NCBI RefSeq assembly: GCF_010093815.1
Contig: NW_022985552.1
Span: 372,001-436,000, forward strand
Origin: Pseudovirgaria hyperparasitica
Lineage: Eukaryota > Ascomycota > Dothideomycetes > Acrospermales > Acrospermaceae
Direction of reading: 5' to 3'
Length of the DNA stretch: 64,000 nt
Part shown: positions 1 through 64,000 of the stretch, in pieces
Layout of the letters: every line of letters begins with the position of its first letter
Numbering within the stretch: the first letter of the stretch is position 1
The notes under the pieces: generated by a model
The model's database searches: none
What the model saw: only the letters and a program-made list of their open reading frames with translations
What the model was told of the DNA's origin: nothing
Program-made: the position numbers and the translations under genes

Positions 1-1
1 T

Positions 2-2102
2 ACCAGAGTGGCAACTCCTTCACAAAACACACCTACAGCACGCCCTTCTCCAGCTGACCGCTTGAATGCTCGTGTCAGCGCTCTTTCACGCGCGATGTCA
101 TCACAGACCCCTCAAAGCCTGCCAACCTCCTCGTCTCGTCCATCTTCATATGCTGCAGCTCTCCAAGCCACGCCGCAGGACTGGCATATCGAGTTCACGG
201 TGGACGGGCAGCCAATCACCAACGAAACTACCATTTACCGTGCTGTTCACTTTCAACAACTGCAATCGGATGACAATGGACCGCGACCAGTTTGGAGTGC
301 AATCCATACAATTAAGTTCAAGCGGGTAGAAGGTCCACCACCCGTCGAGTCGACATCACTTCATGCGCACGGCGAGCAAGCCAGAGTTCATGATGGCTTG
401 CCGGCATCTTTGGCCAAGCACCCGGCAACAGCATCGATTTTACAACTTCTGAGCATTCTCCATGATATGAATTCGAACTTGGACGATGTCCTCGCCGAGG
501 ATCAAATAGCAAGCAAACTGAAACCTGAACCCGTGTCCCAGTTTGTCAATACCAAATTGACCGCGAAGTTAAATAGGCAATTGGAAGAGCCACTGATTGT
601 AGCAAGCAATTGCCTGCCATCGTGGAGCGAAGATCTCGCGAGGCTCTATCCATTCTTATTCCCATTTGAGACTCGGCATCTCTTCTTGCAGTCGACTTCC
701 TTCGGATACTCTAGGTCAATGACGCGATGGCAAAGTGCGCAGACGTCCAATGACTCCCGCTATGATAGACATCGCGATGAACGACCATTCATGGGCAAAA
801 TGCAAAGGCAGAAGGTGCGGATCTCACGTACTAGAATTCTCGAGTCAGCCATCAAAGTCATGGAATTGTATGGATCTTCTCCAAGCATTCTTGAAGTCGA
901 GTACTTTGAAGAAGTCGGCACCGGCCTCGGCCCCACTTTGGAATTCTACTCGACAGTCTCCAAGGAGTTCTCCAAGAAGAAGCTCAAGCTGTGGCGGGAG
1001 AATGAATCAAATGAAGATGATGAGTATGCTTTTGGAAAACAAGGGTTGTTTCCTGCACCGATGAGCGAGGAGCAGGCTGCCAGCGAGAATGGGAGGCGAC
1101 TGCTTCACCTTTTCAAGATGCTAGGCAAATTTGTCGCACGATCTATGTTGGACTCACGCATTATCGACGTTTCCTTCAACCCAACATTCTTCCGTGTCGG
1201 AGACGGCGCGACGGCTGTTACCCCATCCCTTGGCGCCGTTAAATCGGTAGATGCTGATCTCGCTCGGTCCCTGAAAATGCTCAAGAAGTTTTCCATGGCA
1301 AAGAAAAAGGTTGATGAGAATGGAACATTGAGCGCTGCTCAGAAGGTCGAAGCGGCTCAAGCTATCACGATTGATGGCGCACGAGTTGAAGACCTCGGTT
1401 TAGACTTTACCTTGCCAGGTTACCCGGAAATTCAGCTGCAGCCAGATGGTGTCAACACGCCTGTGACTATCGACAACGTCGCGAGTTACGTAGATAAAGT
1501 ACTCGATCTTACCTTAGGAAGTGGTGTCAAAGCACAAATCGACGCTTTTGGTGCCGGCTTCTCTCAAGTGTTCCCATACTCATCAGTGAAGGCATTCACT
1601 CCAGATGAGTTGGTCATGCTCTTTGGGAGGGTGGACGAGGATTGGAGCCTGGAAAGTGAGTATACCTGCTAAGCATCTATCCCCAGCTATCTGACAATTA
1701 TGGCAGCATTGATGGATTCTATCAAGGCCGATCATGGTTTCAACCTCGACAGTAAAAGTGTCCGCAACCTCTTGCACGCTATGAGTGAGCTGTCTGCTCC
1801 CGAGAGACGCGACTTCTTGCAATTTGTCACGGGCAGCCCCAAGCTCCCCATAGGAGGTCAGTCCATCCTGATCCTTTCTTCTCACATTCTAACAACTCTT
1901 ACTAGGTTTCAAGAGCCTCACACCAATGTTCACTGTGGTGTGCAAGCCCAGTGAGCCTCCTTTCACATCTGATGACTACTTACCCAGCGTCATGACGTGT
2001 GTCAATTACCTCAAGATGCCAGATTATTCGAGCATGGAAATCCTTCGCAATAAACTCAACGTCGCTATCAAAGAAGGTCAAGGAGCCTTCCATCTATCTT
2101 AA
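2..2102 (+). CDS. HECT-type E3 ubiquitin ligase, UFD4/TRIP12 class (3' part)
   Basis: This is the C-terminal 666 residues of a HECT E3 ligase, which takes ubiquitin from an E2 onto a cysteine and passes it to substrates. The gene is open through the left edge, so its true start and the armadillo-type N-terminus expected for the class lie outside. Exons are 2-1655, 1707-1856 and 1906-2102. The introns (51 and 49 bp) begin GTGAGT and GTCAGT and end CAG and TAG, and the second has a CTAAC branch site. The HECT domain starts near base 810. It contains the class signature [12 protein letters not shown] (about 915-950) and ends with the catalytic-loop motif [13 protein letters not shown], whose cysteine codon is 1998-2000. 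The last residues are FHLS. Known for the family: UFD4/TRIP12 ligases act in ubiquitin-fusion and N-degron degradation. Base use is normal, with no RIP. Confidence 0.93.
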
Positions 2103-3321
2103 ATTACTCACGTCTTGCATGTGGTCGTATAACACAATAGTACCAGACCGCTACAATCGCATTATTCCTTTAGTCGTTCTTCTGTCTCTCAGAACACTCG
2201 CAACGGTCAAGCATATCTTGGTGCATATCATGATCTCCAATTTGGTGTTTTGCGATTTTCCACATCCGGTCATACACCATGATACGCTTTCGCCATTGTG
2301 GTTTTCTCTGCTTAAATTGATGCATGGATACATTGGATGACGGTCGTACTGCCTAAGCATTCCTACAATGGGCTGGAATGGAAGGTCGGCTCGAGAAGCC
2401 CAGGCGTTAACATTTGTCCTTCCACAAGGAAGATAAAAGGGCCCTAGCCGCTAGATCGAGGTTGGTGCACTGCACATGGAATAGATATCTCTCGGATAGC
2501 GGTATGGTAATGCAAAGGATAACATATCTCGGGTGTTTCTTGCGTTGTGTGATATGATTCTGAGTTGCATGCATTACCGGCACGCAACTCGTAACTTACA
2601 AAAGCTCCCGATGTGTATACTCATAATCATCTTCGCTATCACTGCATACTGCTGTCGCAGGCGATGTTTATACGGAGACAATAGTCATGTCGCAACAGTC
2701 CGAAATCCGCCTCTTCCTGATGAGTCCTCCCTTCAAATAATCCTCACGAAACTTGACCTGTCCTTGCCCGCCGAGCGCCCGGCCCCTTTCCGCTAAGTGG
2801 CGAGTCAGGTGGGATTGAGAGGAGTGTCCAAATGAAGCAAGTCTTTATCTTTAGATATTCTGACAGGCGACAATAGCAGGATTGGGTAAGTCATCTCTCC
2901 GCGCTCGGTATACCGTTCAAGAGGTTTTGTTCGTAGAATGTCTTCTCCGCTTCACGTTGTCTGGACCATGTCATGTTTCTACCCGCATTATGGGACTCAT
3001 ACCATACAACAATTACGACGGAGATCAAGAGGGGTCATGCCAGCAGTGTCCCGTTGCGTAAGTCCTCTACATAATTGTCTGGCAGACTTCTGGTTGGAGT
3101 AATTAACAGTATCGCAAAGTTTAGCAGGCGCGGCTCTAGGAAGTCACCAAAGTCGCTGATCATAGAACGGGCACTTCATCTTTATAATCCTGTTATGCTG
3201 ACAGGAAGGAAGCTCTGACAAGTAAATGGAAAGATTTATCTCGATCGTATCAAGGAATTGTATATTCGTCTGCTGTTTACTACTATCGTAACTCAAATTT
3301 CTGGTAGATCATTTAAGGCAT
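2103..3321. other. Intergenic stretch, no gene supported
   Basis: This is the 3' flank of the ligase gene followed by non-coding sequence of ordinary composition. Short open frames occur (the longest about 87 codons at 2533-2796), but none shows codon bias, splice context or a recognisable motif. The two flanking genes converge here, so both polyadenylation regions should lie inside. I see no repeat or RNA gene. Confidence 0.6.
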
Positions 3322-4526
3322 TTATAAGTCTTGGAACCACGCATACACAGCAACCGTGAAGCAAGCTATCATAGCCACCAGATAGCTGCCAACCCCAAAA
3401 GCCTGCTCTTGAGTTTTCGCCAAACCAAGAATCAGTAGCGAGATTGACAACGATAGGGCGACCGCACAACCAAATATGAAGGCAAGTACAGCATGGTCAG
3501 CACCGTCAATGATATGGATGCCCCATCCAAATGCCAGATCCGGATCCGAGTTGAGGTCAACAATGTTTTGTTCAGAGTTATTTTGGCTCTGCACTACCTC
3601 AGCAAGAACAGTCTCACTGAGTTTCTTCGGTAAACGCTGTAGCCAAAGATCTTCACTGTGCTCCCCCCAAACCTTATACTTTGCGCGGTTGAGATAGTGG
3701 AGGAAGATTTTAGCTGGCATCCTCAGTTTCGGATGTAAGTAGTGATACCGTTGATGGTCCAGCTCAACCTTAGGAGGAAACTCGTCGGGCTTCTCGTGAA
3801 TACCAGCAGTGCACTGATAACGCCGGCTCATAGAAAACTATGTTCATGTTAGGAGAGGCGTCGTTTTAGCAAAATTCATAGATGCATACCAAGACGAAGT
3901 GGACATCTCGAGGCTTTAGCAGCCATTGTCTCGCAAAACCGCGCTTCGCAGACTTGTATCTCTCCCTGATTAGTCTGAATAGCTCGGCGTCCGAGCTCAC
4001 CTGCGAAATATCGATTTCGTAATGGTCTGTGGTATAGTCACCAACGTCGACGCAAAGCTCAAACCATCTCAACGTGAGAGTCTCCTGTGATGTAGACCGG
4101 GTCTCTTTGGGTGCGTGTATGGGCGACACTACCACGCCTTGCGATACATCTTGACAGAATTGGTTCAATGCATGCTCAGCGTGAGCGTCAAAGTCCTCCC
4201 AGTGTATAGTGTTACAAGACTTTAGTCGTAAGCTCGATGAAGCAGTAGTACGGAGAGGAACTCTGAGTACTTACGCATCGCCAACGGATTCTTCTGTACC
4301 CGGGCTTAGCCCAGGGCAGCAAGTACTCAACTAGATCATGGAAGATGAGAGATGCGCCTAGGGAGTCCACTATAGAACATGATAGCCGACGTAAAATCCA
4401 AGAGATGGTGGGACCTCGGAAGAGACGTTCGAAGGGTTGATTTACCATAGAATCAGACTCTGAAGCTTTCACGAAGATAGTCTCGTCCTTGGATCCTGCT
4501 AGATCGTCGTTTTTGTCTCTGACCAA
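3322..4526 (-). CDS. Fungal hypothetical protein with two C-terminal membrane segments (5' end unresolved)
   Basis: Three consecutive exons can be placed on the minus strand: about 4526-4275, 4219-3890 and 3837-3322. The introns (4220-4274 and 3838-3889, 55 and 52 bp) start GTAAGT and GTATGC, end AAG and TAG, and both keep phase 0. The second exon ends in LLKPRDVHFVL and the third begins FSMSRRYQC, so the join reads like one conserved block. The C-terminus has GWGIHIIDG, a hydrophobic segment (HAVLAFIFGCAVALSLSIS), a short QEQAFGVGSY loop and a second hydrophobic segment, so it is probably membrane-anchored. I know this C-terminal arrangement from uncharacterised Pezizomycotina proteins and can give no function. 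The first exon's start is unclear because a stop lies just upstream in frame. A further exon may lie at 4560-4800. Confidence 0.65.
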
Positions 4527-4547
4527 TAAGAATGTTCAAGAATGCGG

Positions 4548-4795
4548 TGTGCTCTGGCTGTTCTAATCTCTGTTACGTCTAATCCAAGCTGTGATGTATA
4601 CCTTTATACTGTCCGACAGGAATTTAAAGCTTTGTGCTGTCTCATTGTGCTTATCGTACACCCGGGTCTGAATGCTTTGGTATCTGCTCTGTTTAAATAA
4701 AACTATGATCGTTGTATATACACTGTCTGACAGAACGTCAAGGCTTTGTGCTATCTCTTTGTATTTATCGTGCACCCAGATTTGAGTGACTCATA
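4548..4795 (-). repeat. In-frame 114 bp tandem duplication, possible upstream exon
   Basis: Two diverged copies of a 114 bp unit (38 codons) lie head to tail. The minus-strand translations align as VHDKYKEIAQSLDVLSDSV and VYDKHNETAQSFKFLSDSI. The unit length is a multiple of three and the frame stays open through both copies, which suggests it was coding when duplicated. It could be an upstream exon of the two-membrane-segment gene (a GTAACA donor follows the second copy), but I cannot prove that. Confidence 0.5.
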
Positions 4796-5210
4796 TCTGG
4801 CTAATGGAATGAATCTTTCCGAAGGGAGGAGACCAATACGCCAGAGTTATTAGTCAGCGCAAGTGCTGAACGCAAGCAGCGTTGAGAATCGACTACCCCC
4901 TAGACGGGCCGGATCCTGTTCTTGTCCTTCGCTCGTCGAGACATTTCTCGATTAGTCTCATATGAATCAAGACATTTCCAGACTATTGTACGGGTTATAC
5001 GTCCAGTGGGGTCGTCGGTCCGTCTTTGTTACCGTGTGCCTCTATTAGAAGGTTCCGTCCCAGCGAAACGACGAAGTTTTCGTTCAAATTTATTGCTTCT
5101 CATTCGAAGACATATCGATGATTGTTGGATATAAAGCACCCAACCGTTCGGATCCGATGCTTCAGGGATATCAGAGATCCCCTTCGTCTGACTCGGGCCT
5201 GATGATATCT
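4796..5210. other. Spacer between the HET remnant and the membrane-protein gene
   Basis: No gene is supported here. It lies downstream of the HET remnant on the minus strand and may hold unrecognisable remains of that gene's C-terminal part. Composition is ordinary and there is no RIP signature. Confidence 0.5.
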
Positions 5211-5880
5211 CTATTTCACGTCGAGTCGCCGCATGGCCTTTTCCTTGCCTTCTCCGTAGACTGGGAAGGTGTTAAAGTCCAGGATGCCAAGACAGTATAC
5301 AATGTCTTCCTCCATAGTGGTTTTTCGATTGGCTGCCCAGGATAAGCATTTGTTGTCTACACTATAGACAGTCCTACTGCTTTCACAATCTCGTGCCGCG
5401 AATCTGATTTGGTTCCTAGTCGTTGCCACTCTGTTGAATATAAAATGATATCTTCGGGAGCAAGGAGCTCTGGTAATGTCCAACCCCGAAACACTGTTAC
5501 CCAATTTTCCACAAAGACCCTTTCGAGCACTCCTGGCTGGTCATGACATCTGGAGGGTAGACATAGCATTTAGTTGAGTTTCGAAACCAATGAAACATAG
5601 AATTTACAGCCTCTGCAAGCTCAGCGTTACTTTGTCGATTGATACAACAGGTGTCAACCCAGAACCATTCGAGTCCGTCTCGAGCTGCTTGCTGCGAGAT
5701 CCAGAGTAGTTTACCGTAGCCGGACCTTATCTTTCCCTGTCCAGTGATGACATCGTGAAAGGATACCTCCGCAGAAGATGTTGGACCCCAGACATGTGAT
5801 AGGATAGCATACGGGGGAATTTCGTCACCATAATTCTCAAATCGGAAGTCGCCATTCTCATCAACCTTGAGAAGTCACAT
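5211..5880 (-). pseudogene. HET (heterokaryon incompatibility) domain gene, broken
   Basis: The minus strand carries the full order of HET-domain landmarks: an N-terminal PPYAILSHVWG, then DGLEWFWVDTCCINRQSNAE, then SMFHWFRNS with CYVYPPDV, then FRGWTLPELLAPEDI, and finally CLSWAANRKTTMEEDIVYC with VYGEGKEKAM. HET domains drive self/non-self recognition and incompatibility cell death in filamentous ascomycetes, and are often the N-terminal part of larger NLR-like or ankyrin proteins. Only the domain is recognisable. The landmarks fall in more than one frame and the reading is interrupted about three times or more, so this is a fossil. Base composition is ordinary: it decayed by common mutation, not by heavy RIP like the DNA to the right. 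Confidence 0.85.
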
Positions 5881-6366
5881 GTTTGATAGTCGAATATATC
5901 ATGAGATGAGGTTGAGATTAATGTAATACGGCAGACACTGCCGTTTTAAAAAGATTTTGTAGTTCTTCATCGTCTGCGAGGCTGAACAAACCCTGCTCTA
6001 CTGGCGCACAATAGGTAAGTATGCGCTCCGAACCTGCATGTGATGGATGTTATTTTTAGCCCGCCACAAGGCCAAAGCCGCTTGGGGAGGGCCAGCTTGT
6101 GCTTCAAGCAGGAATTATCACGTAGCCTTGTGCCTTGTCGAATGCTATGCGTGATTTAACCGCCCAGAGCGACGGTATGTTGGTCGTCTCACCGAGGTTT
6201 CTGCTATCGGTTGCCTATCATAGCTTAGAAGAGAGTAGGTGGCTTGACTATTTATATCCCAACCTGACCGAAAGGAACAGACATGTGCTGAGAGTCCTTG
6301 ATACTATGCATTGTATATTCTCATGGCGAAATGACTTGTGAATCGACTCCGGCTCCAATTAGTATT
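5881..6366. other. Upstream flank of the HET remnant, no gene supported
   Basis: It holds the former 5' flank of the HET gene (-) and the 3' flank of the glycosyltransferase gene (-). A 68-codon open frame at 6135-6341 (+) has no recognisable motif, so I do not call it a gene. Confidence 0.5.
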
Positions 6367-7853
6367 TTACTGGTTGAATTCCCAATTTGGCTCGCAGTCC
6401 TCGTAAACCTTGCCGAACTCCTTCACTCTCTCCAGTAACCAGCCTGAAGATATGTTCGAATCAGTCTTGACAGTTCCAACTCTGATGTTCTCGCCCAGAT
6501 AACACTCCCCAACCTTCCATTTGAATTGGCGACAAGTCGGTATTGCAGAGCATGCGCTTCTACAGTCTTCGAATGACTCAACAGCTTTCTTCTCCAGCTC
6601 ATCCAGCTCTGCCCACGTCTCTTCCATCTCATCCTTAGGCTTAACATATTTCCAATCATCAGAAATGTTGTCCCAGTCGTCACGTCGTTCGCGAACGTGC
6701 TTTTCGACATACATCGAAAAGATATCACGGAACATCAACGGCTTCTCCCAGCCCTGCGTATCGTCAGTTAAATCGCAAGACAACGGGTATCATTGATACT
6801 CACGTGCTCTTTCACCCATGCCATCATCAGCTCCCACAAGTCGAGAATCTCCCTTGTATTCACATGATGCCAGCTCACGCTCGGCGTACACATATGCCTC
6901 TCGTTCCAGTCTATCGTGCCTAATCTCTCGCCCTGTATCAGTGGAAAACTTGCCGTCATGCTGATTCCCACATCTAAGAAGTTCCTCGCCATTTCCACGT
7001 CACCGCAGCAGCCTGCGGCTACGTTCAACCACCACTCGTCCTGCATCTTATCATACTCGTCCATCAGCCTCTGCATAGCAGCTTTACTGACAAGCACTCC
7101 GCTACCTCCATGTGCGAAGGTAACTCCGCCATGGCTGTTCTGACTCCCGCTGTAAATCTCGCGGTCGGGATTGAGGCGGCGCGTCCAGGTGAGCAGGTTT
7201 GGCCAAATTACTGCAGTATCGGGCTCCATGAAAAAGTACCATTTCGCCTTGGGCGCCTTCGCATAGCTCTCTTTGTAGCTGCTCAAGAACTTCCATTTGT
7301 CTAGTTTCCATCCTGCTCTCTTGTCGCCTTCTTCAGTTTTGTCCACAACAGCAGCGATATCTTGGCCGTCAGCATGAAGGGCGTTGACTGTGTGATAGTA
7401 TGCGAACTCGGGCTGTGTATTCTTGAAAGAGGAATTTATACTGGCAATGGAGTCGTAGATAGGGGTGCCGTGGATTGTTTGTGCAACATCGGAGTACACG
7501 GTATATGAAGGGGCACAGGAGAGGAGGGTGAGAAGTTGTGGTGGAAGTTTCTCGTAAATCTCGTTGATGCCGACTTTAAGAACTATGTGTACATCACTGG
7601 CGCCCGGGGCGTTGCGGCAGTCATTCGAGTCGTCGACGTTGGAAGCATCGTGTTGAGTGATGGACGAGTTGGGCTTTGTAGTCGAAGCGGTGTCGATACT
7701 GGGCTTCTCCGGGGAATAAGAGGATCGTGAGAGGGATGTGGTGTAATCTGTCTGAGATAGCCAGACTGTAAAGAGACAGAAGACGCCCAAGAAGGCGAAG
7801 AGAAGCGGTCTACGCCGGCCTTTGAAAGTCGGCTGGTAGCTTAGGATGCCCAT
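6367..7853 (-). CDS. Type II membrane glycosyltransferase, GT31-like, with C-terminal PAN-like domain
   Basis: Two exons, 7853-6804 and 6753-6367, are joined by a 50 bp intron (GTGAGT..ACGCAG, phase 0) and give about 478 residues. I take the ATG at 7851-7853 (MGILSYQPTF). The longer open frame begins at a non-ATG codon. A cytoplasmic RRRP stretch and one hydrophobic anchor (LLFAFLGVFCLFTVWLS) indicate a Golgi type II protein with a Ser/Thr/Asn-rich stem. The catalytic domain shows KWYFFMEPDTAVIWPNLL, where EPD sits at the metal-binding DxD position of fringe/core-1 GT31 enzymes, and HGGSGVLVSKAAM. The second exon has spaced cysteines (CRSACSAIPTCRQFKW, then GECYLG) like a PAN/apple module. 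Known for the family: addition of a beta-1,3-linked sugar to glycoproteins. The substrate here is unknown. It is the last intact gene before the RIP block. Confidence 0.85.
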
Positions 7854-8099
7854 TCCTAGCCTTCCGGCGATGACTTTCAACCGAAACTAGTCACAATGCC
7901 TGATTCGGACAGCGACGAGCAAGCTGGAAAGGTGTGAGTCGAGGCTTCGTGCAGGGACTCAGGGAGAGGTATGGAGAGGATATGTATGCGGCACAGCACC
8001 ATCATCTTCTTAGTTGAAGCTGCTAGATTAACTCATCTATCACATCTCCATCACACGTTGCGCGCTTACGAGGAGGGTTTCTCAAGCGTCCAGTGTATA
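7854..8099 (-). promoter_or_regulatory. 5' flank of the glycosyltransferase gene
   Basis: This is about 250 bp of ordinary-composition DNA between the glycosyltransferase start and the AT-rich block. It must hold the core promoter and 5' leader of that minus-strand gene. I see no convincing TATA box. Repeat DNA begins only about 250 bp upstream of the start codon. Confidence 0.45.
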
Positions 8100-8180
8100 A
8101 ATGCGTATTTGTGCGTATTTGTGCGTACAAAATGTGACGTATGTGTATAAAATGTAACGTCTATATACGGAATGTAACAT
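8100..8180. repeat. Short tandem repeats at the edge of the AT-rich block
   Basis: A decamer, gtgcgtattt, occurs about twice. It is followed by roughly three imperfect 20 bp units ending aatgtgacgta, aatgtaacgtc and aatgtaacata. CA/TG are still present at the left end and vanish to the right, so this marks the transition from host DNA to RIP-affected DNA. Confidence 0.55.
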
Positions 8181-8810
8181 ATAGACTAAGTAGGTTAGTA
8201 GATCTAGATACTCTATATAATTTTATATAGGGCGTTTGGATTAAGGGATACCCGAGACTTACCAAGTATATACTATACTTATCTATCTTTATTATCTTTA
8301 TTCCTTCTATTATACCTTATTATTATCTTACTATCTTCTTATCTCTTAATACTATAAATCTATCTATATTAGTATATCCTTATTAATATTAAGGTTAAGA
8401 TATCTTATACTACCCTATAAATTAAGGCTAATATACTTTAACTTACTAATCTTATTATTAATAATATTTCTATTACTAAATTAGCTAATAGATAGCTATC
8501 TAGAGTTATTATACCTATTAAATCTCGTGATTATAACGCTATAGAACCTTAGAATATTACTAAATCGGGTAGTACTATATCTAACTCTACTTCCTTAACT
8601 TAGGCGCTAAGCTAGTAGTCTACTATTACTTATATTATACTATCTATTACTATCTAGAAGTAACCTTATACTAAGCGCTATTACTACGCTAGCCTTAATA
8701 ATCTAGAGAGTCTTATATAGTAGAGAGAGAGGTTATTCATGCTGCCTAAAGGCCTTATATTAATATAATAGAAGTAGAATACCTACTAGCTATATATTAG
8801 TAATATATAG
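8181..8810. mobile_element. RIP-saturated remnant of unidentified element, cut by A0
   Basis: This is AT-rich DNA with almost no CA or TG, hence a former repeat. I could not assign it to a family. It ends exactly where the first LTR of A0 begins, so it was the target of that insertion; its other side is not visible. Confidence 0.4.
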
Positions 8811-9038
8811 TATTAGAACTTAGTCTTAGGTATAATCTAATCCGCATGTACCTTAGCTAATAGGGTTAGAAGGTAGCGTGAAGGGCGGTAAATAGTTATA
8901 TACTAGATAGATTAGCGTCCCTTTATATATATACTCTTAGATTCCTACTAAAAGGGTTTAGTAGTAATTTATTCTATAATAGAATATACCCTATTATTCT
9001 ATCTAACTATACTACTATCTAATAACCCTATTCTTATA
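8811..9038 (+). repeat. 5' LTR of A0 (228 bp)
   Basis: It is collinear with the LTRs at 17521-17664, 24592-24819, 43896-44123 and 51600-51827. It starts tattag and ends cttata, consistent with TG..CA ends converted to TA..TA by RIP. Confidence 0.88.
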
Positions 9039-9192
9039 TTTAAATTACTCTCTATATAGTACTATAGTTAAGATAGTCTAACTAGAACTAAGAAGGTTAA
9101 TATAATCTACTATAGAGATAAGTAATACTATATTAAATAATAGGGATCCTCTATAATTAGTATTAATTCTAGCCGTTTCTAACTAAGAAGTA

Positions 9193-9394
9193 TATTATGG
9201 ACTTCGGCTTTGCCTTGTCTCTAGTATCACATGACGGAGCCGGGACAGATGGAGACTAGTATAGGGGTATCACGTGACCTCGCTTAAGACTATACTTAAA
9301 GCTATAACCATACGGCTTATCCCTACTCTCTCTAAGTTAAATTATAATATATCTTAATTACCATTGTAGTAACACCTTGGTTATATCCATTATA
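9193..9394 (+). mobile_element. Solo LTR (202 bp) of another LTR family, spared by RIP
   Basis: This insertion inside A0 is absent at the same point in A1 and A2 and is flanked by a 5 bp duplication aagta (9188-9192 and 9395-9399). It begins tattatgg and ends ccattata. It keeps CA/TG dinucleotides (for example cacatgacgg and ggacagatgg) that the surrounding element has lost, so it arrived after the heavy RIP of A0 or was too short to be a target. No internal region is present. Confidence 0.8.
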
Positions 9395-10415
9395 AAGTAG
9401 AGATATTAGACTAAATTATAGAGCTTTTAGATAAAGAAATAGTAGATATACTAAGTAACTTCTAATAATATAAAGCTAGATAATAAGTTATGGCGGAGCT
9501 ACGTAAGGTATTATAATAAACTATTACTAAACTTTAGAAATATATTATAAATTAGGCTTAAGAGATTTAAACTCTTAAAGAATAGATAGAATATATAAAA
9601 CTTCTTATAAAGAGATAAGAACTTAAGGAGTCTCTTAAAGAACTATACTAAACGATAGTAGATAGATAACTTCCTATACTAATTTAGGCGGAATTAGTTT
9701 ACCTACTATTAGAGTTATAATAATCTACTATATACCTAGCCGCTTCGTTACTAATTTACTCTACTTCTTCTCTAGATATACTAAAATCTAAAGACCTAAC
9801 TATATTTATAGAGAAGAACTAAAAGGAGTAGAAAGACTAGAAGAGAGACTATAAAAAGTACTTCCTTAATAACCCTCTACTCTTTTCTACTAAAGTATAA
9901 TATATTTTATTTAGAGAATGATACCTAGACTTATAATTCTATAATTAATAGAATAGATAGAAGGAAGTATAGCTACTATCTATAATAACCTAGGAATATT
10001 TAGCTATATTTATACTAAATACTCTCGGAACAAATAGAGAATATAAAAGAAAGGCACTATCTAAGTTAAGAAGCGTAGTATAATAACCGAACTAGATATC
10101 TACTTAACTACTATAATACCTCTAAAACCTATAGGATAATATCCCTATACTATAGGAAAATATTTATATATTCTAGTTTTATAAAGTACTACTTCTATTA
10201 ATCCGCGAAAGACTAGAAATAGTATTATTAAGTTTTAACTATCTATATAAATTAGAGAAGAAAGCTAATAAATACTACTATATTCTTAAGGAACGCGGCT
10301 CTCTAGGTAAAACTAACGAACCCTATATAGATTAGAAATAAGGTTAATTAAATATATTTAATTAAGAGTAACCTTACTATAATTAGCGCTAGAAGAGCGT
10401 AAATTAGGGTAGAAA

Positions 10416-10430
10416 CGCGTTAAGAGGATA
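10416..10430. repeat. Target-site duplication of LINE A, left copy
   Basis: The 15 bp cgcgttaagaggata is repeated exactly at 15747-15761. A1 carries the sequence once at the same collinear point, which proves the insertion. Confidence 0.95.
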
Positions 10431-10665
10431 ATAATAATAATAATATTATATAACTAGGTAGAGTAGTACTCTACAGGCCTATGCCTCCTCTAGTCTAAGC
10501 TACTATATAAGAAGAAACCCTATAGGGAAAAACTTCCTTATATCTATAACTATATCTCGTTAAACCTCTATTTCGTCTTAAGTATATAGCTATAGGGTAT
10601 ACCTATTAGCCTATAGCCTATATTACCGTTATTTTACCCTTAGATAGTACGTATAGGTGCGGAGG

Positions 10666-10696
10666 TTATTAGTTAAGGGCTACCCTTAACTAATAA
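10666..10696. repeat. Palindrome P1 (LINE A, 3' side)
   Basis: 31 bp: a 14 bp arm TTATTAGTTAAGGG, a CTA loop, then the exact reverse complement. It lies beyond the end of the reverse transcriptase region. Confidence 0.95.
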
Positions 10697-10699
10697 TTA

Positions 10700-13600
10700 G
10701 GGTTCTCCCGGGGTTCTTCCGGTATATATCGGGTTACTACCGGCGTATACCGGGTCTCTTCTAGTATATATTTCCGGGTCCACTAGTACTAGAGGAGTAG
10801 TAGATATATAAGCATCTATTAGAAGACGTCCTTAGGGTACTTATTAAGCTATTATATAATATTAGAGGTTCTTATCGTATAGATAAGCTTCTACCTTTAT
10901 ATATAAAGATCGGGGTATATTATAAGATAGTAGCGTATTATACCTCTCCGGCCGCACGCCTTATACTATAGAGATACGTTAGGGACGCCTCTCTTATAGA
11001 GGTAGTATAGAAGTCCTATAGCGCCCGTTCGGGCTTAGAGGAGTATAGATACCTAGGCCTTTATAAGCCCTTTATATATCTATTTACTCGGCTCCTTCTA
11101 TGGTTCTCGGATCTACTCTAGGTACCTATCCTACTAGGAGGCCCACTAGGCCCGGAGTATCTCTTTCTACTTATCTTAGATCTATAACTATATACTTCGT
11201 CCGAGCTCTTAAAGGCTCTATTAGTCTAGAAGGGTATCTAGATTATCCTTAATCTCTTATACTACTTAGTTCGAGTCTATTTCTATCGGGCACTTATACC
11301 GTAGTCGAGTCCGGCCTATATATAAGAGTACTTAGTAGTATACGCTAACTCGCGCGCGTAGCGCGGCGAAGGTATATTCTATATTTTCTATACGTTCCTA
11401 TACTTATTATTTAGTAAAGTATACTACCCTCTATATCTAGTAGAAGTTATATATACTTATAACGTCTATCTCGCGTTATAGTAGTACCATATTAGTAGCT
11501 TTATATACACCTAATATAAGACGGAGTATACGGTTCTATATGGATTCGAGCTTTATTTACCTAGTCTATATAAGGGCCGTATACTAGTACTCGTGTCTAT
11601 ACGTGAAGGCGGGTCGTACTATAGATATATATAGCTAGCGTGCCTTATCCCGGGTAGTTCTCTATATAGAGGCTATAATCCGTTATATAGCGGCTTCTAC
11701 CTAGAGGGCCCTAGAAACGGTGTATGTTACCTATGGTCCCTATTTAAGCTTATTATTAATTATAACGCTAAGTACGCGTATGCTTTATGTCGGCGGTTCG
11801 TTAAAGGCGTCTATTCTAGGGCGTCGCTTGCCTTCCCTAGTAGCCTATTTCCTACGGCGGTTAATGAAGTACATGAGTTAGTACTTTTCGGGGCGAACTT
11901 TACTCTATAGCGCTTTGCCCATTAGACGTATCTCCCGTGGTCTTATTCGAGTCGTCTATATGTTTAGCTAGTATTATTATCGATAGCTAGAAGGTATATA
12001 TCGTCTACGTATCCTACTACCTCTATATATTATATTCCCTAGAGGAGGTCTATAGTAAAGAAGAGGAAGAGAATCGGGGAGATAGTACTTCCTTATAGGA
12101 TGCCGTAAGCCGTCTTCTCGTACTCACTTTAATATCTAGAGATATATATCTAGGTAACTCTTTCGGCGAGGAAGGACTATATAAACCGCGTAATCTACGC
12201 GGGTATACGTCTCTTCCGTAAGTTAAGATGAGTCTCGTGTGGTTTACTTTATCGAATACGCCGGCCATATCGAGGGAGAGTAGCGTTACTATACGTCCCT
12301 ACTTCTATACGGTCTAGACGACTTTAAGGATGTATTAGATAGCGGTAATTAGAGAGCTTCTAGCCTTCGCCTTCTGGTTTACTAGGAGGAGGTTATGTTC
12401 CTATACTACGGCGCTTATCTTCTTCGCGATCATGGCCTCTAGTATCTTCCCGAGATAGGAGAGGAGGGTAATTAGCCTCCATCCTTTCGGGGAGCTAGGG
12501 TTCTTCTCTAGTTTCGGGAGTATAATAGTATAGACGGCCCGGAAGCTTTGGGGGTGGTATCCGTTCTTAATACATGCTTGAAATATATAACTAATGAGCG
12601 GTAGGGTAGCTAGTATAGTGCGTTTAAGGCACCTATTCGGTATCCCATCCGGTCCGGGTACCTTGTTATTCGGGAGTACTTTAACGGCGTCGAGTATATC
12701 CTCCTTAGTAACCTCTTAGGGGATATCGATTACGTCTAGGTATTTAGTATTATTAATATCTAATAGGTCTACTAGCTCTAGGAGGGGGAATATAACTTTA
12801 CGTAAGATCTCCGTCTTCTCTAGGCTTATAGAGTATATCCTCTCTTAGTATATTAGGGGAGGCATTAGTGGCGGCGGTGTCGGCGCGTCTATACCCTTAG
12901 CCTACTTTGCCATGCGCTATAGCCCTACGGCTTACCGTGTATGTTTATCGGTAATTATACGCTATTATTTTCGTCGTTTATTACGGAGGGCCCTATCACG
13001 ATATCGCACTACTTCCTTCTACTCTTCCTAGGCCTCGGTCGTCCGGATATAGTATACACGTATATATAGTCTATGGGCGTCTCTTCTATACTCTTATATT
13101 TAAGGTATACCCCTCGCTTCTAGGGGTCTATACGTTCGGTATAGTACGTGTTTATCTCTTATGGCTTAGTATGCTTGAAGGAGGACTTGCACGGCCTTAT
13201 CTATGGCTGGGCCGTTAGATACGTCGACTATAGAGGGGTCTAGAATTACTAATTCTAGGTCCTCTAGGTATTTATCCTAATTAGTATCCTTCTATAGCTA
13301 TTTCCCATATTATTCGTTAAGAGTGGAGACGTCTATTACGGTTTCCATGCATTCGTGGTCGGAGTCCGTCTATATCCGGCTCGGGCGGTAGTACTATACT
13401 CTATGGCTGATGTGCTCGGTAGCGAGGGTAAGGTCGAGCGTAGACCCGTTCTCGTCCTATTTATATTTCCTCTAGGTAATCTACCCCACGGGTATAAGGA
13501 GATATAGAAAGTCGTAGTACCGTATATATAGTTCCCTTACTCTAAGTTCTTCTCTCGCGATGGCTAGGCCTCCCTACTACCTATGGTAGAGATTAAAGTC

Positions 13601-14130
13601 GCCTAGGAGGATATATTATCCCGGCGTCGTGGTGCCCTCGAGTATATTATCTAGCGTGAGCGATCGCTATTAATTATAGATATTATAGATATAGAGAGGC
13701 CCTATACTTATCTAGAGATATAGTGTTATCTGGAGGTCATTACGTTCGGTATAAGACCATTCTAAGAGCGGGATCGACTTGTGTATATAAAATATAACTC
13801 TCCTGTCCGGGCCCGTGGGGTGGATGGTATAGTATCCTAGGTATGTTGTTAGCTTGTTAGTTTAGTAGTGTTTATATAGTTCCTAGATAGCTATTATTGC
13901 GGCTCCTATCTCTTCTAGGAGCGTCGCTTGGTTTTCTTGTTTATGTTATACGTTCGCCTATATAATAATAAGTATATCTTATACCCTTATTAGGTGCTAG
14001 GGAAAGTTCGAGTCTATATGTTAGTGGCGCTAAGGCGTGATTATCCTCGCGCGGTAGCGGCTTTAAGTATACCCTAGGGTCGGCCTATCTTTCTCTATAT
14101 AGTATGCTATTACGCGTTGTCCTCTCCCCT
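10700..14130 (-). pseudogene. LINE A ORF2: endonuclease and reverse transcriptase
   Basis: ORF2 of the LINE makes the enzyme that nicks the target and copies the element RNA. Landmarks on the minus strand: the endonuclease motif ILLGDFN (GDFN codons at 13592-13603), an open stretch at 12268-12050 with AGVFDKVNHTRL and LRGLYSPSSPKE, and GYVDDIYLL, whose catalytic YVDD is at 12000-12011. The part left of about 11,400 lies where RNase H would be expected in this clade, but I could not confirm its residues. Stops are frequent and match CAG/CGA/TGG codons lost to C-to-T change. End coordinates are approximate. Confidence 0.8.
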
Positions 14131-14139
14131 TTAGGGGGT

Positions 14140-15470
14140 GGTTACCGGATTTATAAGTAAAGTTAGGGATAGCGGCGAGGGTAGCGAGGGCCTTATAGCT
14201 TAGTATATCCACCTCGCTTCTCTTGTCTTTATCGCGTTAATATATTCTACGACCTACTTATGTTTCGTGCACGTTACTAACTAGGATAGGTGTTTCCCGT
14301 CGTAGTTAGAGTACTTAGCGGTGTCCCTATCTCGCGTCTCGTCGCTCTGCGTCTTATAAGGGCATTCCTTAGTGTTATAGCCCTATTTATACCACCTATA
14401 GGCGGTCTTCTAAGAGTACCTCTACCTAGTATACCCATATCCTTAATAGTTAAAGCATTGCGTTATTACCTATGCCCTATCCTATGGTTCCGCCGTAAGT
14501 AGCTCTCCTTCGGCTAGGAAGCCCTCCTACATTATCCTATAGGCGAGAGCAGGGTCCCTAAGCTCTACTATTATAGTAGAGTACTTTTTCGATTTTATCT
14601 TGATTCTCTAGACGTTCTTCTACCACGCCTTCGCAATCTTAATCCTAGGGTACTTTGGTTTATTAGATTGCTCTATTTACTTAATATCGTCTTCTCCGAT
14701 GACGTGTCCTTAGATAGGGATAGTATATATCTATATTAGGTACGTGGTTACGCGGACGGACGCGCTAGAGAAGATATTATTAATCGCGTTCGGGTCGCGC
14801 GAGATAGTCTACTAGGCCGTATTAGTAGTGGTAGTTAGTACTATACCTCCTAGGGTGAGTTTAGCGGCCACCATATTTAACTATATCCCTTTCTATTCGT
14901 TAATCTTATTTATAATATCCTTTAGGGACGCTTACTAGACTTATACGAGTACTTCTTTATTCTAGATAGTAACTTATATACTATATACCCCGTCCGTGGG
15001 TGCCCTTAGTGTTTTAGCTAACATGGCTGTTCCGCTTATAGGTGCGGCGACCTATGCCCACGTACTAGGGCGTTTTCCCTGGGTAAGGCCCTCCTAGATC
15101 CTCTATAGGCTGGCCTCTATGCGATCTAGTCTAGATTCCGGGTCTAGTTCCGGCGCCTATTTTACTCCTACGGTAAGCTCCCTAATATTCCGGATAAGGT
15201 TCCGGAAGATACTAAGGAGGGCCGTTTCTCCCTTCTCGACTTCCCCCTCTACACGTACTACCTAGTAGTTAATCTTATCCGGGAGGGTCTCCCCGGGCAG
15301 GGTCCCCTCCGTCTCTATTATCTATAGCGTTATACGCCCTTGGTTATTCGTCGTTTATTAGACGGGGGTTTAATCGTCCTAGGATATACCGCTATATAGC
15401 CGTTTCTACCATACTAGTGTTAGGGGTATACCCGGTGGAAGCCGAGGTACGTCGGTGCCTAAGGCCGCTA
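14140..15470 (-). pseudogene. LINE A ORF1: gag-like RNA-binding protein
   Basis: ORF1 lies upstream of ORF2 on the minus strand and starts just after the 5' palindrome. In LINE B the corresponding start reads ATG GCG GCC TTA GGC at 41103 downward; in LINE A the ATG itself is mutated. Near 14290-14420 a basic, cysteine-containing stretch resembles the zinc-knuckle region expected at the end of ORF1. RIP-broken. The boundary with ORF2 is approximate. Confidence 0.6.
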
Positions 15471-15473
15471 TAA

Positions 15474-15504
15474 TTATTAGTTAAGGGTAGCCCTTAACTA
15501 ATAA
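15474..15504. repeat. Palindrome P2 (LINE A, 5' side)
   Basis: Same arms as P1 with loop TAG (CTA on the minus strand), directly upstream of ORF1 on the minus strand. Confidence 0.95.
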
Positions 15505-15746
15505 AAGGGGGTTAGCGTGTCGGCGTTTATTAGATGTAGTCTATGCTCGTGTTATCGAAGAGTCTTCGAGCGTATATATATAGTATCTCTATACGTTAGT
15601 ATCGTCGCGTATTATACGCTATACGTACGCACGTGTGTCGGAGGTTATTATACTTGGTATACTCTATCATTTGATGTATGTAAATCGCTGTTTTACCCCG
15701 AATTGACTAGTTTAGTCCGTTAGGGTATAAGAAGTTGTCTAAATTC

Positions 15747-15761
15747 CGCGTTAAGAGGATA
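15747..15761. repeat. Target-site duplication of LINE A, right copy
   Basis: Exact copy of 10416-10430. A0 sequence resumes after it, collinear with A1 from about 18840. Confidence 0.95.
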
Positions 15762-16934
15762 CTAAAATAATTAAGGCGGTGCTTCTTAATATAGAAAAGG
15801 ATAAGATATAGACTTAAATATAATACCTATTATAAAATATTAGGATTATAGCGTACTTTATTACTATAAGTATAGAGAAATAGAATATATTTCGCCTAAC
15901 TATAAGAATCTAAAAAAAGAATAGGCTAGTATATAAGACCTAACCGTATTCTTAGCTAAATTATATATACTTAGAAGAAGCTATAGCGCCTTCCGGCGAG
16001 TAAAGACCTTATATTACTAAAAGTATTATTATCTATAGTAAATAGTAATAAAACTATATAGGCCCTTATAGATACTAGTATAGAAGATAACTATATTTTA
16101 TTAATTCTTATAAAGGAGTATAGATTATTATATAATCTTAGTAAAGTTAGCCGAACTATTATAGTTAATAGATATAAAGTTAGAACTTTAGGTAAAGCTA
16201 TAATAAATTACGAAGTTTATAACTTAAAGATAATAAAATAGTAGATATCTAATAAATTTATTATAGCTAATATTAGCTAATAGAATATAATTCTAGGGAT
16301 GCCTTAGCTTAGATATCTAAACTCTATCCTTAATTTTTAGAAGAAGATATTAATATTCTAATAATACCGTAGTAAATTATACTAGTAAGTTATAACTATT
16401 AGTAAGAAGGTATAGAACCTTACTATACGGACCCGATTATTACTAATCTATCTTATATTCTTATTAATTATTAATAAAGATAAGGATAATAGTAATAATT
16501 AGGGTAAAGACACACTATCTAATATATATTTATAGTATACGGATATATTTTCGGTAGAAGATACATTACTTCTCCCTAATCATAGGCTATATAAGCTAAA
16601 GATTAAGCTTAAAGAGGGAGTAGACGTCCCTTATAGTCTACTTTATCTACTTTTAAGACTAGAACTTAAAGTTCTTTATAAATATATTAAAGAATACCTT
16701 AGAAGAGGCTAGATACGTTATAGTACGTTATTAGCTAGTATATCTATTCTCTTTATAAAGAAGAAAGATAGAAGTTTACGTCTATACGTTAACTATTAGA
16801 TACTAAATATAGTAACTAAGAAGAATTATTATCTATTACCGCTAGTTAGTAAATCTTTAGACTAATTAATAAAGGTAAAGTACTTTATAAAGCTAGATTT
16901 ATAAGATATATATTACCGGCTTTAAATTCGTTGC

Positions 16935-17280
16935 TGTTATAGCTATAGTAGTAGTATATACCATGTATAATTAATATAGGTAGTTACAAACCGGTCGTTT
17001 ATATAAATATAACCGACCGGATATATATATAGAAAATAGTATACTTTATAACTAATATAACTTAACTTATTAATAATCTTAATAAAGTAGTAGCTAAAAA
17101 CTAGTATCTACTAGTTCGTATACTTCGAACACTAAGTCCTCTTTACTAGGCTATCTTAGTTAATATAGTAATAATAGAATAATCGCTAGTTTAAGTAACC
17201 TCCTCCTTACTATACTACCTATACTAACTACTTTATTATAGGCTAGTAAAGTATCCTTCTTCTAGTATATAGCACGAGTA
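16935..17280 (+). mobile_element. 5' end of another LTR element inserted in A0 (runs into gap)
   Basis: Collinearity of A0 with A1 and A2 breaks abruptly at 16,934, within the reverse transcriptase. The new sequence starts TGTTATAG, a canonical LTR start, keeps some CA/TG (accatgtata, ttacaaaccgg) and so is younger than A0. Its family and length cannot be determined because it enters the gap. A copia-type element is possible but unproven. Confidence 0.5.
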
Positions 17281-17520
17281 NNNNNNNNNNNNNNNNNNNN
17301 NNNNNNNNNNNNNNNNNNNNNNNNNNNNNNNNNNNNNNNNNNNNNNNNNNNNNNNNNNNNNNNNNNNNNNNNNNNNNNNNNNNNNNNNNNNNNNNNNNNN
17401 NNNNNNNNNNNNNNNNNNNNNNNNNNNNNNNNNNNNNNNNNNNNNNNNNNNNNNNNNNNNNNNNNNNNNNNNNNNNNNNNNNNNNNNNNNNNNNNNNNNN
17501 NNNNNNNNNNNNNNNNNNNN
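17281..17520. other. Assembly gap (240 N)
   Basis: Undetermined bases. The gap hides the end of the element starting at 16935, the first 84 bp of the A1 5' LTR and the left flank of A1, including any remaining LINE B 3' end. Confidence 1.
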
Positions 17521-17664
17521 GTCACGTGCTAGATAGATCGGCGTCCCTTTATGTATATACTCTCGGATTCCTACCGAAAGGGTTCGGTAGTAATTCGTTC
17601 TATAATAGAATACACTCTATTATTCTATCTAACTATACTACTATCTAATAACCCTATTCTTATA
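17521..17664 (+). repeat. 5' LTR of A1 (right 144 of 228 bp)
   Basis: Collinear with the other family A LTRs; the left part lies in the gap. Confidence 0.9.
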
Positions 17665-20600
17665 TTTAAATTACTCCCTATATAGTACTATAGTTAAGAT
17701 AGTCTAACTAGAACCGAGAAGGTCGACACGATCTACTATAGGGATAAGTAACACTACATTAAATAATAGGGATCCTCTATAATCGGTATTAATCCCGGCC
17801 GTTTCTAACCGAGAAGTAGAAATATTAGACTAAATCACGGAGCTTTTAGACGAAGAAATAGCAGATACGCTAAGTAACTTCTAATAATATAAAGCCGGAC
17901 AATAAGTCGTGGCGGAGCCACGTAAGGTATTATAATAAACTATCACCGAACTTTAGGAATACGTCGCGAATTAGGCTTAAGAGATTTAAACCCTTAAAGA
18001 ATAGGTAGAACGCGCGAAACTCCTTATAAAGAGACGAGAACTTAAGGAGTCTCTTAAAGAACTACGCCGAACGATAGTAGGTAGACGACTTCCTATACTA
18101 ATTTAGGCGGAATTAGTTCACCTACCATTAGAGTTATAATAATCTACCGTATACCCGGCCGCTTCGTTACCGATTTACCCTACTTCTTCCCTAGATATAC
18201 TAAAACCTAAAGACCCGACTATATTTATAGGGAAGAACTAAAAGGAGTAGAAAGACTAGAAGAGAGACTACGAAAAGTACTTCCTCGATAACCCTCTACT
18301 CTTTTCTACTAAAGTATAACACATTTCGTTCGGAGAACGATACCTAGACTTATAATCCCGCGATCAATAGGATAGATAGAAGGAAGTATAGCTACTATCT
18401 ACGATAACCTAGGAATATTTAGCTATATTTATACTAAACACCCTCGGAACGGATAGAGAACGTAAAAGAAAGGCACTATCTAAGTTAAGAAGCGTAGTAT
18501 AACGACCGAACTAGACACCTACTTAACTACTATAATACCTCTAAAACCTATAGAATAATATCCCTACGCTATAGGAAAATATTCATATATTCTAGTTTCG
18601 CGAAGTACTACTTCTATTAATCCACGAAAGACTAGAAATAGTATTATTAAGTTTTAACTATCTACACGAATTAGAGGAGAAAGCTAACGAATACTACCGC
18701 ATCCTTAAGGAACGCGGCTCTCTAGGTAAAACCGACGAACCCTATACGGGTTAGAAACGAGGTCGATTAAATACGTTCGATTAAGAGTAACCTTACCGCG
18801 ATTAGCACTAGAAGAGTATAAATCAGGGTAGAAACGCGTTAAGAGGATACCAAAATAATCGAGGCGGTGCTTCTTAACACGGAAAAGAATAAGGTATAGG
18901 CTTATATATAACGCCTATCGTAAAATAGTAGGATTATAGCGCACTTTATTACTATAAGTATAGCGAAATAGAATATATTTCGCCTAACTATAAGAATCTA
19001 AAAAAAGAATAGGCTAGTACACGAGACCTAACCGCGTACTTAGCTAAATTATATATACTTAGAAGGAGCCGTAGCGCCTTCTAGCGAGTAAAGACCTAAT
19101 ATTACTAAAAGTATTATTACCTATAGTAAATAGTAATAAAACTATATAGGCCCTCGTGGACACTAGTATAGAAGATAACTATATTTCGTCGATTCTTATA
19201 AAGGAGTATAGATTATCGTACGATCTTAGTAAAGTTAGCCGAACTATTATAGTTAATAGATATAAAGTTAGAACTTTAGGTAAAGCTATAACGAATTACG
19301 AAGTTCATAACTCGAAGATAATAAAATAGTAGATGTCTAATAAATTCATTATAGCTAATATTAGCTAATAGAATATGATTCTAGGGATGCCTTAGCTTAG
19401 ACGCCTAAACCCTATCCTCGATTTTTAGAAGGAGATATTAACGTTCCGATAATACCGTAGTAAATTATACTAGTAAGTCGTAACTATTAGTAAGAAGGCA
19501 TGGAACCTCGCCGTGCGGACCTAATTATTACTAATCTATCTTATATCCTTATCAATCATTAATAAAGATAAGGACGATAGTAATAATCGGGGCGAAGATA
19601 CGCTACCCGACGTATATTCGTAGTATATAGATATGTTTTCGGTAGGAGATGCGTTACTTCTCCCTAATCACGGGCTATATAAGCTAAAGATCGAGCTTAA
19701 AGAGGGAGCAGACGTCCCTTATAGCCTACTTTACCTACTTTTAAGACTAGAACTCGAAGTTCTTCGTAAATACATTAAAGAATACCTTAAAGGAGGCTAG
19801 ATACGTCGTAGTATGTTATCGGCTGGCGCATCTATTCTCTTCGTAAAGAAGAAAGATAGAAGTTTACGTCTATACGTTAACTATTAGATACTAAATATAG
19901 TAACTAAGAAGAATCGTTACCTATTACTACTAGTTAGTAAATCTTTAGACTAATTAACGAAGGTAAAGTACTTTACGAAGCTAGATTTACGAGATATATA
20001 TTACCGGCTTCGAATTCGTCGCGGAGATAAGTAGAAAACCGCATTTCGGACTAGATATAGTTATTTTAAGTATACTATTATGCTATTCGGGCTAATAAAT
20101 GCGCTAGGAGCGTTTTAAGAATATATTAACACTATACTCGTAGGATTACTTAACGTGATTTATGTAGTTTATCTCGATAATATACTAATTTACTCCGATA
20201 GCATGTAGAATTATAAAGAACACGTGAAATCGGTACTAAATCGTCTAAGGTAGTATAAACTCTACGTAAAATTATCTAAATACGAGTTTTACTAATAAGA
20301 AGTTGGGTTTCTCGGCTTTATTATAATATATAGCGGCCTAAAAATAGAGCCGGAGCGTGTAAAGACCATCATGGAATGGCTAGAACCTACTACTATACGT
20401 TAAATTAGAATATTTATAGGTTTCGTAAACTATTATCGTAAATTCATTATAGGCTTCTTACGAATTACGGCGCCGCTTAATAAACTTATAGAGAATGGCG
20501 GTAAAATCCGTATAGGTAGGCGAGTATAGCGTAAAGCTAAGTCGGTTAAGATATAGTTAACGCCGGAAGCGTAAGATACGTTCCAATCGTTAAAGAATTA

Positions 20601-23139
20601 CTTTATAACTACGCCGATTCTTAGGTATTTTAATCCTAAGAAGTATATTTAGGTCGAAACTAACGCGTTAGGATTCGTAATTACTAGAATCATTAGTTAA
20701 CCGTATAAAGATGCGAAAGACAAGGTGTAATGGCACCCGGTCGCTTTCTTTTCCCGTAAAATAGCGGATATAGAGACGCGTTATAACACGCACGACTAGA
20801 AACTACTTATAATCGTCGAGAGTTTTAAGTAATGGCGATATTATTTAGAAGGCTCCGTACATTAGATCGAATTATTATTAGATTACGTAAATCTACGTTA
20901 CTTTATATCGACTAAGGTCCTTAATCGCCGATAAGTATGTTAGGCTAAGTAGATATTAATATTTAACTTTAAAATCTTATATAAAGCTAGAAGAGAGAAT
21001 AAAGCTAATCCTCTATCGCGGTATAAAGATTATAAGAAATCGTTATAGAATAACGTAGATAGTCGGTATAAGTTAGACTATACTATACTTTAGATACTAT
21101 AAGACTAGTTATCTAATAGAATACTAGAAGCTAGGACACTTTCGGCGATTCTCTGCGGGAATTAGAGCGGGTATTAAGTAATCTAAATAAACGTCTAAGA
21201 AACTAAGAAAACCCTTAAAGACTTAATTAAATCTACCTAGAATTCTAATATATTAGTAAAGAAAGTCATAAGTATAAAAGGAAGCGCTATAGATCCGCCG
21301 TGGTTATTAAGGTAGAAACGACGATCGGACGCGATCTACTTCTAAGGCCGACTCTACGTGCCGGAAGGCGGCTTATAAATCGATATTTTAAGGGAATAGC
21401 ACGATTATATATTAGTAGGGTACTTCGGCGTTATAAGGACGGTCGATTTAATCCGAAGGACGTACGACTAGCCGGGTCTTTATAAATATATAAAAGACTA
21501 CGTAAAAACGTATAACGTTTACCAGTATACGAAAGTATATAGACACTTACTATATAGCGAATTAAGGCTATTACCTATGCTAAAGGAGGCATAGAAGAAA
21601 TTATTAATGGATTTTATTATAGATCTACCCCTAAGTAAGTGTTCTAGATATATTTATAATAGTTTACTCGTAGTTCTAGATAGATTTACGAAGATATTAT
21701 ACTATATCCCTATAAGGAAGATGATCTAAGCACCGGATCTTATAGATATACTACTCCGTGACGTAGTCCGGCTCTATAGTATACTAAATGGTATAGTTTT
21801 AGATAGAGGTCCGTAGATAACGTCTAAATTTTAGAAGGATTTCTACTATACGCTAGGAATTAAGCGGAAACTTAGTACTATATTCCACCTATAAATAGAT
21901 AGATAGATAGAGCGGTAGAATTAGATAGTCGAGGCGTATTTACGTGTATATTATAACTATAAGTAGGATAACTAGGTAAGGTTAGTCTATGTCGCGGAAT
22001 TCGCGTATAATAATAGCCGATATACGTTAACCTACGTAAGTCCGTTCGAAGTAAACTTCGGTTAGAACTATAATGCGTAGTTCTTAGGGACTTAGTTCAA
22101 AGTAGAACGACCTAACGTTAAAGTAATAGAAATTACTATAGAACTATTCTAAACGCAAAGAAGCGTTATAAAGTTACTATAAGATACTACGAATTATAGT
22201 AAATCGCACTATAATAAGGGTAGAAAACCCATGATCTTTAATGTTAGGGACAAAGTTTTACTAAATAGCAAGAATATTCGTAGTATCAGGCCAAAGAAGA
22301 AGCTTAACTATATAATAATAGGTCTATATAAGATTACTCGTGTAATTAATAACCAGGCGTACGAGTTACAACTCCCTCCTACGTTAAAGATATATAATAT
22401 GTTCTATATTACGCTTCTCGAGCCATTTCATGCCTTATTATTACTAGATCGTTCCGAATAGATACTATATAAAGTAGTTACGTAAGAAGGTATAGATATC
22501 TACGAAGTTAAGTAGATACTTAGCTAGTAACGCGCTAAAGATGGCACGTGGCTATATAAAATTCGTTAGAAAGAATATAATCCTAACGAAGATACTTAGA
22601 AACCTATAATAAACATTAGTAAAGTAGCGATATTAGTATATAAGTAGCGATTAGTAAAGGAAGCCGCGGAATCGCAGAGAATTATACTAAAGTACGGCGA
22701 TTCGACATTTTTTAGTATAGTTTAGCGCTAAGGACGGCCGCCTAAAAGGAAGAAGGTAAAAGAGATATAGATCTTTAAAATATTCTAAGGAATTAAGGAA
22801 CTTCCTTAGAAAGTTCAAACTTAGAACTTCAAAAATTTAACTAAAAAAAAGACTTAGAAAAATAATTCACTAAGAGAAATAGACATCGAAAATCGATACC
22901 AATCAGTATAGATCGGTATAGATTACTAAAGAGATTAAAGAAGTTATTATTAAAGAAAGATAAAATTAAGAAAGCTAAAAGAAAATATAAAGATCTATAT
23001 AGATCTATATAAACTCGTACTAATCTATCTAGAAGAAGTAAGATCGCTTTAAAATTAAAACCGAAAAAACAAAAACGCCAGATAAAAGAGACATATTAGC
23101 ACCGATCGGTATAGATCCAAACCGATTAAGTCGGAGTAG

Positions 23140-24060
23140 GAGTAGAAGTACTAATTACCGCGATGGTTACATCTAATTCCTTCCGCTAGTTCTTATTTAG
23201 TATAGTATAGAGCTTTATAATATAAGTCTCTAGCCTTTCGTTCTAACGCTATAAATTCTATATAGCGCGCCTTATAGCTATAAACTCCTCTATAGAAACC
23301 TATAGAGCGGCGGGACCTAGGACGGAGAGAGATAGACCGGCGTGGGCACGCTAAGAATTATATAAATTAGCGAAAAGATTTAACGATCGGTATAGAACCA
23401 CATACCTTTAGTATAGAAACTTCTAGATTAGAGCTATCTTCCCTAAATTTACGGCTCTTTAGCATACGCGAGGAAGGAACCTTAGCCTTTTTACTAGAAT
23501 CTTTTCTAGAAATTCTAATATCGCCGGTATATAGAAAGAAGTCCGAAGTAGTAGAGATTTTAGTACTATTATAGAGATTAATATATATTAGTAAGAATCT
23601 ATAACGATTTAAGAAAAATAATATTACCTAGTAATCATGGTAATAATAGCTATAGTAGATTCCGATAAATCCTTACGGATCTTATTAGAATCGTACTCCT
23701 AGGCGTAACCCTTGCCTTAGGTATATAGCTTATAGAAAGCCTTCTCTAAGGCGTTACGATTAGTAGTACCACGCTCCTTATTAGTAGAGGTTACTAGAGG
23801 CCTAGTAGTAATCTATACTAATATAAGTAAATCTACGTAAAGTTCTTCGAACTTACTTAAATACCTATAAGTAATAACGCTTCTTGGTTATGTAAGTACT
23901 ATATATTATAGATTTAGCACTGCCGTAAGTAATATACGACGGAAAGTAACAACTATAATAATATATAGCTAGATTATTAGAGCCTAGCCTAGGTCGGGGT
24001 AGATTAATGGCTTTCGACATGTCGGTAACGTATACAAGATAGGGATTATTTAAAGGCGCC
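23140..24060 (-). other. Antisense coding-like region in the 3' part of A1
   Basis: Between pol and the 3' LTR the minus strand gives protein-like translations, while the plus strand does not. Examples are SRMLKSRKFREDSSNLEVSI (about 23385-23445) and an MSKAINLPRPRLGSNN start near 24020. The same block is collinear in A2 (about 50160-51060). No family is recognised and no function is offered. It is fossil sequence like the rest of the element. Confidence 0.45.
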
Positions 24061-24591
24061 TATTTCCGTACTAATTACTTTAGAGCGTTAAGATTTCGGG
24101 AAACTATATTAAGATTATTATTAATTTATACGGATTATTACGAATTATATTATTACTAGCTAAGGACGGTACGAAAATTAGTAAATTACGTAAATCGTAC
24201 TAAATTATAGTAAATCTATATAAATCTATATCTATAAGGATTAGGTAATATACCTAATAATCTAAAAAACTCTATAAAGAGTTAAGAAGTTTTTTAAAGA
24301 AAGGAATATTTCTAAGAGAAGATTTTAATATAGGTAGTACCTAGGCTTACCTAATCATATTACGTAATACGCTAGGCCTAATTAGGCAATCTCACCTATA
24401 TAAGAAGTTAAGATAGATAAAATCTAGTTTATTAGGAAAACGCTTATATAAATCTTAGATCGGTAAATATTAGTAAGTATCTAAGACGAAGCGTAGAGAA
24501 TAACTAAGGTCTTATAAGACTTAGGATAGAGATATAGGGATAGGTAATAATCTAGGTCGCTAAGGGTAGCTTCCTAGAGGGAAGGGATAAT

Positions 24592-24819
24592 TATTAGGAC
24601 TTAGCCTTAGGTAGGACCCGACCTATATATACCTTAGCTAATAGGGTTAGGAGGTAACGTAAAGGGCGGTAAACAGTCACGTGCTAGATAGATCGGCGTC
24701 CCTTTATGTATATACTCTCGGATTCCTACCGAAAGGGTTCGGTAGTAATTCGTTCTATAATAGAATACACCCTATTATTCTATCTAACTATACTACTATC
24801 TAATAACCCTATTCTTATA
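24592..24819 (+). repeat. 3' LTR of A1 (228 bp)
   Basis: Full-length family A LTR, starting tattagg and ending cttata, directly followed by LINE B. Confidence 0.92.
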
Positions 24820-26962
24820 ACGCCTATTAGCCTATAGTCTATATTACTATTATTTTACCCTTAGGTAGCACGTGTAGATACGGAGGTTATTAGTTAAGGG
24901 CTACCCTTAACTAATAATCGGGGTTCTCCCGGGGTTCTTCTAGTATATATCGGGTTACTACCGGCGTATACCGGGTCTCTTCCGGTATATATTTCCGGGT
25001 CTACTAGTACTAGAGGAGTAGTAGATATATAAGTATCTATTAGGAGATGTTCTTAGGGTACTTATTAAGCTATTATACGATATCTAAAGTCTTTATAATA
25101 TAGATAAGCTATTACTATTATATATAGAGGTTAGAGTATATAGCTAGATAGTAGCGTATTATACCTCTCCGGCTATATACCTTATACTATAGGGAGGTAT
25201 TAGGAACGCCTCTCTTATAGAGATAGTATAGAAGTTCTATAGCGCCCGTTCGGGCTTAGATAAGTATAGATACTTAGGCTTTCGTTAGCCCTTTATATAT
25301 CTATTTACTTAGTTCCTTCTATAGCCCTTAAATCTACTCTAGGTACCTATTCTATTAGAAGGTCTAGTAGATATAGAGTGTCTCTTTCTACTTATCTTAA
25401 GTCTACGACCGTATATTTTTTACGAGTTCTTAAAGACTCTACTAGTCTAGAAGAGCGTCTAGGTTATCTCGGACTTCTTATACTACTTAGCTAGAGTCAG
25501 CTTCTATTAAGCACCTATACCGTATTTAATTCCGGCCTATATATAGGAGTGCGCGGTAATATATACTAATTTATATATATAGCGCGGCGAAAGTATATTC
25601 TACGTTTTCTATATATTTCTATACTTATTATTTAGTAAAGTATACTACCCTCTATATCTAGTAGAAGTTATATATACTTATAACGTCTATCTCGCGTCGT
25701 AGTAGTACCATATTAGTAGCTTTATATACGCCTAATATAAGACGGAGTATACAGTTCTATATAGATTCGAGCTTTATTTACCTAGTCTATATAAGGGCCG
25801 TATACTAGTACTTATGTCCGTATATAAAGGCGGGTCGTACTATAGATATATATAGCTAGCGTGCCTTATCCTAGGTAGTTCCCTACGTGGAGGCTATAAT
25901 CTATTATATAGCGGCTTCTATCTAGAGGGCCCTAGAGACGGTATATACTACTTATAGTCCCTATTTAAGCTTGCTATCTAGTATAACTCCGAGCGCGCGT
26001 ATACTTTATACTAGTAGTTTATTAAATACGTCGATTCGGGGGCGTCGTTCGCCTTCCCTAATTACCTATTTCTCTTAATAATTAATAAAGTGTATAAGCT
26101 AGTATTTCTCTAGGGCGAACTTTACTCTATAGCGTTTTACCTACTAGAGGTACCTCTCGTAGTCCTATTCTAGTCGTCTATACGTTCGGTTAGTATTATT
26201 ATTAATAGCTAGAAGGTATATATTATTAGCGTATCCGACTACCTCTATATACTTTATTTCTTAAAGAAGGTCTACTATAAAGAAGAGGAATAGAATCGGA
26301 GAGATAGTACTCCCTTATGGGATGCCGTATACCATCTCTTTATATTTACTCTAGTACCTAGGGATATATATCTAAGTTATTCTTCCTATAAGGAATAACT
26401 ATATAAAGCGTATAATCTATTCTAGTATTCGTCTTATCCGGAGGTTATGAATAAGTCTTATATAGTTTACCTTATTAAACGCTCCGGCCATATCGAGGGA
26501 GAGGAGCGATACTACCCGTCCCTATTTCTATGCGGCCTAGACGACTTTAATAATATATTAGATAGCTATTATTAGGGAGCTATCTATCTTTACCTTCTAG
26601 TTCGGAGGGAGGAGATTATATTCCTATACCGCGGTACTTATCTTCTTTACTATTATAGTCTCTAGTATCTTATCTAGATAGAAGAGAAGGGTAATTAGTC
26701 TCTATCCCTTTAGGGAGTTAGGGCTCTTTCCTAGTTTCGGGAGTATAATAGTATAGATAACTCGGAAGCTCTAGAGGTGGTACCCCTACGTGACGTATAC
26801 TTAGAATATATAAGTAATAAGCGGTAGGGTCGCTTTTATAGTACTTTTTAGGCATCGATTTAGAATTCCATCTAGTCCGGGTGCTTTATCATTTAGGAGT
26901 ATCTTAATAATATTAAGTATGTTCTCCTCCGTAACTTCTTCGGAGATATCTACTATATATAG
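24820..26962 (-). mobile_element. LINE B, 3' half (Tad1-like, minus)
   Basis: It is collinear with LINE A from about 10590 to 12740, so it covers the end of ORF2, including the reverse transcriptase, and the 3' palindrome (24887-24917). The last ~160 bp of the LINE 3' end are missing because A1 adjoins. The sequence breaks at 26962 where the D LTR begins and resumes at 38401: placed side by side, the two sides align with LINE A without gap, with atag repeated at the junction. RIP-saturated and inactive. Confidence 0.85.
24887..24917. repeat. Palindrome P3 (LINE B, 3' side)
   Basis: Same 14 bp arms and CTA loop; collinear with P1. Confidence 0.95.
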
Positions 26963-27334
26963 TATGGAAGGCCGCTCCTGTAGCCCTACATGTATGTGTC
27001 CCTAGCTCGATCATATGGCTCATTGTATATTTAAGGAGGGCGTTTTCCTTGGTCATTCTACATGACACGCTTCCACCATCACTAATATTCGACGATTCGA
27101 CCTTTCCTTACGTTCATGGGCCTCTATGGGTATTGATTATTAGGCTTAGCTATTGATGAATTGATTAAGAGTATTATATAGACCCGTCCTATCGTAAAAG
27201 AGAACTAATAAGAAGTCGTGCGTTCAAAGAGAACTTATAATACCTAGGAGAGATACTTGTGAGTTCGTCGCGACTACTATACTAAGGACACAGCCATTTA
27301 TAAAAAGGGACATACGTGGCGATAGCTTATCATA
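26963..27334 (+). repeat. 5' LTR of element D (372 bp)
   Basis: It matches 38029-38400 in length and order. It contains a TATATTTAAGG promoter-like box near 27029 and keeps many CA/TG dinucleotides. Confidence 0.93.
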
Positions 27335-27838
27335 ATTTTAGAGGTCGTACCTAGACTACGAACTTATAGGGGGAGATTAGGACTCCGAAACTAGCTTAGG
27401 GGAAGTATATGGCGTGCCTAATAAGGTAGTCTAGACTTACTAGATCGAAGCCACGAGTCCGGAAAACAGGGAGTCCGGAGTCGCTAGGGGCTAGCCTCTT
27501 AAAAGTAGCCGTAAAAAGCATGCGCATGCTAATACGGGTGATAGCGCGACTCGAAAATGTCTTAGGGGAATAGGATATAAAACAGGGCCAGATGAAGCAG
27601 TAAAGAAGAGTTCAAAAACGATAAATATAACCTGTTTAGTGCTGCTATAGCTGTTATTCACAAACACGGCTACACGAGTATACCACTTTAGGAACGCCTC
27701 ACACGAAGATAATAATATAAGTAGGATACCGTGAACCTTATATTGATAAAGACGATAGTGATAGTTCATCTTATAAAGGGATTAATCAATATGGAGAAGG
27801 GATGATGGGTGTTATGGGTAGACGTATTGGGCTAACCT

Positions 27839-27863
27839 TTAGTTAAGGTAATCCCTTGACTAA
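27839..27863. repeat. Palindrome P4 (element D, upstream of gag)
   Basis: Imperfect 25 bp version (ttagttaagg ... cccttgactaa, two mismatched pairs) in the D leader, about 130 bp before the gag-like start. Confidence 0.75.
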
Positions 27864-27989
27864 TAACCTTACCCCCAGCGTCTCCACTGGCACACCTGCT
27901 GCTAGTAATGGTGCGATAGGAGCTTAAAATAACGACCTAGTAACTCGTAGAGAGATGCTTAACTTCTTCGTAGCATTTGCGCGATAAGG

Positions 27990-30420
27990 AAGGATGGTAC
28001 CTCTATCCACCCTAGCCCCCGAGCGCTTTGAAGGAATAAATATTACGGCCTTCCTTCGGAAGTACGAGGACATATATATAAACTACGAAGTTCCGCCTGA
28101 TAAGAAGATAACCTCCCTACCGTTATACTACGAGGACTATCTCCGTCCTGCCATTGAAGGAATGGGTGGGTTTTAGAAACAGTAGTAGACCACGCTACGT
28201 GAAGAATTATTAAAGGAATTCTCTCTATTTGACTCCGCCCTCGAGGAAGGCACCATCTACTTTATCCGAAAATACGTGGAAATGGTTAAAGTAGACCCAT
28301 TCTACTCTCTCCCTATGTACTGCTCCCGGTATTATATTATCACGGAGAAACTTACGGCTAAAGGAAGCCTAAGCTCGTATTCGCGAATAGAGCTCTTCCT
28401 AGAAGGGCTGCCTAATAGTCTTAAGGCTCGGGCTATAGAGAAATGTTAACTCACGATGGAAGCATATAGTTACGACTAGGTAATTATCTATGACTTCGTA
28501 TCACGAAAGGCTAGAGTACTTAAGGAACTAGCTCGTATTAATAAGCACTCAGCCGCACAAGAGCTGGCTATAGCCATATACTATAAATTAAAGATAGGGA
28601 GTAAGAAGACCAGCTTAGAAGAGCAGTCACATGAAGAAAGAAGAACTAATGAATTTAGCCACCCCTCTCTAGTCGAAGTATACGTCGCGCTAGAATCGGA
28701 TAAGTTTAACGAGATAGTAGAGAGATTTAGTAAACTAGACCTCACGTCAATTAAGATGAAGTCCTGCTTTACCTCTGATCCCTTATTCTTATCCCTTAAG
28801 AAGTACGAACCTAAGCTGCTTTCGGCTATTATTAACTAGTAGGCGCGAAGGCTAAATCTTTTAATACACCCCTAAGTACGAGGCATGCCCATGGAACTAA
28901 CGTAAGTTTACCCATAGAATTATATATAGAATAGAGAATACGTCTCTACCCGAGACTCCTAAGGAGGCGTTATGGCCTAGGATAGGCCTCGAAGACCGAT
29001 CGTGTGTATTACGTGCGGAGGAGATTACCTAATATATAGATGTCCGGAGATGGTAGAATATATTAGAGACGGATTACTAAATGTTAACGGGGTGCGAGTG
29101 TTCCGAGGGCGTTTCAGGGCGAACAGAGAAGAAATCCCATTACTACCCTCCTCGGTAGGGCTATAAGCTACCCTATAAGCTATCCAGAACTACGTAGTAA
29201 CGGTTTAAAACGGCCTAAGCTAGTACGGAGGGGGAGTGAAGGTTTCTACGTCTATAGTAAATATTAACGCTTCATGGGGAGTGCCGGTATATAGTATTAG
29301 TATAAAACCTACGAAGGGTCCCTACTAGGCCTTGGCGGACAGCGATTCGGAAGAAGAAGTCACGTCGCCCGAGAGTAAGAAAGATAGATATATAGAATTC
29401 CACGAACGCTTCGACGTGGCTAGTAATAGATATATCCACGAGGAGATAGCCCTGGAAGAGCCCGCTATGCTCGTAATATCTAGAAGGGGGATTACGAAGA
29501 GTATACCTAATTATACTAAGGAAAGAAAGATCGCCCGTCTCCGCGGAATGCGTGAAGGGTAGTATATAAGGATTATCGAGGAATAGGAGGACGGCGAGAA
29601 GAGTAGCGACTAGAGAACGTCTAAATAAGAGCTAACGGCGTCTAAGGATAAGATGGATGAAGGGGATGGCCTAAATCCTAGTTAAAAGGCACGTATCCGA
29701 GGCGTTAAGCTTAATGACTATCTACGCGAGGGATAGCGGCTGAGTATAGAAGCTAGCGAAGCATAGCTAGTGCGCGTTCTAGGGATAACTATGAATATTA
29801 CCATTAGCGAACTATTAAGTCTTAATAGCGACTTACGTCGTGCGGTGTTCGAGAAGGGCGCCCCCGACTTTATAGCTAGAGAGGTCCGCGAGGCTTAAGA
29901 GGAGAGAGCCGAGAAGAAAGGAAGAAACGACCATGCCATGGCTTCTAAGATAAATAAACTTAACGTATTAGCACCCCTCTATGCTACGGGGACGGCCATC
30001 ACGTAACAAGATATTAATTAGCTTAAGGAAGGGATAGTAAGGCTAGTGGCCGAGTGTCTAAGGTACCCCGTGGAAGTTAGTCCTAAAAGGGCGACTAGTA
30101 TAGTACTATTCAATAGTGGCGCGCAGGTAAATAGTATTCGACTAGATGCTACGAGGCGTCTCAGGCTAGCGATATCTTCGCTTCCACCATATATAAAGAA
30201 CTCGAGTTTAGTTAGCGCTACTTAGTATAGCACTCCATTCATGGGAATAGTATAGTAATACCCCATCCGTATAGGTCGGATCGTTACGGCCACTTCGATA
30301 TTCGTATACAGCGAACTTAATCATGACCTTATCCTAGGGGAGCCATATACTAGGTAGGCCTTACTTACGGTGTAGAGGTTAGCCTCTAGGTAAGTACTCT
30401 TAATAGTCCACTCCGCATAT
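27990..30420 (+). other. Element D gag and protease region (fossil)
   Basis: Gag-like start around 27994 (TLAPERFEGINITAFLRKYE), a zinc-knuckle-like cysteine cluster near 29006-29046, an acidic stretch (ADSDSEEEVTSPESKKDRY) near 29332, and a retropepsin-like region near 30090-30360 with SGAQVNSIRLDA and DLILGEPYTRQALL. Known for the family: Gag packages element RNA, and the protease cuts the polyprotein. Recognisable only in parts; broken. Confidence 0.75.
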
Positions 30421-30546
30421 GGATAAGAACGTATAACCTTCGAAACTAGTCCGGACGAGTATATTCTGGTCTTAGAGAAGGAGGGTAACTCCGTGGCTAG
30501 AGACTAACTATATAGCGGAGTATGTTGCTAGAAGCCGGAGTTAAGC

Positions 30547-30585
30547 CGGATTATTAGTTAAGGGCTACCCTTAACTAATAATCCG
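30547..30585. repeat. Palindrome P5 (element D, between protease and pol)
   Basis: The longest example: 18 bp perfect arms around CTA. An ATG at 30592 follows it by six bases. Confidence 0.95.
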
Positions 30586-30591
30586 CACTAA

Positions 30592-33500
30592 ATGGGGTCC
30601 GGTGAACCCACTAACGAAGGGGATAGGATATATTTTTATACGGATATAGAAATGAGTTATATAGAGTTGCTTTCCGAGAAAATCCGGCCTAAAAATGTTA
30701 CTCGGTTGTCGAGAAAAGATGACTTAGCCGCCCTAGTTACGGCGGTAAGGTACGCTGCCTTCGTATATAAATAAGGCACGATAATAGAACGGCTTATAGT
30801 AGGCTCCACCGGCCTCTAAAGACGGTATTCATCCGGGGTATTAAAGGGATTTAGTATAGCTACCATATATAAAAGAAAGGGAGTTAAAGTACACCCCGTA
30901 GATGACTCCGAAGCCCACCGAAAGGTCCCTAGGAATCTATTAGGGTATCTAGACTAGCGTGAACGAGTAATCGCACGGTAGATACTTCTTCCAGCCGTCT
31001 ACCTAGGCCTTAACGCGTTTAATAGGCTAATAGAGCCTCGAAGGGTAACTATCCCGCTAGGAACACGTCTAACGCCTCTACGTATAAGTTAGCTAAAGAT
31101 TAGAATAGAGCTACGTCCCGCGGAACTTAAGTTACTATATATAATCTTATTATATCGCGAGGAAGTACTAGCATGGGAATTCTTATACCTTAGTAAATTT
31201 AATAAAGAGGTGGCACCTCCGTAGGAGATCCGAACGGTGGAACATAAGGTATAGTAGGCTAAGAACTTTAATATTCCTAGAGCCCTTTATAGGAAGGTAC
31301 TCACGATCCTAAAAGAGCGTCTTAATAGTAGAAGGCTCGAGCCCTATAGTAGTCCTTATCGAAACGCCTATTTTCTCGTGGAAAAGAAGAAGGAAGCTAA
31401 TAAGGAACGAGATTATAGGTTAATTAATTCGGTGATAGAAATCAACCGAGTCACTATTCGTAATGCGGCCACGCCGCCCTCGTGTGAAGAATTCTTAGAG
31501 CACTTTACGGGGATGGCCGTCTTAACGTTTACCGACTTCTTCTTAGGATACGATTAGATTTCATTAGTAGAGCATTGCCGAGACTTAACGGGGTTTATGA
31601 CGCCCCTAGAATTACTACACGGGATAATATTACCTTAAGGGGCCACTAATTTAGTAGCTTAGTTCGTTAGGATCATGTTAACTATTATATAAGAATATAT
31701 CCCGGAGAGGGCTCTACCATTCCTAGATAACTTAGGCATTAAAGGACCTACGATGAAATATAACTCTAAGGAGGCCCTACCTAGAATTTATAGGTATATC
31801 CTAGAATATTTAATTAACGTGGATAAGGTTCTCGCGGATATAGAGCGCGCCGGATACGCCCTAAGTAGTAAGAAGACTCAGTGGTATATTAAAGCCGCTA
31901 ACGTTATAGGATACGTCTACGGCATTAAAGGGAGGCGACCGAGTAGTAAAAAGGTTACTACTATTAGGGACTGGAAACCCTATAAAAACACGACGAATGT
32001 ACGAGCCTTCCTTGGCGTTTATACATATTTCCGGATATGGATCCCCGGGTACGCTATTATCGCATCGCCGCTATTTACACTATTAAAGAATAAATCGGCC
32101 TAGTAGTAGATAGCTAAGGAGTAGACCTCGATGGACGCGCTAAAGATAGCTCTAACTACTACTCCCGCACTAATAATGTTACGGTACGGGACAGGTGCGG
32201 GAGATATAATCCTAGTAGTAGACTCTAGTAACGTTAGGTGGGGGGCTGCGTTAATGTAGGAGAACGAGGATCATAAACGTTAGCCATCGCGGTATAATGG
32301 AGGAATGTGGTTAAAAGCTAAGAGAAACTACGACACCGTGAAACTAGAGTGCCGAGCCCTCCTCCACGCGTTATAGAAGTTCCGGTAATATCTCTATAGC
32401 ACGCACTTCATTATAGAAACAGACGTGAATACTCTAGTCGCTTAAATCAACCGTACCGTAACTAACTTACTAGGGGCGCTCGTTACTAGGTGGCTCGCGT
32501 GGATTTAGCTATAGAACTTTATAGTTAGGCATGTACCTAGGAAGCGTAACATAGTCGCCGACGGCATCTTACGGATGCACGAAGGAGAAGAACCACCAGA
32601 CGTCCCTACCTTTAACCTAGACGAGTTCGTGGATATAGCTCTATGTATAGACGTGCTAGAGACGTCGTTAATCAAGCCCATTAGCGGGAGAGATTACACG
32701 ATAGGGATACTCGACTATGCCGCCATTAAGTCTCCCTTAATAGATGAATATAGCGATAAATGGTAGAGGATTACGAAGTATCTTACTACACTCGAGAGGC
32801 TAACCGACCTAACCGACCGAGCGTATAAGGCCTTTATGACCGACTGCCTAAAGTTCCTCGTGCGTAACCGAATACTCTGGCGGAGAGGAGATGGGTATCG
32901 CTAATATACACGAGTAATTAAGGATCCGAATACTAGGGCGTGTATAATTACTACCACTCACGACGAGATAGATCATAGAGGTAGCGAAGGGACCCTCGGA
33001 AGGATTAAGGATAAGTATTAGTAGATAGGTATGCGTAGAGACGTGTGATAGCACGTGAAAACCTATAACGAATATTAACGACGAAGTAAGCTCCTCGGAG
33101 GTCTTAATAAAGGGCTCTACCACGTTATAACACCTATTCTTTAGTAAAGAATATACTTAGACGTAACGATACTACCACCTTCTATAGGGTATAGTAAAGT
33201 AGTATCCATATAAGAATAGCTAAGCGGATGGACTAAGGCGGAGGCATGTACGGCGGCCACGTCTATAGTCGTCGTAAAGTTCCTCTTTAAGAACGTGATC
33301 TATAGATACGGAATCATTCCTAAAATTACCTATGACGGTGGTAGAGAAAATATGGGTGCCATAGAGGAGCTCCTCCGACTCTATAGAATTTATTAGAAGG
33401 TTACGTCTGCGTATAATCCCCGAGCAAATAGGATTATTAAGAGAAGTTTTATACTACTCGCTAATGCTCTCGCGAAGATAACTAATGGCGGATTTAAGAA

Positions 33501-34140
33501 CTGGCCTAACCACCTCCATGCGGTCGTCTAGGTAGATAGAATAACGACACGTGCTAGCATAGGGTATAGTGCCGCATACCTCGTGCTCGGCCATGAACCA
33601 ATCATGCCTATCGAAGTCGAATTTAAGTCGCTCCGAATGCTCCCTTAGGACGAGGTGCGATTAACGTCCGACTTACTCGCTCTTCGAGCTAGATAACTTA
33701 AGAGAAGATCCGAGGATCTTAAGGAGGTCTATGCCCACGCGATACGAACGCGTAAGGAATCAAGAGAGGCATGGAATGACGACTATCACCTTCGTTAAGA
33801 GTCGTTACTAGTTGATACGATTATCCTCCTATACGACTCGCAGCGACAGAAGGATATAGGGCGAAAGCTAAGATAGCATTAGAGGGGGCTATACAGAATC
33901 TAGTCCGTGTTTAATTATACTTATAAGCTCGCGGAGCTTGATGGAGCCATGCTTAGAGGGACGTTTCCTAGCCATAGGTTAAAGAAATATTTCATGAGAA
34001 ATGCGAGTAACGAGAGTTACGACGAGCCCTCGCGACCACCGATCGGAAGAATTACCGAGGAAAATAAGAGAGTGGCGATAAGGAAAACTATCATAAATAA
34101 CTCACGGAATACCTCGACGACGCCACATGAACCCGGGTAG
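30592..34140 (+). other. Element D pol region: RT, RNase H, integrase (fossil)
   Basis: The region begins directly after the second palindrome. Gypsy reverse transcriptase is recognisable at about 31340-32100 (INSVIEINRVTI, ALPFLDNLGIKGP, VRAFLGVYTYFRIWIPGYAI), RNase H at about 32100-32560 and integrase at about 32850-33780. The integrase C-terminal module (YKLAELDGAMLRGTF, HRLKKYF) is at about 33910-34000. No chromodomain was seen. Broken fossil. Confidence 0.8.
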
Positions 34141-34254
34141 AAGTGGTGATTCCTACTCCGTAAGGCTTTAATAGAGAGGAATATTTGCGTTTCCCTAGAA
34201 TCGATATCTCCTTCTAGGGGATAGAAGTTTTTTTTAAGGAGGGAAGGGATGCTT

Positions 34255-34850
34255 GTAAAAGTAGTCTCATGACGATGAACTCCATTATCGAAAGAGGATG
34301 ATAAACCCCATTATCACTATAAAATAATAAAACCCATTATTAAAGTAAGCAATGCTCGAAAGAAGACATAATGGCGTTTACGCGAAATTCCACCCACCAC
34401 ACATTAAAACCGGTCGTGTAATCAAAGCCCACCCATCGAAGGCCTATTTCGTTACTATGGAACGGGCCCCGTTAGGAACTAATAAGGAAGAAAAGAAGGA
34501 GGAGATATAAGAGAAAAAGATACTTATAGGAAGTCTTATGAGGATGAGAATATACCCGGTATCTATTTATTTATAGATTCCGCCATATACCCGGTAGACA
34601 CATTCATTCATAGATTTCCTATGTACCCAGCATATATTTATTCACAGATTTAACACGTATACGGGCCTACGGCCGTTGGCAAGGATCATTTATAAAAATC
34701 ACTATATACCCGGCATTCGAGGAGGCATAAAAAGAGAACTTAAGATAGTATATAACTCTTCCCTCTTACACCTCTCCATACCTCCTTAATCGATAAAACC
34801 TCCTCCTCCACTTCCGCCTCGCTCAAACCACCTCTCCTTAGAACGTAACT
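34255..34850 (+). promoter_or_regulatory. Non-coding stretch of D with tandem repeats and promoter-like leader
   Basis: Three imperfect ~36 bp units start tatacccggt at 34551, near 34586 and near 34623, with a partial fourth near 34703. They are followed by a TATA-like tatataac (about 34750) and a long pyrimidine-rich leader with ctcttccctc and cctccacttccgcctc. That is how fungal polymerase II promoters and 5' leaders look. It sits upstream of the extra coding-like region of D, which may therefore have had its own transcript. Confidence 0.45.
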
Positions 34851-37779
34851 CGCCGATAGAACTAATAATAATAATAGCCCCGCCGAAGAAGAAAACGCCT
34901 ACCCGTGAAGAGTCATAAGATCGTTAAGTACTAATAAGATAGACGCGGTCCTAGTTAAGAGTCGTGAGTGCTAAAGTAGGGCCATCGACGGCTATCGTGG
35001 TATCGAGGCCATCTACTACTCCGCACGGATAGGCTATAGAAGCTACGGAAATAAATGAGTCCACCATTAACCGAATCATCGCCATCTAGGACCCGCAAGA
35101 GCGATAGGACTATATTCTAGACACGTTTAATAATCTCCTTTATATTACCAGCCTCGTAGAATAGCTCTTAAGTAGTATAGTTAACCTCTTCTAGGAAGTA
35201 GGAGCCGCAATAGGGTATAGTAAGGTAAAGATTAACTCCTCTATTCCGAAAGAAGTCCACGAGATGATTCGTCGTGGAAGAGACACCAACTCCCGCATCC
35301 TAAAAGCCAAAAATGCGATCCTACAAAACTAGCGAAAAGACCTCCCTAATAATAACGGCCAGTCACTCTAATCCGCCCTTGGACAGCTCTAGTAAACATA
35401 GAACTTCATGGAAAAGCTAGTAGCGCTCTCACGAGTGCGAACATGGGCGAGAGCGAGGAACTAGTTAAACGTATCCCTATGGTCCTAAATCGGCCAGGGA
35501 CAGAAGGGAAGGGGAATCAAGGCATATCTTTAGAGCTCTAATATCGATGCCGCTCTAGCTAGCGATAGTAACGAGGACGGCCTATCTCTCTAGTAACTCT
35601 CGAACTACCCTAGCCGATAAAATAAACTAACGTTCCATAATAAGACGGGACTTATTATCCCCGCTAGTTAACAGTCACGGATAAGTAGAATGGTTCATAG
35701 GCCCGTCGAACACTACCTATAAATCAAAGAGATAAGTACATCGCCTCCGCCTTAGACCTTACCGTCGCTAAAACCAGCGTAGATAACGCCCGTAGTGAAG
35801 TCCCCTCCACGAAGCACGCCTCCTAGTTTAGTAGCACGTTATCTCTTCGAAGCTAGTCGTCCGTTCGAAGCAAGTATTCCTCCTACCACCACTAGTAAAC
35901 GTCCCCTACCGGGCCATGCGAGAACGTCTTTAGTATCTATCACGGCCACGCCGATAAAACCCACTTACGGACGTGCCTCATCTGCCGGCCCTTAGTAATT
36001 ACTAGGGGCGCCTACATGATAATCCCCGGTTATTCTTAGTTCGCACCCTAAGACGATGGCATCGGTCGAGGAAGAGGACGAGCCTAAGAAGTATTAATAC
36101 GCGCCTTTAGTGACGAAGACTTTTAAGGCAGCTACATTATCAAAGAAGAATTTCACGAGCATTAAGGGAATGGCCCTACTAGTGCGCTGGAAAGCGTAGA
36201 TAGGTAACATGGCTATTCCGTACAAAGTCTACTACAAGCATTGCTAAGACGTGGCTAGAAAGAATGATATACTCGTTAGCGTGTCCCACTTAAACCTAGT
36301 GGCGAGACTTAAAATGGTATATGAGTTTAGAGATAACGTGGGGGCCCTTAAAGTTCATAAGGACCGCTATACCTGGTTCGCGAAGTACGCGCGGCCACCT
36401 TATCCAATAGAGGCATTAGGTATCTATCGTTACCAGGCCCTAGAGACCCCGAAGTAAGTCATTAATATTAAAACCATCCTTACTAGTATCGCATTTATGA
36501 TTCAGAAGGAGGACGGTAGAATAGATAGATAACTCTTCGACGAGTGGGAACGTACCGGAAGTGTTAATATTAAAGGGCTCTTCGAGCCACTTAAAAAGAC
36601 GACCTCTATACTTAATAAGAGTATCCTGGAACTCGCGAGGGATGAATTTAATATGTACAAGTACCACCAGCGCATGTTTAATAAGAAATCGAACTACGGC
36701 TGGCTACGAACTATATACCACTCCTATATCTAATAGTTTATTAGGTAATGCCTACTTTACTAGCTCACCTATGTCGCTCTTTGGCCCGATCTTAACCACT
36801 ATCTAATCTCGTACCCGTACTATGCGAAGTCCTAGGATAGGGGCGATAAGACGGGTTTTAAGCATCTCGATAACGCCATCAATCGAATCCTCGATCCTAG
36901 CGATAGACACGGGTTTAACATGATCTAGGGGAGCATTAGTCTCGACGACAAACGAAGTGACGACTGCACTATAATCGTTCCCCGCTTCTATAAGTTCTTA
37001 AACGAATGGTAGTCGAAGGGTAAGCTCCGCGAGGGGGTTAATCGAAACGGTATAATCACGGCTATTAACGATAAGATCTATAATGCGGACGACAGGAAAC
37101 GATTTGGTCCCTTCGTCCCAGTCCCCTACTAGTCCCTTAAAGTACGTATCTCTAGCCCACTAATAATACACGGCGCCTAGGGTCCCGTAAAGGGTGGAAG
37201 ACGCACGATGCTTCTATAGTATATCGCGATTAGCCCTAATCACATGATAATGGAAGTGCCTGAAATGGGCACATGGGAACAACTCGCAGTAGCTCACAGG
37301 AATTTGACTCCGGGACCCACGTCTCCGTCGGGATTTTCTAATAAATACGGCGCGATTCCTTTTGCCTTCCTAGCCGCAGTTCAACTCCCGAGTTTTAACG
37401 CCGTTAGTAACGCATTAGTCGGCCGTAAAAGATGGGACAGCTAGGAGGTGAAAGAAGAGGCAGCTACGTGGCTTAACGCAAGTCCTTAATAACTTAAAGC
37501 TAAGGTAGACGCCTGGTTTAAGGAGGGCTCGAGGGTATTTATAGAGACCTTTAAGAAAATGGTAAGGTAGGAAAGGCTAGTCTATAGGGATAGATCGTTC
37601 TGGAAGGAATTTAACGAGGCGCGCGCCGCTAAGCGGCCAATTAATTTTAAGAAATTCAAGCCTAACGCGGGCCTAGATAACGTCGAAGAGAACTTCTATA
37701 GATAGGAGAGGCCTAACGAACTATCCGACGAGGAGGAATCTAACCTCTCTAAGATAAGCGACATGATTCTTTAGGAGCT
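34850..37779 (+). other. Extra 3' coding-like region of D, oxygenase-like (fossil)
   Basis: Beyond integrase, D has about 2.9 kb of protein-like sequence that standard gypsy elements lack. Near 36840-36960 it reads TGFKHLDNAINRIL then NMIQGSISLDD. About 100 residues on, near 37165-37210, comes LIIHGAQGPVKGGRR. Near 37244-37444 it reads MEVPEMGTWEQLAVAHRNL and NAVSNALVGRKRWD. The HxD, distal H and following R spacing resembles the double-stranded beta-helix of 2-oxoglutarate/Fe(II) oxygenases. The N-terminal half is proline/serine-rich and unrecognised. The region ends at the gap and is broken. The function is inferred from motif pattern only; an unrelated cupin-like fold is possible. Confidence 0.45.
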
Positions 37780-37849
37780 NNNNNNNNNNNNNNNNNNNNN
37801 NNNNNNNNNNNNNNNNNNNNNNNNNNNNNNNNNNNNNNNNNNNNNNNNN
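37780..37849. other. Assembly gap (70 N)
   Basis: Undetermined bases inside element D, directly left of its third palindrome. Such a hairpin may itself have caused the break in assembly. Confidence 1.
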
Positions 37850-37882
37850 ATTATTAGTTAAGGGCTGCCCTTAACTAATAAT
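37850..37882. repeat. Palindrome P6 (element D, after the extra region)
   Basis: Arms of at least 15 bp around CTG; the left side is cut by the assembly gap. Confidence 0.9.
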
Positions 37883-38028
37883 CCGGGCTAAGGTTTACCC
37901 GCGCCGAGAGGTTTACTAGGGGCGCATTTTATTCGTATTAAGGTCTTTCTTTTGGGCGTTCTTCACACGGTTTCTCACACGGTTACTACACTACTAAGGG
38001 CAGCAGTTCTATGGGCCGGGGAGGTATA

Positions 38029-38400
38029 TATGGAAGGCCGCTCCTACAGCCCCACATGTATGTGTCCCTGGCTCGATTATATGGCTCATTATATATTTAA
38101 GGAGGGCGTTTTCCTTGGTCATTCTGCATGACACGCTTCCACCATCACTAATATTCGACGATTCGACCTTTCCTTACGTTCATGGGCCTCTATAGGTATT
38201 GATTATTAGGCTTAGCTATTGATAAATTGATTAAGAGTATTATATAGACCCGTCCTATCGTAAAAGAGAACTAATGAGAAGTCGTACGTTCAAAGAGAAC
38301 TCATAATACCTAGGAGAGATACTTGTGAGTTCGTCGCGACTACTATACTAAGGATATAGCCATTTATAAAAAGGGACATACGTGGCGATGGCTCATTACA
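38029..38400 (+). repeat. 3' LTR of element D (372 bp)
   Basis: Ends cattaca and is preceded by a purine-rich gggccggggagg tract that fits a polypurine primer. The same length as the 5' LTR. Confidence 0.93.
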
Positions 38401-41370
38401 ATAGATATTTAGCGCCGTAAACGTCTAATAGGTCTACTAGTTCCGGGAGAGGGAACATGGCCTCCTATAGGGCCTTAGTTTTCTTAAGGCTCGTAGAGTA
38501 TATTCTCCTCTAATGTATTAGGGGAGGCATAAGTAGCGGGGGTATCGGAGTATCTACGCCCTTAGCCTATTTCGCCATACGCCATAGCCCTATTATATAT
38601 TATATCTATTAACTAGTAATTATATACTACTATTTACGCCTTTCGTTACGGAGGACTTTATCGCGTTATCGTATCGCTTCCTTCTATTCTTTCTACGACT
38701 CGGGTATTCTTATATAGTATACGCGTATATATAGCCTTCGGGCGTCTTATCTACTTTCCCGTACTTAAGGAATCCCCTTTACTTCTAGGGGCCGGTATAT
38801 TCGGTATAGTACGTGTTTATTTCTCGTATTCTAGTATGTTTATAGGAGTGTCTATACGGCCTAGTCTATGGCTAGGTTATTAGATATATCGACTATAGAG
38901 GGATCTAGAATCGCCGATTCCAGGTCCTTCAGGTACTTTTCCTAGTCGGTGTCCTTCTATATCTATCGTCCCCGTTATTTATTCGGGGTATATACGTTTA
39001 TTATAGTTTCTATATATTCGTAGTCGGAATCCGTCTATACCTAGCCTAGGCGGTAGTATTAGATCCAGTAACTAATATACTCCATAGCGAAGGTAAGGTT
39101 AAGCGTAGACCCGTCTTCGTCCTATTTATGTTTTTTCTATATAACTTATTCTATAGGTGTAAGTAGGTATAGGAAGTCGTGGTAGCGGGTGCGTAGTTCC
39201 CTTACTCTAAGTTCTTCCCTAACCACGGCTAGGCCTCCCTACCATTAGTGGTAGAGGTTAAAGTCTCCTAGGAGGATGTATTACCCTAGTTCCGTGGTAC
39301 CCTTAAGCATCTCGTCTAGTATAAGTACACGTTATTAGTTATATATGTTATATATATATAGAGGGCCTATATCTATTTATAGGTATAGTATTATCCTAAG
39401 GTTATCGCGCTCGGTATACGACTATAATAAGAGTAGTATTAACCTATAAATATAGAAGAGGACTCGTCTTTCTAGTCCTAGAGGGTATATAGTATAGTAT
39501 CCGGGGTGTGTGGTTGGTTTACTTATCTAGTAGTATTTATAGGGTTCCTAGATAGCGAGTATTATGGCCCCGGTCTCTTCGAGGAGCGTTGCCTAGTTCT
39601 CTCTTTTATATTATATGTTTACCTATATAATTTAGAGTATATTCTAGTCCCTTATTAGATACTAGGGAGTATATATACCTATATACTTATTCCTTAGAGG
39701 CGCGACTATCCTCACGCGGCAGCGGCTTTAACTATACCTTTTAGTCGTCCTATCGTCTTCGGAATAGTCTACTATCCTACCTAACTATCTTCCGGAGGGG
39801 AGGTTAGGGGTATTATAAAGGAAGGGCTCGTGGTAGGTATTATATTCTATAACTATCTCGTGCCTCTTACTTTTATCATACGAATGTATTCTATAACCTA
39901 TTTATATTTTATACACGTTAACGACTATAACGGGTATTTCCCGTCGTAGTTTAAATACTATACTATATCTCTATTTCTTAGTCCGTCTCCTCGCGGTTTA
40001 TAAGGGCACTTCTAGATAGTATGGTCCCTACGGTACTATCCGCACTTAGTCTTCTATAAGTACCTTTATATAGTATATCTATACCCTTAATAGTTAAAGT
40101 ACTATGTTATTACCTATACTCTATCCTATGGCTCGGCTATAAGAAGCTCTCCTTCTATTAGGAATCCCTCCTATATAATATATTATATAAGGGCGGGGTC
40201 TCGGAGCTCTATAATTATAGTAGAGTGTTTTTTCGCCGTCGTCTTAATCGCCTATAGGTTCTTCTACCACGCTTTTACGATCTTAATCCCTAGGTATTTT
40301 CGCGTGTTAGATTATTCTATATACGTAATATCCTCCGCTCCGATAGCCTATCCCCGCACGGGTACTACGTATACTATAATCGGGTATATAGCTACCCTAA
40401 TAGACGCGCTAGGGAAGATACTACCTATTGCGTTCGGATCTCGCGAGATGTTTTACTACGTAGTATTCGTTATAGTAGTAAGTACTACCCTACCTAGCGT
40501 AACTTTAGTAGCCACGACGCTTAACTACATTCCTTTCTATTCATTAATCTTATTTATAATTTCCTTTAGGGATACCTATTAGACCTACGCTAGCGTGTCC
40601 TTATCCTAGATTACAACACGTATACTATATACTCTATCTATAGTCCTAGTAGTCCTTAGTACGGTAGCTCCGGGTATTACTATAATCTAAGCCTACGTAT
40701 TAGGGCGCTTACCTTAGAATAGCTCTTCCTAGATTCTCCGTAGGCTAGCTTCTATTCGGTTGAGTCTACTACTAGATTTCTCTTATAGCGACTTCCTTTC
40801 TTCCTCTATAATTCCTCTTAGATTCCGGATAAGGTCCTAGAATATATAAAGAAGGGTCTTCTTTCCCTCCTCGGCGTCCCTCTCTACACGTATTACCTAG
40901 TATTTAATTTTATCTAGGAGGGTCTCCCCTCTCGGGGTCCCCTTAGTCTAGGTTATCTATAGCGCTTTGCACCCTTGGTTAGTTCCTATATTTTAGATAG
41001 GTGTCTAGCTATCTATATTAATGTCGCTATATAGCCGTTTCTACTATACTAGTGGGGGTATATCCGGCGTATACTAGGGTATTACGATGCCTAAGGCCGC
41101 CATGGTTATTAGTTAAGGGCAGCCCTTAACTAATAAAAGGGGGTCGGCGTATCGGCGTTTATTAGATATAGTCCATACTCGTGTTATTAAAGAGTCTTTA
41201 AGCGTATATATATAGTGTCTCTATATATCGGTATCGTCGCGTATTATACGCTATACGTACACACATGTATCGGAGGTTATTATACTCGGTGTACTCTATC
41301 GTTTAATGTATGTAAATCGCTATTTTACCCTGAATTAACTAGTTTAGTCCGTTAGGGTGTAAGAAGTTTT
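38401..41370 (-). mobile_element. LINE B, 5' half (Tad1-like, minus)
   Basis: Collinear with LINE A from about 12740 to 15737: the start of ORF2 with endonuclease, ORF1 and the 5' palindrome. An intact minus-strand ATG (41101-41103) follows the palindrome by two bases and begins ATG GCG GCC TTA GGC, which defines the ORF1 start. The right end falls about 10 bp short of the LINE A end. RIP-saturated. Confidence 0.85.
41106..41136. repeat. Palindrome P7 (LINE B, 5' side)
   Basis: 14 bp arms around CAG. Two bases separate it from the ORF1 ATG (41101-41103, minus strand). Confidence 0.95.
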
Positions 41371-43895
41371 GAAACTATATATAGATCGAACTAGATATCT
41401 ATAACTCTATTACTTCTATATTTTACTATTTAGCTTAAAAGTTTTCTATTATACGCTAGACGCTAGTAATTTTATATTTCTTATACTCTTACTAGCCGCT
41501 TATAATAATAGCTTATATCGCTACTAGAGAACTTAGTTCTCCTAGGGCATTAACTATTTAGTTATAGATAAGTTAATTAATAGGCGTTTAGAAATCTACT
41601 ACTACTTAAGATAGTACTTAATTATCTTATTACTAACTATCTACCGCCCTCTACTCTAGAACGTTCCTTATAAAGTAGAAGACTAGCTACTAAGCCTTTT
41701 CTACTATAGTAGTTAATAAATTACCTAGTATTATAAGAGGCGTATAACTCGTTTCTAAATAACCTATTAATTTAAGCTTAGTACCCTTTAACTACCGGGC
41801 TCTCTAGGGCTTTCTTAAGCTTATTAGACTTAGTTAATTATATAGTAAGCTCTAGTACGGACGCTACTATATCCGACCGCCCTAAACATACTAGTACTTT
41901 AGTAGAATATACTATACTACGTTAGGTAGATATAGACGCTAGTAATAGTAGTATACTAGCTAGGGCCCTAATAACCGATAATAGGGACTTTATAGTAAGG
42001 TAGTAAGCTATAATTATAGCTATAATCTAGTAGGCTCTTACTTAGCGGGTGGGTAGTTTATAAGATAATAACTAAAATCTAATAGATAGTAGTAAAAACC
42101 TACCGTTTAATGATAACGAAGACGGTTAAGGGTTTAGAATATAAGAAATTAGATTCTTCTAATCTAACTTAGATTATAGCTTTAGAAATAGAGATATCGT
42201 TTTTACCGGTTAGAACACGTATATATATAGCATATATATTTTTCTTAACCGGATTAAAGACGCTACTACGGCTAGAGGAACTAAAACTATTAAGTTAAAA
42301 ATCTCTTAGTATCTATAAGGATATACCCTTAAGTAGTTTATATTAGGTTTATCTAATCTTAAGAAGAAGGCGCTCCGTTACTTATCTAGTTTAGACGCCT
42401 AGACTACGGCCTTAATTAAGTAGTTTAAGTAGCTATTATCTAACGCTCTATCGTCTCTTATAATATAAAGATATACTCTCTAATAGGCCCGCTCCTAAAC
42501 TAATATTACTTTATATATATATACTATAGCTTACGACTATAGTACCGTATAATTATTAGGCTCTTCTAGCTAAAACGCTTAGACGTTTATATAGAACGGC
42601 ATTAATATCCTTCTTTACTAGGGTCTATCTCTACTAATAGAATCCACGTCTCTAGTCTAATTTATATAAACTCTATAGATAAAACACGAAGAATAGTACT
42701 AACTTATCTACTATTATCTTAGGGGTATATAGCGCGGTACTTTAAGTTAATTTACTTAATAAGAAAGAGAAGATAGTTAATATAACGGCTCTTATCGCTA
42801 TAACTTACCTTAACCGTTTAGTAACTCTTAAGACTAGGGCTAGTCTAATAGCCGTTATCTTATAACTAATTAACCCGATTAATACTATAACTTATACTAG
42901 CCCCGCCCTCCGTAATAGTTCTAATAAGGGTTAGAAGATTTAGATAAAGGCGGTTAAAAGGTATTAGCTAACGTATATTAGCTACTAGCTATAACCGGCG
43001 CTTCTATAGGTTATTCTACCGGTCCTAGAATAACTAATAAGCCCTATACCAGCTAGCCTCGGTCTCTTAGTAATAATAGATGATTTATCTAACCACTATA
43101 ACCGTTCTACTAGGCGTATAATATTTAGAAAGGATTATATAACCTAGACGTTAAAGACGCTTACTATATAGAGATTAAAGAAGCTTTCTTCTATCTTAGG
43201 CTAACTAATACGGATACTATTAAACTTATATAGTTTAGTAACGAAACCAGCCTCGCTAGCCTTAACCTACTACCTAGTAATATTAACGAGAGCCTACCTT
43301 CGTAGTTTATAGTATACTAAGTAACTAATATATATCTAGTATACTAGATCTAATATAACGTTTATAACGAGGTATTTCTATTATAAAATAAGCTATTTAG
43401 GTACCTTAAGAATAGAAAGTACCTTAAGATAATAGTAAAGGCTAAGGTTCTCCTATATAATTATATAGTTCTAAGATTAGATATTATATATTATAATATC
43501 TAGGGTAACGTAGTACTATTATTAGTTAGTAACCTACTAGATACCGGCTAAGTATATAAAGGATTATACTATATCTAAGTTAAGGCCTTACTTCGTCTTA
43601 ATAGCCCCGTTAAATATATCTATCTAGATATAGAAAGTATAGTAATACTAATTAACTAAGCCTTTCTTAAATGGTAGAACCCTAATACCTAAATACTTAT
43701 CTAACTAGCTATTTCTATTTAAGAAGTAGAGGGAGTTAAGCCTATAAAGTCGACTAAGTTCACGGTTATTATACTATTTCTTCTAGGCTAAACGTCTAAC
43801 GGTTTAACCGCTATAATTATAAAAGTAATATACGAAGTATATATCCTTAACCGTCTATAGATAGATCTCTTTCTTAGAACTAATGTTATAGTATC
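41371..43895 (+). mobile_element. Element E, part 1: gag and protease of a gypsy element (broken)
   Basis: RIP-saturated. A gag-like region at about 42230-42690 reads VFTGQNTYIYSI and LKISQYLQGYTLKQF, and a protease-like stretch lies at about 43650-43890. The element is cut here by A2 (target repeat gtatc) and continues at 51828. I could not find the 5' LTR; the join to LINE B at 41370 may be an insertion boundary. Much older than D. Confidence 0.65.
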
Positions 43896-44123
43896 TATTA
43901 GAACTTAGCCTTAGATAGGACCTAACCTACACGTACCTTAGCTAATAGGGTTAGAAGGTAACGTAAAGGGCGGTAAACAGTCACGTACTAGATAGATCGG
44001 CGTCCCTTTAGATATATACTCTCGGATTCCTACTAAAAGGGTTCGGTAGTAATTCATTCTATAATAGAATACACCCTATTATTCTATCTAACTATACTAC
44101 TATCTAATAACCCTATTCTTATA
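43896..44123 (+). repeat. 5' LTR of A2 (228 bp)
   Basis: Preceded by gtatc. Starts tattag and ends cttata. Confidence 0.93.
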
Positions 44124-47100
44124 TTCGAATTACTCCCTATATAGTACTATAGTTAAGATAGTCTAACTAGAACCGAGAAGGTCGACACGATCTACTATAG
44201 GGATAAGTAATACTATATTAAATAATAGGGATCCTCTATAATCGGTATTAATCCCGGCCGTTTCTAACTAAGAAGTAGAAATGTTAGACTGAATTACGGA
44301 GCTTTTAGATAAAGAAATAGTAGAGACACTAAGTAACTTCTAATAATATAAAGCTAGATAACGAGTCGTGGCGGAGCTACGTAAGATATTATAATAAACT
44401 ATCGCCGAACTTTAGGAATACGTCGCGAATTAGGCTCGAGAGATTTAAACCCTTAAAGAATAGGTAGAACGCGTGAAACTCCTCGCAAAGAGACGAGAAC
44501 TTAAGGAGTCTCTTAAAGAACTACGCCGAACGATAGTAGGTGGACGACTTCCTATACTAATTCAGGCGGAATTAGTTCACCTACTATTAGAGTTACGATA
44601 ATCTACCGTATACCCGGCCGCTTCGTTACCGATTTACCCTACTCCTTCCCTAGGTATACTAAAATCTAAAGACCCGACTATATTTATAGGGAAGAACTAA
44701 AAGGAGTAGAAAGACTAGAAGAGAGACTACGAAAAGTACTTCCTCGATAACCCTCTACTCTTTTCTACTAAAGTATAACGCATTTCGTTTAGAGAACGAT
44801 ATCTAGACTTATAATCCCGCGATTAATAGGATAGATAGAAGGAAGTATAGCTACTATCTACGATAACCTAGGAATATTTAGCTATATTTATACTAAACAC
44901 CCTCGGAACGGATGGAGAACGTAAAAGAAAGGCACTATCTAAGTTAAGAAGCGTGGTATAACGACCGAACTAGACACCTACTTAACTACTATAATACCTC
45001 TAAAACCTATAGAATAATATCCCTACGCTATAGGAAAATATTTATATATTCTAGTTTTATAAAGTACTACTTCCGTTAATCCGCGAAAGACTAGGAATAG
45101 TATTATTAAGTTTTAACTATCGATACGAATTAGAGAAGAAAGCTAATAAACACTACTATATCCTTAAGGAACGCGGCTCTCTAGGTAAAACCGACGAACC
45201 CTATACGGGTTAGAAACGAGGTTAATCGAATACGTTTAATTAAGAGTAACCTTACCGCGATTAGCGCTAGAAGAGCGTAAATCAGGGTAGAAACGCGTTA
45301 AGAGGACACCGAAATAATTAAGGCGGTACTTCTTAACGCGGAAAAGGATAAGGTATAGGCTTAAATATAATACCTATCGTAAAATAGTAGGATTATAGCG
45401 CACTTCGTTACTATAAGTATAGAGAAATAGGATATATTTCGCCTAACTATAAGAATCCGAAAAAAGAATAGACTAGTACACGAGACCTAACCGCGTCCTT
45501 AGCTAAATTATATATACTTAGGAGGAGCCGTAGCGCCTTCCGGCGAGTAAAGACCTAATATTACTAAAAGTATTATTACCCATAATAAATGGTAATAAAA
45601 CTATATAGGCTCTCGTGGATACTAGTATAGAAGATAACTATATTTCGTCGATTCTCGTAAAGGAGTATAGATTATTATATAATCTTAGTAAAGTTAGCCG
45701 AACTATCATAGTTAATAGATATAAAGTTAGAACTTTAGGTAAAGCTATAACGAATTACGAAGTTCATAACTTAAAGATAATAAAATAGTAGATGTCTAAT
45801 GAATTTATCATGGCTAATATTAGCTAATAGAATATAATTCTAGGGATGCCTTAGCTTAGAAGCCTAAACCCTATCCTTAATTTTTAGAAGGAGATATTAA
45901 CGTTCCGATAATACTATAGTAAATTATACTAGTAAGTCGTAACTATTAGTAAGGAGGCATGGAACCTTGCTATACGGACCCGATCGTCGCTAATCTATCT
46001 TACGTTCTTATTAATTATTAATAAAGATAAGGATAATAGTAATAATCAGGGCGAAGACACGCTACCTAACGTATATTCGTAGTATACGGATGTGTTTTCG
46101 GTAGGAGATACGTTACTTCTCCCTAATCACGGGCTATATAAGCTAAAGATCGAGCTCGAAGAGGGAGTAGACGTCTCTTATAGCCTACTTTACCTACTTT
46201 CGAGACTAGAACTTAAAGTTCTTTATAAATATATTAAAGAATACCTCGAAAGAGGCTAGATACGTTATAGTATATTATTAGCCGGCGTATCTATTCTCTT
46301 CGTAAAGAAGAAAGACGGAAGTTTATATCTATGCGTCGACTATTAGGTACTAAATACGGTGACTAAGAAGAATCGTCACCCATTACTACTAGTTAGTGAA
46401 TCTTTAGACTAATTAACGAAGGTAAAGTACTTTACGAAGCTAGATTTATAAGATATATATTACTAGCTTCGAATTCGTCGCGGAGATAAGTAGAAAACCG
46501 CATTTCGGACTAGATATGGTTATTTTAAGTATACTATTATACTATTCGGGCTAATAAATGCGCTAGAAGCGTTCTAAGGATATATTAACACTATACTCGT
46601 AGGATTACTTAACGTGATTTACGTAGTTTATCTTAATAATATACTAATTTACTCCGATAGCATGTAGAATTATAAAGAATACGTGAAATCGGTACTAAAT
46701 CGTCTAAGGTAGTATAAACTCTACGTAAAATTATCTAAATGCGAGTTTTACTAATAAGAAGTTGGGTTTCTTAGCTTTATTATAACATATGGCGGCCTAA
46801 AAATAGAGCCGGAGCGTGTAAAGACTATCATGGAATGGCTAGAACCTACTACTACTTCTTACGAATTACGGCGCCGCTTAATAAACTTATAGAGAATGGC
46901 GGTAAAATCCCTATTGGTGGGCGAGCATAGCGTAAAGCTAAGTTAGTCGAGATATAGTTAACGCTAGAAGCGCGAGATACATTCCAATCGTTAAAGAATT
47001 ACTTTATAACTACGCCGATTCTTAGGTATTTTAATCCCGAGAAGTATATTTGGGTTAAAACTAACGCGTTAGAATTTATAATTACTAGAATTATTAGTTA

Positions 47101-48801
47101 ACCGTATAAAGATACGAAAGATAAGGTATAATAGTACCCGGTCGCTTTCTTTTCCTATAAAATGGCGGATATAGAGACGCGTTATAATACGTACAACTAG
47201 GAACTACTTATAATCGTTAAGAGTTTTAAGTAATAGCGATATTATTTAGAAGACTCTATATATTAGATCGAATTATTATCGGATTACGTAAATCTATATT
47301 ACTTTATATCGACTAAGGTCCTTAATCACTAATAAGTACGTTAGGCTAAGTAGATATTAATATTTAACTTTAAAATCTTATATAAAGCTAGAAGAGAGAA
47401 TAAAGCTAATCCTCTATCGCGGCGTAAAGATTATAAGAAATTATTATAGAATAACGTAGATAGTTAGTATAATTTAGACTATGCTATACTTTAGATACTA
47501 TAAGACTAGTTATCTAATAGAATACTAGAAGCTAGGATACTTTCGGCGATTCTCCGCGGGAATTAGAGCGGGTATTAAGTAATCTAAATAAACGTCTAAG
47601 AAACTAAGAAAACCCTTAAAGACTTAATTAAATCTACCTAGAATTCTAATATATTAGTAAAGAAAGTTATAAGTATAAAAGGAAGCACTATAGATCCACC
47701 ATAGTTATTAAGGTAGGAACGATAATTAGACGCGATCTACTTCTAAGGCCGACTCTACGTGCCGGAAGGCGGCTTACGAATTAATATTTTAAGGGAATAG
47801 TATGATTACGCGTTAGTAGGGTACTTTAGCGTTATAAGGACGGTCGATTTAATCCGAAGAACGTACGACTAGCCGGGTCTTTATAAATATATAAAAGACT
47901 ACGTAAAAACGTATAACGTTTACTAGTATATAAAAGTATATAGACACTTACTATATAGCGAATTAAGGCTATTACCTATGCTAAAGAAGGTATAGAAGGA
48001 ATTATCGATAGATTTTATTATAGATCTACCCCTAAGTAAGTATTCTAGGTATATTTATAATAGTTTACTCGTAGTTCTAGATAGATTTATAAAGATATTA
48101 TACTATATCTCTATAAGGAAGACGATCTAAGTACCGAATCTTATAGATATACTACTCCATAACGTAGTCCGGCTCTATAGTATACTAAACAGTATAGTTT
48201 CAGATAGAGGTCCATAGATAACGTCTAAATTTTAGAAGGATTTCTACTATACGCTAGGAATTAAGCGGAAACTTAGTACTACGTTCTATCTATAAATAGA
48301 TAGATAGACGGAGCGGTAGAATTAGATAGTCGAGGCATATTTACGTATATATTATAACTATAAGTAGAATAACTAGATAAGGTTAGTCTATATCGCGGAA
48401 TTCGCGTATAATAATAGCCGATATACATTAACCTACGTAAGTCCGTTCGAAGTAAACTTCGGTTAGAACTATAATATATAGTTCTTAGGGACTTAGTTTA
48501 AAGTAGAACGACCTAACGTTAAAGTAATAGAAATTACTATAGAACTATTCTAAATATAAAGAAGTGTTATAAAGTTACTATAAGATACTACGGATTATAG
48601 TAAATCGCACTATAATAAGAGTAGAAAACCCATAATCTTTAATGTTAGGGATAAAGTTTTACTAAATAGTAAGAATATTTATAGTATTAGGCTAAAGAAG
48701 AAGCTTAACTATACGATAATAGATCTATATAAGATTACTCGTGTAATTAATAACTAGGCGTACGAGTTATAACTCCCTCCTACGTTAAAGATATATAATA
48801 T

Positions 48802-49402
48802 ATATAAGGAGGCGGGCTCCACGCACCAACCAACTACACCAAAAGGACCGAATCTTAAAGCTACTACTTCAAGGGTGGAGTACACTACTTATATACGACT
48901 ACTATATACATGTATAATTAACTAGTAGGCCACGTGCTCCTCACGTGCCTAATATTATCCCCCTTTTTAAAGGCGCGTGTCCTTACGCGTCGTAGGTATA
49001 CTACCTTACGAAAGATAAACTAAACTAGCCGTAACGGGCCTAGTATAAACCATGTGCATATATAACCAATACTCGCAATGCCGCCTCCAGTACTAGACAC
49101 GCTAACTTACCGTAGTAACGTTACTACCATGTCATCCGTCACGTGCATAAAGTACACGTAACGTGGTAAGCTAAACGGAATCGTGCGAAATTCAATAACG
49201 GTTAACTAGACCGAGAGTTAAACCCGTGACCCCGTAGTAGCTTTAAGATTATATAAGGAGGCGGGCTCCACGCACCAACTAACTACACTAAAAGGACCGA
49301 ATCTTAAAGCTACTACTTTAAGGGTGGAGTACACTACTTATATACGACTACTACATACATGTATAATCAACTGGCAGGCCACGTGCTCCTTACGTGCCTA
49401 AC
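48802..49402 (+). mobile_element. TRIM-like miniature LTR element in A2
   Basis: A 601 bp insertion absent from A1 at the same point (22399 region). It has two direct terminal repeats of about 152 bp (48802-48953 and 49251-49402) around a ~297 bp non-coding core, with an apparent aatat duplication on both sides (48797-48801 and 49403-49407). The exact ends are ambiguous by 1-2 bp. Terminal repeats start atataaggaggcgggc and end gtgcctaa(c/t). It keeps CA/TG, and differences between the repeats are C/T or G/A transitions. No coding capacity was seen, so it must be non-autonomous. The strand is assumed. Confidence 0.82.
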
Positions 49403-50159
49403 AATATATTCTATATTACGCTTCTTAAGCTATTTCATGTCTTATCGTTACCGGATTATTCTAAATAGATACTATATAAAGTAGTTACGTAAGAAGGTAT
49501 AGATATCTACGAAGTTAAGTAGATACTTAGCTAGTAACGCGCTAAAGATGGTACATAGCTATATAAGATTTATTAGAAAGAATATAATCCTAATAAAGAT
49601 ACTTAGGAACCTATAATAAATATTAGTAAAGTAGCGATATTAGTATATAAGTAGCGATTAGCAAAGAAAGCCGCGGAATTATAGAGAATTATACTAAAGT
49701 ACGGCGATTTAATATTTTTTAGTATAGTTTAGCGCCGAGGACGGCCGCCTAAAAGAAAGAAGGTAAAAGAGATATAGATCTTTAAAATATTCTAAGGAAT
49801 TAAGGAACTTCCTTAGAAAGTTCGAACTTAGAACTTTAAAAAATTTAACTAAAAAAGAGACTTAGAAAAATAATTTACTAAGAGAAATGGACATCGAAAA
49901 TCGGTGCCGATCGGTATAGATCGGTATAGATTACTAAAGAGATTAAAGAAGTTATTATTAAAGAAAGATAAAATTAAGAAAGCTAAAAGAAAATATAAAA
50001 ATCTATATAGATCTATATAAACTCGTACTAATCTATCTAGAAGAAGTAAGATCGCTTTAAAATTAAAACCAAAAAACTAAAAACGCTAGATAAAAGAGAT
50101 ATATTAGTACTAATTAGTATAGATCTAAACTAATTAAGTCGGAGTAGGAGTAGAAGTAC

Positions 50160-51060
50160 TAATTACCGTGATAGTTATATCTCATTCCTTTCGCTAGTTC
50201 TTATTTAGTATAGTATAGAGCTTTATAATATAAGTCTCTAGCCTTTCGTTCTAATGCTATAAATTCTATATAGCGCGCCTTATAGCTATAAACTCCTCTA
50301 TAGAAACCTATAGAGCGGTAGAACCCGGGACGGAGAGGGACGGACCGGCGCGGGCACGCTAAGAATTATATAAATTAGCGAAAAGATTTAACGATCGGTA
50401 TAGAACCATATACCTTTAGTATAGAAACTTCTAGATTAGAACTATCTTCCCTAAATTTACAGCTCTTTAGCACGCGCGAGAAAGGAACCTTAGCCTTTTT
50501 ACTAGAACCTTTTCTAGGAATTTTAATATCGCCGGTATATAGAAAGAAGTCCGAAGTAGTAGAGATTTTAGTACTATTATAGAGATTAATATATATTAGT
50601 AAGAATCTATAACGATTCGAGAAAAATAATATTACCTAGTAATCGCGGTAATAATAGCTATAGTAGATTCTAATAAATCCTTACGGATCTTATTAGAATC
50701 GTACTCCTAGGCGTAACCCTTACCTTAGGTATATAGCTTATAGAAAGCCTTCTCTAAGGCGTTATAATCGGTAGTACTACGCTCCTTATCGGTAGGGGTT
50801 ACTAGAGGCCTAGTAGTAATCTATACTGATATAAGTAAATCTATATAAAGTTCTTCGAACTTACTTAAATACCTATAAGTAATAACGCTTCTTAGTTATA
50901 TAAGTACTATATATTATAGATTTAGTACTACCGTGAGTAATATACGACGGAAAGTAATAACCATAATAATATATAGCTAGATTATTAGAGCCCGGCCTAG
51001 GTTAGGGTAGATTAATGGCTTTCGATATATCGGTAACGTATACGAGATAGAGATTATTCG
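50160..51060 (-). other. Antisense coding-like region in the 3' part of A2
   Basis: Collinear with 23140-24060 of A1 and protein-like on the minus strand only. Its retention in two copies shows that it belongs to family A and is not a chance insertion into one copy. Confidence 0.45.
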
Positions 51061-51599
51061 AAGGCGCCTATTTCCGTACTAATTACTTTAGAGCATCGAG
51101 ATTTCGGGAAACCATATTATAATTATTACTAATTTATATAGATTATTATAAATTATACTATTACTAGCTAAGGACGGCATGAAAATTAGTAAATTATATA
51201 AATCGTACTAAATTATAGTAAATCTATATAAATCTATGTCTATAAGAATCGGGTGATATACCTAATAATCTAAAAAACTCTATAAAGAGTTAAGAAGTTT
51301 TTTAAAGAAAGGAATATTTCTAAGAAAAGATTTTAATATAGGTAGTACCCGGGCTTACCGAATTAGATTACGTGATACGCTAGGCCTAATTAGATAATCT
51401 CACCTATATAAGAAGTTAGGATGGATAAAATCTAGTTTATTAGGAAAACGCTTATATAAATCTTAGATCGGTGAATATTGGTAAATATCTAAGACGAAGC
51501 GTGGAGAATAACTAAGGTCTTACGAGACTTAGGATAGAGATATAGAGATAGGTAATAATCTAGGTTACTAAGGATAGCTTCCTAGAGGGAAGGGATAAT

Positions 51600-51827
51600 T
51601 ATTAGGACTTAGCCTTAGGTAGGACCTAACCTATATATACCTTAGCTAATAGGGTTAGAAGGTGACGTGAAGGGCGGTAAATAGTCACGTGCTAGATAGA
51701 TCGGCGTCCCTTTAGATATATACTCTCGGATTCCTACCGAAAGGGTTCGGTAGTAATTCGTTCTATGATAGAATACACCCTATTATTCTATCTAACTACA
51801 CTACTATCCAATAACCCTATTCTTATA
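51600..51827 (+). repeat. 3' LTR of A2 (228 bp)
   Basis: Followed by the gtatc target duplication, after which element E resumes. Confidence 0.93.
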
Positions 51828-52489
51828 GTATCTTAGAAGATAGATATCTATATAAGTACGTATATAATAACTATTGGTATATATAGCGGGATTACTATAC
51901 TAACCTTTACTACTACTATTTAACTAGTAGTATACTAGGGAGTAACTATTTTATAGTATACCGTCCTCTAGCTATAAATACTTATACTAGTCCTAATTAT
52001 AATCTATCGCTAGCACGAGTTAGTCGTAGAAGATTATATATTTACTCTAATATATATAAGTATAAGGCTCGGTTAGAGCGGAGGCGTCTATATATATCTT
52101 ACCAACTAAAATATAGTATATATATTTATTATAAACTATGGATTTAGATTAGTATATATAAATAAAAATATAAGACTTAGTATATTAATAGACGAAATAG
52201 ACGCCCTCTATATATTTTAGACTAAAGTAGTCCCTTTAGATAGTATAGAGGAATTATCTATAAAGCTTACTTAGCTTAATAAAGTTAAATAGATAGGTAT
52301 ATTTAGTATAAAAATTTACGCTAAAGATAAAGCAACTACCTAGATATTTAATAAGATTATCTAAAGTTATACTACCTTATTTTACGATACTAGACTCGTA
52401 AATATCCTAGAAAAAGACTAGATATATATCCCCCTAGTAAGTAACTAGAAAACGCCTAGTATAAAGCTAAGCTACCGTATCTACCCGTT
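51828..52489 (+). mobile_element. Element E, part 2
   Basis: Continues E between the A2 and F insertions. It corresponds to the stretch between protease and reverse transcriptase in gypsy pol. It ends with the duplicated ccgtt (52485-52489). Confidence 0.6.
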
Positions 52490-52729
52490 TGTTAGGGCTG
52501 ACACTAGGATAGACTCAACTAGAATACTATGGTCTAGTACGGTCCGTGACAGGTGGACCCAGGGTAAGCCAGCTAGAATAAGCAAGACCACTATATAAGT
52601 AGGCCGCATACACTTAATTCCTACTCTTTAGGAATTAACCTTATTAAGAGAGTAGACTACCCTTTTAAATATATTCCCGAATCCTTCTATGACCTGTTAG
52701 ACTACTATCCTACGTCTATAATTCTTATA
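52490..52729 (+). repeat. 5' LTR of F (240 bp)
   Basis: Starts TGTTAGGG and ends cttata. It keeps more CA/TG than the 3' copy. Confidence 0.93.
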
Positions 52730-55700
52730 TTTTAATTTCTCTTTATATAGCACGACGGTAGTTCATAGAAATGGCTCTAACTACTCGTTATAATACCCGT
52801 CGCACCGCCTCTTATAGTAGACCTTCTCCTAACCTAAATGAGGAGAATAGTCTATCTATAACTACCCCTACCGATAACTATATCTTATAGGCTATCGCAC
52901 TAATAACTCGCACGATATTCTATGTAACTATGGAAGATATTATAGAATACGAGGATAGAGTCTATTATACTCTATCTCGGTCTAGTTCGAACTATACTAG
53001 ACCTAACCTTAATATAAGGCTAGACTTTATTAACGTTAACGAGTTAATCCGTTAGAATCGCCTAACGTTAACCATACCTTATAATAACGTGTATACTAGA
53101 CTATACGAAGAGAGGTAACGATAGGTTTAACTTAAGTAATAACTACGCGAACTCGACGAAGCTTAAGAACGCACTATAAGACTTAAAGCTATATTACACG
53201 CTTTAGTTCTAGTAACGACTAATCTATATTTATATAGACCTATACTAACTAAAACGATCTATCCTAGTCTACTACTATCCTAATTACCCCGATCTAAGAA
53301 ACCACCTTACTTTAATAGTAAAAGTAGAAAGAGTTTCCACGTATAGGCTTACTAATATAGCTGATTCTTCCATCTATTCACGAATAATAGCGATAAAATT
53401 AGATTCGCCTAGAACTACCTCGACCCGACGCCTTTAGAACGTTAGATAATATACCGAATTGAATATTCTAAGGATACCTATAACTAGGACACGTTTACCG
53501 AATTTCTCCTCTAATATTTTAGCGATAGGGCTAAACGACGCGACTAGGCCTAGGGCCATATCTTCGAGACTCGATAACGAGATAATTAGTTACCGTTATA
53601 ACTCCTTAAATACCTTCGGCCTCTCTAGAGAGAAGCCGAAGAAGATCGTATAATTCGATAGTACGACGACTTTAAACGGTCCCTTACCCTAAATATAAAG
53701 AACCGTCTCGACCTTATAACGATAATCTCTATAGACCTCTAAGCTCTTATAAACCTCGCGGAGTAATACTAGCGTATAATAAATAATTAACGCCGCGCTA
53801 GTATATGACTATCCCTAACGATCTAATTAAACGTAAAATCGTCTAACTAAAACCGATTTAGTAATAGATCTCGCGGGACGTTATAAGGCTACTACTACGC
53901 CTCAAATTTAAAACCACGCGGATCGTATCGTGGATCTCTCTACCAATTAATATATTAAGATACGAGGACCGACTTATATAAACGACCTAAAGTCACTTAC
54001 TATACCTATAGTAGAATAGACTATATAGTACCTAAGTACCGTTTAGGGAAGCCACCGAGTGCTAATATAACTAACTAACTAGTTATATACTATAAGTACT
54101 AGTAGCTAGGACACATCGCGCCTAACTACCTAGTATAGAATATAAAAAACTAATAGCCTATAAGAAACCCTCGCGACTTATAGATATGACTATAATAGAG
54201 GGGTAATCCGCTAAATAGTATATTAAACTATAGGCTAGACCTATTAAGGTCCCTTATAGATAATATTAGACTATAATACTTAATAGTAGGTCGGCTACTA
54301 ACGTTATGTTAACCTAACGAGCACGAGAACTTAACGCCGACATCCAAGCTCTAATAGGTGCCATGTTCTATAGTATCGACGGTCCTATTAAGTCATACGG
54401 TATCTATACTATTAAATATAGTATCTAGGATAGCGGAGGGAAATAGAAACTCTACTACTTAACCTTTATCGTGGTAGATAGTCCCTTTAATATAATCCTA
54501 GGTATACCGTAGCTTAAGAAATATAATCTAAAACTAGACTTCCTTAAGAAGACAGCTAGCTAGCGTATAAACCTACCTTAATGGGAACTAGTATAGCTTA
54601 TCGACGACGAATAATTCTAGAAAGATTATAAGAAGGCGATCTCTACTATCTACGTACTCTTACTCACGTAAAATAGTAAGCTTAGTATTAAAGTGGACGA
54701 AAACCTACTATATTAGTATAAAATATACTAACATATTACGTTAGCGATCGATTTCTCCGAACTACCTTAATACTAACCTACTAACCTTACTATTAATCTT
54801 AAAGACGGCTAGTAACCTCTATATAGACCTATCTACCCTCTTTTAGAACCTAAGTTATAAGCCCTTTAAGAATATATCGAAAAGAACCTTACGCGAGGAT
54901 AGATTAGGCCTAGTATATCCCTAGCCGGAGCTCTAATCCTCTTTATAAAGAAGAAGGATAGGAGCCTCTATCTATATATCGACTACCGTAGCCTAAATAA
55001 CATTACACGAAAGAATCGTTACCTACTACCTCTTATCTCCGAGTCTATTAATAGACTAGGACGCGTAAAGATCTTTACTAAGCTTAATCTACGTAACGCC
55101 TACTATCGCCTTTATATTAAGGAAGGCGACGAATGGAAAACGGCTTTTAGGACCCGTTATAGACACTTTAAGTATACCGTGGTCCCTTTTAGACTAACTA
55201 ACGCGCTAGGCATCTTCTAAGCGTATATTAATAACGTACTAGTAGGCCTACTCGACACGATATATATCGTGTACCTAGATAATATCCTTATCTTCTTAGA
55301 TAATAAGGAGGAGTATATCTAGCACGTACGTATAGTCCTAGATAGGCTAGAAAAGCATAAGCTATACATTAAGCTATCCAAATACGAGTTCCATTAGGAC
55401 TATATTAACTTTCTTAGCTTCGTTATTACTAATTAAGGTATAACCATAGAGAGAGATAGAGTTACTACTATTATAGACTAGCCTAAACTAAAATCCGTTC
55501 GAGACATACGTATCTTTATTAGCTTCACCAACTACTACCGAAAATTTATTAAACACTTCTCCCGTTTAGCCGCACCACTTAATACGCGTACTACTACCAC
55601 CGACTCGTCCATTACGGTCTATGGTAGATAGAAATAGCGTAATATTAAATCATAATCTATTAAATTAACTAAGGTCAAAAGAACATCCTTCGAGAAGATT

Positions 55701-58700
55701 AAAGAAGCATTTATAACCGCCCTATTACTAGTATACTTCGACCTAACCAAATCTATTCACGTCGAAACTAATATATTAGAATTTATAATCTCGGGTATAC
55801 TCTTCTAGCCTAGACTAATAGAGTCTAAAAAGGTCTAATAGTATCTAGTTACGTTCTTCTCGTGTAAGATAGCCGACGTCGAGACTAGATATACTATTTA
55901 TAACCAAGAGCTACTAGTAATAGTAGAGTCGTTTAAGTAGTAGCGATATTATCTTAAAGGTACTATGTATAACGTTAAGTTACTAACTAATCACTATAAC
56001 TTAAAGGGGTTTATAAGTACGACGGTTTTAAATCGTCGATAGGTTCGATAGGCTAAGTAGCTTATAAATTTCTACTTTATAATCTACCATCGACCTAGAA
56101 GTATAAACCTAGCTAATAGAATATTAAGAAGATCTAACTATAAAGAAGGCGCCTAGGATTATAGTAGCTATAGGGTCCTAGAGTAGCTATAGGCCCAACT
56201 CTTAAGGACGAGGTTAGATAATAAGTTATCTAACGATTAGCGAGATGCTAACGCCGATACTAGTAATCGAATTTATAAGACCGAAGCCGGTAACTAAAGA
56301 CGCGGTACCGAAGTCCCTAGTAAGCCATTTATTAGCGCTATTAGGGAGGGCGATAGTGCCCGGCGTGTATATTAAGTAGACCTTACCTAGTTAATTATAG
56401 ATCTATAAAAGACAGACCTAATAGTTTTAAAGTTACGTAAAATATAGTAAGATAGGTTATTACGGACCGAAGTAGACTATAAGTAGACCTTCGTAGACGG
56501 CTTACTCTACTATAATAGAAAGTACTATATACCGACGGGCAACACACGATTTACTATAGTTAGCCGATACCATGACGCTAACCTAGTAGGACATTTCGGG
56601 TATATACGCACCCTAAGCTTAATTCGTTAGTACTATTTTTAGAAAGATATACCTAAGTACGTCGAAGAATGGATAGCTACTTATCCGATTTATTAAAGAA
56701 TAAAGGCATCTAGATATAAGCCATATAGGAACTTATAGCCTCTACTAGTCCCCCTCTTTATATAGGAAGATATTACTATAGATTTTATAGTTAACTTATC
56801 TCTAAGTAAGATACTTAGGATAAGTTATAATTTAATTCTTATTATCGTAGATAGACTTATAAAGATGTCTAGGTACGTCCCTATATAGAAGACGATCACA
56901 TTAAAAGAACTAGTATAAGTATTCTAGAACAAGATTATTAAGGTCCATGGTATACTAAAAAGGATCGTTACGGACTAAGGGAGTATATTCACGTCTAAAT
57001 TCTAGACGTTATTCTACGAAATGGCCGGTATAAATAGAAACATGTTAATAGTATTCTATCTATAAATAGATAGTTAGATAGAGCGATAGAACTAAACGCT
57101 CGAGGCCTACCTTCGTGCATTCTATAATTTCGAATAAGATAACTAGGCCTCTCTACTAAGTATAGTAGAATTCGCGTATAATAATAGTCGTTATAGTATA
57201 ATAGGTGTTACGCCCTTCTAGGCGAACCTAGGACGTAGTCTAAGGATAGGTTTCGAACCTTATACGGTCTAGTTCGACCGAATGATAGATGTTAACGTCC
57301 ACGCGTAGAAACTAGTAATTAAAATCTTTAAAACCGCACGCAACTATCGTGTAATAATCTAGCAAGCGAATAAGTCGTATATAAAGTACTATAATAGATT
57401 AGTTAAAGATCAAGCGTACGAGAAGGGAGACGAAGTTCTCCTTAACGTTCGTAATATACGAACATCACGAGTAAATAAAAAGCTCGATTATAAAATAGCT
57501 AGTCCCTTCCGAATTAAACGTCGTATTAGTATAAGAGCCTACGAGCTCGACCTAGAAAACGATATAAAAGTCTATAATATATTCCACGTCTTATTACTTA
57601 AAAGGTTTCGACCTAACGTATATAAACGCACGAACGTATAATTATACTCTATTATACCCTAAGATAGACTAGACGTGTACGAAGTAGACTATATTATTAA
57701 ACATAGACTCGACGAGAACGGTGTCCAAAAGTATCGAATCCGTTAGAAGAACTATACTAAGGATAAGAACACCTAGGAACCTACGGTACATATCTTAAGT
57801 GCCGCGATAGCTATATATAAATAGAGGTTATAGAATAACACGTTACTATCGTAAACCTAGCGCCGTTAGGGCCGTCGTAAAAAGAAGAAGAATACTATAG
57901 AGAACGAAGTATCGAATCACGAATCCTAAACGCACACTAGAAAAACTCTATAAGGCAGCCCTATAATTTAAGCGATATACGCTTACTAAACGCGAAGAAA
58001 ACGTAAATAACCATTATAGGCACGCGACGCGATATATTATAATAGAATAATATAGAGAAGTCTAGAATAGACTAATATAGACTATTATACACGAGAAGAA
58101 CATAGAACTAAGAAACTAAAAAGGTACCCTACTACGGAATTAAACTCGTGATATACAACATAAAAGGTTAGAGTACCCGAACCGATAACTACTAGGCCAC
58201 TGGTTTAGATACTCTAATATAATTTAGAGAGATAAACTAATTTATATACGATGCCTACACTTAAGTAACTTAAAGGAAATTAGAACCTAAAATTTAATAG
58301 TTATAGAATAAATAAGAACGTATATAATATCATTAAGTTAAGAATTAAATTACTAAAAAACTAGTAGATAGGTATCTAAACGGTCTAAAAAGGACTAAAA
58401 CGGATAGAAACCAGGTAGATAGAGCTAACATATACTATATAGAAACCCTAGCAAACAGAGCCATAGAGCTACTCCTCTATCTTATTATTACTCTTAGAGT
58501 ATAGCGAACGAACTAACTAAGTAATAGAGCGATAGAGGTTAGAGACCTTATCCTCTAGAGTAACCACGCGCTTAGTTAGAGTCTAGTAAGACGACGACTA
58601 AGCGCTAGAGTAGAGTAACTAGACCTAAAGTTAGCTAACGCGGTCTAGAATAATCTAGAATAGAATATATACCCTCTTATGAGGTAACTTAGAAGGAGAA

Positions 58701-59370
58701 CTAGTAGACCTCTTATAAGACCCGTTAGTAGCACGAGGCGGGCGGGAAGGAATAGCACGAATCTCTTCTACGGCCTTAGTAGCTAAAACTAACTCCCTAG
58801 AATAGGTAGCCTAAGCGCTAGGAATCTCGCGGCGACTAAAAATTATAAGCTAAGGTTAATAATAATTAACGGTTTCTAAACTCATACTTTAATAACCTCT
58901 AGAAAGAGCTTATAGCGCTCCCTAAACTCCCTACGTATAGAAGCTAGGTAACCGCTAGAACCGCTAAGAGTCTCACGGACGCGAAGATCGTTATATATAT
59001 CTTATATATAAATAGAAACCTAAAAATATATTAGTATAGACGACTTTAGATTACCCTAGACTAAAATAGTCTAATAGACTTACCTAAAGATAAACTTTAC
59101 CGAGGACGGTATAGCGGCGGTAGTAGGTAGAGAGCTTAAAGATTAGGTGTATAGGCCTATCGCGGTTAGTAGAGTAGTAGCTAATACTAGAGTTAGAGCG
59201 GAAGAGATATTTAGAGCCGGTGGCGTAAGCCTTAATATACTTAAAGTATATTAAACCGTAGTTCGCCGTTTTCCTATAGCGTAAACCGCGACTACGTTTA
59301 GTATCTTCGGCGACCTAGGCCTTATTATTACTAGGGCTAGGTTTAGAGCGAATATTAAGGTTCTAAAAGG

Positions 59371-59774
59371 ACCTAGAGTAACTAAGTCGGTCTATATTAG
59401 ACCGAAAAGAGGAACGGCGTTTAGAGCGAGGCGGCGAAGGTATAAACTCTCGATTATTATCTACGACGAGATCTTCTTTATCCTCTAAAGGAGGTAGAGT
59501 AGATAGACGGCGCGAGTAGGTGTAGGTAGACTTTATAGCTACCTCTTCCGTAATACTAGTACTAGGATTACCTAGATTAGAGCGACTAGTAGCTACGTTA
59601 GTAGTAATAGTAGTAGTAGCCTTAGCTACCTTCTTCTCTAACTTAGAGCGCGCCTTTATACTACTACGATAAGTGGATTTTTTAGCCGGTATAGCCGGGG
59701 TAGAGATAATCCCTTTAGAGCGAGTCTTACGAGAGGAGGAGGTAGGCTTAGAAATAGGACTAGTATTAGATATC
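59371..59774 (-). other. Antisense open stretch in the 3' region of F
   Basis: About 134 codons are free of stops on the minus strand, although the element is otherwise saturated with RIP stops. The translation is basic and Ser/Thr-rich (KPTSSSRKTRSKG, IKARSKLEKKVAKATTT, PPRSKRRSSF), as in nuclear or DNA-binding linkers. It is rich in codons RIP cannot turn into stops, which partly explains the openness. No family is recognised. Coding-like antisense sequence may extend left to about 58640. Confidence 0.45.
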
Positions 59775-60260
59775 TATACACACACGTTAGCTAGAGATCT
59801 AAGAGTAGAATACTCGTTTAGCCTTAAAGGCGATTAAAGAAGCTAAATTAGTAACCATAATAACGCGAATGGATTATATAGGACTAGCTCTAATAAAAAT
59901 AGACTACTCTAGACCCGAACGGATCTAAACTAAAGGAGATAGTATATGAATTAACGACTTACCTTAAGAGTAAGGTAGATATACTAGAGAAGAAAATTTA
60001 GAATAAGAGAACTAAATATAAGCTTAGTTAATATGGCGGTCATATAACCCGCGGAGCTACCTCTAAGGTAGTAGCTATAAAGTAAGGGATAAGCGCGTAT
60101 ATAAATAAAAGTGAACTAGAGCTTAAGTTTACTAATATAAAGACTATTAATAACGTTATATAGATTTAATTAGATACGCGCATAAATATAACGCTTATAG
60201 AATTATGGATTTATATATAGCTAAGTACTTTAGGGCGAAGCATAAAAAGAAGAAGGATAT

Positions 60261-60500
60261 TATTAGGGCTAATACTAGAATAGACTTAACTAGAATACTA
60301 TGGTCTAGTACGGTCCGTGATAGGTGGACCTAGGGTAAGCTAGCTAGAATAAGCGAGACTACTATATAAGTAGGCCGTATATACTTAATTCCTACTCTTT
60401 AGAAATTAACCTTATTAAGAGAGTAGACTACCCTTTTAAATATATTCCCGAATCCTCCTATGACCTATTAGACTACTATCCTACGTCTATAATCCTTATA
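60261..60500 (+). repeat. 3' LTR of F (240 bp)
   Basis: Preceded by a polypurine tract and followed by the ccgtt duplication. Confidence 0.93.
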
Positions 60501-63500
60501 CCGTTAGGGGTAAGCGGTAAGGCTATCATTAATAAGATATATAATAAGCTTTATATATAAGATCGCATAGAATACCCAATATAGATAATACTATTTAGTT
60601 TCCTAATATTTATTATATACTCTATAGTAAAGTTACTTACCTAGATATCGCGCGAGGACGCTAGTCGGGTAGTTAGAGATATAAGAGACCTAAATAAAAT
60701 TAGTATTAAGGACTTCTATCTATTACTACTCTAGGGCGATATTATCTAACGTGCGGCTAGAAAGAAGTTTATATCTATTATTAATATAGCTAGCTTCTTC
60801 TACTAGTGGCCGGTTACTAAGAAAGACCGTTATAAACTAACGTTTATATTATACTAGGGCTAGGAGTAGTTAAACGTTATTCTAATAGGTTTCTATAACT
60901 CTCTACTATATATATAGAGGTAGATTAATAAGATCTTACATGACGCTAGATACGAGGTGTTTACTATGGCGTATATTAATAATATTCCCGTATTTAGTAA
61001 GGAACTTAACGAGTATCTTAACTACCTTTAGTAGGTATTTACTATACTATAAGTAAGAAACCTAACGCTTAAAGGTAAAAAGTATTACTTAGAATATCTA
61101 TCTATTACTCTACTTAGTTAGAAGGTCGACGCTTATAGACTCTCTACTATAGCTAAGAAATTAGTAGCTATATATAATCTCTAGTATTCTAAAACGCTCG
61201 ATAAGCTCGAATACTACCTTAGACTAACTAGATAGTTATAGTAATACGTGCCATATTATACTTAGCTCGCCTAGAATCTATAGGCTAAGAAAACGCGTCT
61301 TCTTAAAGAAGTATCTTTAGCGGGATATATATATATAGCGTACTATAAATAAATAAAGATTACTTAAATAGACTAGCTATTAGTATTATAGAAGGGTATT
61401 TAGACCGCCTTCGTAGATAAGACTAAGCTTATCTACTATAATCTAAAACGATAGCTCTATATAGATATTAACGTATTAAAGTACGGCTTTAGAGTCTTCG
61501 CTTACTATATTAAAGAGAAAGTAGATAATATTATAAAGATTAGATAATTAGATATTAAGCCTATTCTATATCTTAGTAAAGAACTCTCTATAGCCGAGTT
61601 ACGGTACTAGCTAATAGAGCTAGAAGTAGTAGCGGTTATATAGACTATACGCTAAATATACTATATAGTTAATGGTTTAGACTAACTAATAATTATTATT
61701 ACCGACTACGTAGCCACGCTAAGTATTATTTAATAGATAGTACTTATAAGCTTATTAGTCGATAAGCTAAATCTCCGACTAGTACGAGTCTTATAGTATC
61801 TATTATAGTTTAATCTAGAGCTTAAATATAGACTAGGTAAAGAGCACGTAGTACCTAACGCTCTTTCTCGGCTCTATTAGATCTATAATAGAGTCTAGCT
61901 AAGAGACTTAGATATTCTTAAGGAGCTCTCGACGTTTAACATTATAATAGTTAAAATTAACCTAAAATTTATAAGGTAGCTAGCTAACGTATATAATAAT
62001 AATAAGTACTAGATAAGTATAAAAGCTATAGTACTAGACTAGGATAACGATATTACCCGACTAATTCCTTTTTAATTTACTAATAGTATAATTTATTATA
62101 TTAATTAGCTTAATAGATAATATTAGATCTATATACTAAAATTACTTAATAGGGATATCTTCGCTTAATTCCATAATAAAAGCACTTATATAGGATTTTT
62201 CTAAGTATACGATTAAATTCGCGCGGGCTACTTTATTTATTAGCTTATAAAGTGTCTAAAGTACTATATTTAGTACTATCCTACCTATAAAACTTACTAG
62301 ATATAAAGATATACGCCGTATAGTAAATTAAAGCTAGTCTAGTTACTACTAATACTATTTTATATAGTTATAATAGACTTTATTATTAGACTACTAATAT
62401 AGAATAGGCTTAACGCGCTACTTACTATAATAGATAAGTTTACTAAGCGAATCTACCTCGTCCTAGGCCGGAATAACTAGACTACTACGTAATAGATAAC
62501 TATATTTAGGAGGAGTATACTACTAGAATAGAGAGTTCTAGCTATAATTATTTATAATAGGGACCGAAAATTCCTATTATTATTTTAGAAAGGAATTTTC
62601 GAGGGTATTAGTACTAAAATCCTAGTATTAACCGCTTATTATAAATAGAGTAATAGTTAAAGCGAATATACGAACTAAACGGTAGAGATTACCCTATATT
62701 TTCTTATTTTAATATTACTAGCTATAGGCTAGATAATCTATATTCTATTAGTCTAGCGGCTTATAAATAATTTAATAAACGCCTTAATATAAAAATCTCT
62801 AAATAAGATAGTATACGGCTTCTAACTATCTAAAGGTACTCTATTTAAGAAGACTAGTTTAATAGAAGTAAATAATTACGCCTGAAAGCGTAATATAAAC
62901 CGGAAAGAGATATTAGATATACTAGTATTCGCCTAGACGCGCATGAAGAAGCGTTTTAATAGGTGCTATATATCTCTACTAGACCTCGCTCCTAGCGACT
63001 AGATCTATATTTAACTATATAAAGGGTATAAGATTCTAGACGCTTATTATAAGCTTAGCTAATAATAAGTCGGACTAGTACTAATTAAATATATAGTAGG
63101 CCGTTAGATGTACGAACTAGAGCTACTAGAGATATAGAAAATATATCTAGTAATATCTATTAAATAGTTAGAACTATTTCTAAAGGATCTTAACCGCTTT
63201 AACCGTAGAGAAGATATATATCTACTTACTATTATAAATAAGTAGATAGTAATAGCTATCTATAATTAGTACTATATTTAAATCGGGCGTAATTATAAAC
63301 TAACCGTTAAATACTAGGTAATAGTATATAGCAATAGTCTAGAATTCGGTTAGTAGATATAGTAAAGTATACTCCTATTAGACTTAGTCGAAGAATACGA
63401 CCTTAGATAAGTCTATAGAAATAGTCTACTAGGAGCCTAGCTAGGTCGATAACTACTTAAAGTCGTAATATCTATCCGCCCCTAGCTATTATAGATAGAG

Positions 63501-64000
63501 AGCCGTTAATATCTATTATAATAAGTAGCGTTATAATATATATATTTACTAAGTATTCTATAGATATATAACTATTAAGTACTTCCTTATATTATTCGCT
63601 TAAAGATTAGTACCGGACCTAGATCTATTAACTAAAGACGACTACCACGGTTAAGCTAACCGTATAGCCTACTATTTATAGTTACTAATCTATAAATATT
63701 CTATAATATCGACTAATTACTATATATAACTAGCTTTATCCTTACTAGACCTAGTATATTAATTTAGTAGGCTTATAATAGTTATACTTAATCTAAACTA
63801 ACTAATATCCTTCTACGCCTACGTCTAAAGGTAGGCGAAAAGTACTACTAGTAGCCTATAGAAAAGATTTAGGCGCGAGTAAATATTAAACTAGCTAACT
63901 AACTATTCTATATAGCTCTATATAATGTAATAGCGAACTAGGTAGATTCTAAGAGTTTTTCTAGCTTGTTAAAAGCTTTTCTACTAATTCTTCTAGAATA
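60501..64000 (+). mobile_element. Element E, part 3: RT, RNase H, integrase (broken; runs off window)
   Basis: E resumes after F. Gypsy reverse transcriptase is recognisable at about 60640-61060 (VRDIRDLNKISIKDFYLLLL, FFYQWPVTKKDRYKL, MAYINNIPVFSKEL), followed by RNase H at about 61300-61900, integrase at about 62350-63100 and a possible chromodomain at about 63200-63400. RIP-saturated fossil. The 3' LTR is not in the window. Confidence 0.75.

Follow-up and report, generated by a model that had tools for sequence, protein, structure and literature searches.

Background

Nuclear MITEs, mitochondrial GC clusters and double-hairpin elements are small mobile sequences built on a palindrome or an inverted repeat; the last two reside in mitochondria, unlike the palindrome described here. 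Stringent LINEs encode a reverse transcriptase that recognises a stem-loop in their 3'UTR, and in two-ORF LINEs a termination-reinitiation signal is located at the ORF1/ORF2 junction.

Among the systems closest to the present case, the Rickettsia palindromic elements are stem-loop repeats of 105–146 bp that occur in-frame in bacterial protein genes as well as outside them, and their target duplication is listed as unknown in the account given in PMC2229807. REP elements are prokaryotic palindromic repeats of 20–40 bp, named for their extragenic positions (PMC3733652). The mitochondria of Nematomorpha carry perfect inverted repeats of up to 284 bp within coding sequence, and both arms encode conserved residues (PMC6649704). 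In fungi, the Conserved Hairpin Site of GalEa (Copia) elements is a hairpin with a palindromic part that lies directly after the 5' LTR; its CHSeq1 is mostly CTGATCAGT or CTAATTAGT, and an extended form of 33–62 bp, found in five species, is conserved between distant element families (PMC5445492). Stem-loops of human L1 have been described at the 5'UTR, the ORF2 end and the 3'UTR (PMC5135761). Finally, the MGL LINE of Magnaporthe grisea switches templates at GCC*A/U, adjoining predicted hairpins (PMC2104539).

The palindrome reported here is likewise a stem-loop repeat, but at 31–39 bp, and in nuclear retroelements of what RIP suggests is a filamentous fungus, it differs from the Rickettsia elements in length and host. 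It falls in the size range of REP elements, but it lies in, or at the edges of, retroelement frames. Unlike the coding palindromes of Nematomorpha, it is one fixed recurring sequence. Its places resemble those of the stem-loops of stringent LINEs and human L1, but here an identical palindrome stands at both ends of a LINE and also in an LTR element.

The Palindrome and Its Copies

The palindrome core, TTATTAGTTAAGGG-CTR/YAG-CCCTTAACTAATAA (31 bp), is present in six perfect copies and one degenerate copy within the window, i.e., the whole 64-kb stretch of DNA analysed. The first-pass annotation had claimed one palindrome at seven places in two unrelated retroelements and had seen none in families A, E or F. 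Both statements were borne out; no further copy was found in the other repeat families of the window. A hairpin scan of the whole window (perfect arms of at least 11, loop of 0–12) returned nine perfect hairpins: the six palindromes and three AT-only or nearly AT-only hairpins with 11-bp arms. Three palindromes have a 14+3+14 layout (10666–10696, 15474–15504 and 24887–24917). The longest, at 30547–30585, is 39 bp (18+3+18), while those at 37850–37882 and 41106–41136 are 33 bp (16+1+16) and 31 bp (15+1+15), respectively. The degenerate copy at 27836–27866 has 25 of 31 RIP-tolerant matches, against 22 for the best of six shuffles; outside the seven sites, the top score in the window is 21, a value that shuffles also reach.

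The comparison with shuffled sequence proposed earlier confirmed that the seven sites are beyond chance. Ten first-order shuffles gave 0–2 perfect hairpins each, and the 14-nt arm with at most two mismatches has 15 occurrences where 2.4 would be expected; none of 100 shuffles reached 15. Chance was thus rejected by the arm, hairpin-scan and match-score shuffles. An artefact of RIP or assembly might be entertained for an AT-rich, RIP-saturated region in which an N gap abuts one copy; chance or artefact is nevertheless hardly credible, as shuffles fall far short, the arms include GGG/CCC, and four of five independent positions are distant from any gap. No match was obtained in Rfam and tRNA scans, and no entry among the tandem repeats overlaps any palindrome.

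Across the 31 bp, the six perfect copies vary at the loop alone, via RIP-type changes. The variation between CTA and CTG noted in the first-pass annotation reduces to a single state, CTG or its complement CAG, of which CTA/TAG are RIP products.

Palindromes of the LINE Copies

LINE copy 1 (10431–15746, minus strand) is apparently full length and sits inside a third copy of LTR family A. It is bounded by a 15-nt direct repeat, CGCGTTAAGAGGATA (10416–10430 and 15747–15761), carries a TAA-rich tail at its left end and matches RVT_1 (Pfam, E 6e-8). Copy 2, recognised by its homology to copy 1 and also on the minus strand, is interrupted by element D into a 5' half (38403–41368) and a 3' half (24820–26957), the latter adjoining LTR element A1. 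The LINE was labelled Tad-like in the first-pass annotation.

The palindromes do lie at the edges of the LINE coding part, as previously noted; with the element running along the minus strand, those at 15474 and 41106 are 5' and those at 10666 and 24887 are 3'. In copy 1, the 5' palindrome (15474–15504, minus strand) borders the 5'UTR (15505–15746, minus strand) and stands 2 nt ahead of the likely ORF1 start codon, which is ATG in copy 2 and ATA in copy 1. The 3' palindrome of copy 1 (10666–10696, minus strand), which is set back about 235 nt from the 3' terminus of the element, holds a stop in each frame as the sequence stands, and ORF2 terminates inside it. In copy 2, the loop of the 5' palindrome (41106–41136, minus strand) is without RIP, and the 3' palindrome (24887–24917, minus strand) is perfect in the hairpin scan. 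The LINE 3' hairpin has a 5'-side twin and three relatives in element D.

These positions, ahead of ORF1 and at the ORF2 end, favour the earlier proposal of a hairpin-directed RNA signal at cistron boundaries, acting in termination, reinitiation or processing. The perfect sequence, in its present state, also has stop codons in all six frames. Such stops are not rare, however, as they occur in 8363 of 100000 shuffled-arm palindromes and in 2436 of 55599 31-mers of the window. Moreover, perfect hairpins with arms of at least 11 are absent from the interior of either LINE copy (element D set aside), the ORF1/ORF2 junction included, so at this arm length neither junction shows the hairpin expected of a termination-reinitiation signal. 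Together with the evidence from element D given below, this makes an RNA signal rather unlikely.

Palindromes of Element D

Element D (26958–38402, plus strand) is a gypsy-like LTR retrotransposon inserted into LINE copy 2. Its LTRs (26958–27336 and 38025–38402) are 95% identical as aligned by BLAST. Among its Pfam matches, integrase H2C2 (E 8e-6) is above its cut-off, and rve (E 2e-4) and RVT_1 (E 0.01) are below theirs; the reverse transcriptase lies ahead of the integrase, which is the gypsy order. The gag-pol frame, followed up to 34146, contains one TGA; the two remaining plus frames contain 28 and 18. Downstream, an extra ORF (34349–37779, plus strand) is again a TGA-poor frame, with one TGA over 34000–38030, where the counts are 14 and 10 for the remaining plus frames and 15, 9 and 12 for the three minus frames. 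No Pfam match was found in seven of ten open pieces of the extra ORF of at least 38 residues; this silence carries little weight, as 20 unmended open pieces gave sub-threshold matches only.

The degenerate palindrome (27836–27866, plus strand) and the 39-bp palindrome (30547–30585, plus strand, upstream of the reverse transcriptase) share the reading phase of gag-pol. The 33-bp palindrome (37850–37882, plus strand) matches the extra ORF in phase; it stands about 140 bp short of the 3' LTR and immediately to the right of an N gap. Two of the three D palindromes thus appear to lie inside the gag-pol frame, not at cistron boundaries. The first-pass annotation had placed them before gag and between protease and pol; 27836 and 30547 instead fall within a single long frame, where a position between cistrons is not evident, and this TGA-poor frame running through two of three copies, with no such perfect hairpin at the LINE junction, speaks against a boundary role. 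On the other side, an in-frame TAA follows the palindromes at 30547 and 37850 by a few codons, and at 30547 an ATG comes directly after. However, the gag-pol of D holds 94 TAA/TAG codons, 76% of its Q, W and stop codons, which is the expected output of RIP from Q/W codons; over 30223–31101, all 16 of 16 such codons are stops, two of which are the stops at issue. As RIP masks which TAA/TAG codons are original, D may have boundaries there all the same.

All three D palindromes are in one coding phase, in which the perfect copies read ATT AGT YAA GGG. The in-frame fusion of the Rickettsia elements may have a counterpart in this phase, common to three of three D copies, although RIP masks whether a stop was originally present. 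If the arms were once TCAA/TTGA, a form retained in one arm of the degenerate copy, the D phase is the sole open one of three, and the placement would then look like survival of tolerated insertions.

The shared phase also yields a peptide, (I/F)-S-x-G-x-P-L-T-N-N, at all three D sites, and the degenerate copy loses its variable residue only, partly through synonymous changes. The peptide could be what is conserved in D polyproteins, e.g., as a processing site, with the palindrome as a by-product. This is very improbable, since identical DNA precedes ORF1 of the LINE, where it is out of frame, and recurs at the ORF2 end, and the codon-level identity would be left unexplained. An explanation by the peptide only was rejected because the LINE frames do not read it.

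The identity, which extends to wobble positions in D and to the LINE edges, together with the two-fold symmetry over 31 bp, would fit a sequence-specific DNA site recruited independently by both elements, either for a dimeric DNA-binding protein or as a host palindrome. However, two of the three D copies are at least 500 bp from the LTRs and within an apparently coding frame, which renders a DNA site quite improbable. We are aware of no such site.

The GalEa Conserved Hairpin Site was also considered and rejected. The CHSeq1 9-mers CTGATCAGT and CTAATTAGT, the commoner forms, are absent from the palindrome and at chance level in the window; in addition, the nearest D copy is 500 bp past the 5' LTR, and D is gypsy-ordered.

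Survival of the Arms under RIP

The palindrome arms contain neither CA nor TG, as had been reported, and RIP at CA therefore cannot break them. Selection, offered earlier as a possible reason why the arms stay paired, is not needed: the arms are without RIP sites, and the neighbouring 5'UTR is equally unchanged except for RIP-compatible transitions. In the perfect copies, all 12 of 12 arm sites are TTAA, yet two of six loops have kept CA/TG. A hand calculation, assuming equal and independent RIP rates and excluding the degenerate copy, favours TTAA over TCAA/TTGA as the ancestral arm by about 12 to 1, although this is uncertain. If the arms were originally TTAA, the D copies would hold an original in-frame stop.

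Possible Mobility

The tentatively preferred explanation, to which we give slightly less than an even chance, is that a dispersed mini-palindrome of 31–39 bp moved between co-resident, unrelated retroelements and was retained where the harm is small. It goes beyond the observed identity of the copies, their positions, the common phase in D and the arms free of CA and TG. The palindrome would act as a tolerated selfish hairpin, much like a Rickettsia palindromic element, and would not be a required signal at each cistron boundary. The tolerated places would be the edges of the LINE coding part and one phase of the D frames. Copying may take place at the cDNA stage, where the hairpin would stall the reverse transcriptase and template switching would transfer the palindrome with adjoining sequence between elements.

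A tiny mobile palindrome had been named earlier as the alternative to a boundary role, and it fits better than that role, although looking for empty sites and for a consistent target duplication yielded neither. The window offers a pair of LINE copies and a single D element for comparison. No empty site for the palindrome was seen within the window. In any pair among five sites, the flanks agree at no more than 12 of 20 positions, the left flank of 37850 being N. Across the seven sites, the exact direct repeats measure 4, 4, 4, 0, 7, 3 and 0 nt (the last beside an N gap), and they form no consistent target duplication. In a control, seven of 400 random sites reached direct repeats of at least 7 nt, and a target duplication of 2–3 nt is indistinguishable from chance against the controls. 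In a comparison with MITEs, the repeats of 0–4 nt at six of seven sites and 7 nt at one are in the control range.

Searches elsewhere were as follows. Viral contigs gave no match to the palindrome patterns; when they were searched with a single open piece of the D reverse transcriptase and another of the LINE enzyme, no relative was confirmed. In genome contigs, one pattern had no match and a looser one matched three stretches with one palindromic match each (two Clostridia contigs and another bacterium), which we would guess are chance or terminator-like hairpins. A plasmid search with 51 bp found no match, and the sole match of a literature search with the exact arm strings was on a human cancer topic.

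A Divergence Breakpoint between the LINE Copies

The first-pass annotation did not include a further observation, a point next to the LINE's 5' palindrome at which the two copies begin to diverge. Over the 5'UTR and palindrome (263 columns), the LINE copies show no transversions and no transitions outside RIP/CpG-compatible contexts; 15505–15736 (232 columns) has 26 transitions, all of them compatible. The comparison stretch 14300–15440 (1129 columns) has 119 transversions and 87 transitions outside such contexts. What is new here is this match over the 5'UTR and palindrome, save for RIP-compatible transitions, followed by sharp divergence. The breakpoint lies at 15453–15470 (minus strand; maximum-likelihood changepoint at 15453), 4–21 nt past the 5' palindrome on the side where reverse transcriptase would arrive, which matches the expectation for template switching at a hairpin. 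It is the single direct hint of template-switch copying. In both copies the breakpoint interval also holds one GCC*T motif (at 15463 in copy 1; 0.10 and 0.07 would be expected in 18 nt), of the kind found beside hairpins at the MGL jump sites.

A purely constraint-based 5'UTR was thought unlikely, since the first and second positions of ORF2 have 46 transversions in 1185 (3.9%) and the 263 columns have none. Third-position rates are 12.0% and 16.5%, biased high because the codon phase was inferred from the same transversions; the phase-free counts are 163 of 2256 (12000–14300) and 119 of 1129 (14300–15440). At the LINE 3' end, the transversion-free block extends beyond the palindrome to 10863, and 55% of 31-column blocks in 10602–11300 are transversion-free, so the 3' palindrome marks no breakpoint and shows no special conservation.

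The palindrome could instead be a functional joint, i.e., a selected or self-perpetuating template-switch site at which the hairpin stalls reverse transcriptase, the 31-nt identity guides the jump, and coding modules and UTRs are exchanged. This is unlikely, though the 5' breakpoint, beyond which the copies differ by RIP-compatible transitions alone, and the predicted hairpins of the six perfect copies (-16.3 to -26.5 kcal/mol) argue for it. In a wider and slightly less likely form, the 31-bp palindrome would be a joint common to unrelated retroelements, through which LINEs and LTR elements trade modules, and the RIP-proof sequence would keep such joints usable. Hairpin-associated switching in the MGL LINE is a further point in favour of a joint. 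However, no homology between templates is reported at the MGL jump sites, the motif is called not sufficient, and no shared palindrome is described in that account (PMC2104539). The joint also depends on a single junction in one copy pair, in a 5' stretch picked after the counts were seen, and further changepoints at 10864 and 11758 are away from palindromes. In addition, the border between UTR and ORF nearly coincides with the palindrome, and a fast ORF1 beside a constrained UTR could mimic a breakpoint.

Significance

Palindromic elements in coding sequence have already been described for Rickettsia (PMC2229807), and coding palindromes for some mitochondria (PMC6649704). If the preferred explanation is true, the palindrome would be a very small parasite living on other parasites, in a new setting where it travels from one nuclear retroelement to another, unrelated one. 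Should it also be a template-switch joint, it would provide a concrete sequence for testing how LINEs gain new 5'UTRs, and would bear on why the RIP defence spares such joints.

Setting and copies of the palindrome

About the first 8000 nt of the window (1-8000) are unmutated DNA that carries a HECT ubiquitin-ligase gene. This gene lies at 2-1669 in the unmutated flank, and among solved structures its nearest relative is Ufd4, followed by TRIP12. To the right stand nested retroelements in which CA/TG is strongly depleted and TA is raised, the signature of RIP (repeat-directed mutation), which points to a filamentous ascomycete as host. A third copy of the LTR family A harbours LINE copy 1 (minus strand, about 10431-15746), which CGCGTTAAGAGGATA borders on either side; LINE copy 2 (38403-41368 and 24820-26957, minus strand) is interrupted by the LTR element D (26958-38402, plus strand), whose LTR pair is 95% identical. 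The LINE, putatively Tad-like by the first-pass annotation, gave an RVT_1 match above the cut-off (6e-8) and endonuclease matches below it (E 0.016 and 0.039). Judged from its sequence, D is gypsy-like: the integrase zinc-binding match was above the cut-off (E 8e-6), while rve (E 2e-4) and RVT_1 (E 0.01) were below it. The domain search returned no family for the regions that we take to be gag and protease from characteristic motifs and the first-pass annotation. Between the integrase and the 3' LTR, D carries an extra ORF of about 3.4 kb (34349-37779, plus strand); seven of its ten open pieces of at least 38 residues had no Pfam match.

Sequence scans confirmed the six perfect and one degenerate palindromes reported by the first-pass annotation. 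The LINE holds one near each end of both copies (5', 15474-15504 and 41106-41136; 3', 10666-10696 and 24887-24917), and D holds three (27836-27866, degenerate; 30547-30585; 37850-37882). Shuffled sequence fails to yield such a set. The shared palindrome is real. Folded as RNA, the perfect copies reach -16.3 to -26.5 kcal/mol (z-scores -3.3 to -6.5) and the degenerate copy -14.5 kcal/mol (z-score -3.2). A gap of 70 N (37780-37849) adjoins the 33-bp palindrome of D, as if the assembly had broken at a hairpin or repeat.

RIP and the palindrome arms

The loops collapse to a single state that reads CTG on one strand and CAG on the other, and RIP accounts for the CTA and TAG versions; two of the six loops are unmutated. 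The arms contain no CA or TG. It had been proposed that they stay paired in RIP-saturated DNA either through a scarcity of RIP sites or through selection. The scarcity is borne out. Pairing itself would survive saturated RIP, because a CA in one arm is a TG in the other and both are altered; paired arms are therefore no evidence for selection.

The ancestral arms are in some doubt: the perfect copies read TTAA at 12/12 arm sites, and one arm of the degenerate copy reads TTGA. A hand calculation based on the two unmutated loops of six, which took RIP rates as equal and independent and left the degenerate copy out, favours TTAA as the original arm by about 12 to 1 over the alternative. But within 30223-31101, all 16 of the 16 Q/W/stop codons are stops, including the palindrome's own stop and the next one, so TTAA at this middle D copy (30547) could well be a product of RIP.

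Position relative to coding regions

The phase of transversions between the LINE copies gives the ORF1 frame (counts of 16, 1 and 1 at the three codon positions over index 750-1000) and reveals that of ORF2 as well. Since the first ORF1 window (index 250-500) lacks periodicity (8, 8, 6), the exact ORF1 start rests on shared translation. In copy 2 an ATG lies 2 nt past the 5' palindrome in the ORF1 frame, and an in-frame stop lies inside the palindrome. At the ORF2 C-terminus, transversions fall at 17/387 in one codon position versus 10/774 in the others; in this phase the 3' palindrome starts TAT TAG. An alternative frame beside it, open for 44 and 52 residues, would stop a few codons later. 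In the present sequence the 3' palindrome holds a stop in every frame. Period-21 tandem repeats adjoin it (10711-10755, 24932-24991), with one frame open as 7-residue repeats. The 12-nt CGGAGGTTATTA (E 2.1) is common to the LINE 5'UTR (15639-15650) and the 3'-palindrome flank (10660-10671), and its surroundings are weakly similar to 24851-24892 (77% over 44 columns, E 0.17); it is possibly a motif of both UTRs, or possibly chance.

For D, TGA-poor frames were taken as coding, because RIP at CA rarely creates TGA. The plus frame at position mod 3 = 1 has one TGA over 27337-34146, where the remaining plus frames have 28 and 18; TGAs at 34147, 34270 and 34276 then close this gag-pol frame. The extra-ORF frame has one TGA over 34000-38030 (other plus frames, 14 and 10; minus frames, 15, 9 and 12). 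All three D palindromes lie in one common phase of these frames, reading (I/F)-S-stop-G-x-P-L-T-N-N, which places two of the three within the gag-pol frame. The frame past the middle copy reads CAC TAA ATG, and a separate pol start there is possible. A role at cistron boundaries, as the first-pass annotation suggested, suits the LINE, whereas D fits it poorly.

A divergence border at the palindrome

Third-position transversions between the LINE copies amount to 12.0% (ORF2) and 16.5% (ORF1), values that lean high because these data also supplied the phase. Transversions number 0/232 in the 5'UTR and 0/62 in the two palindromes. Fitted to 14300-15736, a stretch picked after the counts were seen, a model with a single changepoint sets the border at 15453 (interval 15453-15470), with the 5' palindrome starting at 15474. 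Transitions were called RIP-compatible when either copy has C before A/G or G after T/C, CpG included. Those that are not occupy 0/263 columns of 5'UTR plus palindrome versus 87/1129 columns of 14300-15440, in agreement with this border.

At the 3' end there are no transversions over 10602-10863, and the change comes at 10864, inside ORF2 and some 170 nt from the 3' palindrome (interval 10788-10864); the 3'UTR has non-RIP-compatible transitions in 3/64 columns. The 3' palindrome does not stand out as conserved, because 55% of 31-column blocks in 10602-11300 are transversion-free. Comparison of 10602-12758 with 24823-26957 gave another change near 11758 (interval 11707-12006), which suggests a further exchange between the copies inside ORF2. 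On their sequence, the LINE copies look like mosaics with one border at a palindrome. A report on Magnaporthe LINE chimaeras describes template switching at GCC*A/U next to predicted hairpins (PMC2104539). GCC*T lies at 15463, inside the breakpoint interval, and copy 2 has it in the corresponding position (expectation 0.10 and 0.07 per 18 nt). That the palindrome is a template-switch joint is a serious possibility.

Mobility of the palindrome

Had the palindrome been inserted, it might have left target duplications. The seven sites have exact direct repeats of 4, 4, 4, 0, 7, 3 and 0 nt, the last beside the N gap; 7/400 random control sites reach at least 7 nt. The 7-nt repeat, TAACCTT, brackets the degenerate palindrome (27833-27870). 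Flanks of the five different sites are alike at no more than 12/20 positions, and the D copies at 30547 and 37850 have TCCG..CTAA in common on the right side. Among the literature matches listed (titles and abstract starts, partial coverage, one search by sequence), no account of the palindrome was found. The most likely reading is that it is a mobile mini-palindrome tolerated by the elements that carry it.
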